Made by a program: the position numbers and the translations under genes
Shown: positions 1-64,000 of the stretch, piece after piece
Position numbering within the stretch: position 1 is the stretch's first letter
How the letters are laid out: the number at the start of each line of letters is the position of its first letter
NCBI GenBank assembly: GCA_964036045.1
Contig: OZ038382.1
Span: 133,972,442-134,036,441, forward strand
DNA from: Eutreptiella sp. 'Long Island Sound 2002'
Taxonomy: Eukaryota > Euglenozoa > Euglenophyceae > Eutreptiales > Eutreptiaceae
Direction: 5' to 3'
Length of the DNA stretch: 64,000 nt
The notes under the pieces: model-generated
The model's input: the letters and a program-made list of their open reading frames with translations, nothing else
What the model was told of the DNA's origin: nothing
The model's database searches: none

Positions 1-687
1 GGGGGGGAGCGGACACCGCGAGGGCGCGAGCGCACACACACGAAAAGGACACGCGGGGACTACCAGAAGGGCAACCGGACCGAGCGCGCGGAACGCACAG
101 ACCGCGTGGAATGGCGTACCAGCGAGCGAGGGTAAGGGACACCCGGACGGGACGGCCCGCCACACGCAGCGCGGAACACGCGGGGCGGGGAGGGGGAAAC
201 GAGAGAGACACAACACCAGGTACCGGCCCGAACCCCCCGAACCGGCCGCGAGCGCCGCGCACACACAGACGGGGCACTGCACCCGCCAAGGCAGTAGTGG
301 CGCACAGCGCCACGCCCCAACCCCTAGGCTAGGCAGCCTCCGCGCCAGACCAAGGGGGTCCCACTGGCGACAAGCCAGTAGCACGGGCCCGGCGGCGCCG
401 GCGCCCCGGGCGACAACGCATTAGGGGGGCGACGCAGTGGGTAAGCGCCCGCAGCCACGGCTGCCAATTGATGCACAGACCGGGGAGTGGCGAAACGGGG
501 AAGCCGGGGAAGGACGGGGCTCCGAGCTCTGTGAACCCGGGGGACTCCACCACCAGGCAGGAGGTGCGTCTTGGAGGGCCCCCCACTAGGACCCGGTGGG
601 GAGGATATCACCTGGCCCGACCAGGTGGCCCCCCGGGGCCGAAAGGCGTCTAGTACCCGCAAAATCAAACCTCAAACCTCAAACCTC
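1..687 (+). mobile_element. LINE-type 3' end, copy A, with (TCAAACC)n tail
   Basis: This stretch matches 11977-12671 in inverted orientation over its whole length, at roughly 85-90% by eye. Read on the plus strand it ends in three copies of the heptamer TCAAACC (667-687), which looks like the short tandem tail that many non-LTR retrotransposons carry at the 3' end. It has no convincing coding frame, so it is probably 3' UTR. The element continues beyond the left edge. Alternatively it is one arm of a large inverted repeat produced by rearrangement. Confidence 0.6.
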
Positions 688-1447
688 TTCAATGCGGGGT
701 CGGTGAGCCACACGGGGGGGATTCCAGGTTAGCTCCAGGACGGGTGGGTCTGACTGCTTTGGGCAGTGGAGGGTTCCGAAGAAGCACCGCTGGATGCCGG
801 GCATGTCCTCCTCTGTTAGGCCGGGGTACTGTTTGGCGGGGGTGTTGGGCCCTGCCACAGCAGGGTCATTAGGCAGGCTGCCAGGATGAAGAGGCAGAGC
901 TTCATGGTGGTGGGGTGCGGGGGGATGGGTCCCGTGCGGTTCATGGGGTCCTCCCTCTGCTGGGGACGGAAGGTGACCTTCCATGTCTATTGCTGGGCGA
1001 GGATCTGCCAGGACCGTTGGGTCCATTTGGCAAGGCATTACATCGCCCTGCCAAGGCCCTGGTTGCCGCTGCGGATGGAGAGCAGCGTCTCCAGGGACTT
1101 CTGGCCCCACCTGCCCCGGATGTGGGCCTCGTCAGGCTTGTCCTCCCTGATGTAAGCATTGGGGTCGGGGCTGTGCGGGGAGGGGGTGTAGTCCGCAGGG
1201 AGGAGGGAGGAGGTGCCGTGGACCAACCAGGTGTCGGTTGGTGCGTGGTAGTGGGTGGTGGAGAGGGTGTAGTGTTTGTTGTACATGGGGGTCATGTACG
1301 TGGAGGGGGCCGGCGGGCAATTGGCGGGGGCAGGGATGTCGGCTTGGACATGGTCCCCGAATTTGCTCCAGGAGGCCACGCGGTCGACGCACGTCCTCCT
1401 TTCCCACGCCATGGTGTTGGTTGAGGTGGTGCTGGGTTGGGGCCCAC
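688..1447 (-). pseudogene. degenerate GC-rich coding remnant (host of TTCGAA element), left part
   Basis: Two overlapping minus-strand frames (about 1447-1038 and 1000-679) keep non-random, Pro/His-rich protein-like sequence but shift frame near 1040. The stretch appears to continue the remnant at 9396-11976, with which it would be joined if the 1448-9395 element were removed. No conserved catalytic motif is visible and I do not recognise the product. Context (LINE 3' ends on both sides and a zinc-finger-coding repeat further right) suggests LINE ORF debris. Confidence 0.35.
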
Positions 1448-1471
1448 GAGACCCACCGCTGGAGGTATTTT

Positions 1472-1725
1472 CTTCGAACGAAACCTTCGAAGAAAGATTA
1501 TTTCTTCGAAAGAAGAAAAGTTTTGAACTGTTCGAACGCCTTTGGGGTGGCCCTTTTGCTGCAAACATTGCGATAAAATGCTCAACACAGGTATTTTTGA
1601 GGGTTTGGTTCTTTGGATTCAGCCTGCAACCACCTAAATGCCCTGAAAATGTGTTTTCGAAATGTGGTGGACTTTTCTTCGAACGAACCTTCGAATGTTC
1701 GAACGAAGATACTTTTCGAAGAAAA
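1472..1725. repeat. TTCGAA-rich blocks 1 and 2
   Basis: Two clusters (1472-1545 and 1651-1725) hold about nine TTCGAA hexamers, mostly extended to TTCGAACG, CTTCGAAG or ATTCGAAT, so each unit is self-complementary and each cluster could fold on itself. About 105 bp of unrelated sequence separates them. They sit just inside the left end of the element, mirroring the block at 9307-9377. Confidence 0.8.
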
Positions 1726-2195
1726 AGACGCGGCGTTTACAAACGCACATACAGGCAACAACAGAACCACAGAACCACCAGTGTCCCTGTCCAATGTAGC
1801 TTTCTCAGTCCTGGCTCACCATTCACTGCCTGACACTAGTACTGCAACCTCCTCTTTCTTTTCCGTATCCTCTTTGCCTCGCACACCAGCACTGGTCGTC
1901 GACGCTTTTTTTTCGGTTGCCTCAGGGCAATGCAACGTGGAACCACCCTGGCTCAGGCTGACCCACGTTGGCATCGACGTCACCTTTCTGCGACCTTCTT
2001 CGTGGCTTTGGAGTGCTCCGAGGACCGTCAGTGCTCTCGCAGGCTTCGTTAGGAGGTCGTTGAGCAGGCTGCCCGCAGTCACGGTCGTCTCAATCCCACG
2101 ACTTGGTAGCTGAAGCTTCCACCTGACGTCAACGGCGCTGGTTTGCGTTGCTGCAACCTGTGGGCAGTGGAGCGGTAAAAGACTTCCAATACAAT

Positions 2196-2263
2196 CTTCA
2201 TTCGAAGATTCGAATGTTCGAACCAACTTTTTTTTCTTCGAACGAGGAATTTTTTTCGAAGAA
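2196..2263. repeat. TTCGAA-rich block 3
   Basis: Five TTCGAA hexamers lie in about 70 bp with T-rich spacers. The block is immediately downstream of the end of the minus-strand ORF at 2297-3043, that is, between coding segments rather than inside one. Confidence 0.75.
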
Positions 2264-2296
2264 CAACATACAGGACGCATGCATGGTCAAAAGCGC

Positions 2297-3043
2297 TCAG
2301 CTACAAGGTAAATGCGGTACCTGCCATTCAGGAATGTCCCCTCCCATGTAGCCATGCTGCACTCCTGCTGTGACTGCTGCCTGGAGCACCGTCTGCCACT
2401 TCGCCGGTGTTGTGCTTTGCACTTGTTGTACTCCCTCGGCTTGCTGCGCCTCTTCGTCCAACTGGGCTGCCTCACCACCACCCCGCGCCTGAGCGGTGAC
2501 CTTGACGCCTTTCAAGCGGCCCGTTGATGTACATCTGCCCCACCCTGGGGGCTCTGAGGAGGGGAATCTGAGCATCACGGTACGGTCGTCACGCCAGCTC
2601 TCCACTGCGCCGTAGGCGTGCCAAACAAGCGCAAGCAGACGTATAATTGGGGTTGGGGTGCCTTTTTTGTTCGGGACTGCGAAGGGGAAGGCGCGGGCAA
2701 CCAGTGCACAAGGCAAGACCCTCTCCACAGCCACATCTTTGCAATCGGCTGATAAACATTTTCCGAAACAGCGCCCATAGGTTGACAGTGGCGGAAGCCA
2801 AGCGTACTTCGGGTCCCCGGAAATGGGCGTATGCGGATTCGGTACGGATTTCCCTAGAATGAGGTCAAGGTAGGGGCGGGTGACTCCGGATTCTACGATT
2901 ACCTGGCGGCAAGTGTCGAACTTGGCGCTGACATCGAACACTTCGTTCACCACCACGTAATCCGGATCATATTCTTCTGAATCCTGGGATCCAAAATCTA
3001 GCGGGTCATCCAAACGGCGAGAAGGGGATGGTGACGGCTCCAA
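2297..3043 (-). CDS. hypothetical protein inside the TTCGAA element
   Basis: The ORF of 248 residues starts at an ATG at 3043 and encodes an N-terminal acidic, Pro/Ser-rich stretch, a central region of ordinary composition with a C-G-x-C-type Cys pair pattern (GKCLSADCKD around residue 95), and a Gln/Ala-rich C-terminal third. I recognise no domain. It lies on the same strand as the transposase-like pieces at 3364-4707 and follows them, separated by TTCGAA block 4, so it could be a second ORF or a 3' exon of the same transposon gene. The Gln-rich tail resembles a low-complexity or coiled-coil region. It is not a shadow frame of a better gene, since the opposite strand has only short frames. 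Confidence 0.4.
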   Translation of the reverse strand: MEPSPSPSRRLDDPLDFGSQDSEEYDPDYVVVNEVFDVSAKFDTCRQVIVESGVTRPYLDLILGKSVPNPHTPISGDPKYAWLPPLSTYGRCFGKCLSADCKDVAVERVLPCALVARAFPFAVPNKKGTPTPIIRLLALVWHAYGAVESWRDDRTVMLRFPSSEPPGWGRCTSTGRLKGVKVTAQARGGGEAAQLDEEAQQAEGVQQVQSTTPAKWQTVLQAAVTAGVQHGYMGGDIPEWQVPHLPCS

Positions 3044-3173
3044 ATCCGCTGAACGCTGCGGCGCTGGGTGCTGAGCCAGTTGTGTACTACTCTGGAAAGG
3101 TGTTCCTGGCGATGATTGTGACGCTCAGGCAGAAGTTGGGTGCGCCTGAAGCAACTCCTGAGCACAGCGCGAA

Positions 3174-3284
3174 AGATTCGAAAAATATCTTCGAACGAAG
3201 ATTCGAATATTCGAACGAAGAAAGATCTTCGAACGAGAGTTTGTTCGAGGATTCGAAGATTCGAACGAAGACTAAATTCGAAGG
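3174..3284. repeat. TTCGAA-rich block 4
   Basis: This is the densest block: about eight TTCGAA hexamers in 110 bp, with alternating ATTCGAAG, ATTCGAAT and CTTCGAACG units that make long imperfect palindromes. It lies between the ORFs at 2297-3043 and 3364-4089. Confidence 0.8.
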
Positions 3285-3363
3285 ACTACAACGCATGCCT
3301 GCAGGGCTTGGAGAATATTACATACCGCCACCATTCTTGCGACATCGGCCTTGTCTTCCTTTG

Positions 3364-4089
3364 TCAGCACCATTGAGCGGCATCGTCTATTAAAGATTCC
3401 AACAATGCAGTGTTTAGGCAAGAGATTGGGCGCGTTGTACCATGAGCGACAATATGGGAGTGCGTGTACAAGAAGGCATGCTCCATGGTTTGTAGCAGAG
3501 CAGAGAGCTGGTAGTCATCTGTGGTGCTGCCCCCTCTGTTTGTGAACCGCAAGTAGAAATCCTTTAGCTTGGCATTCGTGGTTTCAGCCAAGTCCTGGCA
3601 GTACACCCCAAGCCCGTATGGTGCTATCACCTCTAGGATTCTGGGCACATCGAACACCAAGATTATCAGATAATGAGAACGGATATCGGGCAAACAGTGT
3701 GCGCGAAATTCCCAGGCCGCCTGCCTACAGTCCACTGGGAGGTCAATGTTGATGCGCTGATAGGTGCGATAGAGCCGTTGCATCACATCCCGCAACCTCA
3801 TGACAGCCTGGTTACCCAAGTGCCCGTCAGCCAACCCGAAGACATGAGCAATACCTGTTATACCATCCGATATAAAAAACAAACGCTTCGTTTCTTGTCC
3901 ATCAGGTCTACAAGTTCCACCTAGCTGCCAACCACACAGAGCAATCTTCAGCATGTTATTGATAGCGTGGCATGCTTCCCTGCTGGCGGACAAGCATAGC
4001 CTTTCCAAGTATTCCCCAAGCAAAGCACCAATCCGCATAAGCATATGAAGAACACAAATAATGGCATGGTGTCGTGGTACTTGAAGCAA
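3364..4089 (-). pseudogene. transposase-like protein, C-terminal part (copy 1)
   Basis: The frame encodes 241 residues. At residues 164-187 (3529-3600) it carries C-x-D-x2-E-T-x-N-x3-K-D-x2-L-R-x3-R-G-G. The ORF at 51240-51806 has the same pattern with identical spacing (12 of 24 identical) and the same 54 residues to its C terminus, so the two are homologous. A Glu in this block could be the last acidic residue of a DDE-type site; that is inference. The N-terminal part of the protein lies upstream on the minus strand at 4182-4707 and 8608-8890. The junction near 4090-4180 changes frame and could be an intron or a mutation. I cannot assign a named superfamily. Confidence 0.55.
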
Positions 4090-4181
4090 AGGTTTCGAAG
4101 TGCAGCCACGAGCTCTCTTGCAGATAGGGGTCTTGCCAAGTCAGGACGCATCACCGGTGCGCGTTCTGCGCCGGTGACAGC

Positions 4182-4707
4182 CTACGTACCACCTCTTGAG
4201 AGGGTTCCAAAGGCCCAAGTTGTGAACTGGCGGTATATACCAATGCTCAGTAAGTCCCAAATAACTTCTTCAAAAACAATAAATCTCCGCCGGGCATAAC
4301 ACTTGCCGCACAGCGTGCGCCCTTCACGACGACGGATCGCGTAGTTTTGATCCGCTGCAGGACTTAGTAGCGTGCAAAGCGCAATCAAAATTTTGTTCGA
4401 AAAACACGTTCGGTCGAAGAAAAAGCTTCGTTCGAACAGTCCAAGGTTTGAACGAAGGCAATATTCGAAGAAATAACACACCCTCAGATTCTTTTTCCAG
4501 ACCCGGCGCAAATCCTGCAGATTGGAGTCAGCACAGTATGCCAGCTCTAAAACCCAAATGTGTGCTGCATTGCGGGCTGGATGCTCATGATTTCGGATGC
4601 GAATGGTAAGCTGAGTCCAGCTTACACCCGCTACAGGATAACCATCGCCACCCACAATGAAAACCTACCCATCTTTGCTGGGCTGTAGAGTTTCATAGAG
4701 GCAAGGC
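4182..4707 (-). pseudogene. transposase-like protein, GDG core part (copy 1)
   Basis: Read on the minus strand from 4707, the frame gives a 14-residue stretch ending in an in-frame TAG (4665-4667) and then continues with GDG-Y-P-x4-S-W-x-Q-x-T-I-x3-N-H-x3-A-R-x-A-x2-I-W-x-L-x-L-A. The plus-strand ORF at 50599-50814 matches this without gaps, 19 of 37 identical. The Asp of GDG is a candidate catalytic residue (inference). TTCGAA block 5 (4396-4478) interrupts the protein-like sequence and is translated as Phe/Arg/Ser-rich filler, so it may be intronic: a GTGTGT start and a CTGCAG end flank it. The 5' part of the gene is at 8608-8890, separated by the 3.9-kb insertion, and the frames join exactly across it. 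Confidence 0.55.
4396..4478. repeat. TTCGAA-rich block 5
   Basis: Three TTCGAA hexamers and several degenerate relatives occur in about 80 bp, inside the minus-strand transposase-like frame, where the encoded residues are unlike the neighbouring protein. This is consistent with an intron or a small insertion. Confidence 0.65.
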
Positions 4708-4721
4708 TGTGTGAAAACGTA
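4708..4721. repeat. 14-bp target-site duplication, left copy
   Basis: TGTGTGAAAACGTA occurs here and again at 8594-8607, immediately outside the inserted segment 4722-8593. A 14-bp exact duplication is typical of target-primed retroposition. Confidence 0.8.
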
Positions 4722-4747
4722 AGTAAGTAAGTAAGTAAGTAAGTAAG
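4722..4747. repeat. (AGTA)n microsatellite, probable retroposon tail
   Basis: Six and a half tandem copies of AGTA abut the left target duplication. Read on the minus strand they form a (TTAC)n 3' tail. Confidence 0.85.
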
Positions 4748-5540
4748 GGCGGCCGCGTCCGCAGCCTCATCTGACATCTCCATGTTTGTTTTACATGGTG
4801 GCCGCCTCTGGCGGGAAGGAGTGCTCTCCCCATCAGTTCCCCTGGCGACCCCTGTCTCACCTCAGGGCCGAGAACTTCAACCAGGTTCCCTTGGGGCATG
4901 ACCGGTGGTAGGCTCCCTTCAGTCGGTGCCCTCACGGTTTCAGCTCCTTCCGGTCACCCTTCGAAGGATCCCCCGGCCTTCCCCCCCTAGCACAGCCTGT
5001 TGGGCACCTGCAGGCGGGTTTCCTGTGGATAGCCCTCGCCAACAGCGGAGCATTTCTCTCTGTCAACCACATTCCAGCACCATCCATCACTCACGGGCTG
5101 GAGTACCCACTCGGCTCCCGGATGCACTTGGTTGTCGTCCATCCACGGATGGAGGCCAGGGGGCGACCCTTCCCACGTTCCGCCTGGTCCCGCTCACGCG
5201 TGAACCTACGTGTACTCAGGCCATTGACCCAGGGATCTCAAGGTCAACGCTCACCCCTGCGGACACCTCACGGCCGTCCTGGAGTTCAGGGCATTTTCCC
5301 GACTTCCCGTGGCCAGGCTCCCCATGGTTGGCCCATGGTTCACCACTCCATGGCGACCGGTTTCCCAGTCCCATGGGGCTGTTGCTTGGCGCTTTCGGCC
5401 TCCCTGCCCTTCCCATGTCCCACTCCCCTTTGCCTCATCCCGGCACCGGCCCGTTCCCAGCGTCCCATGGACTCCCTACCCCGTCGGGCCGTTGTGTGGC
5501 CCTAGCCACACGCCCTTCCCCGCCCCGTCCCCTTGTCCCT
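4748..5540. other. GC-rich non-coding part of retroposed insert
   Basis: Overlapping frames on both strands (longest 253 residues on the plus strand) are Pro/Ser-rich and mutually exclusive, as expected from GC-rich non-coding DNA. I see no domain or regulatory motif. Confidence 0.4.
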
Positions 5541-5860
5541 TCATCCCGTGTTTATACCCGACCGGGTCGCCTGCTACCCTGTGGCGCTGGCCCACTTGGG
5601 CCTCTTCCTTCCGGGGACCGCTTCGTGCGCTTAGCACGGGTCGCTCCCTGCCCGCCCCCGGCCTAATCCCCTGGGCTGTCTTGCGGCCCCATCCCATCCC
5701 TCATCCCGTGTTTATACCCCACCGGGCCGCCAGCAACCCTGTGGCGCGGGCCCACTGGATCCTCATCCATCCAGGGACGGTTTCGTGCGCCTAGCACGGG
5801 TCGCTCCCTTCCCGCCCCCTTCCCCAGTGCCGCGGCCCCGGCCCATTCCCCTCAGGGCTG
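5541..5860. repeat. 160-bp tandem duplication
   Basis: Two units begin at 5541 and 5701 with TCATCCCGTGTTTATACCC and remain similar for their whole length (shared blocks such as CTAGCACGGGTCGCTCCCT near 5632 and 5792). The period is 160 bp. From 5860 to about 6220 nothing recognisable is present apart from a GCGTACC-rich short repeat near 5880. Confidence 0.75.
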
Positions 5861-6223
5861 GTACCGAACGGCGTTCGTGAACGCGTACCGTCCGCGAACG
5901 CGTACCATCCGGTATTGATACCGCACAGCACGTGTGCCGTATTGAGATGGTGCCGCAGACAGGCACCGCATTGCAGCACGCGCGCACGCTAGACAGAAAA
6001 ATTGCCAGATGAATTGAAATATTGCGAAAAACACGCTGCTGGATCGCAAGTTTACTACCGATGTTGGTAATTAGCATTATTATGCATTACGGCACCACTT
6101 TTAGTCTTGAATCGTAATGTCGCAGTTTTGGGAACATAAGAACGAATTCTGCTAATACTAGTATTGTTGTGACCGCGTTGCAAATGCGCATTCAGCGGTG
6201 CATGAGTTTCCAGCAGCGGTGCC

Positions 6224-6742
6224 GTGTACGCTGAAAAACACTGCTCGCAAGGTTTTAAATCCCTCCTTTTAGATGGGCCATGTGAGGACGTGCTCGTGCA
6301 GGACGCGTTCAAAGCCGTGCACAACGAGTATCGGAGAAGCACAAGCTGTGCAGGACGCGTGCAAAGGCTTGGACAACAAACGAAGAAGTACGTGCCGTCC
6401 TCCACAATAAAGTGGGCCCTCCTCCGCGATCAAAGGAGGAACGCATCTACGCGAATGGCGCGCGCTCAGACGACGACACGTGCAGACGCGTCAACGCAAC
6501 CCCGGTCCTCACCAATGGACGAAGACGCGTCGTTGAACGATTATTGGGCAGAGGTGTTCAACCGTCAATGGGACATGGAGTGCTATGCAGAATTTCAGTG
6601 GTTGTGTGAGCGAACGCAGATGCCCTGTGTTTCTGCGAAACAATGGTTGCAGCTTGGACGATATAGGCAGCATGTGTTGATGCGATTGCTTCGAAGCATG
6701 GACAAGGCTTCAAGTGTTGCTTGCGCAGAACATGGCTCCTAG
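6224..6742 (+). CDS. hypothetical protein upstream of BED finger
   Basis: The ORF encodes 172 residues, with ordinary composition in its C-terminal half (from about 6520: acidic start, many Trp, Cys and Gln). It overlaps the next plus-strand ORF (6714) by 29 bases in another frame. It has no recognised domain. A frameshift or splice joining it to the zinc-finger ORF is plausible because the two together would resemble the N-terminal part of a hAT-type transposase gene; that link is inference. Confidence 0.35.
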   Translation: MYAEKHCSQGFKSLLLDGPCEDVLVQDAFKAVHNEYRRSTSCAGRVQRLGQQTKKYVPSSTIKWALLRDQRRNASTRMARAQTTTRADASTQPRSSPMDEDASLNDYWAEVFNRQWDMECYAEFQWLCERTQMPCVSAKQWLQLGRYRQHVLMRLLRSMDKASSVACAEHGS

Positions 6743-7120
6743 GAGCAGTGGGTTTCTGGAGGAGCACTTCACCCTTTCCGTTGCCACAACGACTGCAAGG
6801 ACAGGAAAGGACTGGAAGTGTAAATATTGTGACTACCTGGGGAAGGCTTGGGATGGCCCGGCGCGTGGCAAAGCACATCTTGCAGGGCAAGGTGGACGCG
6901 GTGTGGCAGTATGCCCGAAAGTCCCAGAAGAGATCAAAAAGGCAGTGCTGCAAGAACTTGAGGAGAACTCCAAAAAGAAGCTGCATAGACTCCAGTCCCA
7001 AGAGAAGCTGAAAGAACTGAATGAGAAGAAGCGTGCTGCAGAGGATTCGCCTGATGGAGCTTCAGCCACCAAGCAGCCCAAAAATTTCCCCTGGGTTGTC
7101 CCGGCCCTGCTCCTCCTGAG
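6714..7120 (+). pseudogene. BED-type zinc finger, hAT-like transposase fragment
   Basis: About 130 residues encode W-K-C-x2-C-D-Y-L-G-K-A-W-D-G, then R-x-K-x-H-L-A-G-Q, then a Cys followed by K-V-P-E-E-I (roughly 6815-6935). This C-x2-C...H...C layout with an HLAG block and a following VPxEI is the BED zinc finger found at the N terminus of hAT-family transposases and related chromatin proteins. It is followed by a Lys/Glu-rich coiled-coil-like region and an SV40-type basic stretch. The frame then runs into the 65-bp tandem array, so the rest of the transposase (DDE core and hAT C-terminal dimerisation region) is missing. DNA binding is the likely role of the finger. Confidence 0.6.
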
Positions 7121-7630
7121 CGGTGTTCTGGGCCACCGGTGTGCGCGCTCTGTGTGTGGTGTTGCGTGTTCGGTGCCATGGGCCCCCTGGCTCCTGTTCT
7201 CCGGTGTGCTCGCTCCGTGTGTGGTGTTGCGTGTACGGCGTCTTGGGCCTCCTGGCTCCAAATCAGCGCTGTGCACGCCCTGTGTGTGGTGTTGCGTGCA
7301 CGGTTTCCTGGGCCTCCTGGCTCCTGCTCACCGGCGTGCACGCTCTGTGTGTGGTGTTGCGGGTGCGCCGTCCTGGGCCGCTTGGTCCCTGTTCACCGGT
7401 GTGCACGCTCGCTGTGTGTTGTTGTGTGCGCGTTGACCTGGGCCGCTTCGCTCCTGTGCACCGCTGTGCCTGCCTCGGTGCGCTGTGTCGTGTGTACGGT
7501 GTCCCGGGCCCCTTGGCTCCTGTTCACCGGTGTGCACGCTTTGTGTGCGTTGTTGTATGTGCGGCTTCCTGGACCTCCTGGCTCCTGTTCACTGGTGCGC
7601 GTGCTTGCTGTGTGCTCCTCGCATGCTTCC
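7107..7630. repeat. ~65-bp tandem array, about 8 units
   Basis: Units begin near 7107, 7192, 7255, 7321, 7386, 7451, 7515 and 7581 with variants of CTCCTGTTCACCGGTGTGCAC and contain TGTGTGTGGTGTTGCGTG. Spacing is 63-66 bp except the first. The array is translated as Cys/Val-rich peptide on the plus strand and is open in several frames, which is why long ORFs appear there. Confidence 0.85.
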
Positions 7631-7639
7631 TATCCCCCT

Positions 7640-8090
7640 CCCTCATCCTCGCTTGATCTAGTGCATGTTCTCCGTGTCTGCCCTCCTGCTTTTTCCTGCC
7701 GCCGTCCCCTCGTCCTCGTGGCGACCCTGGCGATTGCATTCGAGTCTCCGTCTGTGTTAGTCCGCTCTTTCGTCCTGTCCTTCTCCTCTTTCCTCTGGCT
7801 CTTGTCCTCCTTGTCCTCCCTCCCCACCTCTCCTTGCTCTTGCCTCTCCTTTCCGCCATCGTGACCCCTCCGCCCTGGTCCGTTCCGGTCCGGGCAACAT
7901 GTGCCCATCCGCCTCCCCTTCTTCTCCTTCTCCCCTCGCTTCCCACCTCTTGCTCTTTCTCCTCCCGCTTCGCGTCTTCTCTCCTTCTTCTCCTCCCCCT
8001 TCTGTTCCTTGCTCTTGTTCTTGTTCTCTTCTCCGTGTCGCTCCGCCGCCGTCTCCTTCTCCTATTTTGCTGCCCCTGACCTTCCATTCC
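7640..8090. other. C/T-rich spacer
   Basis: The plus strand is strongly pyrimidine-rich (many CTCCTT and CCTCTT runs). Minus-strand frames are therefore Arg/Glu/Gly-rich low complexity. I see no gene. Confidence 0.5.
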
Positions 8091-8094
8091 TGGG

Positions 8095-8593
8095 CCGCTT
8101 CCTCCCCGGTCGTTCCAGTCCGGGTGCACTGCGTCCCCGGATGTTCCAGTCCGCGGCACCGGGCGCACCCCCGGACTTTTTGCCGTATTCCCTCTGTTGC
8201 CCCGGACGCTCCAGTCCATGGCACCGGGTTCACCCCCGGATGATCCAGTCCGGGGGCTCGGGCCGAGCTTCATTCCGCCCCGGATGCTCCAACCCGGGGC
8301 GTCTTTTTGTCTTATTCTTTCCGTTGCCTCGGTCGTTCCTTCCCGTGGCACCGGGTTCACCCCTGGATGATCCAGTCCGGGGGCTAGTACCGTGCATCGT
8401 TCCGCCTCGGATGCTCCATTCCGGGGCGCCTTTTAATCATATTCTCTCCTTTGCCTTGGACGCTCCAGTCCGTAGTACCGGGTTCTCCCCCGGACGATCC
8501 AGTCCGGGGGCCCGAGCCGTGCTCCACTCCGCCCCGGATGCTCCACTCCTGGGCGTATTTTTTTTTCGTATTCTCTCCGTTGCCTCGGACGGT
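8095..8593. repeat. ~128-bp tandem array with CCAGTCCGGGG motif
   Basis: Units centred on GGATGATCCAGTCCGGGGG start near 8232, 8360 and 8489, and a partial unit begins near 8095. Each unit also contains CCGCCCCGGATGCTCC and TATTCTCTCCGTTGCC. The array ends exactly at the right 14-bp target duplication, so it would form the 5' end of the minus-strand insert. Confidence 0.8.
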
Positions 8594-8607
8594 TGTGTGA
8601 AAACGTA
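8594..8607. repeat. 14-bp target-site duplication, right copy
   Basis: TGTGTGAAAACGTA, an exact copy of 4708-4721, directly abuts the right end of the 4722-8593 insert. Confidence 0.8.
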
Positions 8608-8890
8608 GTTGATCCAGTGATCAAACGGCCAGGGGACATTTCGGATGCCGATTCTCTTGTCGATGTTGCCAACAAGGTGCAGGGGCTCCTTCATCCTTTT
8701 CCAAGCCAGGTTGACTCTCCGGCGGCCTGGCATTGGTTTCCCAAACCTTAGGCCAGTCTGTTTGTACCATACGTCCGCACGCTTGGAAATAAAGCGCGAT
8801 AGAACCCGAAGGCGGCGTCTAGGGATTCCCAAATCGAGAAGCAAAGTGACTGCTTCTTCAGGCGAGCATTGAGCATCGCTGTGCCATCGT
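8608..8890 (-). pseudogene. transposase-like protein, N-terminal part (copy 1)
   Basis: The minus-strand frame contains S-P-E-E-A-V-T-L-L-L-D-L-G-I near 8870-8830, matching Q-E-A-V-S-L-I-L-D-L-N-I in the plus-strand ORF at 49839-50165. It then runs through a basic stretch to P-W-P-F-D-H-W-I-N-Y just before the target duplication. The frame joins the one at 4707 exactly if the insert is removed. An alternative frame at 9023-8748 overlaps the 5' end and may hold an upstream exon or represent decay. The start codon is not identifiable. Confidence 0.5.
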
Positions 8891-9128
8891 AGAAGTTGAT
8901 TCGATCTCTGCTTGTCAGCGCCTGGGTTGACTCATGTGTAGATTGAGTGTAAAAGCTGGCGTCCCAGGCCGGAGAAGGTGAAAAATTGCACAAGCGCGTC
9001 CTCAACGTCCTGGCTATAAGCATTCGTCGTGCCTACCACGTTTTTGAGCGTAATTCCAAGTTGCACCATTGGTCAAACAGTGACACCCTTAAATATACAA
9101 CAAGTCAGTTGAAAAAACCAAAAAGCCC

Positions 9129-9193
9129 GTCTTTCTGGCACAAATCTGCGTCTTTCTGGCACAAATCTGTGTTCTTCTGGCACAAATCCGCGT
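9129..9193. repeat. 21-bp tandem repeat, 3 units
   Basis: CTTTCTGGCACAAATCTGCG recurs at about 9131, 9152 and 9172 with few changes. It lies between the right TTCGAA block and the first coding part of the element. Confidence 0.85.
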
Positions 9194-9306
9194 CAATCGC
9201 CTGTCAATCTGGTGCGCGCGCTGCTGTTGCTGCGCTTTTGCGGCAATTCTCCCAAGCAGCTTGGATTCGATTGGATTCAATTGAATTGCGATTAAAGCAA
9301 ATACAA

Positions 9307-9377
9307 TCTTCGAGTTCGGATCTTCGTTCGAAGATTCAAATCTTCGTTCGAAGACTGAAGTTCCTTCGAAGAAAATA
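9307..9377. repeat. TTCGAA-rich block 6 (right terminus)
   Basis: Three TTCGAA hexamers within CGTTCGAAG and CCTTCGAAG contexts end in GAAGAAAATACC, the reverse complement of the left-end GGTATTTTCTTC. Confidence 0.75.
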
Positions 9378-9395
9378 CCCCCCCCAATGGGTCTC

Positions 9396-11068
9396 ATGGG
9401 GGTAGGCCATGTCGGGCTCGCGGTAGCGCGTGCGTCCCGTGGGGGTCACCCGCTCCGGCTTGGGGTGTCCGACAAGGTGCCGCCCGCAGTCGATGGGGGG
9501 CACCCAGACGCGGTCTCCTCGGGGGGGTGAACGTTCCTCGTCGGGGGTCGCGAGCGGGGGCACTCGTGTCGGGCGACGTGGAGGACGGCGTTGAAGGGGA
9601 GATCTCGGACGCATTGGCCCAGGGTGGCCGCCTGGAGGAAGCTGGCCGCCCGGATGGGCTGATTGGTGCCCAAGGTGCGGAGACACAGCAGCTCCTGGTT
9701 CCCGTGACCCTGGAGGCGCTGCTGTACCGTGGGGAGGGTGTGGAGGGCAAAGGAGGCTAGAGGTTCGGCAGGTGCGGCAGCTGGTGGTGCGGTGTGTGGT
9801 GAGGACGGTGGTGTAGCCGGGCAGGCGTGGTCACCGCTGCTGTGTGCGGGGTATGGTGATCAGGTTTCCCTTGTTGGGCGCGGGAGGGGGAGTTCGCGGA
9901 CGGGCGTGTCGGCGAGGGGGCGGGGGCTGTTGGGGCTGGTGAGTGCCTCCGTGTGGCAAGTCGGTGCTCGGGACCTTGGGGGAGGGGCGGGGGGGTGGCA
10001 CTGCCGGGGAGCATCGGGGTGCGTGCTGTGCAGGTTGGGCATCTAGGTGTCTTGCCGGGTCTTTTGGGTGGTGTGCGTGTGCGTCAGGCGGGTCATGCGG
10101 CCCCCAGCTGGCCGTGGTGTCGAGCTGGGAGGTGGTTGCTTCAGATTCCGGATGGGACTGCGGTTTGCCGGCGGTGGGCGGCTGTTGGTTGGCGGTGCTC
10201 GCAGGAAGGGGCTGCGGCTCAAGGGGCGGTAGGTGGTGGTGTGCTACTCCGTGCGGGACTTGGTGTTGTTGGTGCGCGTGCATGGCCTTTTGAGGGTCAA
10301 TGGGGGTCTACGGCGGCGCGAATAGCGTTGGCCCCCGGGGGCGGTCGGCAGGTGGTGCTTGGCCGTGTGGTGGTGGTGCCAAGGGTGTGCCGGTTGCGTG
10401 TGGCACCATGTCACTGGTGGGTACGTTGGCAAGGGCTGGTGGTGGTGGTAGGTGTGTCCGTGGTACACATGATGGTGTGGTGCGATTCAGTGCGCCCCGT
10501 GGGGTGGGTGGCCTGTGGACTCCGGCTGTGCTTGTGCGTGGTGATGATAGAGCTGGTTGGGGTCGCTGTGGTAGTGGGGCAGCGGGATGCAGGGGTCTGG
10601 GGAGGCAGGGGCGTGCTGGTGCTGCTGGTGGTGCTACGTTCCCTGGCCCTGCGCAGGCGGCGGCACCTGTGGGGCCTGAATTTGTGAGGGCGGCGGTCCC
10701 TGTGCGGTGTGCGCCGGATGGTGTTGGTGCAGGTCCGACATGCCGCGGTACGGCGGGGGAGTTGGGTGTTGGGGAGCGTGTTGCTGGTGGTGTGTCTGGG
10801 GGCTTTGGAAGTGGGGTCGTGCGATACGGCTTGGCCTGAGTCCCGGTTGGGGCACCGCGCCCTGGTGGCGGGCACGCTGGCAGGCCCCTTGGCCCGTTTT
10901 GGCCTTCTTGGCCTCGTGGACGTCGGGGGCAGGTTGCCCCCCCTGTCCCCTTGAGGGTGAAGGAGCGCTGGTGTGCCAGCGATGCGCCTCTCTGAGGCAT
11001 GTCGCGAGGTCCCTGACTTAGGCGCGTTGGTCCACGGCGTCCATCTGTGTGGCGGCAGCTTCTCTGGG
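9396..11068 (-). pseudogene. GC-rich LINE-like coding remnant, right part
   Basis: Several short minus-strand frames look protein-like in turn (for example 9673-9446, with R-A-A-S-F-L-Q-A and H-E-C-P-R, and 11090-10900) but are broken by frame changes, and His/Pro/Thr-rich filler fills 9800-10700. The stretch is contiguous with the zinc-finger-coding repeat 11069-11968 on the same strand, and its left end is the insertion site of the TTCGAA element. I do not recognise a catalytic domain. The plus strand is G/T-rich with no credible gene. Confidence 0.35.
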
Positions 11069-11968
11069 GGCGGTTAGGTGGTTGTACCAAAAGGATGTCC
11101 AGCCCTCAGGGGCCATCAGCTGGGTGGGAGGGGAAGGTCGTGTCTGGTAGAGAAGTTTGGTGACGGGGCACGGTATTCCTTTCTGTCGGCCAAGAGCGTT
11201 GTTGAACCGGCGGCAGGTGCGCCAGAGGTAGTCTGCGAACTCCTCCGGTGCCGTCCCCGCCCACGCCTCTGGTGCCGGGGAATCTATGTGGCGGGTTGGG
11301 AGGTGTTGGTCCGGGAGGTGGAGGCTGCGGTGGTGGAGCTTGAGGGCGAGGAGGATGTTGCGGGCTGCCGCGCTCAGGCCGCCCCCGGCCTGGCATAGGG
11401 GCGGGCTGTGGAGGGGCAGGCGTGTGTCGCCCGTGGCGATGGCAATGGCCCATGTGTGGTCCGCCGGTTCCGCAGCGTAATCCCCTCCCAGGAAGTCCCG
11501 GAGGGTGTCAGTGAGGGGCCCGAAGAAGCTGAGGTGGCTGGCTGGGGGGGGGGGGCGGCCCAGGTCGCGGTCTGCGCGTGGTTGTGGGGGTTAAGCTCCC
11601 CGCGGTGGGAGCAGCAGGCGAGGCGGTGTGCGGCCCCTAGGCAGAACCAGTCACTCAGGTTACAGGGCAGGGCTGTCTGTGGCAGCCGTAGGCGTAAGCA
11701 GAGGGGGCATGCGGTGGCCGGCGGTTGGTGGTACCTGTGGACGGGTGGTGGCGTGGGGGCATGGGGGCTTGTAGCGCGCGCATGCTGGTGGGCGTGTGTG
11801 TGGTGCCTGTGGTGCTCATGCGTGTTGCGGTGGTGTTGTGTGCAGTGGGTGGTGCGCGACCTGGGGGGGGGGGGGGGGTCGTTGGCCGGATGTTGGGTTG
11901 TTGCAGGGGGCATTATGGTTGGTAGAACAGCAGTTTGGGGAGGTGGGCCCTGGTCCGTCGAGGGTAAG
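11069..11968 (-). repeat. ~890-bp repeat unit A, zinc-finger coding
   Basis: The unit matches 20849-21743 in the same orientation at roughly 90% by eye, from GGCGGTTAGGTGGTTGTACC to the GGTAAGGTGGCTGC block. On the minus strand it encodes C-P-L-C-x10-C-x5 followed by Cys/His residues, then a region with W-A-G-T and F-W-Y-N-H-L. In this copy two cysteines of the cluster are changed (Arg and Ser) and frames are broken. Its minus-strand 5' side is cut by the LINE 3' end at 11977; in unit B the homologous sequence runs on. Confidence 0.7.
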
Positions 11969-11976
11969 GTGGCTGC

Positions 11977-12671
11977 GGTTTGAGGTTTGAGGTTTGAGGT
12001 TTGATTTTGCAGGTACTAGACGCCTTTGGGCCCCGGGGGGGCACCTGGTCGGGCCAGGTGATATCCTCCCAACCGGGTCCTAGTGGGGGGCCCTTCATGA
12101 CACACCTCCTGCCTGGTGGCGGAGTCCCCCGGGGTCACGGGGCTCGGAGCCCTGTCCCTCCCCAACTTCCCCATTTCGCCAATCCCCGGTCAGTGCATTG
12201 CTTAGCAGCCGTAGCTGCAGGCGCTTACCCACCGCGTCGCCCCCCTAATGCGTGGTCGCCCGGAATGCCGGCACTGCCGGGCGCGTGCAACTGGCTTGTC
12301 GCCAGTGGGACCCCCCTGGGCTGGCGCGGAGGCTGCCGGGCCGTGGGGCTGGTGCGTGGCGCGGTGCGCCACCAGTGCCTTGGTGGATGCAGTGCCCTGG
12401 TTGTGTGTGCGCATCGCCCGCGGCCCGATCGGGGGGATTGGGGCCGGTGCCGCGTTTTATGTCTTCCCCGTTTCCCCCTTCACGCCCCGGGTTCCTGCCC
12501 TGTCTGTGGCAGGCCGTCCAGTCCGGGTGTCCCTTACCCTCGCTCGCTGGTACGCCATTCCATGCGGTCTGTGCGTTCCGCGGGCTCCGTCCGGCCGCCC
12601 TTCTGGTATCCCCCGCGTGTTCTTTGCGTGTGCGTGCGCTGGCGCTCTCGCGGCGTCCGCGCCCTCCCCCC
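11977..12671 (-). mobile_element. LINE-type 3' end, copy B, with (TCAAACC)n tail
   Basis: This is the inverted match of 1-687. On the minus strand it ends in about 3.5 copies of TCAAACC at 11977-12003. The sequence directly beyond the tail is the interior of repeat unit A, which in its relative at 20849-21743 continues without interruption, so this copy was inserted into that family. The opposite strand gives long Pro/Arg/Cys-rich ORFs (up to 407 residues) that I regard as GC artefacts. Confidence 0.6.
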
Positions 12672-14999
12672 TCCCCGGGTCGGTGTGGCGCGCGCACCTC
12701 GCGCATTCCCGGTGCTGGGCTCCCGTAGGGCCGTTCCATGCGGTCCGTGCCCCTCCGCATGTCCCGCCCCGGTCCCGTGCTCCCTTTGGCCGGCTTCGGG
12801 GGGGGGGGGGGCGGTCCCGTTCCTCTCCTGCCTGGCTTGAGGTTGTGCGCTCCCCTTGGGGCGGGTCTGCGCGTCTGGGGCGTTCAAGCGCCGGGGGGGC
12901 GGGGGGGGGGGGGGGCGCCGGCCTGCGCGCTGTCCTCCCTGGTGGTTCCGCCGGGGGGGCCAGTGGGGCGGGGGGTCGCCTTACCTCGGTCTGTCCCTCT
13001 GCCTTCCCTGGGCGTGCAACAAAGCGGGTGTCTTTGGCGTCCCTCTGGCCATGGACGGCGTGGCCCCCATACCGCTCTGGTTCGTGCTCACGTGCTGTCC
13101 CCGGGCGTGGTCCGCGTGGCGTCCTTGTGCGCTGGCGTGGGTTTGCTTGCCCATCGCGGTCCCCGCAGGAGCAGGCGGCTGGGGGGGGGAGGCGCGTGGC
13201 GTACAGGCCCTGCTGCGCCTTCCCCCCCCCCGGGCTCCGCGGTCCTTCCGGGGGGAGGGCAGACCGTCCTCCCTGCCCTGGTAGGGGTGGGGGGCCGGAG
13301 CCTCAGTGGCCCGCGGGTCGGAAGGGGGGGAGTGGGGGGATAGGGGAGGGGGGGTCGCGCCGTGGTTCCCCACCTCCATCCTCCGGGGGGGCGGCCTGTG
13401 GCCCCCGGCCCAGACCCCCCTTTGTCGCCGGCGCACCCCCCCCAGGTGTACGTGTTCGGCCGAGGTCGTGAGGCAGCCCCGGGCGCCGGGCGCCGCCTGC
13501 CGCCGGTGGGTCAGCCTGGCGGGGGGGGGGGGGGCGGCCTGTGAGCCGTCCTCCCCGGAGCAGTGGCCGGGGGGCCTAGCGGGGCGGGGGGTCACTCTGC
13601 CTCCGTCCGTTCCTCTGCCTTCCCTGGGCGGGCAACATAGCAGGTGTTATCGGCGACGCTCAGGTCATGGAGGGCGTGGCCTGCATACGGCTCCGGTTCG
13701 CGTGCCGCCCCCGGGCATGGTCCGTGTGTCCTCCTTGTGCGCTGGTGCGGGTTCGCCCGCCTGCCGCGGCCCCAGCGTGAGCAGGCGGTGGGGGGCATGG
13801 GGGCGCGTGCCTTGCGGGCTCAGCTGCGTCCCCCCCTTGGCGCCGCGGCGCCTTCAGGGGGAGCGGGGACGTCCTCTCTGCCTCAGGGGGGGGGTGGAGG
13901 GCCGGCGCCCCCGTGGCCCGCGGGCCGGAGGGGAGAGGGGGGGGGAGAGGGGAGGGGGGTCGCCCGGTGGTTCACCACCTCCCTGTCCTGAGGGGTTGGC
14001 CTGTGGCCCCCGGCCCAGTCCCCCTTCTTCTGCGGCGCATCCTCCCTTGGTATACATGTTCAGCCGGGGTCGCCGGGCAGCCCCGGGCGCCGGGCGCGGC
14101 CTGGCCGGCCGTCAGTGGGTCAGCCTGGCAGGGGGGCAGGGTTTGCCAGTGCGCCGTACCCCCGGGGGCTCATCCAGGGGGCCCCGTGGGGCGGGGGGCG
14201 GGGAGGTCTCTTTGCCGCGGTCTGTTCCCCCGCCTTCTCCGGGCGGGCAGCAAGGCGGGTCTCTTCGTCTGTGCCCCGCCCTCCATGCGGCATTCCCGGG
14301 TGTCGCCGTCCCGCTGCGGCCCACGGGGCGCCCTTGAGCGCCGGCGCAGGGCTGCCGGTCGACTGCGGGCACTGATGGAGTGAGTTGGCGGCCGACTGGG
14401 GGCACTCGGCGCGCAGCTGCGCTCGCCGCGGCTGTGGTGTCCCCCCCCCAGGTGCCGCGGCCCTCTCAGGGGGGGGTGCGGGGCCGCCACCTCCCCGGCC
14501 TGCCTCCGGCCGTCCGCGGGCCGGGGGGGGAGCGGGGGGGGAGGGGGGAGGCAGGAGGGGGGGTTCCCCGTGGTCCCTCCCTAGCCCCCTGGCGCCGCTT
14601 ACCGGCGGTCGTGGGGGGGCGTTTTGGTGGTTCCGGCCCCAGGAAGCCAGCCGCCGACGGGGGGGCGCACTTTTTTCCTGCCCCCCTCCATCCTTCGGGT
14701 GCCAGACCTCGTGCAGGCCCTCACCAGGGCCCCCCGCTCTCCTCGCTGCCGCCGCGTGGTGCCGGGTGGGCGGGGGGAGGGGAGGCGGCAGGTGCTGGGG
14801 GCGGCGGTTCGGGTGGGCGGTCTGCGGTTAGTGGGCTGCGGGGCAGTGGGCTTCCCTCCGCGCTCGTTGCCCCCGCCCTCTCCCCTACTGGAGGCGATGC
14901 CCGCCCCTCCGCCGCGCCATACGGCCGGAAGGGTGTCCCGCGGCACTGTCCCTTCCCCAGCCCCCTCGCGCCCATCGCCTGGGAGGGCAGGGCGAGCCG
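12672..14999. repeat. G-run-rich region with ~610-bp tandem array
   Basis: From about 12940 to 14500 three related units can be seen: GGGCG[TG]GCAAC landmarks at 13010, 13626 and 14241, and GTGTACGTGTTCGGC / GTATACATGTTCAGC landmarks at 13446 and 14050, giving periods of 605-616 bp. The plus strand has many runs of 8-16 G. Long frames exist on both strands but carry no domain and are interrupted differently in each unit. It lies between the 3' tail of copy B and the minus-strand ORF at 15000, so it may be an expanded 3' UTR. Confidence 0.6.
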
Positions 15000-15460
15000 T
15001 CACCTGCGTCGTCCCTTGCGTGGGGCCTGCGGCTGCGGCGGCGGTGTGTTCCGCCGGCGGTAGCGCCAGCGGGTGAGGGCTTTGCGCAAGGCCCGGGGGA
15101 GCCAGTTGTTGGCCTCCGCATCCGTGATGCGGAGCACCACCCCTCCCTCCAGGAAAGCCGGCCATGCCGGCTCCCTGTCGGGCCACCCCGCCCGAATCAC
15201 CTCCCGAAGGACCCTCTCTTGGTCCTCTGGGGACGCCCACCTCCCCGGACGCACCTCCTGGTTCCCCCCGTCCCTCCGGAGGAGCATGGCATTGAAGGGC
15301 CGGTTCCTCATCCCCCTGGTGTTCTCCGAGCAGGCCCAGCTCAGCCAACCGATACGGTTCCACCACCAGGGGGAGGGCCTCGCCCCCGAGGGGCTCCGGG
15401 ACCGCGTGCCAGTCCCGGTCCCAGGGCCGGGCCCCCTCTGCCCCCCGCGCCGGCTCCTCC
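15000..15460 (-). pseudogene. LINE-associated ORF fragment of unknown function
   Basis: About 150 residues of protein-like sequence on the minus strand include N-T-R-G-M-R-N-R-P-F-N-A-M-L-L, then Glu/Arg-rich helices, then L-R-I-T-D-A-E-A-N-N-W-L-P-R-A-L, ending in a basic tail at 15000. The conserved-looking amphipathic character suggests a nucleic-acid-binding ORF1-type protein, but no family is recognised. The 5' side is cut by the inverted-repeat element at 15461; codons beyond that point belong to the insertion. Confidence 0.4.
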
Positions 15461-16796
15461 CACCTAGGCTTTCAGGGCAGGTATGTTTCCTTAAATGGTC
15501 CTGTTTTTTATCCCCGGGTGCCCCAATGCTTTTTCGGTTCGTAGGCCTCTCACTATGTGGACTACATACAATGGAACGAATTATCCAAATTAAGTTTAGG
15601 TAATCCTCCATACTATGTCTGATAATTTTGAGCCGAACTAATTGTCCTGTGTGGTGGCTCTACATTGTGTTGGCATGCGACGGGCCATTTCGAATTTCGA
15701 GAACATCATCGAGTTATAGTTTGGAAGGCATGGATGATCACTAATATGAAAAAGAGACAATCGACCTTGATTTATGATTCCCTTGCGCCTGCCTGGGTCC
15801 TGCAAATTCATTTGTGATTTTGAAAAACATTTTTTGGCCCGTTCCATGGCTCCACGATGTGGGACCATGGTAGGAGCCACAAGAAACAGGTGAAGGCAAC
15901 ACTGATACGGAAGCAAAGCACACATGGGGGCATGTGAGTGTTCACTGAGGTTGTACCTGTGGAACCATGTGCCAGTACATGCTTGGCACAGACGCCTGCT
16001 GCTATGCGTTCTGGCTTTTTGTTTGAGACTCCTCAAACGCTTTGTTAAATTTTTCTATGAACTCAACAACCTTTTTCATATTGTTTTGGAGGTCCCAAAA
16101 CTGGCTGCTGAGTCTCACGAGTTTCTGATGCACGGCGCGCAAAAACTGACTTCAAGAGCCAACCATTGCTGTGTGTGCACCTTTATCACCAACCAACTCC
16201 AGCCTAATAGAGCTACGAGTCTTGTTGCTCCAAAGAAGCATAAAGGCAAAGGTTCGGGCATTGCCTTTTACATGCATGGAAGTGGCAGTTTAGGACATGG
16301 CGTTTTGGTATTGGCACGTCCCATGGTGCCACATTGTTGAGCCATGAAACGGGCCAAAATATATTTTTCGAACTTCCAAGTCATTTTGCAGAATCCAGGT
16401 AGGAAAATCATGGTTTTGGGGGACGTCAGCCCCAGAACAAGTTGATGCGGTTAAGAAAATTCAAAAAAGGAAAATAATGGTTTTGGGAGCCATGGATGAT
16501 CGCCAACATGAGAAAAAGGCAATCAACCTTGATTAGTGTTGTGGATGCCGTTTTCGGAAAATTCGAAATGGCCCGTCCCATGGCACCACAATGTGGAGCC
16601 ACCACACGGGACAATTGGTTTGGCTCAAAATTATCAGACATAGGATGGAAGATTACCAAAAACATTTTTGGATCATCCTGTTGATTGTATGTAGTGCACA
16701 AAGTGAGAGGCATAAAAACCAAAAAAAGCATTTAGGCACCCGGGAATGTAATATGAGACCATTTGGGGAAACGTACCTGCCCTAAAAGCCTAGGTG
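15461..16796. mobile_element. inverted-repeat (foldback) element, 1.3 kb
   Basis: The left end CACCTAGGCTTTCAGGGCAGGTATG and the reverse complement of the right end agree except for two changes, and similarity extends inward for at least 250 bp on each side (shared TGTCTGATAATTTTGAGCC and GACGGGCCATTTCGAATTT). The interior (15800-16430) has no substantial ORF. It is AT-richer than its surroundings and interrupts a GC-rich minus-strand frame. The AGGGCAGG core resembles hAT-type termini, but a target duplication is not evident, so the superfamily is open. It is non-autonomous. Confidence 0.75.
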
Positions 16797-17674
16797 CCTG
16801 CGGCCCCTGTGCCTGCGGCGCCGGCGCCGCGCCCCACCCCCCCGCCGCCAGGGCAGCGGCTATCCGCGCCGGCTCCGCCCTCGGGCCCGGCGCCGCGGGG
16901 GGGGGCTGGCTGGTGCTGGGGTTGGGGGGGTTGGGGGGGGGATGAGGTCCCCTGCGTTGGGGTCCATGTTGTAGAGGTGGGCCTGGTGGTGGTGGTGATG
17001 GTGGTGGGTGTGGTGCGCCAGCATTTGTTGGATGCCGGGGAGGGATGCACCGCACTGGCTGTACCTCCGGCTGCGGGGGCGCCCTGCCCCCCGTCCCCCT
17101 CCTTTTGCCCCGCCCTCCCCCCGCGGCTCCCGTGCCCCGCCCTGCTTGTCCCCGGGGGCCTACGTCGCCCTTGCCCTTGCCCTTGGGCCACCTCCCGGCC
17201 CCCATGCGTTTGTCTCCCTGTCGACGCCGTGGGTCCCGCCCCCTGTCCACCTGCGCCCTTGCCCGCACCGCCAGTGCCCGTATCCTTCCTGTGCCCGTGA
17301 CCATGCCCTTGGCTGCGCCCACGTTCGCCGACCGTGCCCCGCTCCACTCCATGCGCTCTGTGGCCGCCTGCCTTGGCGCCCTGCTCGTGCCCCTGCGTGT
17401 CCTTCCCGTGCCCTTGCCCTTTCCCTGCTCTGTGTCCCGCGTCGTGCCGTCCGCTGCCCGTGCTCTGTCCCCCTCCGCTGCCGCAGGCCTCGGCGCCTTG
17501 CCCACGCCTTCGCCCTCGCTCCTTGCCGCGTGAGTCCAGGGGTGTCTTCTGCGCTTGTCTTTGGACACTCCCCCTGTCGCCTCCCGTCCCCCGCTACGCG
17601 TTCCGGTGGCCGGCACCCTACCCCGCCTGCGCGCTGTCCCCCCGCTCCCGGATCACGCGCCGGGCGTCCTGTTG
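16797..17674. other. GC-rich stretch without a credible gene
   Basis: Low-complexity frames occur on both strands (a 294-residue Arg/Gly/Pro-rich frame on the minus strand and Pro/Cys-rich frames on the plus). Frequent TGCCC/GCCCTT pairs make codon-like periodicity without domains. The minus strand would be the sense strand if this belongs to the adjacent LINE remnants. Confidence 0.35.
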
Positions 17675-19261
17675 TCACCGCAGCTGCGGCAGCGTGACGC
17701 CTGGCGTCGTACGCACGGGCGTGGGAGGGCGGATGGGCCGCGGCCTCCGCTTAGGGAAGGCGGCATGGGGGGGGTACGGCTTGGGGGGACTGGTGAGGGT
17801 GTGGCTCGGGTTGGTCGGGGCGCGGTACTTCGCGCCCTCCTTGCGCTCCGCTGCGGCTGCAAAGGCTCCCGCCGAGGTGCTCGGGGCTCGCGCCGGGGCC
17901 GACCCCTGCGCTGGCGTCGTGCGGGGGGCCGCGGTCAGCGCCGTGGCGCGGCATGCTGGGGCTGCGGTCTCAGCTCCCTGTGCGCCTGGGGCACACTCCG
18001 GGGGCGGGGCGGCAGGGCTTGCGGCCTTGGCGGCGGGGGCGGTTTCCTCGGCCGGCGCAGGTCCTTGGATTGACGGCTCGGCGTCGGCGGGGGCCGCCCG
18101 GGGCTGCCTGGCTGGCGGCCCGATTGGCGCCGCTGGCTCCGCCAGCCGCCGCTCCTCGCCCTCCGCGAGGGTCTCCCCCGCGCATCCCGGGGAGACGGGG
18201 GAGCGGGAGCGGGACCGGCGGTGGTGGCGGTCGTCCCGCTGGGGGGAGCCATTGGAGTCCGACATCACTGTTATCCTGGTAGGCATGCGTGGTGGCAGGC
18301 GTGCCCTCTTCTCTACCGCCTGGTGCATCTGTGGTGTGCCGTGGGCAGTGCTGTGCCAGTGCTCCGCGGGGGGGAGGGGGGGAGGGGAGGGCAGGCCGGC
18401 AGTGGCGTTGGCCTCGTGCGGGCGGGGGCCGGTGGCCATCCATCGGCATTGGGGCGGGTGGTGGGTGAGCCACGCGGTCCACACGTCGCGCCAGAGCTCC
18501 CAGTTTGTGACAGGGCTCAAGGCCCTGGGCTCCCGGGGGTCGTCAGCTGGTGCCGTGGGGAGCCGCACTAGGTCGACCCCCGTAACGGCGGTGACCTCCT
18601 GTGTTCGCAGAAAGGTGTATACCCCGTCCCGCGCCGCGGGCACCGGGAGGGGGGGGCGGGGCACGGGCGCTGCCCCATACGGGTGGGTGGGGGTGACCCC
18701 CAGGATCCGCTCCGGGTCCCCGCTGGTCGTGACGACCAGGAGGCGCAAGGGGGTCCCTGGGCGCTCTTGCCAGAGGACCTGCCCCCTGTGGTGGGCACCC
18801 CTGGTCCTGGAGAGGGGGGGGGACAGGTTTGGGCTGCCCCAGCCGCGGCTTGCGTGCGTCGCCGGCGGGAGGGCGGGGCGGCAGGTTGGCCCCCTGGGGA
18901 ACGCCTCGCACATGACGGCGTACGGGGGGGTCGGCCTGGCGCCGTCGTACACCGAGTTGGTCGGGCAGGGGCGGGTGGGCGCCTCGTCCGCGCCTTCCAC
19001 GAATACCGTGATTTTGCCCACCTCCAGATCCTGGTCAGGCGGATGTAGAAGGAGGAGTGCTGCATCCAATTCGGACACCCCCCCTGGGTATGTGGCCCGC
19101 GCCTGGTTCAGGTACGGGGCCGTATCCCCCGGGCAGCGCGTCCTGAGGGCTTGCAGCAGGGCTGGGGCGCTGCTGTGGAGGGACATGGCGGACCCCGCGC
19201 CCGTCAACCGCAGGGTTCCTCCATAGACAGGGGTCGGCCTGACTGGTTGAACGTGCGTCAC
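17675..19261 (-). CDS. 528-residue hypothetical protein, LINE ORF1-like context
   Basis: This is the longest uninterrupted minus-strand frame in the GC-rich region. The N-terminal 330 residues have globular composition (V-S-E-L-D-A-A-L-L-L-L-H, K-I-T-V-F-V-E-G, L-R-L-L-V-V-T-T-S-G-D-P, W-E-L-W-R-D-V-W-T-A-W-L). Then follow an Arg/Ser-rich stretch (R-R-S-R-S-R-S-P) and an Ala/Pro-rich tail, an arrangement seen in nucleic-acid-binding ORF1 proteins. The start is probably an alternative codon or further upstream, because the previous ORF's stop overlaps it by 4 bases. The plus-strand 630-residue frame opposite it is a shadow. Function is unknown. Confidence 0.45.
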   Translation of the reverse strand: MTHVQPVRPTPVYGGTLRLTGAGSAMSLHSSAPALLQALRTRCPGDTAPYLNQARATYPGGVSELDAALLLLHPPDQDLEVGKITVFVEGADEAPTRPCPTNSVYDGARPTPPYAVMCEAFPRGPTCRPALPPATHASRGWGSPNLSPPLSRTRGAHHRGQVLWQERPGTPLRLLVVTTSGDPERILGVTPTHPYGAAPVPRPPLPVPAARDGVYTFLRTQEVTAVTGVDLVRLPTAPADDPREPRALSPVTNWELWRDVWTAWLTHHPPQCRWMATGPRPHEANATAGLPSPPPLPPAEHWHSTAHGTPQMHQAVEKRARLPPRMPTRITVMSDSNGSPQRDDRHHRRSRSRSPVSPGCAGETLAEGEERRLAEPAAPIGPPARQPRAAPADAEPSIQGPAPAEETAPAAKAASPAAPPPECAPGAQGAETAAPACRATALTAAPRTTPAQGSAPARAPSTSAGAFAAAAERKEGAKYRAPTNPSHTLTSPPKPYPPHAAFPKRRPRPIRPPTPVRTTPGVTLPQLR

Positions 19262-19560
19262 TCCATCCAGTGCCTGTAGAGGGCTGCCTCCGGGCTGATG
19301 AGCCCCGGCTGGACAGCGTTCACGATTCCGTGCATCGCACGGAGCAGCCTAGGGGCCCCCGCTCCGTTCAGGGCGCGGACGGCCGGGAGGGCGGCCTCGC
19401 TGAGGAAAGCCCTCGCGCCGCCCGCCGGGTCGCGCTGGGCGGCAGCGTGTGCCTCGTGCGCCTCCGTTACCGCGTCCGTCACCCTGCCCCTGACGGCCGC
19501 CTCCTGCGTCCGGCGGCGGGCTCTGGCGTGCTCCGGCCCGTTCCCCCGTCGGCGATGCAT
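19258..19560 (-). CDS. small Ala/Arg-rich hypothetical protein
   Basis: The ORF of 100 residues has an ATG at 19560 and a stop overlapping the start of the 17675-19261 frame. A helical, basic N-terminal half (R-R-R-T-Q-E-A-A-V-R-G-R) is followed by a C-terminal half of regular composition ending in A-L-Y-R-H-W-M-E. It may be the N-terminal part of the following frame after a frameshift. No family is recognised. Confidence 0.35.
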   Translation of the reverse strand: MHRRRGNGPEHARARRRTQEAAVRGRVTDAVTEAHEAHAAAQRDPAGGARAFLSEAALPAVRALNGAGAPRLLRAMHGIVNAVQPGLISPEAALYRHWME

Positions 19561-19662
19561 GGTGCTGCGGGCTCTGCAAAGCGCGGCAGCGAGCGAGGGT
19601 CAGGTCGCGAACACGTGGGACAGGTGCGCGTCGGACGTGGGGTCCCGCAGGTGCACTTGGAA

Positions 19663-20140
19663 CTACAGGAGGGCGGCTCCCGCGGGGCCCCCGCGGCCGT
19701 GTGAGGGGGCGTGTGCACCCCTGATCCGCCGGTGCAAAGGCTCCTCTTCTGTGCGTCTGTGCGGGCCCGCGGGTGGCTCGGGCCAGGGGCATGCGGCCAC
19801 CTGGGAGCACTGCGCGCACCTGTTGGTGCCTGTTGGCGCTGCGGAGGACACCGTGTCGCATTCCCCGCAGAGGTGGCAGGTCTGTGGTAGGTGGGAGGGC
19901 GGCGAGCAGGGGGCGAGACGGCAGAGCCAGAGGTCGTCGAACCGCTGGCGAAGGGGTTCCCGAAGCTCTGGCAGGCGCGCGCGGACGCGGCGCCGGTAGT
20001 CCCTGCCGAGCGTCTTCCGCCAGACCTCCTGTCACGTGTCGTGGTAGAGAAACCCTTGGTCGTGGAAGGCGGCGACGACGTCATCCGTGGCGGGGGGGGG
20101 GTGCCCCTGGGGGGGGGGGGTGCCATATACATGTGGCGCC
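19663..20140 (-). pseudogene. cysteine-cluster protein fragment with in-frame TGA
   Basis: One minus-strand frame reads F-H-D-Q-G-F-L-Y-H-D-T, an in-frame TGA (20032-20034), then a basic helix (W-R-K-T-L-G-R-D-Y-R-R-R-V), W-L-C-R-L, and C-H-L-C-G-E-C followed after 14 residues by C-A-Q-C-S-Q-V-A-A-C. The C-x2-C-x2-C...C-x2-C-x5-C spacing suggests zinc binding. Changing the TGA to a Trp codon would give an ordinary sequence, so a point mutation is likely. It lies downstream of the unit-B frames on the same strand. Confidence 0.45.
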
Positions 20141-20165
20141 CGGTGAGGTGGGGCCCCAGAGCGCC

Positions 20166-20474
20166 CTACTGGCACTCGTCCGCGGCGTCCCGTTGGAGGA
20201 GGGCCAGTAGGTTGCCGTCTGCGACCGCCTCCCACCCTACCCGCAGCCCTTCGCAGCTGTCTAGCTCCTGGCGCAGCGCGGCTGCAAGGTCGGTGGGGAG
20301 CATGAGGAGGAGGGGCCCCGGAATGTCGCCCAGCCTGGACAGGGCGTCGTCGTACACAGGCCCCCCGTTTCTGAAGTGCGAGACGGGGAGCCGAGCAACT
20401 CCACCCCCCCTGGGGGGCCACCGCATGGTGGCCGCGTTGCGTACCCATGTGTGTATCTCCGTGGCTCGGAGCAC
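20166..20474 (-). CDS. 102-residue hypothetical protein
   Basis: The frame has balanced, globular-looking composition (L-R-A-T-E-I-H-T-W-V-R-N-A, L-P-V-S-H-F-R-N-G-G-P-V-Y-D-D-A, L-D-S-C-E-G-L-R-V-G-W-E-A-V-A), unlike the Pro/His-rich alternative frame at 20032-20598. It ends in an acidic tail. It probably belongs to the same broken polyprotein as its neighbours. No family is recognised. Confidence 0.35.
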   Translation of the reverse strand: MLRATEIHTWVRNAATMRWPPRGGGVARLPVSHFRNGGPVYDDALSRLGDIPGPLLLMLPTDLAAALRQELDSCEGLRVGWEAVADGNLLALLQRDAADECQ

Positions 20475-20567
20475 GTTGGCAGTGTGAAGGACGATGGCGG
20501 GGGGGAGGGGTGCTCAGATGAGCAAGGACACGTCCCCACTCCACCCCACTTGTGGCTCTGGGGCCGC

Positions 20568-20848
20568 CTATAGCCATTCCTCTGCCGCCTGGTCCCACGG
20601 GTAGTCAGGGCCCGCCCCGCAGATCATGGTGGGCCGTGGCCGGGTGTGCGGCCCCCAACCCTCGAGCGGGATGGCGGTGTACCGCTGTGCTGGGGCCTCC
20701 TGTGCGCGCGTGGCGGCGCACCGCCGGCGCCATTTGCGCGCCCACTCCGCGCCCACTATACGGGCCTCCCACGCGGTCATGGAGCCGCGCCCGATGATCC
20801 ACGGTGGGAAGAGGGCGTCTTGTAGGTGCTTCGAGAAACCTCCCGGCG
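20568..20848 (-). pseudogene. Trp-rich C-terminal segment following unit B
   Basis: The minus-strand frame gives D-A-L-F-P-P-W-I-I-G-R-G-S, then M-T-A-W-E-A-R-I-V-G-A-E-W-A-R-K-W-R-R-R-C, and ends E-E-W-L-stop at 20568. It continues the protein encoded by unit B after a one-base frame change at 20838-20848. Unit A lacks this continuation, having different sequence beyond 11069. Confidence 0.4.
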
Positions 20849-21743
20849 GTTAGGTGGTTGTACCAAAAGGATGCCCAGCCCTCAAGGGCCATCAGCTGGG
20901 TGGGGAGGGGGGGTCGTGCTGGGTAGAGAAGTTTGCTGAGGGGGCACGGTATTCCTTTCTGCCAACCAAGAGCGTTGTTCAACCGACGGCAGGTGCGCCA
21001 GAGGTAGTCCGCGACCTCCTCCGGTGCCGTCCCCGCCCACGCCTCTGGTGCCGGGGCTGCTATGTGGCGGGTTGGGAGGTGTGGGTCCGGGAGGTGGAGG
21101 CTGCGGTGGTGGAGCTAGAGGGCGAGGAGGATGTTGCGGGCTGCCACGCTCAGGCCGCCCCCGGCCTGGCATAAGGGCGGGCTGTGGAGGGGCAGGCGTG
21201 TGTTGCCCGTGGCAATGGAGATGACCCATGTGTGGTCCGCCGGTTCCGCAGCGTAATGCCCTCCCAGGTAGTCCCGGAGGGTGTCAGTGAGGGGCCCGAA
21301 GAAGCTGGGGTTGCTGGCGGGGGGGGGGGCGGCCCGGGTTGCGGGCTGCGCGTGGTGGTGGGGGTTAAGCTCCCTGCAGTGGGGGCAGCTGGCGAGGCAG
21401 TGTGCGGCCCCTGGGCATACCCAGTTGCTCGGGTTACAGGGCAGGGCTGTCTGTGGCAGCCGTAGGCGTAAGCAGGGGGGGCATGCGGTGGCCAGCGGTT
21501 GGCGGTACCTGTGGACGGTTGGTGGCGTGGGGGCATGGGGGCTTGTAGGGCGCGCATGCTGGCGGGCGTGTGTGTGGTGCCTGTGGTGCTCGTGCGCGTT
21601 GCGGTGGCGTTGTGTTCAGTGGATGGTGTGCGGCCTGGGGGGGAGGGTCGTGGGCCGGATGTTGGGTTGTTGCAGGGGGCATTATGGTTGGTAGAACAGC
21701 AGTTTGCGGAGGTGGGCCTGGTCTGTCCAGGGTAAAGTGGCTG
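20849..21743 (-). repeat. ~890-bp repeat unit B, zinc-finger coding
   Basis: This is a direct-repeat partner of 11069-11968 at roughly 90% identity. The minus strand encodes C-P-P-C/C-L-C-type cysteines, L-P-C-N-P-S-N-W-V-C-P-G-A-A-H-C-L-A-S-C-P-H-C and a downstream His, a RING/PHD-like spacing with the Cys/His set intact here. It then gives G-P-L-T-D-T-L-R-D-Y-L-G-G-H-Y and L-N-N-A-L-G-W-Q-K-G-I-P. Frames shift several times, so it is a pseudogene fragment. LINEs with PHD or RING fingers are known in algae; membership here is inferred. Confidence 0.6.
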
Positions 21744-22137
21744 CGTGTTGTAGGTACATGTAGGTGCGGTACGTGAGGTGCGTGGCCGTTTTGGTGACAG
21801 CCGTCCGTTGCATGTGTGCTGCCGTGGCCTGGGGGTCGTCCACGTGGGTGCGCAGTAGGGTGTACACGACATGCCCCCTGTACCGGGGGCTCGAGACCCT
21901 CAGAGACTGGAACCCAGCCCACACTATCGCACAGCACGCACATGGTTGTCTCGGTCCCTGAATACCCAAAAACTCACCACCATGCTCCGGCGGGCGGAGG
22001 TACTGGAGGCGGATCACTGTGACCCAAAAAGGGTGCTCAGGGAAACCAGGACCCAAAACGGGCGCCAGAGCAAAGCAGGAGCAGCATGAGCAACAGTGGA
22101 TTCCACCGTTCGCCAGGCAGACTTGTGCTAATCGCAT
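21744..22137 (-). pseudogene. LINE ORF tail between RNase H and unit B
   Basis: The frame reads through G-I-H-C-C-S-C-C-S-C, F-L-G-I-Q-G-P-R and V-Y-T-L-L-R-T-H-V-D-D and continues in frame into unit B (L-P-W-T-D-Q-A-H-L-R-K-L-L-F-Y-Q-P). It is contiguous with the RNase H remnant upstream on the minus strand, suggesting that unit B is the 3' part of the same LINE family. Confidence 0.4.
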
Positions 22138-23155
22138 TGATTGAGTGCATGCACCCAGAGGATTTGTGCAGACACATGTGGGACAAGCATACGGGTGGTA
22201 GCAGGCAGCATGTCTTGAAGTGGTTCCAGGTCTCTTCCTCTATGTAGCCGTAGATGCATTTGGTGAACCCTGCGGGGATGGGGACGGAGCGGCCTGCGTG
22301 CCATCGGTAGTGTCGGGAGAGGAGTGGTAGCTGTTTGAGGGCGTGCTGGAGCCGGGGCTTTTGCAGGTGTGTTGGGAGGCTGTCCGGGCGCAGGGGTGCG
22401 TAGTAGAGGGGGGTACGGATGGAGTCCTCGAAGCGTGGTAGGAGCTCGGTGTTTGCCGGGTGGCCCAGTGTCGTGGCAAGTTGTTGAATTGGTGTGGGGC
22501 AGCCCTACTGTTTGTCTCTGTCCTCGTATGGTGTGTCCTCGGGTACCCAGTGCGAGGGCTGTGTCATCAATGGTATCCGCCACAGGTGCTGGAGGTGGCT
22601 GTGTTGTGTCATGTCCATTGGTACGTGTTTTTTTGCTCTGTGGCTCCCAGCTATCCGGGTGGGGCCTCCCAGTCGTACGTGTTCGAGCTCTGGAGCGTGG
22701 TTTGTGTTCTGGTGTTTGGCATGCGTGTCCGCGTGTCCATTGCCGTACGCGTAGCGGTTGGACTCCTGCTTCTCGATGTGCTGGGCGTCCATGGGGCGCA
22801 TGCCTCTGAATGCTATCAATAGCCCCGATGCCTGTGTGGTGAGGCCGGAGTTGGGTGCCTTGTGGAGGGTTAGTTCTGCAATGCGCTTTTCTGAGGTGTA
22901 TGTCGGCCTGGCATCTGAGACTACCCAGATGTTGCGGGGCTGGATTGTTGTGGGTGGCGGTGTGGTGTTGACGGTGTCTGCCAGTGTGCGCAGTTCGCCG
23001 CGGGAGGACGCCCCGAAGATGGTGGTTCCGGTGTGGCGCTCCACGTGGAGCATACGGAGGCACAGCCAACCGTGGGGTTGCGCTGCTCGGTGCCCGATGC
23101 GTCAGTGAAGAAGAAGATGTCCGTGTCGCTGGGTATGGGTAGGCTAGCCATTGCT
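22138..23155 (-). pseudogene. LINE RNase H domain and C-terminal zinc knuckle, frameshifted
   Basis: RNase H signatures appear in order: F-F-F-T-D-A-S-G near 23115, then after a one-base shift at about 23055-23070, R-G-E-L-R-T-L (Glu), W-V-V-S-D-A (Asp) and N-G-H-A-D-T-H-A (Asp). These form the D-E-D-D set that degrades RNA in RNA/DNA hybrids. Further downstream a frame gives K-C-I-Y-G-Y-I-E-E-E-T-W-N-H-F-K-T-C, like the Cys/His knuckle at LINE C termini. It follows the RT C-terminal half on the same strand. Confidence 0.65.
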
Positions 23156-25189
23156 GTGGGGTTATAGATGTATACGCATTCCCCTGGTTGGGTCTGGTTG
23201 TGCTTTGTGTTGGTCTGAAGCAGCGGGGCTCCGTATACGCCTATCCCTCAGGAAATGATGGTCTGGGCCCGTGGGGTTAGGTGGAGGAGGCCCGTGTCCC
23301 CGCGGCCCTGTGTGATGCATGCATACATCAAGTGGAAGAGGTATCCTGTTTTGGGGTGGAACCCCTGGCATGTGATGGTCTTTCTTCGCTCCTTCTCTTC
23401 TTTGTTGCCGCAGAGTATTTGGGATTTTGTGCTGCAGGGGACGCATGGGTGCCTCATGAGGGCCTGCGCGATGCGGGTCGCAGCGGTTGTATTCTAGGGC
23501 TATGCTCTTCGGGTCTGCCCGCTCACTGCTGAATGTCCATTCTGCCGTGGGTGTTTGACTCCACCCCACGTGCGCCAGGTGGCCTCCCGGTACTGTCTGA
23601 AACCAGGGGGGGAGCCATGCCTGCTAGTCCGCGGTGGCGGCGGCGATGGGGGTGTGTTGGTGGGTGGATATGAGGTGTAGCAGGGGCTGTCGAGTGTTGA
23701 GGCCCACTGCACCGCAGTGCCAGCACGTGTGTGGTGTGCCTTGGTCATCGTGCCTGAGGGGTGGTACATCGGTCTCCAGGGCGTTTTGTTTGGTATGGAC
23801 CAGGGAGTGGGGTGTCGCTGAACGGTACGGGTAGTTTGCTTGTGCCCGTTGGGCGCTAGTAGTAGGATGCTGGGTGGTGCCCAGCCCTCACCCAACGGGG
23901 TCGGCGCGTCCTGCTCTCTGTCACCGTTGTGTGGGGGCTTGGTGCTCCTTCGGGCCGGGCTGGGGGTGTTGGCTTTGGAAGGCCATGTACGCCGCGTTGA
24001 TGTCCTTGGCTCCTGGCCTCGTAGGCCCCGCTTTTGTGGCGCATGTGCGAACGTATGCCCCGAAGACACTTTGTGTCGGCCATTGCGTGTCGGCGAGGAA
24101 TGGTGCGTTCTGGGCTACGCATTGGGCCATGACTTTCATCTGTGTGGGGGTGATGTATACTATGGTGATGGTGGCTCCTACGAGGCGCAGGGAGTCCACC
24201 TTGCCTGCCGGGTGCCGACGGATGTTGCCGTACCTGGCCACCAGTGGCCCTTGCTGATTGCAATGGTGGCTCTTCAGGATGGCGTCTGTGTGGTGGGGCA
24301 GGAGGAGTTTGAGCTGGGTCAAAATGCCGGTGGCCACAGAGGTGGGGACACCATGCGGTGCCAGTATGCACCGAGGGCAGGTATTGCGGGCTGTTTGCGC
24401 TTCCTTGGTCCGTACGGCTGCCGCTTTGCGGACCTCGGGTTGGTGGTTATGCCTCATCCTGTGTAGGAGGTGCTCCGCGTCTTTCGCGTAGGCACTGTCG
24501 ACTGGGGCACCAGTGTTCTCCCCGTAGTAGCGCCAGTGGGCCATCATGGCTTCCTTGGGGAAGGATGTACGCCAGCCTCCATGCTGCGCCCATGCCTTGG
24601 TTACTTGTTGGCGGGCGTGGTGTTCAGGTGCTCGGGGTTCGGGAGGTGTAGGGCCTGGTACCCGAGGGCCGCGTTGGGTACCGCCTCCATGAAGTACGCC
24701 AGGCCCTGCGTAGACGGGAGGTCCCCCTGGCAAGCTGAGGTAGTTGGGTGATACGCCCTTCCAGCTTGTTTGGTAGTGCAATGTTGTGATGCCAGGTGGC
24801 TTCTGTGACCCCCAGGCGGACTGTGGTGTCCTCCAGATGCAGAAGCTCGCCTTTCCGTATGTAGGGCTCGGGGTCCCGGCATCGGCCAGCCCGACCGACT
24901 TGCAGGGGTGCACCAGGAGGTGGTGGCCGTTCAGGTAGGTTTTGGTGAGCTGGAGAATGGTGGACGCTTGGTCGCTGGTTGCTGGTAGTCCTGGTTTTGC
25001 GGGGTTGCGGTGGCGGATGGTTGTGGTCAGGAGGTCGTCGCCCGCGAAGTTTACGAGGGGGGACCGTAGCGTGTATGGGGTGTATCCCGGGTATTCCCAT
25101 GCCAGCGGGAGAGTGACCAGGAGGTAGAGGAAGGGGCCTTCGGTGCCACCTTGGGGGACCCCGCGGTCTGTGTCGGTGCACGGGGTAAG
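23156..25189 (-). pseudogene. LINE reverse transcriptase, C-terminal half
   Basis: The minus-strand frame starting at the Gypsy insertion gives D-R-G-V-P-Q-G-G-T-E-G-P-F-L-Y-L-L (RT motif B) and V-N-F-A-G-D-D-L-L (motif C, F-A-G-D-D in place of Y/F-A-D-D), followed by thumb-type sequence with H-H-L-L-V-H-P-C-K-S. A Cys-rich connector (C-P-R-C) lies near 24390. Non-LTR RT uses target-primed reverse transcription. The N-terminal half lies at 35433-36390, and the two halves join in frame when 25195-35427 plus one 5-bp duplicate are removed. Frames decay in 23160-23920. Confidence 0.75.
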
Positions 25190-25194
25190 GCCTG
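25190..25194. repeat. Gypsy-1 target-site duplication, left
   Basis: GCCTG directly abuts the LTR here and again at 35428-35432, the 5-bp duplication expected for Ty3/Gypsy integrases. Confidence 0.9.
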
Positions 25195-25663
25195 TGTAAC
25201 CGCTGCATAGTGGTTGATCTTTCTTGTAACTGCGAAGCCTGTAGCCTTGATGCCCCAGGGGTCGTAACGCCCGACCCTGCCCCTGATATCTCCGAACCCA
25301 CATGACCCTCTTCAGACCCATATCCAGCCTCTGGGAGCGACATATGCGAAGCACTTGTAAGTCCAGTGAACTCCATGGTGGAATATGAATAGTCAGAAAA
25401 CCTGGTCTACAAAAATGGAGCAGACATAGAATTCATCGCACACAATGACATAACGTGAAATCATTCGAAATAATTTAAATAAATCCGATTGGGAAATCAT
25501 GAAAGACAAATGCGACTCGACGCGCGCTCACAGGCGACATCTGGCGGCGAACGGAAAACATGAAAACAAGCGGAAAATTTACTGCACTAATGTACATCTG
25601 AAAATCATAGAAATTCACATCACATTGATGTATAATCTGAGTGCTGTCACTGCTGCCGTTACA
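25195..25663 (-). repeat. Gypsy-1 3' LTR
   Basis: This 469-bp copy starts TGTAACCG and ends CCGTTACA with 6-bp inverted termini. It lacks a 12-bp stretch (around 25432) present in the other LTR and differs from it at about 2% of positions. Confidence 0.95.
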
Positions 25664-25673
25664 CTCCCCCTCT
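25664..25673 (-). promoter_or_regulatory. polypurine tract
   Basis: On the minus strand AGAGGGGGAG directly precedes the 3' LTR, the position where plus-strand DNA synthesis is primed. Confidence 0.85.
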
Positions 25674-26996
25674 GAAAACATACGCCAGTATGTCAGGCTG
25701 GGTCAAGTGAAGTGAACGAAACGGCGAAAGTGACCAAAAACAGACTAATCTAAGGCAAAATGTGAGAAATTGAGCTGAATTGAGCAAAATTGTGCTGAGA
25801 TCTGTGCTTCGCGATGGCCATCGACTTGAATGAAACGGATAGGTACCTTAGGGCACACGTTCAAGCTCGAAAATTCGAAAATTGAAAGTCTGAGTGAAGA
25901 ATGTACATGCATGATCAAGATCCATGATCCCTGATGAAATCAGGATCTGACATTCCACTGCCAGAAAACAGAAAACGAGTGTCGCCATGTCGTGGAGCGT
26001 CCAAAAAATAGGGTATCCCCTCATGGAGTCCAAGATATGTGAAACTGGTCGGTGTCATTTGCAGTCATGAGACCAGATGCCAGATTATGGTACAAAATGT
26101 GCCTGAATTGAGACCAAAATCAGTGCATCGCACACGGATTGAGGGTGGCGAAGTCTGAAACAAGCCAATATAGGTCCAATTCATTGTCGATATACACTGT
26201 GTGTAGTGCTGAACGGAAATCCAGTTCTCATTCATAGCCAATCCAGGTCAAATCCTCATGATGATGATGAATCTCATCATGGAAATCCAATCATGTATGA
26301 GTAATGATAGCCAAGAGAACCCAGTGCGTGCACTACACTGTCAGTATTGTCTCCAGGGCTTCATGTTCGATCCAGTACGAGCCAGAAGAGGTAGTTGACT
26401 CAATATAGTTCCAGAATGTAGAAGCATCCAATGCTTGGTACCAGGAATGTGCCAAATTTGAGCTGATTCTGAGGGGGATTCCAACACAATTCACAGATGA
26501 ACAGCGAGTCGACACAAGTGAGAACACCATCGTTGTCACTTGGTCTATATAAGCCCTTTGACAGCGGTCGATTGAAAAACAAACCAACAGTCTCAATGTA
26601 AGAGCTGATTGAAATGACATTCTCAGCAGATCCGTCAAACACATGAAATGCATCAGACCCAGTCATGTGCCAGAATCTCTGTAATGAGCACGAACTCGAA
26701 CGAGTCATTCCGAAGGCGAGTAGAGGGGCCCAGTCGACAGCAAAACACGAGAGTGTCGTCGTGGTTGAGGATAAAGGCCCTTCGGAACTTCCGATGGAAA
26801 TCATCTACAATGAAGCACATGATTCACATGATGACCATGATGAGAATGATGGATGGAATGACCAGGATGACCCCAGAATGTCTCATCATCTGTTCATCGA
26901 ACCACATAGACGATGCGCCAGGACTGTTTTGTCCCCATGCCAAGGGTATAGGTAGACCGTAAACCTTTTCAAAAGTTTCGGCGCTTCAAATTCTGA
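25674..26996 (-). other. Gypsy-1 3' untranslated region
   Basis: About 1.3 kb lies between the integrase stop and the polypurine tract. Short frames exist on both strands (134 residues on the minus strand at 26400-26804, and an acidic 96-residue frame on the plus strand at 26665-26955), but neither has a domain. The region is rich in ATGATGAT-type repeats near 26265 and 26830. Confidence 0.5.
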
Positions 26997-28466
26997 TCAG
27001 ATCTTGTCTCGAATGGATTCTGCCACAATTGGAGCTTCTTCTTGTGCTTGTAAGTCCTCCTTGGTGACACAATCCTTGATCAGCGAGAGCTCACGGTCAA
27101 TCTTAGGGTGTTTCTTCAGGAACCTGATGAAAGTGTCCGTATCCCCATGGATAAAGCTTGAAGCTGGCTCCCATTCGTCTTCTTCTGGACCGAGTCCTTT
27201 CCATCTGCACAGAAAGTACCACTTGTTTCGAGCATTTTTCTTGTAATCAAGGATATTCTCCAACTCGAGACTGCTGGTGACCATCTTCCTGTCGCTCAGG
27301 TACTTCGAAGTCCAATAGAGAGGCTTGAACCTTCCTTTGGGGCAGGGTACTTCGGCCTTCAAACGGTCTCGATGTACTTCTTGATGCCTGCCTGGCTCAA
27401 TTTCAATGTTGAATGTAGTCTCACTTAGTTGACCACTGACTTGGAACAGGCCATCCCACAAAGGTAACAATTTGTTGTCGTCCTTTAGGGTCTTGTCTGA
27501 CTCACGAAGCCAAACTTGCTGGCCTTTCTCGAAGGGTTTTCTTTGCGTTCTCGACTTATTTTTGAAATTCAACCAATCTGCTTGACTCTCCACTTTGGCC
27601 CGGAACCACTTGGACTCTAAATCCTTGATCCTCTCAAACCATTGCGAGGCGTCGTAGCACTGCCTTGGATGATACATCACTGGTCCTGGACCCATCTTCT
27701 CACGACCAAAAACAAGCTCATTCGGACTTAATCCAGTGTAATTCTTGGTACGATGGTATCTCCTCAAGACACAGTAAATTGTCTCCAACCAATTGTAGTC
27801 CTTTTCAGTCGCCAGAAATTTTCTCAGAATGTTGATAAGAAATCCTCCAGCGCGTTCAGCAGGGAGGGCTCGATGGTCGTAGACTCGGGCACGAAGATGA
27901 TGAACTCCCAATAGAGCACACATGTTCTCCGACCAAGTCCCAATGAACTCCTTCCCACTGTCCGTCAGAATTTCACTGGGCACATCCCAGTTACTCATCC
28001 AGTGACTTGCAGTCCACTTGGCAGCCATTTCGGAGGTGAGATGCTTTGTGTTGCAAGGGAGGACCTGGATGTAGCCACTGTCGCGGTCTTGAATTAACAA
28101 AACCCCATCGATTGGCTTCCTCGTGTAGAGACATTCCTCTTGGGTTTGTCCCAACTCGAAGACATCCGCCGTCACCTTGTCGAACAACCTCTCAGGAATT
28201 GGTAATCCCTTCAGTAGTCCTTCTGCCTTTTGATTCTTGGGGATGCTCGCCTGACATTGCTTGCATCCTTTGGCAACTCGTTCACAGGCACTCTTGAGGT
28301 CCCGTGTGTACACTCTGTGTCGTAGCTCTTGCTCCAGAACACGACAATGTGTGTGGGCTGTCTCATTCCGATGCCAATGTTTGACATATTGGTCAATTAG
28401 ACAATCAGGAACACAAATCCGTCCTTGCCAAAATAACTTGTCGCCTTGGATTTTGAAATCAGACAT
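26997..28466 (-). pseudogene. Gypsy-1 integrase with chromodomain
   Basis: The frame encodes 489 residues. A zinc-binding H/C region (H-W-H-R-N-E-T-A-H-T-H...C-K-Q-C, about residues 29-75) precedes the catalytic core: V-T-A-D-V-F-E-L (Asp), E-I-L-T-D-S-G-K-E-F (Asp) and A-E-R-A-G-G-F-L (Glu), the DDE triad that inserts the cDNA. A GPY-like region follows. The C-terminal chromodomain (I-L-D-Y-K-K...W-Y-F-L-C-R-W-K-G-L-G...E-W-E-P, about residues 405-460) would steer integration to modified histones. The upstream linker ORF ends in another frame; E-F at 28474 and S-E-E-M at 28466 look like one sequence split by a single-base change. Confidence 0.9.
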
Positions 28467-28470
28467 CTCC

Positions 28471-28731
28471 TCAGAATTCGTAAGGCTTGTCCCCTTTCAA
28501 CTTGTGGTATACAGACCCAAAGAACTTGTCCTCCTTGTACATCTTCGTCCAATCAACATAGAGGAAGGAAGTTTCCTTGACCTTTTGTTGTGGAGGGAGC
28601 GTGGATTTCGCTTTGGATCTTGTCACTGGAAACAAATCAAGGAGTTGCAGCGCCGACTCAGAGTCAGAGTTAACTCCTGCAGTCTGATCTGCCTTGGTAA
28701 TATCCTTGCATCTGACCAATTCCACCTTCAT
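28471..28731 (-). pseudogene. Gypsy-1 linker between RNase H and integrase
   Basis: The 86-residue frame starts at an ATG overlapping the stop of the RT-RNase H frame (ATGA) and carries V-T-R-S-K-A and W-T-K-M-Y-K-E-D-K-F-F, a connector typical before the integrase zinc region. It probably belonged to one continuous polyprotein, because both boundaries are single-base frame changes. The ATGA overlap could alternatively permit reinitiation. Confidence 0.6.
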
Positions 28732-30797
28732 CCAATTTTAATCGAACATTGAAGACAATGTTTCTTGATCAGTGCTTGTTCTTCCTTATCAAACTCGATC
28801 ACTTCAGCTTTATCCGTCGCTGTCCCATGAAAACTCACTTCAGAGTAAGCCTCTGAGGCTGGGTAGGCCCAGCGACTCAGGGCGTCCGCCACTGTATTGT
28901 AGCGACCCGGAATGTAAGTCACATGGAGGTCAAATCTGCTGAGAGTTTCATGCCAACGGCCTCTTCTCCCAGCTGGTCCACCAGGGGTATCCAAATGTTC
29001 TGTCCTCCAGCTCTCCAGTGACTTGTGGTCAGTCAGTACCTCAACGCGATGGCCCAAGATCCAACCCTCATAACGCCGTAAGGCACAAAGGATTGCGTAG
29101 GCATCTTGTTCCCTTGGACTCCAATTTCGCTGCCTTGTTGTAAGCTTGCGAGACCAGAAAGCCAGAGGATGATGGTGACCTTCGTCATCGACTTGTTCGA
29201 TCGTAGCACCAATGGCGTAACGACTGGCGTCTGTACGAATATAAAAAGGTCTTCCATCCAACCACGGAGTCTTTAATGTAACCACATTTGCCAGTGCTTC
29301 CTTGAGACCAGTAAAGGCTTCTCCACATTCTGGCGTCCACTTGAGCTTGACTTGAGATCCCTTCTTTCCTTCTATTTTGCCAACCTTGAGTAACTCTGTC
29401 AATGGACCAGATAACTTGGCGTAGAGAGGAAGGAACTCGTGGTAGTAATTGCAGCAGCCTAAAAAGGCACGAAGCTGCGTGATGGTTTTTGGCCTTTCCC
29501 ATAGCTGCAGGGCAGCCATTTTTCCTGGGGCTGGTCTTCTTGTCCCATCTTCCAAGACAGAGCCACAAAATTCCACGCTCTGGAGGAACATTTTGCCCTT
29601 CTTGGGTCCACACACGAGCTTCTCTTGTCGAAGGACTTCGAGAACTTTGCAAACTTGTTCTTCGTGCAACTTCAGGCACTCATCAAAGTTGTTTTCCAAC
29701 GGCGTGGCAATCAGAAGGTCGTCAATGTAGATGCTGCAGAATTCTTGTAAATCCAGAGACTTGTGCTTCTGAAATAAAATAGTCTCCATCATCTTCTGGA
29801 ACATCGACGGCGCATTCTTCAGACCCTTCGGCAGTACAGTCCACTGGACAGTGCCACAGGGCGTGCACATTGCCGTCAAATGCCTATCTTCCTTTCGAAG
29901 TGGCATTTGGTGAAAGCCATGGCGCAAATCCAACACAGTAAAGAGCTTACCTTTGGCTCTCGCGGCGATCTCCTTCTCGATTAAAGGAAGGGGATGCGCG
30001 TCTGGTACCGTGGCGGCATTCAGGGCTCTGTAATCCACCACTACACGCCAAGCATCTATGCTGGATTGGTCAGCAGGTGGCGGTTTTGGCACAGTAAATG
30101 GTGCTGAACACCACTCAGAGCTCATGCAGCCCTCCAACCAACCGAACTCATAGAGATTGCGCTCAATAATCTTTCGCAGGGCATCTGCTTTGGTGCCGTG
30201 TAGATAGAATGGACGTTGTTTGTGCACCTTTGAGCCTTGGATTATCTCAATCTTGGCTTCCCCATTTTCACATCGAATCGGGGGGTTTTTCCACAACTTC
30301 TCACTTGGCACGTCATCTTGATAATCTTCGAACACTGCGTCCCTTCTTGCAGATATCTTGTCTCCGTCGACCTGATTCCCACATTTAATCACCGACATGA
30401 TGTCTACCAATTTGCGAATTGTTGGTCGTGGTCTCATATTCTTGGCCACTTCATTCCAAACTTCTTCGTCCCATTGTTGGCGGATGAAGCTCACCTGAGC
30501 TCGCTCCTCCGTGGGATCCCACCTATTGAGGGGGTCCAAGAATGTCTTGAAGGGATGGTCGGACGAATTCAGCTGCATTCCTGTCAATTCAGGCGAGATT
30601 CTTGGAGATTTGTCATCGTTCTTGCTTGAAATCTTGACATTTTTGGCTTGATTCTTGTCTAATGGGGACGAATTGTAATGGATGGAGGCGTTCTCTTGAG
30701 GGACGCCAATTGTCCTTCCCTGCTTCCGCGACGATACGTTGGGATTGCGCTCTGGATCGTCTTCATCCACCTCAATTTCGTCGATTCTTGAGGAATT
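28728..30797 (-). pseudogene. Gypsy-1 reverse transcriptase and RNase H
   Basis: The RT palm shows W-R-V-V-V-D-Y-R-A-L-N, F-T-V-L-D-L-R-H-G-F-H-Q-M (motif A Asp), L-P-K-G-L-K-N-A-P-S-M-F-Q (motif B) and S-I-Y-I-D-D-L-L-I-A (motif C, intact Y-I-D-D near 29728). RNase H follows with Y-I-R-T-D-A-S-R, S-P-R-E-Q-D-A-Y, V-L-T-D-H-K-S-L and N-T-V-A-D-A-L-S-R, the full D-E-D-D set. The frame is continuous with the protease/methyltransferase-like frame apart from an in-frame TGA at 30798-30800. The leader contains an acidic, Ser-rich stretch. Confidence 0.95.
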
Positions 30798-31973
30798 TCA
30801 GATGACCTCTTCTGTTCCCATTTCACTGTCATCTTGCCAATAATCTCCCAGGTTCCTGTCAACTAAGCACGCCAGCGTGCTCCACGAACGCTGTGGCAAA
30901 GGCTTACCATTGTCTTCGCAATACAGCTTCACTCCCTTGCGAGGTAGCTCGACAATGTCGATTGAAATGTCCATAATGTCCTTGAACCAAGATTGTCTTG
31001 GCCAGTTGGGGACAATTAAAATCGCCTTGGCGCCGGATTGCTTCAGCTTCTGCACCACGTGAGGAAAAACATCGAAGGGCGGATTGATCCATAGAGGTTC
31101 AGACCAGTCTTCACTCCAGGCATCGTCGTAGAACTTCGGAAATCTTTTATTCTTTTTGTTTGCAAAAGAATCAACTTGCGGACGAAAATTGTGGTTCCTT
31201 TCGAAATAATCCACCAGAATGTCCCGCCATTTGTCGACTACACGATAGCAAACTGACTTCCACTTCTTGCAGTTCAATGATTCCACCTTTCCTTCGTCGA
31301 ATTCTTCTTGATTCCCTGTCCATTCCTGCCCATCTTGCTGAATGTGCAGCTTATTTCGCTCCTTGAATTGGTGTATACTCTTGGTATATGGGTGCAGATA
31401 ATACAGGTCAGACGGGCCGCTGGTCGACGGATCTTGGATGTAGCATGTCCTGTGTCCCATGGGCGACACACGGTGAGCGTGAAGCCATGGTTGACCCAAG
31501 AATAAATCATACTTTATGCTGGCTTCATAGAATTTTCCAGAAAACCATTCCTCCGTGGCCGTCTCTTCCACGCTCCAGACAGATTGTTTCACCAATCTGA
31601 CCGCCAATTCTGCCTCTCTGTCGCCACCGTCAAGGCGATGTCCGCTGACTCCCTCCAGCTGGACAGGTGTCGAGGACATCTTCGCCTCGTCCTCCTGCAG
31701 AAAGCCTTTCCTCACCAGATTGACCTCTGAACCATTGTCAATCAGACATTTGGCAAGTTTAACCTTACCATCTGTTGTCCTGACCTGGATCCAGCAGACA
31801 AACTGGCGCTGCTTGCCTCGCCGGACAGCGCTGAGGACCCAGGCAGGGTACAGGAGGCCAGAGGAACGCGCTAGCTGATCCCAGCAGCGTCCATCAACCG
31901 CCCCAACTACCCTGATGCGTTTTGTTTCCTGCCACTCAACCCCAGTGTTGGGATTTGGGTCAAGTTGGCTTCC
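30798..31973 (-). pseudogene. Gypsy-1 aspartic protease plus methyltransferase-like block
   Basis: The frame is open from the TAG at 31974-31976. The protease has C-L-I-D-N-G-S-E-V-N-L-V (D-N-G in place of the usual D-S/T-G) and Y-D-L-F-L-G-Q-P-W-L. About 130 residues later comes D-S-F-A-N-K-K-N-K-R-F-P-K-F-Y, then P-L-W-I-N-P-P-F near 31085 and A-I-L-I-V-P-N-W-P-R-Q-S-W-F. The N-P-P-F tetrapeptide with its surroundings resembles Dam-type DNA adenine methyltransferases that occur in some algal and DIRS-like retroelements. Whether it methylates DNA is unknown. The RT frame follows after a TGA. Confidence 0.75.
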
Positions 31974-32924
31974 CTATTGCCATTCTTCTTCGACGTTCGG
32001 CTGCACGTCCTGTACTTTCCCTTCGTCAACCCATTCTTCTCCTGCTTTGACGGCATTGACTCCTTTTCCACGTCCACGACCACCAAATGATTTTCCACCA
32101 CCACCTTTCTTACCTCCTTGGCCTTTGTTGTTGGAGGTGTTGGAATTGGGGTGGGATTCGTTGGATCTGCCCTTGCCTCGACCTCCAGTATCCTTGTTGT
32201 TGCCGAAGGTCTTGTTTGCTGGCGTCTGCGTATACAGGGGGTTGCCATTCACCTTGAAATCATCTTGATTCCCGGACTTTCCTTGTCCCTTTCCACCCTT
32301 TTCACCAGATTTTCCACCAGATTTTCCACCAGCATCGGTCCATCTTGAGCCGCTTGGATCTCCGCCTTGCTGCGAGTAATCTTTTGGTGTCCAGTCTCTG
32401 TTCTTTCCTTTGGACTGCCCTTTACCCTTTCCCCTTCCATGCTGGTCAGCATCTCGTGCTCCATCCTGCTGGGGATTTTTGGGAGAATTTCCTTTTCCAT
32501 CCATTTTGGACTGAATTGTCTTGAGATCTGAGGGCGTCCACCTGTGATCTGCGGTCGTGTGAGTCGCCGCTCGACCTTCCTTTCCAAAGGCAATGCACAC
32601 AGAGCATCCCTTCTTGCCAACGGCACTGACCTTGCCTCCGAAGCCTTGTGCATCCTGTGACTTCTGGCGTTCTAAGTTTGCATACTTTTCAAGTTGGTCC
32701 CAGATCTGCTTGACTCCATACGAGAAGATCCACGGTCGCACCTTCAAAACTGTTCCCTTATACTTCACCTTTCCATCCACCATGCTACAGAAAAACTCCG
32801 ACTGTTCAGAATCATGGAAACCAACTCTCCATCTGCCCTCAGGAATAGTGATGTCTTTCAATCCAGTAGCACTGATAGAGTGTAGCAACTCACGAACTGC
32901 CATTTTTCCCATAGTCTCCGGCAA
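31974..32924 (-). pseudogene. Gypsy-1 Gly/Lys-rich nucleocapsid-like region
   Basis: About 120 globular N-terminal residues (F-F-C-S-M-V-D-G-K-V, C-S-V-C near residue 110) are followed by roughly 190 residues very rich in Gly, Lys, Ser, Asp and Asn (G-K-S-G-G-K-S-G-E-K-G-G-K-G), suited to RNA binding without a CCHC knuckle. The frame is open upstream to 32939 and preceded by an in-frame TAG (32940-32942); it ends at another TAG at 31974-31976. Confidence 0.7.
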
Positions 32925-32939
32925 TCCTCGGACTTCAAC

Positions 32940-33340
32940 CTAGTTGCCCAGGACTTTTTGGTCCGCCTGAGAGTCTCTGATCTTCTGCTTGGTCTCTGGC
33001 GTGAGCTTGCTGAGGAGGATCTTCTTCATTTCGCCTTCACAAAGCCCTTCTCCCGAATTCTCCGCCTCTTGCACCAAAAACTCCCAATCTTGCCTTGCTA
33101 TTTGGATCTCTTCAAGAAACAATTTCTTGATCGCCCTGAAGTTCTCCAGACGGTTCCTGTAATGATCTTCAGGAAGTCGAGAGCCCTTCTTCTTGAGACT
33201 TCGATACAACTCTTCATAAGTCAGGGGATCTCCTTGATTCTGCCTTTCCACATAAAGGTTATGTGTACTTTCCCTGAGTCCATCAACCCGAGAATCCAGA
33301 GTTCCTTGTCGAGCTTCCCCGTCTGCAGCCAGACCATGAA
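32940..33340 (-). pseudogene. Gypsy-1 capsid C-terminal region
   Basis: The protein reads R-E-S-T-H-N-L-Y-V-E-R, then P-L-T-Y-E-E-L-Y, with helical Lys/Glu-rich sequence after it, typical of the capsid part of Gypsy gag. The sequence is the continuation of the upstream gag frame after a frame change near 33300-33340, beside an A-C-G-G-G-G run. It stops at a TAG (32940). Confidence 0.65.
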
Positions 33341-35128
33341 CTGTCGTTCGAACGAAGCCCAGTAATTTGGGTGCCCAGAGAACTTAGGCTGCTTCATTAC
33401 TGAAGCCCTCAGCCTCATGTGCAACGGATTCAGCAGGTGGTTCAGGTTGAAATTTGTGGCTGTGCCAACCGGATTGACGAACACTGGGTTGACAGCGGCG
33501 CCTCCCATTGCCTGTGCCTGCGCAATTGCGGCCGCCAACAACGCCTGGTCCACGGTAGGCTGCAGGAGCGGCGTTGGTTGTGCTTGATGCAGCCTCATCT
33601 CCTTCAATTTCTTCTGCTTTTCCTTCAATTTGGCCTCGTTTTCCTTCTGCTGCCGGTCCTTGTTCTTCAAGGCCATTGATCTCTCCTTCACGGTGGTCTT
33701 TGCCTTGCCATCAATATCTCCAACAGTACTTACGGACAGTACAGACCTTCCTGACGAAGATTCTCCTCCTTCGGTACCCAGATTGAACCCAATAGGACTT
33801 CCAAATCCAGTAGGGGGAATTTTTTTTCCAGTAAAAGCTGGGATGTGACCAGTAAAAGCTGGGGGTGCCGGAGAATGTGGAACGCCGTAAGGCGTGGATG
33901 CAGGTGCAGCTGAGGAGGTAGGTGCTGGGTGGCTTGCCATTGCTGGCGCTGGTCCAGTGAGCCCAGTAGTGCTCAGATTTTGTACCAGATTCGTCAGCTT
34001 CTCCAGCTTCTGCTCCATCTCCTTCCACTTGCTGTCATCATCCCTCTTTTTCTCCTTGGCGGCCTTCTTCAGCTCCTTCACCCTGTCTTCCAGCGACGAA
34101 ATCTGTCGTCGACAGGAGCAGTCCCTGGCGCACTCACCACAGGACGGGCATCTTGTCCCTTTTCCCTTGCTTCTTACCTCGTCGACCCAAGTGTCAACAC
34201 TGGAGGTAGAGCTGGGGAGTTTGGACAGTTGCTCCCTGGAGAGGTGAGAATGTGTCGAATCACACCTCATCTCATCGACCTCTCCGTCGTTCGGACCCCA
34301 GGTGCCCGACGGACCAGCGTGCTGATGCACATTCTGGCGTCTCTCCTCGGCAATGATGGCCATCTGCACCATCACGGCAGCCTGGTGGTCAAACTGATCC
34401 ATCAGCTCCTCCCGATCCTCCTGTTGTTGCAAAGTGGCGTCGAATCGCAGGCGGCCACTGTCCCTGATGAACTGGCACGACGCCCTGAACCAGTCCCTCA
34501 GGCGGCCACGATAGCCCGCCTCCGCCAGCAGCCAATTCCGGCGGTGCAGGAATTCTTGGCTCCAGATTTCCTGGAAGTGGTTTTCCCAGTAATCACCACT
34601 AATTCCAATATCAGACTGCTCTCCTTCGCTGCTGCTGTCTTCAAGATCAGGTAGAGCGTGAGAGGAGGAACCAGATTCAGTCGAGGAGGGAGATTCTCGA
34701 CCGGGTTTAAGGTTGGGTGGGGCGTTCACACAACAATCAGCACAAGTATGAACTCCAGGCCAATGCCTATGGCCACAGTAAGAACACTCAGAAGGGTGAT
34801 CTTCGGTTCGCTGGGGAGGTGCCACGAATGTAACCTCAGGGGGAACACGCAGTGACTCAGAACGAGTGATAGCCCCGCTAAAGTCCGATGATCTAAGGGT
34901 GTCCGTGGAGATTCCAGAAGCAGAGTCATGATTTCCTCTGCTACCATGTAACCGCTGCATAGTGGTTGATCTTTCTTGTAACTGCAAAGCCTGTAGCCTT
35001 GATGCCCCAGGGGTCGTAACGCCCGACACTGCCCCTGATATCTCCGAACCCACATGACCCTCTTCAGACCCATATCCAGCCTCTGGGAGCGACATATGCG
35101 AAGCACTTGTAAGTCCAGTGAACTCCAT
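33221..35128 (-). pseudogene. Gypsy-1 gag, starting inside the 5' LTR
   Basis: The 635-residue frame opens at an ATG at 35128, within the LTR, and reads through the LTR end and the primer-binding site. The first ~60 residues are LTR-encoded. They are followed by a zinc-ribbon-like C-S-Y-C-G-H-R-H-W-P-G-V-H-T-C-A-D-C, helices (W-E-N-H-F-Q-E-I-W), a second Cys cluster (C-P-S-C-G-E-C-A-R-D-C-S-C), a Lys/Glu coiled coil and an Ala/Pro/Met-rich stretch before the capsid-like end (S-F-E-R-Q-F-M-V-W-L). No other ATG precedes the Cys motifs, so the LTR start is favoured. The last residues after the frame change near 33330 are off-frame. Confidence 0.75.
34934..34946 (-). promoter_or_regulatory. primer-binding site, initiator tRNA-Met type
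   Basis: Directly after the 5' LTR the minus strand reads TGGTAGCAGAGGA, complementary to the 3' end (including CCA) of initiator methionine tRNAs of the CCTCTGCTA type. No spacer separates it from the LTR. Confidence 0.8.
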
Positions 35129-35427
35129 GTTGGAATATGAATAGTCAGAAAACCCGGTCTACAAAAATGGAGCAGACATAGAATCTCAATGCGCATTCAT
35201 CGCACATAATGACACAACGTGAAATCATTCGAAATAATTTAAATAAATCCGATTAGGAAATCATGAAAGACAAATGCGACTCGACGCGCGCTCACAGGCG
35301 ACATCTGGCGGCGAACGGAAAACATGAAAACAAGCGGAAAATTTACTGCACTAATGTACATCTGAGAATCATAGAAATTCTGATCACATTGATGTATAAT
35401 CTGAGTGCTGTCACTGCTGCCGTTACA
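34947..35427 (-). repeat. Gypsy-1 5' LTR
   Basis: This 481-bp copy has the same TGTAAC/GTTACA ends. On the minus strand a TATTTAAAT block near 35235 could serve as a TATA-like promoter element upstream of the gag ATG at 35128 (inference). Confidence 0.95.
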
Positions 35428-35432
35428 GCCTG
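35428..35432. repeat. Gypsy-1 target-site duplication, right
   Basis: GCCTG, identical to 25190-25194, directly follows the LTR. Confidence 0.9.
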
Positions 35433-36390
35433 TCGCCGTGATGACGGCGTAGAGCCCGGTCTGGATGTACCAGGCCATGAAGGGCACGAAAGGGAGGCCC
35501 ATGGCATCCCCTACTTCCGTTAGCAGGTGCAGCCCACGGGGGAACGCGCCTTGGACAACAAGGGAGGAGACAATCATCTCGTTCATGCCCAGCGCGGTGT
35601 CCTGGAGGAAGATGGCCTCGTAAGGTGACCTGCCTGCCATGGCCCCCCAAGTGCTAGCAGGCACGTGGGCGAAGACCGCTGGCGCGATGCGGCGCGGGAT
35701 TAGCGTCCATACCAGCTTGACTTCGGTGGTGTCACATACAATAGGCCGCCAGTCTCTTGGCTGCACCCAGTCCCCCTTCTTGTAGAGGGGATGGACTAGG
35801 TTGGCCCACTCGGCGGGGGATGGGTGTGGCGATGTTCCACAGGCAAGCTGCTAGGCGGCGCTTAATGGGCAGGGTGAGCTGTTGGTACGCTTCGGCCGGC
35901 AGCCCATCAACGCCTGGCACAACCCCCTTTTTTTGGCGGTCTAGGGCGCGCTGGAGTTCCGGGATGCTGAAGGGGGTGTCTTCAATGGCGCGCCATTGTT
36001 CCCGGTTGAAAACCTTGGGTACGTTGTCGCGGATGGTGCTTCTAGTATGGGGGTCGAGTGTTGGGAGCGCGTCCCCGTGTTGCGCCTGAAAGCTATCCAG
36101 AACGTCTTGGAGGACGGTGTTGCGGTCGCTGGTGAGGCCTCCATCGGGGATGCGTACCGCCCGGATGCTACGGCGTCCCGTGTCCTGCAGGATGCGACTG
36201 ATGTACCGCAGGGACTTTTGCGGCGTGCCGTTTCTGGCGTATCTTTGGCGTTCTTGGGCGGCGGCTGCCATGCGGTGGGCGCGCCACTCCTGGAGCTTGG
36301 GGCGGTGGGTAGTGAGGAACGCTCGGAGGTGGGCGTCACGTTCCTAAGCCTCGGGTATGCTGGGGTGTTGTAGGGTGGCAAGCTCCTCCT
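35433..36390 (-). pseudogene. LINE reverse transcriptase, N-terminal half
   Basis: The minus-strand frames give a linker helix region, P-G-V-D-G-L-P-A-E-A-Y (the conserved D-G-L-x-A-E before RT), then after a frame change near 35770, D-W-R-P-I-V-C-D-T-T-E-V-K and a segment ending V-V-Q-G-A-F-P-R, where the motif A catalytic Asp of an F-D-x-x-x-A-F-type block would be expected but Gln is found. It ends at the Gypsy insertion (A-T-G) and continues at 25189. The region from about 35740 to 36390 aligns with the LINE at 56570-57944. Confidence 0.7.
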
Positions 36391-37060
36391 TTGTGGTCAA
36401 AATGTCATGGACGAGTTGCTGGAGTGTGAGGTGCGCCGGTGTTCCCGTGCGGTTGGTGTCGCATTCCATGCATCCTGCTTGCGCTGCCTGGCGCATTGCA
36501 GTGGTGAGTGTTGGTGCATCGGGGCGGCAGAGGATGACGTGCAAGGTCCTGTTATACTTGTGCCAGGCACCGTCGTCGTCTTCTGGTTGGAAGTGCAGCG
36601 TGGGTGGGAGGGTGTTGCGGGGCATGGTTGCCGCGGGTGGGGGTAGGGTGGTGATGATGAGGTCCATGTAGAGGGGTCGGTGGCCCGTCCCTGCGGGTGG
36701 GAGGTCCCCGTAGGTTGCCTCGTGGACGCGTACTGTGGTCGGGTCCCCGTAGCATGTGTCGATGGGTGTGAATGGGTGTCCTGGATGAAGGTTCCGTGGG
36801 GTATGCCTCTGATCCACACCCAACTCCCTTTGACCGAGGTTATCTTTGTGGAGGCCCAGGGGATTCCTCCACCACCGCCTACCAAGGGTCCGACCACCAC
36901 CGTCGCCTACGTGGGTGTGTGTCTGGCCCAGCCAGATCCGGACTTCGGGATGTCGTCCATCACGGTGGAGGTGCAACCGGAGGGATGTACAATTGTGGAT
37001 TGCCCGGACGGCAGCATCGGCCACATTATGGCCCCACCAGTACGGTATGCTGAGGAGATA
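36344..37060 (-). pseudogene. LINE AP-type endonuclease remnant and linker
   Basis: The minus-strand frame contains P-I-D-T-C-Y-G-D-P-T-T-V, G-T-G-H-R-P-L-Y-M-D-L and a linker with L-T-T-A-M-R-Q-A-A-Q-A-G-C, parallel to R-I-D-V-C-Y-G-D-P-T-T-I and L-V-T-A-M-R-T-A-A-V-G-C in the copy at 56570-57944. These are the C-terminal end of the exonuclease-endonuclease-phosphatase fold that nicks the target. The N-terminal catalytic part is decayed beyond 36900 and the 5' end of the LINE is not recognisable. The 218-residue plus-strand frame opposite it is a shadow. Confidence 0.6.
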
Positions 37061-37689
37061 GCCGATGACTGGTATTGTACGCCCAAGATGGCACGGGACG
37101 CTTTTTCACTGGATGAGCTGGATATCGTGTGCGGGCACATGTGTAACCCCATGCACGTGGAGGTCCCATCCAAGGCCCTTTGTGAATTGCCCATAATGAA
37201 AGTTTTGAATGAGAATGCAAATTTGCGCAAAAGTAGACGAAATTGGTGCAATTCGGGTGAATGCAAATGCACACAGGGATGCGAATGTGAATGCGAATCT
37301 AATTTTTTTCGCACATTTGGCCTAACTTGGGCGTAATTTGAGTTAGAAGTCGTGTCTTGTGAGTTTTAATCATTTTTTGGCAAAGTAAGCATAGCAAACG
37401 GGCGCAAAGACAAGGTACCGCGGGCAAAAGGGGCAAAAAATGAACAAAATTAGCGTACTCATTCAACAGTTCCATTAACAGGGGATATCCCGATCGCCCA
37501 CCAAGTCCTGGTGGGAAGAGCCTGCACTCCTTACGGGACGCTTCACGAGGAAAGAATTCGTGGCGTCGGTGTTGGAGCATTTGGCAGACCAGGATGAGCC
37601 AGCCGGCCGCTAATCTGCCGACTTGCAACGATCTATATCGTCCCACGCCATGCCGTCAACGAACACAACCCGCGGCCAACGGTCGCCAA
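37061..37689. other. AT-richer stretch without recognised gene
   Basis: A GAATGCAAATG-like short motif recurs several times around 37205-37300. Only a 115-residue minus-strand frame without a domain is present. Confidence 0.4.
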
Positions 37690-38600
37690 AATTTTCAAGA
37701 CGGAGTCATGGCCCGCGAAGGCGACGGCCATGAGACGTGGGTGCCCGACTCAGGGACGCCAAAAGCGACGCACAGGGTGCCCAAATCGGTGGTCAACGTG
37801 ACCAAAGAGGCCAAGCATTAGTTGTCGGATCACCCCAAGTACACGGCCAAGATGGATGGAATCTTCAAGATCAACGGAGACGTCCTTGGTGGCAAGCCCC
37901 GCAACAACGCGCCAGCGAGGGATGCGTTTGGGGAAGCCAGGATACCCCTGAAGCACGGATACCAGCCCTGACGCCACCGCGATTTCCAGATAAAGGGAGA
38001 GCGTGAGCAGGCCATGATCAAGATCGTGTAGCACTTCATCCAGGGAGGGTGGATTGAGCCATGCTCGAGCGAGTGGGCCTTCCCCCGCTTTGTCATCCTG
38101 AAGAAGGTGGCTGGGGAGTGAATGCTTGTCACGGACTACCGTGATCTGCATTCGGAGTCGCAACAGGACGCCTACTCCCTGCCCTTCATCGACAACCTCT
38201 TGCACAAGCACCAGGGGAACCTGATCTTCAGTGTCCTTGACCTTAATCACGGGTATCACCAGATGCCCCCTGCAAAGAGCTCTCAGGGTGCCATAGCCAT
38301 GTCGACCTTACTTTCACTCAAATGCTGCAACCTGTCATGCCCATGGGGGTAAAGAACGAAAAGACCCAGTTTCCAGTGCACGACGGAGCACCTTCTTCAA
38401 GACCCCGACTGCGTAGATCCCATTGTGGACAACATCATTGTCTCCAGCAGGAAGCCAGAGATGACAAATGGTGAGCAGATTGAGGCGCACTTCGTTAATG
38501 TCTGCCAAGTTCTTGGCGTCCTCCGCAAACATCCGTTGCCGTGCAACGGTGCGGAGGGGTTTCTCTTCGCCACGGAGTTGGAGTACCCGGGATAGGAGTA
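37690..38600 (+). pseudogene. decayed Gypsy reverse transcriptase
   Basis: Plus-strand fragments in three frames spell the RT order: G-W-I-E-P-C-S-S-E-W-A-F-P-R-F-V (leader), L-V-T-D-Y-R-D-L, F-S-V-L-D-L-N-H-G-Y-H-Q-M-P (motif A), V-D-N-I-I-V-S-S (motif C, the second Asp replaced by Asn) and A-T-E-L-E-Y-P-G. Several stops interrupt it. It does not match Gypsy-1 or Gypsy-2 closely and is not flanked by visible LTRs, so it is an old fragment of a third Gypsy lineage. Confidence 0.7.
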
Positions 38601-38639
38601 CAAAAAAGTCACTGCCATGTCTTTGTTGGGGTATTTGAT

Positions 38640-39248
38640 CGAGGCCAAGCCCCCCCTAATCTTTTGGAAGTTATGAAGACTAACACTTAATCATTTTTAT
38701 CACTCTTCCTGAAGCTTTAAGTACACTTTTCAAAGTAGCTAGGGTCATAACCCTAGCCCTCCATGATGTTCACCCCTACCACTCAGGTGAGCGGAGGTAT
38801 CTTCCTTCATGGAGGTAATACCGAAATAAAATAGGCATTTCATGCCTTGGACCTTGTTGGTTATGCTTAGTTGTCTCCCACCTTAGGACCCCTATACTCA
38901 ATTCTTTTTCCTACTTATTGTGGGTCTACCTTTGAACTGATTCTGACTTCAGTTGCTTGGCCATGCTGGCCAAGCCATATCCTGTGTCTGGCCCAACCTA
39001 CTTGCCCGAGATTCCTAATCAACTCCATTGCATGTCACAAGGTGCACATGAAGTGCTTGGGTCTATCTTGGTGGCCAGACTTTTGTCAGCTTTCTTTATA
39101 AAAGCATTTCATTTGTTCATATTTGACTGAAGCATTGTATTTAAGCCTGCATTGTCTCTGTGCAGCCCCTCTTTGTTACACATGATTTAATTGTGGAAGG
39201 ACGTATCGTCAATTCATTGATTTCACTCTTTATCTCTGTATGAACCTT
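38640..39248. other. AT-rich stretch, nothing recognised
   Basis: No ORF over 76 residues, no inverted repeats and no tandem structure was noticed. It could include the 5' LTR or leader of the Gypsy-2 element, but I could not find its partner. Confidence 0.3.
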
Positions 39249-40800
39249 ATTTTGCTTTGGAGAAAAACAGCAAGGTTTTCTTAAACGGATACAAGGACCA
39301 AGCACAAGTGTCCGCAAAGCAGAAACCGTTTCTGGTAGCAGAGGAAGTCCCTAGAAGACCAGAGCAAAACACGAAGAACACAAAGAAACACTTGTATCCA
39401 GAACTGTGCAGATGTCTGTCAGACTCAGTGCCAGAACTGTACCGATTACAAGCACCAGATCGAAGACTGGTGATGTGAGGACTGGACCTTCATCTACAAG
39501 TGGTGTACTCCGCGACACTGGTCGTCTGGGACAACATGCAGAACCAAGAGGGGCAGAAGAGAATACAGAAATATATACAGAAGGAGTCCGTTCAGGCGCT
39601 GAGGTGCCTGGCCTAACACACGGGAACCTCAAGCGCCTTGAAGACAAAGACTCTTTGGCAGCCGCCTGAGCTTCCGTCGTATCCTCATTGCCCCCGTCCA
39701 AAACCACACCTATTCCAGGGTTCGAAGAGATGACGCCAATGCCAAGGTCAAAGCCTGCAGATGAGCGGCAAGGAAAGGAAAGGGGAAAGATGCAGCTTTG
39801 GGGCCAATGTTTGGAGCTACTTGGAACGACGAGATGTTTGAGATACCTTACGGCGAATTTGATGCGTCGGCGTCGGCCCATTCGTCAGAGTGGGAACCGG
39901 ACTCAGTTTCCAAAGAACCTACACCTTCGAAGGAGCCGAAGGAGCCTGAGTGGCTGGAGCCTGTACCCTCCCCAAGGGGGGTGGCTCCCCACCCCTCATG
40001 CGTGGAGCGAGGTTTGCCCCCACGCATGGCAGCCCCTAAGCTGGGTCTCCATGAGACCAGGAAGCTGCTTTCCCAGGTCATTGGTGCTGGTGATGATGAT
40101 CCTGACCTGTGTGCACTGTAAGCAGCACTGAAGGCAATACTTCAGTTCTCCGATTTGAAGAAGCCCCCCCCCCTATCATGTCCCCTGGTGTGGACCTTTT
40201 GACCAGGGATGTGAAAAGCTGGGGAGGCATCCGCAGCTCTCCTATTGACACCTGTCCTAGCCCTTTCCGACCCCGGGTGAGGAATGTGCCTGTCTGTAGT
40301 GTAGGTGACACGGCGGAGATGAAGAGCTATGGCCTGGCTGCACTAGCGCCATTCACCGCCATACATCCCTCACCCCCTTCAGGTCAAACAGGTGACACAG
40401 GTGTACCAGGTAGGGGAACAAAGGCCATCTCCACGGCGAACCTTCAGATCAAACTCCCTGGGTGCAATACCAGAAACTTGCTCCAGTGGGCTTAGGAGTT
40501 CTCTGAACTTTTACTGCCTACAGGTCAGCAACATGCTGACGTTCGGGCTGAGTGCACACTCATCAAGAAGTCGTGCAAAAACAAATTTCTCCAGCCGCAA
40601 GTGAAGAGGACCATAGGACCTGGGGTTCATGCGTTGCATGAGCTCTCCCAGCTGTGCAACAAATTCTGACATACGGACAGCTGTGGGAATTCGGGGAGTG
40701 AAGGCAGCTCTTCGAGCTGACTACAGACACTCAGGTCCGTCTCATAGACTGGCTGCATCTGCTCCAGTCTCTTCAGGAAGGCACAGAGCCTCAACTATGG
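39249..40800 (+). pseudogene. Gypsy-2 gag, N-terminal part
   Basis: A patchwork of plus-strand frames (39406-39669, 39688-40131, 39798-40121, 40109-40495) is Ser/Pro/Glu-rich with one helical block (L-G-L-H-E-T-R-K-L-L-S-Q-V-I-G). The run leads into the zinc-finger gag frame at 40804. The acidic, Pro-rich nature and position suit the N-terminal part of a gag. Frame changes show decay. No LTR was identified. Confidence 0.4.
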
Positions 40801-40803
40801 CTC

Positions 40804-41634
40804 ATGGGGAAGATTCCTACCAAGGCTTGGGAGAAGTGCAGGGAGACGTCCGAGAGGAAAGCTGAGACGCACTCCTATAATGACCTGGTGGATCTGTTGA
40901 TCGAGTTGGCCATGGAGAGGGAGAATGACTCCCATATGGACAAGTACCTGCACAGACATCTGCGAAGGGAGACCCCTGCTGAAAAGAGTCCTGGAGAGAG
41001 GTCGCCTCAACTCCACTCTAACCCCCGGAAGGCCCGTGGTGGGCAGTTGAAACATATGAAGGAGACCCACCCCTCGGATGGCAAAGGGGCCCCTAATCTT
41101 TTCTACTGTCATCCTACGCACGATGAGGGTGGACCTTGCCACTTGCGCAACTGTGCTCGGCGAAGTGCTTGCCTGCTCGAACTGCAGGGCACGCAGAAAA
41201 CCAAAGATGGTCAGGAGGTGAAGCACCAAGACCATTTCCCCTGCACTATAACATGCAGATATTGGGGCAAGAGGAGGCGTAGGCATTATGAAGATGAATG
41301 CCACATCAAAAGCCGCAAGTCCGAGAAACTCAAGAAAGCGGATGAGGAGCGGTGTAAGAACGCCGGAAAGGGTAAACCCGACGGGGAGGCCAAAGCCCTG
41401 CAAGATTCCCTGGTAAGGGTAACCCTGGTGGAGGACGAAGGTCCCCAGCCCCCCCAACTGTTCGAACAAGAGCACCCCATCCCACCCCTAAGGATGAGCA
41501 GCTGGTTGAGAAGCGCACTGTCCCCTCGACCCCCAGCGCTGGCGGCGCCAAAAAGAACAAGAACACCAAAAGGCGAAGCTCAACTGGCACTTCAAGTGCC
41601 TGCAGACTGCTTGGGTGGATGTGAAGTTCCCTGA
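40804..41634 (+). pseudogene. Gypsy-2 gag with cysteine-histidine clusters
   Basis: The frame encodes 276 residues with helical N-terminal sequence (Y-N-D-L-V-D-L-L-I-E-L-A-M-E-R), then C-H-P-T-H-D-E-G-G-P-C-H-L-R-N-C, then F-P-C-T-I-T-C-R-Y-W-G-K...H-Y-E-D-E-C-H-I-K, a knuckle-like C-x3-C...H-x4-C. A Lys/Glu-rich stretch and a Pro-rich tail follow. This would be the capsid/nucleocapsid part that packages element RNA. It is followed after a short gap by the protease at 41669. Confidence 0.6.
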
Positions 41635-41668
41635 AGAGGGATAGGGGGGCGGCTCCGAGGATGAGGAT

Positions 41669-42078
41669 TTGATTTTCTGGGTCACAGTTAAAATAGTTGA
41701 TGAGGTTTACAAGGCGGTCGTGGACAGGGGCGCCAGACTTTCCATCGTGGCCCGCAGGTTGCTAAAACAAACCAAGATCCTGAAAAACAAAACCGTGGCT
41801 ATGAGGGTAGGGGATGGGAGAACCATCCATTCCTTGGAGGGGGGGTCCATGTGACCGTATGTCCCGGCGAAGAGCAGGTGACCCAGCACTGCGAAGTGCT
41901 TGACACCACAGCCTTTGACATTATCATCGGCACAGATTTCCTGCGCCGTAACTTCCAGGTAAAAATGGTGTCTTTGCAACGTCCCTATGCCCTACACTGC
42001 GACTTCGGCAGTGGCCTTTTCTCTGTCCCTCTGGAGCTGTCAGGACCAAAAGAATCCGGTCTGCGCTTATCCAAATGA
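41669..42078 (+). pseudogene. Gypsy-2 aspartic protease
   Basis: Two consecutive frames show V-D-R-G-A-R-L-S-I-V (D-R-G-A where D-S-G-A is expected) and, after a one-base shift and stop near 41851, T-A-F-D-I-I-I-G-T-D-F-L-R-R-N, the classic second half of retropepsins. The changed active-site Ser and the frameshift imply inactivity. Codons beyond 42078 in another frame read N-Y-Q-L-V, stop, P-V-L-Q-N, presumably the start of the next pol segment. Confidence 0.7.
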
Positions 42079-42700
42079 AAACTATCAGTTGGTGTGACCC
42101 GTCTTGCAGAATGGACTGGCCGCCCCACAGGAAGACCGGAGAGGAGAAAAGCTTGTCAAGAGCCGAAACCGACCCTAGGCGCCTTTCGCAAAAGGTCGGT
42201 GAGAGTTGTGGAGAAAGCCGACCATTTGCGGTAGGAAGGAGGCAACATCAATGTCAACTGCAGCTACTACATACCCAGCAAAGTATACAGACATGGTTCA
42301 GCTTGGAGCCACCCCTCCCCCCAACTCACCCCCCACCGGAAGGTGGGAGATTTGCTATCCTCTGTAAAACGATCCAATCAGTGCTCTAGTCACCGCACCA
42401 CTCGGTATGTGTACCAGGATGGTCTGCGTGAAAGGAAGCATATTTATAGTCATCCCAAAAAACGGACCATTGCAGCCACGTACATACCAGACGTGCGATA
42501 GTGGTTTTGTTGGTCCGCATATGAGGCCTATTGCATGCAATGCACTTGTGACTGGAGTCTACAGCATACAGTGTACGCGCAACAACGCGCGTCAAAGCTC
42601 TGTGGGCCGCGCGGAGGGTTACTGCAGGGGAATGGCCACATAGGAGCCCCATGTTGATTGATGCGGCGCAACTCAACCCCAACCCCCCCCCCCGTGCCCA
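42079..42700 (+). other. Gypsy-2 pol spacer and left edge of insertion 1
   Basis: The first ~100 bp continue the pol-like reading frame in broken form. Somewhere between about 42160 and 42400 the sequence becomes unrelated DNA that lasts until 45117. I could not find a matching target duplication to fix the boundary. Confidence 0.35.
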
Positions 42701-43382
42701 CAAACCGGCAATGTTCAACTGCGGAACTAGGGGGGTTCTTGCATACGCTTTCCCCCCAAAATTCGACCGCGGAACCAGGGGTTGGTTCTTGCGCATGACC
42801 GAGGGCAGCCCCGTCCGAAGGAAAAAAAATTTTCCGCGGCGTTGCGTTGGGACATGTGCGCCCTCTCCGTTCCCACAGTTAACCACGTTGACAAATGAAC
42901 ATCGAGGGAGTGAATATCAGCTGACTGGGTGTGCCTTCCAACGTGCATGGGATGATCTAATGTTCCACTGGTTCGGATGTCTTCAACTTACTTTTGTTTG
43001 TTTCCTTTTTAGGGGCTGGTTGCTTCGAGGAAGGGGTTGGGAGCAGGGGAGAGGGGTTTAAGGGGTATGTGCGCTTGTGACTGACTAATAGGGTCCCCCC
43101 TGATGGGGGGACCCGTAGCAACACACATGAAGTGTTGTCTTGCACACCTAAATAGCTGTCCTACATCCACCAGAACCATGAAACACCCAATACCATGGTA
43201 AAAAAGGTTGTGCGAGAATTCGACTGCCGAACCAGGCGGCAGTTCTTGCGCAGGGTGGTTCCTAGGCACGGGGGGCCATGAGGCAACGGATACTGGGCTC
43301 GCATACGTCCCCGTGTCACAGGCGCATGGTCATCACCACATAGTTCAGTGTGTTTCCTTGCTGCACTGCAACGCAGACCAGT

Positions 43383-43785
43383 TCTGAACCACTCCAGGTG
43401 GCTGTTGACTGTGCTTTGGCCGTGGCCATCTGTACATTGAGGTCAGCTCGCACCCACCACCCTCCCACAGTGCCGGTTAGTCTCTAACCCTTGCTCTGCG
43501 GGTCTTGCTCTTGCTGCCCCTGTCTCGCTCTTGCTCTCTGGCACGTAAAGACGTGTCATGTTCGAGCTCAAAGGGGGCGCAAAGGCGTCCCGATGTTTCA
43601 CGATCAGACTATTCAGCTCAATGCTCCAATAGGTGCCTCGCTGTTCTGTTGCGCTGACCTGTTCAGTACCACTCCAAGCGGTGGGCGTTTGTGTGTTGGC
43701 TGCCCACACATCCAAGTCAGCTCGCACCCAGCAACCTTCCCACAGTGTCCGTTAGTGCCTAACTCTCGCTCTGCGGGTCTCCCCC
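43383..43785. repeat. direct repeat of ~125 bp, two copies 277 bp apart
   Basis: Copy 1 (about 43383-43507) and copy 2 (about 43660-43785) share ACCACTCCA, GTCAGCTCGCACCCA, TTCCCACAGTG, TTAGT and GCTCTGCGGGTCT in order. On the minus strand a GGTTGCTGGGTGCGAGCT block resembles a degenerate tRNA B box, so these may be SINE remnants. Confidence 0.65.
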
Positions 43786-43833
43786 CCCCCCTTCTCTCTT
43801 TCTCCCTCTCTGACCCTCCTCCCACTGCAACCC

Positions 43834-43943
<110 letters not shown>

Positions 43944-44052
43944 GCATAAAGGGGTTTTCGGGATGTTCGGTGGGTCTCTATCCCCCCCGGGGTTCGAACC
44001 CTCCTCCACAGGATAGATGAGGTGTGTTGTATCCACTGAGCTACGAAGAGTT
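43944..44052 (-). repeat. tRNA-derived SINE-like head with (GA)n tail
   Basis: On the minus strand TAGCTCAGTGG (44033-44043, pol III A box) and GGTTCGAACCC (about 43990-44000, B box) lie at tRNA-like spacing. The acceptor and anticodon stems do not pair, so it is not a functional tRNA gene. About 45 bp further on, the strand enters the (GA)n tract, which would serve as the 3' tail of a SINE. Pol III transcription is inferred. Confidence 0.6.
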
Positions 44053-44107
44053 GTTGTCTGCACTGTCGGTCTGACCTTTCCTGCTCCCCCCTGCAGGTTG
44101 TCCCTTG

Positions 44108-44752
44108 TCAGGCATATCGCCGTTCGCATGGCGGTGTGTTCAGCAGCGTGTAGGGGAACCGCACAGCGTCTCCGGATACCGGGTCCGCCTGCCTGAAGAG
44201 CATTCTCCGGAACAGCCTTAAGAGGTCAGCTCGGCCTGTCAGCCACACGTGCATGCAGTCTCCATTTCTGCTCACCAAGGAGGGCACCGCTCTGTGTCCC
44301 TCTGCCGTCCGACAGTGGAGGATCGCCTCCCACTGGAACGGGTGCCACTTGCCTGCACTTTTGGGTCGCCACTGGACCTGCATGTTCGTCAGAGCCCGAG
44401 TCTTTAGGGTCCAGCTGATTTGGACCATCACCGAGTAGAGTTCTTGGGTGCTCATCAGCAATGGCTCTCCATGATCATCCACAATTTCACAGTGCATCCT
44501 GGTGCTGTGTGGTTGGTCCAGTCATGGCCAGATCTGTTGATTGCGGGCCCAGGCCATAGTGGTCAGCTCGGCATTGACAGCTCTCAACCCTTCATCCGCT
44601 ATGGCGTCTAGCTGGCTCAATGCTTGCACCTTGAACCGCTGGCGTTCTTGTTGAGGCTTGACCTTCTTCGGGGCTGGCTGAATTTGTGTGTAGGGGCCAT
44701 GTCGATGCTGATGTGGTCCCTGCTTCTTCCATGGCCTTCCCAGCGGCATCAC
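44108..44752 (-). pseudogene. hypothetical protein with one in-frame stop
   Basis: Two minus-strand frames (44752-44522 and 44497-44108) are in the same phase, separated only by a TGA at 44522-44524. Together they give about 215 residues: a Lys/Gln-rich basic N-terminal part, a helix (Q-L-D-A-I-A-D-E-G-L-R-A-V-N-A-E-L), and a globular C-terminal part (L-Y-S-V-M-V-Q-I-S-W-T-L-K, F-Q-W-E-A-I-L-H-C-R-T-A-E-G). I do not recognise it. It may be an ORF1-type protein of a retroposon or a captured gene. Confidence 0.4.
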
Positions 44753-45117
44753 GCCAGGGAGCTCTTCCGCGACAGGACGCGGGGTTTGTGGCTGAGTTCA
44801 GCCGTTGCCGTTGCCACATCTTTGCCACACTTTTGTGCTGATGTACGTCGCGACAGGACGCGGTTCTTGTGTCAAAATGCTCATGCGTCAGAACGCAGGT
44901 TTTCGGCATGCAGGCATTTGTGGGCTTGAAACCTGTGAAAATTCCGCATCAGAATGCTGGGGTCACAGGCTCTGCTGTTAACGACCTTGTCCTGGGTTCC
45001 TGCTTTTCTTGAGCTTTCGCTTCTTTCGCTGTCGCCTGATGTCGCTCACATCCGTGCTGAAGGACACTATTTCAGCTGCAGACATTTCTTCCACCAATCC
45101 GCCACGTGCATGTACCC

Positions 45118-45448
45118 TACCCCTTTTTCTTCACTACAATGAAGTTCAGGTGGAATTGATCGCGAGTAAGGAGCAGCATATGGTGCAGCTCTACTGTTCG
45201 CGAGATCTCAATAATGCCTATGGCTTCTATCGGAGATTGATGGGGTTGTGCTATGTCAACACCCCATCCTCCCAACTCTCTAAGGTGTTGACTAAAATCG
45301 CCCTTGAAGGAGCGAGAGTGGTGGTGTGCACTCCTGACAGGGGTACCACAGGGGAACACGCCTATTGGAGGCTCTTGTTGCACCGTACTAAAATGGGATG
45401 AACTGAACTCCCGGAAGGCCCAATCTAAGTTCCTGAGGACTCCCAGGA
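45118..45448 (+). pseudogene. Gypsy-2 methyltransferase-like block
   Basis: The frame reads V-Q-V-E-L-I-A-S-K-E-Q-H, C-S-R-D-L-N-N-A-Y-G-F-Y, then L-C-Y-V-N-T-P-S-S-Q-L-S-K-V-L and A-R-V-V-V-C-T-P-D-R-G, occupying the same position between protease and RT as the N-P-P-F block of Gypsy-1. N-T-P-S here looks like a mutated N-P-P-F. After a stop the next codons give T-E-L-P-E-G-P-I and V-P-E-D-S-Q, which join E-T-M-P-A-P-D-W-G at 47159 across the 45449-47154 insertion. Confidence 0.6.
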
Positions 45449-47154
45449 CTTAGGCGGCTCACGTTGCATGGTAGAAAACGACAGAAAGTGCCCAAAATAC
45501 AGGGTCTCAAAAAACTTCAAAAGAACCATTCTTTGGCTTGCAAAAAATCAAGCCGTTTTTGAAACACCAAAGGAACTCTTATGTAAGGAATTTTGGCCTT
45601 TTCTTGGTCCTCATGGGTCGAAAAAAAAATTTTTTGGGGCAATGGACTGTTCCTTGCGCGAGGCCTCGCGCAAAGAGCAGTCCATTGCCCCTCCAAAGTC
45701 AGGTAATGATGGTAGAATTGAGGAATCAAGCAGGCGCCTACACTGGAGTGACATTACAGGCACCCTTGACTTGATCACATTGTACAATATGTTTACGCGG
45801 GCGGACATTCAGCGTTTCAAACAAGCCTTGCAAATCTAATTGATGACTCAAGAAATCATTTCCAATGTTGTTGCATTCCTAACAAAAGGAGCACATACGT
45901 TGGAGGTGTTGCACAGGGTGCATCCTTCAGCATTGCTCATGATGCACACCTACCACAAGTTATGGGGAGTGTCAAGCAAAGAAAAGAGTATCACTGGTAA
46001 CACATGAAGCATGTCCAGTCAACAGATGACGCTGAGCTGGACAGGAACCCCCATTTAAGCCTGGGCTGAAGAACAACTTGATCCCTCCGTTGTTGACTAT
46101 AGATGAAAGTAAAATGTGCAAAGAAAATATGAATTTGTCATGTGTGGCACTTTTTTGAGCGTTGGTTTGGGCCAAAAAAACTGATTTTTTGGAGAGTAAA
46201 ATGCAATGTAGTGCAAACAACACCAATTATCAAGATGATGTTCGATACCCAGAGAAAGAAGATGCCCTCGGGGAAGCAGTCTGCCAAGCGCAGGGGCTGA
46301 CCAAGCCCAAAAAGAGTTTTTCTCCCTCCGGGGGGGGCAAGCTTCTGGTAAGTTTCAATGACTCAACGACAATTTAGGTACTCGTTGCTTCAGTGAAGGT
46401 TGTGCACAAGCGCTATCAGATGAGAACCCATTACAGTGGTACAAAGAATATATTTTCTGGGCCTGTTTTTGCGCGAGGCCTCGCGCAATGAGGACTGCAA
46501 TGCAGTCCCGGAACTTGAACACCACAACCTATACCTCTTCGTTCAGGCAGTGCAAATCAAAATCAAACTGTGGGGTGGGTAGTAAGACCACTGGACCCCG
46601 AAGCCGTCTTTCCAAAGGAAAATGAATCGGGTGAGGTTTTTGGTTTAGTAAGTTATGCGCGAGGCCTCGCGCATGGGGCAGCCCTTGAACCACATGTTGC
46701 ATATGCTTTGCATTGATATTTAATCCACCATGCTTCTGTTTAAATGATCCTTGTTCTTGATTGCGCGAGGCCTCGCACATAGAATTCGATCAATAAATCA
46801 TTTTTCCAGGTATGCAATGAACATGCAGAACAGAAAATGATGTTGCAATCATGTTTTCTGCAGACCATGTTCATCCAAAAAACAAGGGGAACGCAAAATG
46901 TATTTATTGGCCAATTTCAGCTAAAAGCACATCATTTTCCACTGAAATCATAAGATTTATTTATTTTTTTATTGTTTTTTTTTGTTTTCGGCTGTCTGAA
47001 AAAAGGCAAAAATGGTACAAATGGTAAGAAAGATACTTTCTTTGGACTAATATTCTGTTTTAAAAAAACAGAGCCTGTGAAAAACTATTTTTTTGCATGG
47101 TCCAAATTGAGTGCATTTGGTGTGATTTTGACCATGCAACTTGAGCCGCCTAAG
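45449..47154. mobile_element. TIR element with GAGGCCTC palindromes (insertion 2)
   Basis: Both ends read CTTAGGCGGCTCA followed by [CA]GTTGCATGGT (24-bp terminal inverted repeats with one mismatch), and CAGGA is duplicated at 45444-45448 and 47155-47159. Removing the element and one CAGGA restores the Gypsy-2 frame (E-D-S-Q-E-T-M-P). The 1,706-bp interior has only short ORFs (124 residues at 45468-45839, without a domain), so it is non-autonomous. Four palindromes GCGCGAGGCCTCGCGC lie inside. The superfamily is unknown. Confidence 0.85.
45636..46778. repeat. four copies of a 16-bp palindrome
   Basis: GCGCGAGGCCTCGCGC occurs at 45656-45671, 46471-46486 and 46657-46672, and with one change at 46763-46778. 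The first is the centre of a ~56-bp near-perfect palindrome (45636-45691) with GGGGCAATGGACTG arms. Spacing is irregular and all copies lie inside the TIR element. Confidence 0.9.
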
Positions 47155-47401
47155 CAGGAGACCATGCCCGCCCCTGACTGGGGAAGCCTCTTGTCCATCG
47201 TAGGTGGCTCTCTAAACCCCGTACCGGTGAGTGACATTGACCAGGTAGTACTTGGAGTACTTGGAGTACAAGGAGTTGATGGCCAAAAACCGAGGTCTTA
47301 CCCTCCTGGTTCTTAAGAAACGATCCCAGTACTCTTCGGTCACCACTACGAGTGGTGAGTGCTCCCATGACCAGGAGACTCCAGTGGTCTCTACTTCTTT
47401 G
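47155..47401 (+). pseudogene. Gypsy-2 pol spacer fragment
   Basis: The frame gives E-T-M-P-A-P-D-W-G-S-L-L-S-I-V, P-V-P-V-S-D-I-D-Q-V-V-L and, after a frame change around a duplicated GGAGTACTT, E-L-M-A-K-N-R-G-L-T-L-L and S-V-T-T-T-S-G-E-C-S. It lies between the methyltransferase-like block and RT and ends at the TTG target duplicate (47399-47401) of the next insertion. Confidence 0.65.
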
Positions 47402-48111
47402 GGACCCGTCTTTTTTTCAAATCGTAAAGCTGTAGCTTCAGAGGGGGGGGGGGGGGGGTGGGGCCGGCTTCACAGCTGGAGAAAATTGTGCAATGCCAAA
47501 TTTGGACCTGATTTGGCGGATTTGGGGCCTGTGGTGGCGGCGCGCTCCCTGCCTTCGGCGGCGCGCTCACAGCAGGCCAGCCCATCGACGGCCTTAACAA
47601 CGATGCTAATAGTGTTAGTTCTATCCAATTGCCAATTAGGACACGATTCGGAAACAAGGGTGACTCCGGTGGATGATAGAAGGCCCGGAGTTAAGGATCT
47701 GGCTAAACCCTGGTGTGGTGCCTCAGCCCACACCGGCTGTCCCCCTTGGGTGCATCAATGCACTTGGGAGGGGACTGGTACACGTTAATGGGCGCATTTG
47801 CTTCGGCTTTTGCCACGCCTACGTGTATGGGGGATCACAAGTCCCTTGAAGCCGGAGGAGCCCGAGTGGAAGATGAGTGGACTAGGACGCAACTGAGGTA
47901 GGCGCATCGTTGTTAAGGTACGAATGGGTGGATGCTCTGCAACATGACTCATGCGAGTGCCACAATTGTACGATTCTGCCTCAAATGCCTTGCTGAATTC
48001 TGAGCTGCAATAGCATTCACCATGTGAGTGCCACACAATGCACAATTGTCTCAAGTTGCAGGATTTGTCTTGATTTGTTTTGAAGTGCACTGGTGTTGAT
48101 TCCGTATATGA

Positions 48112-48520
48112 ATGCACAGCCTTGCTTTGATTTTGGTTGTAGACTTCGTAGAAGCCTTCCACTCTGCCTTGTGTTTTTGTTGGATTCCGATTTGCGTTGC
48201 ATTGCTATGGCATCTAAAATCGGCGACGTCAGCCGTGCGACCCGGGCCTCCCTACTGCGCGCGAACGGTGTTTATTGATTGTAGGAAGGTGCGCCTTTGC
48301 TTCACTTTTGTTTGTAGAGGTCGTAGGAGCCTCGCACAAGGAGTGGTTTTTTTCCTGTGTACTAGTGAGCAGATGATACAATTAGATTTGCAGTGCATGT
48401 CAAAACGGCGACGTCAACAAAGTGCGCTAGTGGCTTTTAATGTGGTCCAACGTTGTTCATTTGTTGTACGAAGGCACGCCCCTGCTTTAGTTTTGGTTGT
48501 AGAGGTGCCGAGAGCCTTGC
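48112..48520. repeat. ~180-bp tandem array, three diverged units
   Basis: Landmarks TTTTGGTTGTAGA[CG] and a following GTAG[AG]AGCC or GAGAGCC block recur at about 48131, 48306 and 48491 (periods 176 and 184), with intervening AAA[TA]CGGCGACGTCA in the first two units. The array lies upstream of the chromodomain frame. Confidence 0.6.
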
Positions 48521-48681
48521 GCTATGAGTTGTTTCACATTTCCACACAAATCCATGGTCCGACAGCCTTTTTGCCTTTTGCCACATATGGACAAGTTCAT
48601 CGTGAGAACCAAGGTAACCAAGCCACCCCGGCCTTTACCTTTGCTCGCTTCGGGGGCCCTTCAACTTCGCAAGAATTTTGA

Positions 48682-49206
48682 CTCTTTGGTTCCTATCCCC
48701 AAGGTGCATCCCAAGTTCTTGCCCCAAAAAACGAGCTCACCAAAATATTCGGAGGCTCCCAAAAGCCCCCGCCCAAAAGGGCCAAAAGGGCCAAAGCCTA
48801 CCGGGGAGTAGATAAGGTTGTCCCTCACAAGCGCCGCGGGGAAGAAGAGAGTGAAGGGGAGGACGAGGCAGAGGTAGAGGCCATTGTTGGGAAAGCGATG
48901 CGGGATGGGGTGGTGCATTATGTAGTTCGGTGGAAAGGGTATGGGGAGGGGGATGACACAGAGGAGCCCGCAGAGTCATTGCGCCATTGTCAGGAGTTGG
49001 TAGATGCATATGAGAGAGAAAATGGTGATGAGACCATGTATGAGCCTGAAAGGATCATCAAATCAGTAAAAAGGCGCGGGAAGGTGCATTATCAAGTGCG
49101 CTGGAAGGGGTTTGGGGCAGAGAGCGACACCGTCGAACCGGAGGGTAACCTGCCGCCGTGGCTTCTTGAGCAGTTCAGGTGTGATTCAGGTGTCGTTGAC
49201 ATTTAG
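48682..49206 (+). CDS. protein with two tandem chromodomains
   Basis: The frame is open from 48682 (after a TGA at 48679) to the stop at 49206, about 174 residues. A basic linker (P-P-P-K-R-A-K-R-A-K-A) and an acidic stretch (E-E-E-S-E-G-E-D-E-A-E-V-E) precede chromodomain 1 (V-V-H-Y-V-V-R-W-K-G-Y-G, T-E-E-P-A-E-S-L) and chromodomain 2 (I-I-K-S-V-K-R-R, V-H-Y-Q-V-R-W-K-G-F-G, T-V-E-P-E-G-N-L). Chromodomains bind methylated histone tails. The upstream frame 48112-48681 is in the same phase and separated only by the TGA, so the gene may be longer with a mutated codon or an intron. The true start is uncertain; ATG at 48898 is the first Met in the open frame. Confidence 0.7.
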   Translation, partial: LFGSYPQGASQVLAPKNELTKIFGGSQKPPPKRAKRAKAYRGVDKVVPHKRRGEEESEGEDEAEVEAIVGKAMRDGVVHYVVRWKGYGEGDDTEEPAESLRHCQELVDAYERENGDETMYEPERIIKSVKRRGKVHYQVRWKGFGAESDTVEPEGNLPPWLLEQFRCDSGVVDI

Positions 49207-49494
49207 ATAACTCCATTGGATGTCTACTGTTGTTTCCAGTCGTTGAGGTGACTCCGACGCAAATGATCAATGAGGTCACACTTTGGTGTCCATTAATGCT
49301 TCAATTGCTTGTGTTTTGTTTGTGGGTTCCAAAAGGGAGGGCGTTTTCATGTGCAACACTGGTTAGTAAAGGAATACGCAAAGCTGGTAGGCAACCACTT
49401 GCAGATTTGGTCGGGCAGCTTCACCGGGAGGGGGGGGGGGGGGGTCTTGGCCTTCTGAAGCTACAGCTTCAGGTTTTGAAAAAAAGACGGGTCC

Positions 49495-49620
49495 TTGGCT
49501 GATGCTGCTGACCACCTAAGTGAGATGACCAGTGCTACATCAGCGGTGGACCTTACACTGAAGCACAATGCCTTCCTGGCGCAGTTGCTACCCTACGTAG
49601 TGGAAATTGCACACCACTCG
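49495..49620 (+). pseudogene. Gypsy-2 pol spacer fragment, continued
   Basis: The frame gives L-A-D-A-A-D-H-L-S-E-M-T-S-A, then V-D-L-T-L-K-H-N-A-F-L-A-Q-L-L, directly continuing the fragment that ends at 47401. It is lost at about 49620, where the TTCAACCGG-rich element begins. Confidence 0.65.
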
Positions 49621-49735
49621 TTTGGTGGTTCAACTGGCGGTTGAACCAGGTTTACCACGTTTTTGAGTAAAAGGTGGCGGTTGAGCCAGTTGAACCACCG
49701 GTTGAACCGGTTGGACCACAGGCTGGCACTGGCAG
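49621..49735. repeat. TTCAACCGG-type repeats, left cluster
   Basis: GGTTCAACTGGCGGTTGAACC, GGTTGAGCCAGTTGAACC and ACCGGTTGAACCGGTTGGACC follow one another. They are imperfect palindromes built on the 9-mer CGGTTGAAC. Confidence 0.8.
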
Positions 49736-49838
49736 CGGCGCGCGCGCTGCAGCGCGCGGCAGCGATGGTCAATTAAAATTGATGTTGCTTAGTAGAATTA
49801 CAGCAGTGGGGTATTTGTTATTAGTGTTGTGAACCACA

Positions 49839-50165
49839 ATGTCTAGTACCAATGATGTTGCAAATCTTCTGGTGGCAAAATATGGTGTATTGACACAACC
49901 GTGTGCCAAGGACGCACTAGTGGTCCTATTCACGAGCAAACAACATGGCATGGCTTTGTGGGACCGCATTATTGCCCCGGTAAGCTCATCACGACACATG
50001 GCCAAACGACGTCACGATGGCCAAGCAAAGGTATTCACCGGGCAAGAAGCTGTGAGTCTTATTCTTGACCTCAACATTGTAAAAAAAACGAAGGTGGCGC
50101 CACTCTTGCCATCGTTGAAACATAGTTCAACCGCCTTCACTTCAGCGGTTGAACGCGTTGTGTAG
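49839..50165 (+). pseudogene. transposase-like protein, N-terminal part (copy 2)
   Basis: The 108-residue frame starts at an ATG at 49839 and includes G-Q-E-A-V-S-L-I-L-D-L-N-I, matching E-E-A-V-T-L-L-L-D-L-G-I of copy 1, and ends in a stop after a further ~30 residues that include a TTCAACCG-derived stretch. Sequence to 50470 is broken protein-like material (for example 50196-50405). Because the TTCAACCG motif sits at its end, an intron or insertion may follow. Confidence 0.45.
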
Positions 50166-50473
50166 AACCTCGCGGACTATTCGAGCTATAGTCTCTTGTA
50201 TCGTTCCATATTGCCCCAGTCTTCAAGGTTGGTGTCATATGATGGTCATGGATGGTGCTTACATGCAATGCACAGCTCGAAACCGCACTTTTCAAACTTG
50301 AATGTCGAACGTGTGAATGTTGAACATCGCGCGGCCGTACCGGTTGCACCTATCTCAACCGCTTTGACTATGCACATAGGTACCGCAGGCTCATTGAGTG
50401 GTTAAACGCCAAAAGAGGTCTTGGACGTCGCCTCATACATCCAACTTGGCATCATTGCTTTCCATCTAGCGAG

Positions 50474-51116
50474 GTGATGGAGAAGGCATGGCAACAATTG
50501 GCGTCTAAGCGAAAATTAACGCCAACTAAGGCACACGGCACCATTGCCGTACGCTGGGATTTGGATAACTTTTTTTCCTACATTTCTACCAAGTTGGTGT
50601 GCTCAACGAAGTTATTTTTCCCGAACCTATATATGTTCTTGTTTTTCGGGGTGACGGCTTTCCATGTGGTTCACGCTCATGGGTGCAAACCACAATCACG
50701 TTTGCGAACCACATGGCAAAAGCGCGCACAGCTGGGTACATATGGACTCTCGATCTTGCCCTCCGCAAAGAGAGTGATTGTGATGTACTAGGTGCTTCCC
50801 CTCACGCCCGTTGAGCAAGATTGAGAAAATCATCGATACGGGCTATATTGTATTGCGCACGTACTACGTTCGTGCGCGTGTTATAATAGGAGGTGATTCC
50901 CACTGGCTACGCCATTTATTGGGTTTGAGCACCGATTTTGGTGTGGGTATTGTGTACTCGTTTGCCACATGGTGCTGTGAGCTCCAAAAATGGTGTGACA
51001 CGGACGTTCCACGTACTAAGAAGGCCGAAGAAAAAAAAGCAACGTTTGTACACACGTGGTGCAAGTGCCTCGGCTGCCCACTGTTGCACCAAGGAGCCAC
51101 TTTTGCACCTCGATGA
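50474..51116 (+). pseudogene. transposase-like protein, GDG core part (copy 2)
   Basis: Frames 50474-50620, 50599-50814 and 50811-51116 follow one another with single-base changes. They give V-R-W-D-L-D-N-F-F-S-Y-I, then F-R-G-D-G-F-P-C-G-S-R-S-W-V-Q-T-T-I, then N-H-x3-A-R-x-A-x2-I-W-x-L-x-L-A, then after the frame change V-I-I-G-G-D-S-H-W-L-R-H-L-L-G-L and a Cys-rich stretch (W-C-C-E-L-Q-K-W-C, W-C-K-C-L-G-C-P). The GDG block is 19/37 identical to copy 1. G-D-G and G-G-D-S are candidate catalytic aspartates (inference by analogy with DDE transposases). Confidence 0.55.
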
Positions 51117-51239
51117 CGGTGATCATTTGTTGCGATGTGCGTGTTGCATTTACTTATTGAGGTGGGGAAGTATATTACGAAGTTTGTTCGTGTGCATGCA
51201 ACACGCGTAACCCCGCACCAAAGGAACAAGGCATAAGAG

Positions 51240-51806
51240 GTGCTCAATAAGGCTAAAACCAACATAGCATGGAAAGGCAGGAGCCAATCAGATGGTGAGG
51301 AGGGGTGGCATTTGCTTACAAATTGGAGTGTGATCGCAAAAGTAGTGAAACTTCCATCACAAGCGCGCGCCGTCGTTGAGCAAATGTCTGTCATACTAAC
51401 CCATATGTACCGCTGCGAATTCCACCCTGAAGTGTTGAAATACGCTGCTGTTGCCAAGCGTTTTCAACTTATCATATGCCCTACCGTAAGGTCCCCATAT
51501 TTACTTTCCCTTCGCACAGATGCCAAAAGGGTGTTCACTAGTATATGCCCATGGGGTGCCGCAGTTTTTTGCGGTGATATTGTCGAGACCATCAATTACA
51601 TCCATAAGGATAGCTTCCTCCGGAAGAGTGCCCGTGGGGGTGGTGGCAAGGATGTACATGGGAATCACGAACGCCTCCTCAACCACGCTCATGAGCGAGG
51701 CTTCCTTTATGAAGAACTCCCGCGTTGGGACGGACGGCCAAACAAGGATGGTGCGATCAACGTCCAACAATTAGCGGATGGCGTACAATCAGAGTCAGAG
51801 GTGTGA
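51240..51806 (+). pseudogene. transposase-like protein, C-terminal part (copy 2)
   Basis: The 188-residue frame carries S-P-Y-L-L-S-L followed by C-x-D-x2-E-T-x-N-x3-K-D-x2-L-R-x3-R-G-G at residues 111-134 (51570-51641), then 54 residues to the stop, exactly as in copy 1 (3364-4089). The C-terminal tail includes H-A-H-E-R-G-F-L-Y-E-E-L-P. It continues the protein of 50474-51116 after a break near 51117-51240. The start is arbitrary within the longer gene. Confidence 0.55.
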
Positions 51807-52023
51807 ACAAATGCTACAATGGTTTGTCTTCTGCGTGTCGTGTGACTCCTTTGCCTTGAATTTTTGCCGTGCAATGGTTAGGTGGTCCGTAACAACTTTC
51901 ATCGTGGAGTTCAAAAGTAGGTTCAAGCGCTGAAACACATGGAAAGCACGAGGTTGCCCCAGTTGCCTAGTGTGTTGCAACCGGTTGAACCACTTCTACG
52001 CTCCGCCTTGTGTCCGTTTAGTA

Positions 52024-52689
52024 ATGGCGGGTGCACCCCCGCGCGGATTCGAGGAACTTTTTCCTCAATTGCAACAATTTCAACGTTTCCTAGATCCACA
52101 AGAGGCTGAACAAGCCTCACAATCTCAACCTCGCAGTGTGGAAGGAGATAGCGGATCAACCTCGCCAAGTCAAAGCCAGCCCTCTCCGGCGCCACAACTG
52201 CCGCCTCCCCGCGCGTCCAACGTCCCGCAAGATACACCGTTCAAGCAAGCATGGGCGTTGAATCTCCCGGTCCGTGAGGAGGTTCTAAAGTACCAACATG
52301 CCCACCCGGATGCTAGCCTTGCACCACCCACGCAATAATGGGCTTGGCTCAAGGATATCACGCCAGCCTACCTCCACAAGTGCGCACTCCGAATGTGGAT
52401 GAACAAGAATTGTGAGCAAAACATTGCAGGTGAGACGGCGGGGCCATGGACAACACGGTGCCTCTCAGAGACCAACTGGTCTCTTTGGAAGGTCTCTTGC
52501 ATTGGGAAGAAAGGGGAGATGGGGGAAATGACGTTGAAGGAGGAAGCACGTTATGCTTTGTACAAGATTTGGGATTTGAATCTTGGCGTTGCGGAGGAAT
52601 CAACATGGAGCTTGGGATCCACGGGTGGACACAGTGGTGGCCACGTCTCTGGCAATGGATGCAAGTTCTGTTTCAAACCACTTGATTAA
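52024..52689 (+). CDS. hypothetical protein(s) of the TTCAACCGG element
   Basis: An ATG at 52024 opens a 104-codon frame rich in Gln/Ser/Pro (F-P-Q-L-Q-Q-F-Q-R-F, then a Pro-rich linker and L-N-L-P-V-R-E-E-V-L-K-Y), stopping at 52338. A second frame (52393-52689) has C-A-L-R-M-W-M-N-K-N-C-E-Q and many Trp/Gly. The sequence between the two is open in the first frame apart from one TAA, so they may be parts of one gene. No domain is recognised. Confidence 0.35.
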
Positions 52690-52952
52690 ATACCACTCAA
52701 TTGATGGGATGAGCGGCGCTCCGCTGAGTACCGCTCACCGCCAACTTTGCCATTGACCTGTGGCGGGACAATCCCTGGTGGCGGGAAACCCCCAAGCAAG
52801 CAAGGAAAGAATAAGGAGGCAGGGGCGGCACAAGTGTTCGCTGCAGGTTCCGCAAGTGAGGGACACACCATGGCGCCAATAGTGCCAAAGGAGTTGGTGC
52901 AAGTATGTGTGGCGCCGCTCGTACCCTTCGTGTGCTTTGACCGACAATTGTG

Positions 52953-53020
52953 ATGGTTCAACCGGCTCAACCGTCCCGTTGTACGAGTGTCTACTGCGGT
53001 TCGGCCGGTTTCCCCGCATC
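52953..53020. repeat. TTCAACCGG-type repeat, internal copy
   Basis: GGTTCAACCGGCTCAACCG, a short spacer, then CTACTGCGGTTCGGCCGGTTTCCCCGCATC. The same arrangement recurs at 54028-54105, making a direct repeat of about 70 bp. Confidence 0.75.
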
Positions 53021-53237
53021 GCTCTCTTTTCTGTGCATCACCAAAATTTGCAATCGTGCTACTACATGTTTGTAGTTAACAGCCCGGGTGTGCCGAGTGA
53101 TACGCTGGTGGTTGACAAAAGCGGGCCAGGCATCATGGTGCAAGGCCGTTGGCCACCGCAACCACTTGACCAGTGTTTTGGCACAACCCCTGACAACGGA
53201 GACCTTGTCGATACATTGTGTGACCGTTGGAAGCGCA

Positions 53238-53862
53238 TGCTATAACAAGGCCTCAAGGAGATTGACAATGGGTGTGTGGCGGGGAGCCCAATGCCGTTCC
53301 GAAAACAAACCCAAGGAGTTGGTGGTGGCGGGAATGTGGCACAACAATGAGTCCATGCGCGCGCGCCAATGGTCGTGGAGCAAACACCCCAATCCGGGAG
53401 TACCCGTCAAATGTTGGACTCGTCCGACGCCGAGAGTCCCTTGGTGCGCCAAAGCGAGTCGTTCGAGGAGTTCTCGGAGAGCTTGAACGAGTTCAAGGAG
53501 GAAAACGGCACCACCGGCGAGGCGTGCGCACAAGGTTCTTGGGAAGAAGCTCCTCGCGCAGCACCACCAGCCATCACCCAAGCTTTGGGAAAGCAATCCC
53601 AACGGGCAAAGCAATTCATGAAGGCCGTTCAAGTCAAGCGCAAGAGGCAAAGCCCAAGGCAAACCAAGCTCCAAAACCAAAGTTCAAGCCAAGTGGTGTC
53701 CAGAGCAAGAAGCGGAAGAAGGTCCCGAGCCCGGATGATGATGGCAACGAGTCAAGCCCAATCCTCACCGACGGGAGTGAGGATAGTGAGGATTCACCAG
53801 TCCCACTCAAACCACCACCAACGGAGAAGTCAAAGGTGAAACAAAAGGGCAAGAAGCCGTGA
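53238..53862 (+). pseudogene. Lys/Ser/Pro-rich hypothetical protein, frameshifted
   Basis: The protein-like path runs in the 53369 frame (S-F-E-E-F-S-E-S-L-N-E-F-K-E-E, A-K-Q-F-M-K-A-V-Q-V-K) and shifts near 53630 into the 53272 frame (K-P-K-A-N-Q-A-P-K-P-K-F-K-P, K-K-R-K-K-V-P-S-P, acidic D-D-D-G-N-E). Alternating basic and acidic low complexity suggests a nuclear, DNA- or chromatin-associated protein. It lies between the two right-hand TTCAACCGG repeats. Confidence 0.35.
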
Positions 53863-54017
53863 AGGAAAACCAAGAAAGGAGATGGTGCACCGAAGGAGAC
53901 AGAATCCGTGAGGCCCGCGGACAAATTTGCAGATCAACCGCTGGTGGAGGAGGCGCCCGCACCTCAAGACGAAGGACCCACACCTCAAGACAAAGACGTG
54001 TCGAAAAAGGTGTGCTG

Positions 54018-54105
54018 CTCAACCGGCTCTTGTAATAGTTCAACCGGTTCAACCGCACCGTTCTCCCGGTTTCTACTGCGGTTGAACCGGTTTCCCCGCA
54101 TCCCT
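54018..54105. repeat. TTCAACCGG-type repeats, right cluster
   Basis: CTCAACCGGCTC, AGTTCAACCGGTTCAACCG and CTACTGCGGTTGAACCGGTTTCCCCGCATC occur in order. The cluster is the last element-specific sequence before Gypsy-2 resumes near 54124. Confidence 0.8.
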
Positions 54106-54123
54106 TTGTGTAACCAATAGGAG

Positions 54124-55614
54124 CAATGGCGCTAAACCCTCACCCAATAACATACCAGTCGCTTGGTACGACGTACAGGACATCTAGCAGGTTGTGTGGG
54201 CTAAAGCTGACGGTATCGAGCGATCGACCCGCCTGGACCTCCTCAAGAGGTCCTGGAAAACGTCTATATGGTCCGAGGAGGATGATGAAGAAATGACTCT
54301 CCCCGATCCTGAGGTACCCCTGGTATACGCCCTTCACTATGTCCAGCATGGTTGCCAGGACAGGGGGGATGAGCTGCCCCCTGAAACTATGGGGCGTATG
54401 AAGAAACAGGTAAAAGGGAACAGCAACCTGCATGCTGAGGAGGACGTTTCTGAGAAGCTGGACAGCATGAGACTTGACCCTCGTCTTAGTAAGGTCATCC
54501 AGAAATACCATGAGGTTTTTGGAGCGTTGACCCCACCCCTGTCCTGCAAAACGCTGGTCCAGATGGACCTCAAACTCAAACCAGAATTCCAAGGGTATGT
54601 GGTGAGACGGTGTCCGTACCCCGCCCCACAAGACCAAATCGATGAGATGGAACGCCAAATCCAGGGATGCATAGATGGTGGCCCCGTCGAGGAGTACAAA
54701 CACAGGGACGATCCCCGCCATTGTAGCCTTTGTTTCCTGGTGGCTAAACCTGGCTCCACTGCTATGCGCTTGGTCGTCGACTATGGTGAGGTCAGCAAAA
54801 AGACCCAAAACCACTCAGGGGGTATCCCCAACGTGGGGAATACCCCAAGATGAATCGCCAAGTGTCAACTCAAGACCAAGATGGATAAACGCAATGGATT
54901 CTGGCAGGTAGACCTAGCCAGAGCAGCCCAGGAACTGCTCGCCTTTGTAACCCCTAAGGGCCGTGTCTTCCGCTGGAAGGTCATGCCCTTCGGTGTCGCC
55001 AATGCCCCTGCACTCTTTCAGGAGCTGACGAATACAATCCTATATATCCTGGGGCGCAGACCCCTTGTTCAGGAACTGGTTTCCTGTGGTGCTGAGATCG
55101 AGGCACACATGGAGGACGTGAGCCTGCGTACTAACACCGAGGAGGATCATATCCTCCTCCTACAAGAGTTTTTCACTGTCTGTCAGGAAAACCATCTCCG
55201 CATCAAACTCGAGAAATGTGAATTCATGCGTGAGGAGATGGAGTACCTAGGTTTCGACGTTGGGCATGGCTGGTGGAAACCAGCCGCATCTAAGATGCAA
55301 CCCCTGCAGGACATGCAGATACGTGATGACCCTGAGAAGGGTCCTCACGACCTTTGGAGGTTCATCGGCGCGTGCAATTTTTGCTGCCAACATGCACACA
55401 ATTTTACATATTCATCAGCCACCCTGACTGACCTTATAAAAAAGAGTAACCCTTGGCGGTGGACTGATAAGGAGGAGGCCTGTTTCCAGGAGCTGAAGAA
55501 GAAAATCTCCTCTACCAACTGCCTGGGAGTACCACGCCTTAAGGGTGTGATAATACTCGTCATAGATGCCGGTGATGCAGGGGGGGTGGTACCCTATACC
55601 AGACGCAAGGGCTT
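54124..55614 (+). pseudogene. Gypsy-2 reverse transcriptase and start of RNase H
   Basis: The leader frame (W-A-K-A-D-G-I-E, R-C-P-Y-P-A-P-Q-D-Q-I-D-E, M-R-L-V-V-D-Y-G-E-V) ends in a stop at about 54850. The next frame resumes with K-M-D-K-R-N-G-F-W-Q-V-D-L (motif A), P-F-G-V-A-N-A-P-A-L-F-Q (motif B) and H-M-E-D-V-S-L, where the Y-I-D-D catalytic box is changed to H-M-E-D. The connection region and RNase H start (V-I-D-A-G-D-A-G-G) follow. A one-base change in a G run at 55580-55586 moves the true path to T-L-Y-Q-T-Q-G-L-N-P. The polymerase is inactive. Confidence 0.85.
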
Positions 55615-55620
55615 AACCCG
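55615..55620. repeat. 6-bp target-site duplicate of insertion 5, left
   Basis: AACCCG occurs here and at 56480-56485. Joining the two restores G-L-N-P-A-E-L-S-H-C in the Gypsy-2 RNase H. Confidence 0.7.
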
Positions 55621-56479
55621 AAGCAGGAGCGCAGTCAGCCTGCTTCCTAAAGACTACAAATTAGTTTCACAGGATATATAGCGTCGCGGTAACCGTGCTG
55701 AAGGTCGCCGCAGCAGCAAAGCCACGCCGATGTCGTGGACAGTAATGAAAGGACGATAAACATGCTGGCAAGTTTCTAAGATATTTTGCCGTTTCTGTTG
55801 AAGATTTTATTATAAATTATATTACGATTTGCAGCTTCGTGTTTTTGTTGGATTAGATTTACCAGTATCAGCGAGGTCGCCGTACAATATTGTATACTTG
55901 CATGTTGTATGTTAGATATAAATGCAACGCCCTGTCTGCATCTTGTTGCTTAGGTGCAGCGCTGCAGGGGCCATGCTGCAGGGCATGCAAGGATCGTACA
56001 TCACTTGATGTGTTGGTGACCAATCAGTTATGGACAGCGCTGAAATACCAGAACGGATTATGGATCATGCAGTGTCTGTCCCGTGTGCAAATGTTGGTTA
56101 ACATGCAGGGATTCGGCGAGGCATAGTCGCAAACGGAGCCCACGTAAACACCAAGTCGGGGAAATAATTATGGGTTTGCAGTTTGGATTTTCTGTCGGTC
56201 TCAAAACATCGGCGCTTCAAACTCTCCAGGAAAGCTGAGCAACGGAAGCCGGATAACAGGGATGGCTCTGCCCCGCACCGACATGGCACCCGAGGAGATG
56301 AACAGAAGCAAGACGAGTGACAGACTGAAGCACGACCTGCTGGGGAGCTTTTATGGAAAATCAAAACCCAAGACCCAGATGACTTAAACATGGCGCACAT
56401 ACCTGGTAGTCAGCAAACCGTGACAGAAACGGGACACCAACCAAGGGGATCGTTCATGGAGTAGACGAGCCTTGCTACA
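55621..56479. mobile_element. 859-bp insertion of unknown type (insertion 5)
   Basis: It is flanked by AACCCG duplicates and interrupts the Gypsy-2 RNase H frame. It has no ORF above 100 residues, no clear terminal inverted repeats and no A-rich tail. It could be a small non-autonomous element or a solo LTR with lost ends. Confidence 0.6.
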
Positions 56480-56565
56480 AACCCGGCTGAGTTGTCGCAC
56501 TGCCAGTCTCACACTTCAGGTTTGAACAGCGATGGTACCCTGAAGCATATATATACCCCGGACCA
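56480..56565 (+). pseudogene. Gypsy-2 RNase H, continued
   Basis: The frame gives N-P-A-E-L-S-H-C-Q-S-H-T-S-G-L-N-S-D-G-T-L-K-H, in phase with the fragment ending at 55620. After about 56565 the frame passes into LINE endonuclease sequence, so the LINE copy was inserted here. The remainder of Gypsy-2 is not found within the window. Confidence 0.65.
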
Positions 56566-57944
56566 GAAAGCGTACAAATGCTACTCGCACAAGGGGACCC
56601 CCCTATATGCCCAGCCCGGGATCCAAGTCCATCTCGTCCACCACCTCAGCATCCCAGGGAGACTGAGCGTCTACAAGGTTGTCGGCAACGGACGGCAACT
56701 CAACGTCATCAACGCCCACGTCCCCTTCGGCGACGGCACCGAACTCTTCCTCCAAGCCCGGGCCGAAGCATACCGCCAGATGGCCATGCTCGCCCCCACC
56801 ATCATCATCGGCGACATGAACGCCGCCCCCAGCCAGGCGGACCAAGGAGGACAAGCCACACCCCAGGACCATGCAGTCCGCGACACCATCGAAATGCTGG
56901 GGCTCGTGGAGATGACGGCCAACCTCGAAGCCCAACCATCCCACTTCCCCCACCGAACGGAGGCCGCCCCCTACCGCATTGATGTATGCTATGGCGACCC
57001 CACTACCATCATCCAGGCCCAGGCCCGATACGGCCCCTCCCGCTGGGACCCACGGACCATAGGCCCCTGCGTATCCGCCTCACCATTCCCAACCTTCCCC
57101 CCAGCCCCCCAGAGCATGCGGCCCAAGGCTTACCACCCCCCCTTGAAAATGCCCCCACTGCCCGACAAACAAGCCTGGTCCCAGTATCAAAGGGCCATAG
57201 ACCACCCCCGGCGCAGCCAACCGGGCCCCACCAACCCACTCACACTAGTCACAGCGATGCGCACAGCCGCCGTCGGCTGCAGTTTCCAGCAACACCCCCA
57301 CGCTGAGGACGACCAGCCACCCACGACCCTGGGAGACATGCTCCACGACCTCTGGCATACGAAGCAACAACTGGCGGCCCTCCTCCACACCAACACCCCG
57401 CAAACCCGCCGCCACATACACCACTGCAGGACGCAGAGATCCCACATGAGAGCGGACCTGCAACGGTGGCACATTCACGGGCAACAGCGCATCGCCCAAG
57501 AGCACGAACGGTATGCGCAACATGAACTCCCCTACAAAGCCATCCGCCACCTCAACAACGCAATGACCCACACCGGCCACCGCATCATCACCACGGTCAG
57601 GCAGCAGGACGCCTCCCTCACCAACGACCCAGCCACCGTGCTCCAAGCCTTCCAAGACAGGTTCCTCCATCAACGCACACCAACCCCAGACACACTGTAC
57701 ACGGACACCCAAAACAAAATCGACCGCCTCCCTCAGGTCTTCAACCACGCGCAGAGGAGGCAACTAGAGAAGCGCCCCTTCACCATTCACAAAGTCCGGA
57801 AGCCGATCCACAGTCTCCAGCAACACCAATCCCCAGGCTACGACGACCTCCCTGCGGAGGCATACTACCACCTCCCCGCCCACCTCCTCCGCATACTCGC
57901 CCATCGCCTCTGGGACATCGTCACAGGGCAGACCCCATGTTATC
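56566..57944 (+). pseudogene. LINE fragment: endonuclease and RT leader, truncated
   Basis: The open frame runs uninterrupted for about 460 residues. Endonuclease signatures are N-V-I-N-A-H-V-P, I-I-I-G-D-M-N-A-A-P-S and Y-R-I-D-V-C-Y-G-D-P. A basic His/Gln-rich linker and Q-S-P-G-Y-D-D-L-P-A-E-A-Y follow, and the sequence breaks off at D-I-V-T-G-Q (57944). It is a diverged relative of the LINE at 22-37 kb and ends before the RT palm, where a TGTTATCATGTCA sequence shared with 60122-60134 begins. The uninterrupted frame suggests a fairly recent copy. Confidence 0.75.
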
Positions 57945-58317
57945 ATGTCAATGTTATCATGTCACGTTTCCTGTATAATGTATTCGTACCATCACATGCT
58001 GTCCAGTCCCTGCATCTCCACACTGTACACATACTTGTGACTGTAGGGGTCACACATGCAGCACTGTGTGTCGTGCACTGGGTCGTGTCATGGTTAAAAA
58101 AAAAGGGGGCCTAGGAGAGCAAGAAGCAACATAATATGGATTGAAATGGACACATATGGAGACATACATTGCAAGCATCAGTAAAGTATGAGCCTAGATT
58201 GGCTTCAAGTGGTGTGCAATTGTTTGGCAAAGGCAAAGCATGCAAGAAGATGGGCACAAAAGGCACAACAATGGAATTTTCAACTTGAAACAACCACATG
58301 GTGCAAACAAATACTCC
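57945..58317. other. stretch without gene; starts with TGTTATCATGTCA duplicate
   Basis: TGTTATCATGTCA occurs twice within 57948-57976 and is shared with the repeats at 60122-60134 and 61203-61215. Otherwise no feature is seen. Confidence 0.4.
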
Positions 58318-58319
58318 CA

Positions 58320-58426
58320 GTATACGGCCGTATACTCTAAGTATACGGCCGTATACTGATGTATTGGAGCCTTGAGTATACGGCCGTATACTGAGGTATT
58401 GCAGCCTTGAGCATACGGCCGTATAC
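58320..58426. repeat. four copies of palindrome GTATACGGCCGTATAC
   Basis: Exact copies lie at 58320-58335, 58341-58356 and 58376-58391, and one with a single change at 58411-58426. The last two lie in ~35-bp units sharing CTGA[TG]GTATTG[GC]AGCCTTGAG. Confidence 0.95.
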
Positions 58427-60105
58427 CCCAAGAGCCCAAAATGGGGTAGTTTCAAACACCACATTGATCATCATAATTGGCAAACTAGATGTATTCCCCA
58501 ACTCACCTATGCATGCATTGTGCATTGTACATGTATAGCCACCTGTACACATACCCCTTTCTAAAATCCCAAAACTCCCTTTTTTACCCGTATGCTACCA
58601 GGTATTCCTGGTATGCCAGGTTATGCTCACCATAGACCGCGAGATTCATCTAACGATTATTGACCTGAAAACTCGCCTCCATCTAACACTTTTAATACCT
58701 CCCACTATAGCTTTTCGTGCCTTCAAGAGGAGTGTGGGGTAGCGGCCTGCAAGGCGGCCGTAATAACGAAGGGTATGGTGGTAGTATGAAAAGAGAATTT
58801 TGGCTTTGACCCCAACCTCTTCAGACATCCTATTCTTCGGACGCATAAAAATATTTGGGGGTCCCTTCCCTTTCTCCGATTTCCAGGAATTGTGGTGCTA
58901 GCAACCGTGCTCTTTTGTAACACATCTTTTTTGGCCTAGTCGTTTGAGACAACCTCAAATCGCCGTGGATCATCACATAGCGATTGATTACATTTGTAAT
59001 AAAAACCCTTGCACAGTATCATACATTTTCCTATACCTGTATCACATGGCGTAAAAGCATGGCCGTTGGACCAGCGGTCTACGAGTTGTGAGATCGCTTC
59101 CTCACAGGTAAACTAGCGTGCTACCCGACATTCAATCCGCAAATAATGCACTTTTGAAACGTGAACAACAATCAAGGACATGTTGTTTGCTATATCGGTG
59201 CAGGTAAGTAGGGTGTTCAACACATGTCGGACACTTTTCATAAGAGTCCGCTTGATGTTGTACAAGTAAAGGGTGACGACATTATGGAGGTTTTGTAACA
59301 CAATGGGTGCTTAGTTACCCAACAATATGCGCAAGTTTTCGCACTTGCGTGGCACCACATGTCCATCGACAACGGCCCTGGTAGGTCGGGGTAGGTCATG
59401 CTTCACCGCAAGTGCCGCACATTTAATTGGCAAGGTTCGGCAGTTTGTTCATGTAGTTTAGCAAAGGTACGAGTAAGTTTTGGTGTACACAATAGAACAC
59501 AAGGCAAATGCAATAACAGAGCAAAGGCTCAACAGCTTAACAAAGCATTAACCTGCAGACAGCAAAGGGTCTCGATTTTTCGCCTACACTTTAGCATTGA
59601 GTGCAAATTGGGGGCGCATGGGGACCGGTCCATGTCTGGGATCGCAGAAAGGGTGGTTCCACAGTAGGAGCGTAAAGTGGAGGGTAGGGGCCCTGAAAGG
59701 AGTGTTACTCTAGAGTAGGGGGCTCAAGGGCGACAGATACGGCGTCGCGGCGCTGCGCGGCCGTCTCCGCTGCCGCCTAGTGCATTTTTACCAAAATCTG
59801 GTGGTATTAGGGCCAGTTAAAGATTTAAATCAGGCAGCCGGATGCTGTTTTATGGAATGGATCTGGTACCGCCTACGGCGCTATCGCGATAAGGGGATTT
59901 TGGGCCGAATTCTCAAAATAAATCGAGAGCGGACAAGGTATTCGTGAATTTTTTTACATGATTCTACTCAGTGGATGTATACTTTTCATCTGATGCATTC
60001 CGATTTCTGGATGCTTTGTCCGCACAGATGGGATATGAAAAAAGGTGGTGTTGGCTTTGCGGCAAGCAAACCTCATCCAACCAATGGAGCCATGGGGCCC
60101 CCACA
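58427..60105. other. AT-rich stretch without recognised gene
   Basis: No ORF exceeds about 115 residues on either strand and none has a domain. A GC-rich patch (59735-59780, CGTCGCGGCGCTGCGCGGCC) stands out. No terminal repeats were noticed. Confidence 0.4.
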
Positions 60106-60410
60106 TTTCTTGGCCAAGAAATGTTATCATGTCACGTTTCTCTATATCCGTTATCGAAGTGTCACAATTTCTCGACGAAGAAATGTTATCACCGACCCCA
60201 CATGGCAAGACCCAAATTTCCAAGACATCAACATCAAGAGGGATCAACAATTCAATTGAGCTGCGAAACGTCATTGTTTGATGTGGCACCCCGCACAACT
60301 GGAGGCGGAATGGCTACCACGTGGCAACTACACATAGCCATAAATAAGGAAGGACTACGGGTTCATGGTGCAACTTTCGCAAATCCATGAGCCATGCCGA
60401 GGCACTCGAG

Positions 60411-60745
60411 TCAACTTGGCACACCGAAGGTGGTAGGTTGCACGGCATGCATCACATGACACCGGAGAGCAATGGTGTAGCGTTTTCGGGGGATCGCCTC
60501 ATCACACATGTAGCATATACTTGGTTCCACCTTAGGTCTACATGGGGCCTTCTTAGGCTTCTGTGCACCTGTGAAGGGGTTAGGCATATCTTCAAACACT
60601 TGATTGTTTGCTGCACCCTCCTCACTTGGTGGGGCTGCAAAAGCTGCTTCACGATATGCATCATGACCTTCTGCAAGTGAGGAAAAGACATCCCCCTTTT
60701 CAGACAATTGGGTTGGGGAGAACTCTTCATATTCATTTGCGTCAT
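60411..60745 (-). CDS. hypothetical protein with Cys pair, inside TIR element
   Basis: The better of two overlapping frames (from about 60740) reads D-D-A-N-E-Y-E-E-F-S-P-T-Q-L, an acidic/Ala-rich stretch, P-N-P-F-T-G-A-Q-K-P-K-K-A-P and I-C-Y-M-C-D-E-A-I-P-R-K-R-Y, ending at 60411. The C-x2-C...C arrangement may bind zinc. It may be spliced to the upstream ORF at 60742-61155, since a GTAGATG junction separates them. No family is recognised. Confidence 0.35.
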
Positions 60746-61155
60746 CTACCGGAAGTATTCAACAAATCGCAAGAATGTGAGCTTAGCAAATCATCATCCG
60801 AGATAGTATATGTACTAAGTTGACGATTGTCCATTCTGGGTGGTGACTCGGGTTCCACTTTGATGGGTGAGTCTTGCTTTTGTGGATTTGGGCAAGGTTC
60901 CGCTTTGACTTCCGGTTTGGGGCATGGTTTTGCTTTGATTTCTTCCTCCTCTTTGGATTGGGGCACATGATGTTTGCTCAAGAGCATTGCTGCTTTTGAT
61001 TTCACCTGCTTACCCTTTCGGTGATATACACCAAGTGTTCTCGCAACCACACCAACATGCTTTGCTGCATCATGCAAAGAGATGTCATTGGCATTCGCGA
61101 GTTTTGTCATGACCACCCGTCGGGCACAGAGAGAGAAACAAACTAGTGATAACAT
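60742..61155 (-). CDS. hypothetical basic/Pro-rich protein, inside TIR element
   Basis: The 137-residue frame has an ATG at 61155 within the right-hand repeats. The N-terminal half is helical (V-V-M-T-K-L-A-N-A-N-D-I-S-L-H-D-A-A-K-H) with a helix-turn-helix-like pattern, then K-E-E-E-E-I-K-A-K-P and repeats of K-x-E-P-C-P-[KN]-P, ending in a Ser/Asp-rich tail. A DNA-binding role would fit but is unproven. Confidence 0.4.
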   Translation of the reverse strand: MLSLVCFSLCARRVVMTKLANANDISLHDAAKHVGVVARTLGVYHRKGKQVKSKAAMLLSKHHVPQSKEEEEIKAKPCPKPEVKAEPCPNPQKQDSPIKVEPESPPRMDNRQLSTYTISDDDLLSSHSCDLLNTSGR

Positions 61156-61500
61156 TTCTTGGCCAAGAAACGTTATCTACTCACATTTCTTGGCCAAGAA
61201 ATGTTATCATGTCACATTTCTTGGCCAAGAAATGTTATCAGCCAGTGGGGTCGGTGATCACATTTCTTCGTCGAGAAATTGTAACACCGATAACGGATAT
61301 AATATTGGTCAGATGATAGGATAAAGCGAAAGACAAGGACAGGGACCGAGAGAGAAGACAGTGTGTAGTTTGTGTGCCGGACAATGCACAACCATGTCAC
61401 TCTTGCTCTCACAGTCTATGTTATAACGGTGTTCAGCTTTCTCCTGGTGCTGCTGCGTGCTTGCTAGCTCACCCCACCTACCCGATACAGCCTAACTGAT

Positions 61501-61833
61501 GTGGGCACTCATGCCTTGCTAAAGAAGTGGGCCGATGCCGTAGCTCTCCGCACATTGCACACACGTGTGTACAGCCCCGACAACACACGCACCGTGTCTT
61601 GGCCTTCTCTTGAGAATTGTGCTTGGTCCACCTTGGACACCCCTGTGGCCCTGGTGAAGGTAACGCAACCCGGCGTTGCCCAACCCCACAGCCTCACTGA
61701 CCCTCTGTTGTCGTTGTTTGACAACAACCCTAACCTACAAGCTATTGTGCTGCAGCTCCATGACACGGATGCCCGCGCTGTCGCGGAGCACGTTAAAAAA
61801 AGCTGTGGGGGACCAAATAGGGGGATGAGCTAG
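61501..61833 (+). CDS. hypothetical protein fragment
   Basis: The 110-residue frame has normal globular composition (L-L-K-K-W-A-D-A-V-A-L-R-T-L-H, V-A-L-V-K-V-T-Q-P-G-V, A-I-V-L-Q-L-H-D-T-D-A-R-A-V-A-E-H-V) and opens upstream of its first Met. It is followed on the same strand by further protein-like frames to 64000, so it may be a 5' exon of one gene. No family is recognised. Confidence 0.4.
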   Translation: MGTHALLKKWADAVALRTLHTRVYSPDNTRTVSWPSLENCAWSTLDTPVALVKVTQPGVAQPHSLTDPLLSLFDNNPNLQAIVLQLHDTDARAVAEHVKKSCGGPNRGMS

Positions 61834-62117
61834 TTTGTATTTGAGGGAATGGGAGATGCCGGATGGCTCTCCGGGGATTCAGGTCTTGGGGGACCTGGTT
61901 GTTGGCTAGCGCAAATGGGAGTGCAAGGCCCAGCAAGTGGAGCGGGGGCATTGGGAGGACACTGCCCCCCTCTACTCCCTCCACTCCCAATCGCCATGGT
62001 CCTGGCATGCCGATTTGGAGGGCCACACCCTCCCCACCTGGTACAAGGGTACTGGGATGCACCCCTCCCTTTTCTTCCCCCTCACCACCACCCCCCTTTT
62101 TGGTGTTGAACACCATC

Positions 62118-62699
62118 GTGTCTCCCCGTTGAGGTCGTCGATCATGGTCATGTCGACGACCTCAAGGATTTGCCCCAATGGGGGCATGCTTTCCAAACTG
62201 GCTTCATTTCTGTCGATTGGATGGAGAAGCTTGAGGATGAGTATGGGGAACTTAGGTGGGATGCGGGGGTCAATGTTTTTACTGAGGATTGGCCCGCCGA
62301 GACTCGTGCAGGGGACAGTGACACCCGCCGCACGGTCCACCGGAGGGGGGTGCAATGTACAGTTTTGCAAGGGAGGTCCTTATACCCCACTTGGAGACTC
62401 ATTTGGGTTGGAAGTGTCCGGTCGTGAATGTTACCACCTTTATTGTGGTGAAGGCCGGTACAGTGGATGTGGAAAAAAACAGTGTTGGCACCGTGACATT
62501 AACCTCAGCTATGTTACCGGTCCGGATTAACACCATGTTATTTGCTTGTTCCCGATGTTCAGCCCCACACCCGATGATGGTTGTAACTACGAAGCCAAGA
62601 GATTCGCCAACTTGCTTCGGAATGCAGCCAAATAATGGCGGGTGTCTATTATGTTGTTACACTGGCTACCTAGGGATCTTTTCCTCCTTTTTGGTGTAA
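62118..62699 (+). pseudogene. hypothetical protein fragment with cysteine pairs
   Basis: The path runs through V-V-D-H-G-H-V-D-D-L-K-D-L-P-Q-W-G, W-M-E-K-L-E-D-E-Y-G-E-L (62170-62300), then in another frame H-L-G-W-K-C-P-V-V-N-V-T-T and L-F-A-C-S-R-C-S-A, G-G-C-L-L-C-C (62355-62699). Frame changes could be introns or decay. It lies between 61501-61833 and the zinc-rich ORF at 63216. Confidence 0.35.
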
Positions 62700-62774
62700 A
62701 TGGAAACTTTTTACCAGGAAAACCCCCGGGTTTCATGCCCCTCTCGTGCTGAAAACACTCCTACGCGGTAAAAA

Positions 62775-63070
62775 AGTCCCAAAGTTGGCTTCCCAGGCCT
62801 TGGCTCGCGCAAATTCGCAAGTAGGCGCGCGCCAAGTCCGGAGTTGGCGCGCCAAAACTGTCAAGTTGGCGCGCGCCAAGTGTCCCCCCACCGATCCAAC
62901 CAAACAGACACGAAGAATGGGGCAGTATGCGCGCGCGACAACCGGACTTGGCGCGCGCCAACTTGACAGTTGGCGCGCGCCAAGTCCGGAGTTTGGCGCG
63001 CCAACTCCGGACTTTTGGCGCGCCAACTTGCGACTTGGCGCGCCAACTTGTGAAAAAACTTTGACTTGCC
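62775..63070. repeat. array of eight GGCGCGCC-centred palindromes in mirror arms
   Basis: TTGGCGCG[CG]CAA-type palindromes lie at about 62823, 62844 and 62866, then at 62949, 62970, 62993, 63015 and 63036, spaced 21-23 bp within each arm. The linkers (AAGTCCGGAGT, AACTGTCAAGT and their complements) make the two arms an inverted repeat about a centre near 62908. Confidence 0.9.
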
Positions 63071-63215
63071 TTCCAAAAAGTTGGCTTCGACCCAAAAAAC
63101 CCACATATTGCAACATAACAACAAAGCAACGCAACCATAAGCTGTAAAATATGGATAGTTCCTCACGTTTCATGCACAAGGCGTAGCAACAACACACTGC
63201 ACAAGTACAAGCAAG

Positions 63216-63728
63216 TTGAATGCTCTCGACATGGAGTTGACCAGGAGTTGGCGAATGTACAGTATCTGGGGTTGGCTTCGTAGTTACAGTTGTGGTGGGG
63301 ATTTCGTGGTTACATCCCACACGGGCCTCCCGGACCCTTGGGTGGTGGCCCCATTGGCCCCATTGGACATCGGGGATGTGTGGTTGGGCAATGCACTTGT
63401 TGTGCATCGAGGAGGTATTTGCCCTTCCACTAACCCCAATCGGCCCCGTGTTTTTGGTTTCATTTCGGTTAGTACCTCAAGGTTCGACTACAACAACACT
63501 CGCCCTGTTGTTGCTCCCCCTTGGGCCAACAAAGCGGCCGCATCCACCCATGGGTCTCAAGGCCCTCATGCCACTTGTGGTGCAGTTGGTTGTGAGGTGT
63601 TGCTAGATGTGAGTGATGATACCACAGCTTTTTGTGTTACATGTGGTAACGTGCCATTGTGTGCTGCCCACAACATGGAGGGGCAGTGCGGTGCCTGTCA
63701 TGCACGAGGGCGCTTGGAATCAAGGTGA
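63216..63728 (+). CDS. zinc-cluster protein (hypothetical)
   Basis: The 170-residue frame has an ATG at 63216. Its C-terminal third has C-G-A-V-G-C, then after 13 residues C-V-T-C-G-N-V-P-L-C-A-A-H and G-Q-C-G-A-C-H, a treble-clef-like C-x4-C...C-x2-C-x5-C-x2-H...C-x2-C set suggesting two bound zinc ions. The stop lies in AATCAAGGTGAGAC, a strong 5' splice-site match, so the gene may be spliced rather than end here. The N-terminal part has V-V-A-P-L-A-P-L-D-I-G-D-V-W-L-G. The family is unrecognised. Confidence 0.45.
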   Translation: MNALDMELTRSWRMYSIWGWLRSYSCGGDFVVTSHTGLPDPWVVAPLAPLDIGDVWLGNALVVHRGGICPSTNPNRPRVFGFISVSTSRFDYNNTRPVVAPPWANKAAASTHGSQGPHATCGAVGCEVLLDVSDDTTAFCVTCGNVPLCAAHNMEGQCGACHARGRLESR

Positions 63729-63732
63729 GACA

Positions 63733-64000
63733 ATGAAGCAACACATTGGTGTTGTGTGGGGTCGCTATCCGGTCCCATTGCAGTTCTTTATGCCCGTTGA
63801 TGGGGCTACTTTTTTTGCAATTCATGAAAATTTGAGCCCCTGCCCCCTTCGTGTTGATGTTGAGGGTCACCCTTCATCTGAGGAGTGCCCATTGCGGCAA
63901 ATGCATGCTAACCCCTTGCCTTCTGTGGGCTCTGATAGGACTTTCCTTGCTTGTCCCCCCGGTTCATTGGTGGTTTCGCTGTGTTTGATTGCTGGTGTTG
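63733..64000 (+). CDS. hypothetical protein, runs off the right edge
   Basis: An ATG at 63733 opens a frame with no stop before 64000 (89 codons): V-V-W-G-R-Y-P-V-P-L-Q-F-F-M-P, F-F-A-I-H-E-N-L, L-R-V-D-V-E-G-H, F-L-A-C-P-P-G-S. It begins five bases after the stop of the zinc-cluster frame, in a different phase. It may be the next exon or the next cistron-like frame of the same gene. No family is recognised. Confidence 0.4.
   Translation, partial: MKQHIGVVWGRYPVPLQFFMPVDGATFFAIHENLSPCPLRVDVEGHPSSEECPLRQMHANPLPSVGSDRTFLACPPGSLVVSLCLIAGV

Follow-up and report, generated by a model that had tools for sequence, protein, structure and literature searches.

Two decayed, distantly related, probable mobile-DNA relics with copy-specific palindromes in a Eutreptiella contig

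Does one stretch of a euglenophyte genome hold two members of a single transposon lineage, and to which known group would that lineage belong? The window, the whole stretch of DNA analysed here, comprises 64,000 nt of contig OZ038382.1 of Eutreptiella sp. 'Long Island Sound 2002', and all coordinates are counted within it. The initial annotation had proposed two diverged copies of an unnamed transposase-like family in this window, each bounded by short palindrome arrays.

Homology and decay of the two copies

Copy A occupies the minus strand at 1443-9400 and copy B the plus strand from ~49622 to either 53023 or 54105, depending on the right end chosen. The proteins of both are broken by stops and frame changes and were read as conceptual translations of the following pieces.

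Copy A
8608..9067, minus strand: N-terminal transposase piece with DALVQFF and EEAVTLLLDL blocks and one in-frame TGA
4708..8607, minus strand: retroposon-like insert of ~3.9 kb
4500..4721, minus strand: GDG block with the candidate first catalytic D (4646-4644), one in-frame stop ahead
4200..4330, minus strand: GGD block in another frame, with the candidate second catalytic D (4285-4283) and one in-frame stop
3364..4140, minus strand: C-terminal piece, 258 open codons and a stop, with CVLH (C at 4056-4054)
2300..3124, minus strand: second open frame of 275 codons, possibly a second gene
Copy B
49839..50120, plus strand: N-terminal transposase piece with KDALVVLF and QEAVSLILDL blocks
50430..50812, plus strand: middle piece with a frame change and the GDG block, whose D at 50653-50655 is the candidate first catalytic residue
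50813..51806, plus strand: GGDS piece with the candidate second D (50895-50897) and CVLH (C at 51138-51140); three in-frame stops ahead of its end

The two proteins are collinear over seven blocks with 27% identity. The best frame-to-frame local score between A and B was 163, compared with a maximum of 60 among 200 other stretches of the window and of 53 among 100 codon-shuffled versions of B. The score of each of the seven blocks, which were picked after the alignment had been seen, was equalled in no more than 4 of 2000 shuffles; the GGD block of A (4294-4265), whose frame differs from that of the GDG block, was reached in 4. When the frames of A were compared with those of B by BLAST, the ET-x-N region (E=1.6e-12, 39% of 77) and the GDG region (E=1.8e-10, 44% of 48) were recovered, while the EAV block alone was weak (E=0.05). 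Among 108 aligned codons, the first, second and third positions differed 51, 47 and 78 times, and this third-position excess is the pattern of once-coding DNA.

Recounting agreed with the initial annotation on the gap-free GDG block (19 of 37 identical), the C-x-D-x2-E-T-x-N...R-G-G block (12 of 24) and the 54 residues from RGG to the C terminus in both copies. The blocks also keep the same order, with the EAV matches located at 8859-8830 (minus, EEAVTLLLDL) and 50043-50072 (plus, QEAVSLILDL). All three shared blocks originally listed are present; the list was too short, as an N-terminal DALV..F block and the AW..W..D, GGD and CVLH blocks are homologous as well. A full profile built from both copies, which matches A and B by construction, found no third family member in the window (other matches at E 4.9 or worse). 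Copies A and B are dead, decayed and distantly related, and are probably relics of mobile DNA. Nested repeats crowd the window around them, and a reverse transcriptase frame lies beyond copy B at 54854-55678.

The gap between the first two pieces of copy A consists mostly of the 3.9-kb insert. Exact 14-nt duplications flank it (4708-4721 and 8594-8607) and its minus strand terminates in (TTAC)n (4719-4747), so that an intron, considered as a candidate, was ruled out. It contains GC-rich tandem repeats at 7134-7597 and 8176-8591, and Rfam at a laxer threshold gave no match in 4700-8700.

Motifs of a predicted DDE transposase

Both copies share the motif order D(GDG)-D(GGD)-CxxH-E(ETxN). The candidate catalytic E lies in CQDLAETTNAKLKD of the C-terminal piece of A (3585-3583) and in GDIVETINYIHKD of B (51585-51587), and the distance from the second D to E is 230 codons in one copy and about 233 in the other. 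CVLH (4056-4045, minus, in A; 51138-51149, plus, in B) is the sole C/DxxH common to both between the second D and E; CEFH is also present in B and is not kept in A. The acidic residues of GDG, GGD and ETxN are kept in both copies as candidate catalytic residues, in a comparison of two sequences only. Of the DDE site originally suggested, the D, D and E in this order stand, and their catalytic role is a prediction from two sequences. An AlphaFold2 model from these two sequences was of low confidence (mean pLDDT 41, all helix).

A and B probably represent, each as a dead copy, two related families within one cut-and-paste (class II) DDE transposon lineage. Their homology, motif order, decay, family-specific palindromes and, for A, terminal inverted repeats (TIRs) support this reading; for the same lineage we infer an RNase H fold, catalysis, palindrome binding and target duplication. 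The transposase of each copy would have been about 530 residues long or longer. In its predicted RNase H-like DDE core, the first D would lie in GDG and the second in GGD (~80 codons further in B); CxxH would follow the second D by 76-81 codons, and the E of C-x-D-x2-E-T-x-N-x3-K-D would follow CxxH by about 149-157. The N-terminal part may have bound the palindromic motif of its own family in arrays at the element ends, and the DDE core would have cut these ends, the excised element being pasted elsewhere.

Several observations count against the DDE reading. The conserved acidic residues are few among many residues conserved between two sequences, neither copy has a convincing target duplication, and the low-confidence, all-helix model gave no reliable fold. 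Palindromes also lie between genes and conserved blocks, where simple end-binding would make them superfluous. In addition, protein-guided scans of viral contigs (queries: the whole A/B alignment, its GDG and C-terminal blocks, and two pieces taken singly) and of prokaryote genomes (queries: two alignments) yielded 0 confirmed relatives in seven of seven cases. A DNA pattern for F-L-G-G-D-x-K-F-L hit 10 loci in the viral contigs, where the translated frames of 11-107 residues were unlike the family.

Relation to known transposon groups

The transposase is somewhat likely to be a member of a eukaryotic superfamily that already has a name, or of a widespread eukaryotic family that has none, and to seem an orphan through decay and through the range of the searches (Pfam, NCBIfam, PHROGs, solved structures, viral contigs and prokaryote genomes). 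This is compatible with the DDE transposon reading and concerns the name only. A CxxH motif, present in A and B alike, points to the hAT/P/MuDR/Kolobok/Dada group, and copy B has CLGC ahead of CVLH. Cnidarian and sponge genomes encode many uncharacterised proteins with GDG, GGDxKFL, CxxC and E-x-x-N in the same order. On the other side, six pieces searched against Pfam, and two joined readings searched against Pfam, NCBIfam and PHROGs, gave no transposase match, though decayed pieces may fail in such searches. Sequences of solved structures in the PDB offered no usable relative, and an isocitrate dehydrogenase C-terminal match to one piece of A (E=0.15) was taken as chance. The earlier statement that the family could not be placed in a named superfamily holds in so far as these four databases gave nothing usable, and 'unnamed' is relative to them.

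Like A and B, the C/DxxH group (hAT, P, MuDR, Kolobok, Dada) has the order D, D, CxxH, E and a long stretch between the second D and E. A and B differ from it in lacking a Pfam profile match, in the position of CxxH 76-81 codons past the second D and in the absence of a detected target duplication. For hAT and MuDR, no Pfam transposase model matched up to E=1 and 5, a weak test for decayed copies. In the Dada report (PMC3706591), Dada-U6_DR has spacings of 68 (D1-D2) and 176 (D2-E), comparable in magnitude with the distances of about 80 and 230 in our elements, and C/DxxH occurs in both; according to the same report, Dada-U6 and Dada-U1 are without TIRs and all Dada copies with clear ends are inserted in small-RNA genes. 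Subterminal inverted motifs are common to Dada and our elements. Unlike Dada-U6 and Dada-U1, however, copy A has TIRs, and in contrast to the Dada insertions in small-RNA genes, an Rfam and tRNA search of the whole window gave no match. Visual inspection of the N-terminal pieces, which are incomplete as recovered, showed no CCCC zinc finger of the Dada type. Kolobok is described (PMC9587614) with TTAA target duplications and 5'-RR termini, whereas copy A starts with CCC and has no flanking TTAA.

In the CMCT clade (EnSpm/CACTA, Mirage, Chapaev, Transib, Plavaka), the stretch from the second D to E carries C(2)C and H(3-4)H. Copy B has one of each in this interval (CLGC and HWLRH), with H(3)H directly after the second D and ahead of C(2)C; A has none. 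Most CMCT elements end in 5'-CA..TG-3', whereas A ends in CCC..GGG and the ends of B are unsure. Subterminal repeats are a feature of CACTA and are shared by A and B. The KDZ elements (Kyakuja, Dileera, Zisupton) are large and carry accessory genes in algae (PMC12477816), a point of likeness to A and B. Kyakuja and Zisupton have target-site duplications of 7-8 bp (PMC12730594); unlike KDZ, A and B have no Pfam match and no 7-8 bp duplication was found, again a weak test in decayed copies.

Element ends and palindrome families

The ends and palindromes of the two copies were mapped as follows.

Copy A
9320..9400, minus strand: TIR at the left end in coding sense, CCCATGAGACCCATT...GGTATTTTCTTCGAA with palindromes
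4391..4480, minus strand: TTCGAA palindromes separating the GDG block from the GGD block, probably an intron or insertion
3177..3280, minus strand: TTCGAA palindrome array directly downstream of the transposase stop
2184..2266, minus strand: TTCGAA palindrome array downstream of the 275-codon frame
1665..1724, minus strand: subterminal TTCGAA palindrome array
1443..1515, plus strand: TIR at the right end in coding sense, CCCACGAGACCCACC...GGTATTTTCTTCGAACGAA with palindromes
Copy B
49624..49719, plus strand: left-end palindrome array of the CGGTTGAACCGG type
50125..50154, plus strand: hairpin GTTCAACCGC(10 nt)GCGGTTGAAC between two conserved blocks, probably an intron or insertion
51970..51999, plus strand: palindrome directly downstream of the transposase end
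52930..53023, plus strand: palindrome array, the likelier right end of B (inverted score 37)
54010..54105, plus strand: second right-end array, either a solo end or the other candidate for the right end of B (score 31)

The terminal sequence of copy A is CCCAYGAGACCCA. Its right TIR is 83% complementary to 9361-9400 over 40 nt, and a gapped alignment extends to ~80 nt (score 58). For A the sole match, of 5 nt, was out of register, and no convincing target-site duplication surrounds either copy. The left-end array of B matches 52954-52984 in inverted orientation (score 37 vs a null maximum of 30, n=272), and the arrays at 52930-53023 and 54010-54105 are 78% identical. Inverted-repeat alignment of its candidate ends gave no clean TIR, which also counts against the DDE reading.

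Each copy has its own palindrome, of the CTTCGAACGAAG type in A and of the CGGTTGAACCGG type in B. With up to one mismatch, CTTCGAACGAAG occurs 12 times in A, never in B and once in the remaining 51.6 kb; CGGTTGAACCGG occurs six times in B and is absent from A and from the remaining window. The bare core TTCGAA was counted 31 times in A, 0 times in B and 15 times in the rest of the window. Palindromes do mark the element ends, as the initial annotation had it, but they also stand behind the transposase gene and between its conserved blocks; around the 4391-4480 array, the D-to-D distance is 361 nt in A vs 242 nt in B. Copy A contains 40 palindromes vs 7-18 in eight simulations and B 20 vs 4-11, nested hairpins being counted more than once. 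By the same count, 54106-64000 holds 103 (vs 6-25) and 9401-45400 holds 91 (vs 45-76), so copies A and B are not alone in palindrome enrichment.

It is possible, if on the doubtful side, that the palindromes are independent short repeats which accumulated in both elements and not transposase binding sites. Their presence between conserved gene blocks (4391-4480; 50125-50154), the other palindrome families elsewhere in the window and the spread of bare TTCGAA beyond A fit this explanation, whereas the close tie of one long motif to one element, and the palindromes within ~80 nt of both ends of A, speak against it. Among the literature matches listed, no paper dealing with such palindrome arrays stood out, which is no proof of absence.

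We regard as unlikely a separate superfamily of eukaryotic DDE transposons of C/DxxH type, in which each family would carry a long palindrome of its own in all non-coding parts (the ends, the introns and the spaces between genes), changing together with the protein. If so, the window would contain, besides two autonomous relics, several non-autonomous kin, represented by the other palindrome arrays; these lie at 45.6-46.8, 58.3, 60.1-61.3 and 62.8-63.0 kb. A separate lineage would be a new branch of C/DxxH transposases, would provide two protein/palindrome pairs for testing joint change of transposase and binding site, and would aid in naming repeats that are so far unclassified in the genomes of algae and protists. 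If the superfamily is a known one, A and B are an ordinary pair of transposon relics.

There is only a small chance that A and B are larger multi-gene or virus-like integrated elements with palindrome-separated genes, whose protein may not be a transposase. The 275-codon frame of A is flanked by palindrome arrays on both sides, and further open frames and arrays follow 51806 in B. However, three frames downstream of the B transposase bear no resemblance to the 275-codon frame, and B is followed by the reverse transcriptase frame. The 275-codon frame itself matched no Pfam family and has no relative in the rest of the window. Among 19 window frames scanned against Pfam, the matches above cut-off were retroelement reverse transcriptase/RNase H and chromodomain frames, with no viral capsid or packaging family. 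Least probable is that the proteins derive, as relics, from an ordinary host gene family, with palindromes and terminal repeats contributed by other nested repeats: the window is full of these and lacks a third copy, but each motif family is hardly present outside its own copy, where it occupies the outer ends, the region behind the gene and the spaces between conserved blocks, and the TIRs of A enclose the gene.

Kinship and decay of the two copies

On balance, we judged copy A, a minus-strand element at 1443-9400, and copy B, a plus-strand element starting near 49622, to be dead DNA transposons of the DDE type that are related to each other. Alignment of their translations showed that A and B are collinear over seven blocks:

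Block 1: DALV..F
Block 2: EAVxLxLDLxI
Block 3: AW...W..D
Block 4: GDG..SW.Q.TI..NH..AR.A.IW.L.LA
Block 5: GGD..L..L.G
Block 6: CVLH.L...G
Block 7: RS.YL..L..D..R....P.G..V.C.D..ET.N...KD..LR...RGG

Frame-by-frame BLAST matched the copies at E=1.6e-12 in the ET-x-N region and E=1.8e-10 in the GDG region, and the identities counted in the initial annotation (12/24 and 19/37, respectively) were reproduced, as was its spacing of 54 residues to the C-terminal end in both copies. The top frame-to-frame score was 163; no score above 60 came from 200 stretches elsewhere in the window, and shuffling the codons of B 100 times gave none above 53. Single-block scores were matched by 0 to 4 of 2000 shuffles, with the GGD block the weakest, these counts applying to blocks picked post hoc from an alignment already made. 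Across 108 aligned codons, differences at positions 1, 2 and 3 numbered 51, 47 and 78, which fits former selection on the protein. This is good evidence that A and B are related to each other.

Both transposase genes are broken. In A, the N-terminal piece has an in-frame TGA, a stop codon lies ahead of GDG, and the GGD block is accompanied by surrounding frame changes and one further stop; in B, the frame changes both before and after GDG, and three in-frame stops lie between GGD and the end. Copy A is also interrupted by an insert of ~3.9 kb, which has a perfect 14-nt duplication at its borders (4708-4721, 8594-8607) and (TTAC)n at its minus-strand end (4719-4747). Such a flanking duplication and (TTAC)n end are the anatomy of a retroposon from target-primed reverse transcription. 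The insert contains GC-rich tandem arrays (7134-7597 and 8176-8591), and an Rfam search of it found no match.

Candidate catalytic residues and class

The candidate residues are as follows:

Copy B, plus strand: D 50653, D 50895, C of CVLH 51138, E 51585
Copy A, minus strand: D 4646, D 4285, C 4056, E 3585

The second D is separated from CxxH by 81 codons in B and ~76 in A (the latter spanning a frame change), CxxH from E by 149 and 157, and the second D from E by 230 and ~233. The two D residues are 242 nt apart in B versus 361 nt in A, most of whose extra length can be accounted for by the TTCGAA-palindrome stretch at 4391-4480. CVLH is the sole C/DxxH-type motif retained by both copies between the second D and E, and its common position favours a DDE transposase of the C/DxxH group (hAT, P, MuDR, Kolobok and Dada). 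Counting against a simple assignment to this group, B has a single C(2)C and a single H(3)H in the same interval, whereas A has neither; passages of PMC12730594 give these as motifs of the CMCT clade (EnSpm/CACTA, Mirage, Chapaev, Transib and Plavaka). As a motif argument from two sequences, there is moderate evidence that the proteins are DDE transposases with CxxH. Searches of Pfam, NCBIfam and PHROGs with the A and B protein pieces matched no transposase profile, and the one structure model was too poor for use (mean pLDDT 41).

No relatives were found in viral contigs or prokaryote genomes. Animal genomes encode many uncharacterised proteins with GDG, GGDxKFL, CxxC and ExxN, arranged as in A and B; if this holds, the A/B lineage would be a branch of a widespread family.

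Element ends and palindromes

Copy A has terminal inverted repeats (TIRs), CCCAYGAGACCCA...GGTATTTTCTTCGAA (40 nt, 83%), which reach ~80 nt when gaps are allowed, and the evidence that it has transposon anatomy is good. No clean TIR was found in B. Its left array scored 37 against the inverted array at 52954-52984, 31 against the array near 54105 and 30 against the palindrome near 51990 (null maximum 30, n=272), which makes 53023 the more probable right end and 54105 the alternative; the two right arrays are mutually 78% identical. No convincing target duplication was found around A or B.

The initial annotation placed palindrome arrays at the element ends; terminal arrays are present, but both copies also carry others:

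1665-1724: copy A, subterminal array
2184-2266: copy A, array downstream of the second open frame
3177-3280: copy A, array downstream of the transposase stop
4391-4480: copy A, array between conserved blocks
50125-50154: copy B, hairpin between conserved blocks
51970-51999: copy B, palindrome downstream of the transposase
52930-53023 and 54010-54105: copy B, arrays

Palindromes are thus scattered through the non-coding parts of each element. On the simplest reading, the terminal ones are putative end-recognition sites for the transposase, a reading that does not extend to the internal ones. Of CTTCGAACGAAG (at most one mismatch), A has 12 occurrences, B none and the rest of the window one, and CGGTTGAACCGG was found six times in B and nowhere else in the window; the bare core TTCGAA was less exclusive (31 in A, 0 in B, 15 elsewhere). 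Perfect palindromes with arms of at least 7 and loops of no more than 3 number 55 in the window, whereas 20 simulations averaged 21. Other families, with arrays of their own motifs AGTATACGGCCGTATACT (58319-58432) and TTGGCGCGCGCCAA (62796-63043), indicate that such arrays are common in this DNA.

A 275-codon open frame in A (2300-3124, minus strand), flanked by two palindrome arrays, has stayed open while the transposase gene is broken; it had no Pfam match.

Other elements in the window

A 1.7 kb element at 45449-47154 has TIRs (CTTAGGCGGCTCAxGTTGCATGGT, 29 nt, 90%), with an exact 5-nt direct repeat, CAGGA, directly next to each end. It contains four TTGCGCGAGGCCTCGCGCAA-type palindromes (45654, 46469 and 46655 perfect, 46761 imperfect) and did not match the A/B profile. 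The TIR pair at 47402-49494 (GGACCCGTCTTTTTTTCAAA, 44 nt, 91%) encloses a two-chromodomain open frame (48682-49203; Pfam Chromo 3.2e-24), and no target duplication of at least 5 nt was found around it. A probable small non-autonomous element at 57932-61301 has ACATTTCTTGGCCAAGAAATGT-type palindromes at 60103, 61155, 61183 and 61214; two of its stretches, 60159-60201 and 61245-61287, form an inverted pair (95%).

Downstream of B, a reverse transcriptase frame (54854-55678; RVT_1 2e-23) and an endonuclease-like frame (56465-58111; Exo_endo_phos 0.0012, below the Pfam cut-off) are nested retroelement pieces. A minus-strand LTR retrotransposon occupies 25195-35427, with terminal repeats of ~480 nt (95% identity); its RT, RNase H and chromodomain exceed the Pfam cut-off, its integrase matches fall below, and its frame 30801-31973 had no Pfam match. 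Direct repeats at 11069-11986 and 20845-21755 (91%) are spaced 9.8 kb apart, and the 687-nt stretch 11982-12668, which starts at the end of the first, matches 1-687 in inverted orientation (87%). GC per 2 kb was 0.53-0.74 in 1-24000 versus 0.46-0.59 in 24001-64000.
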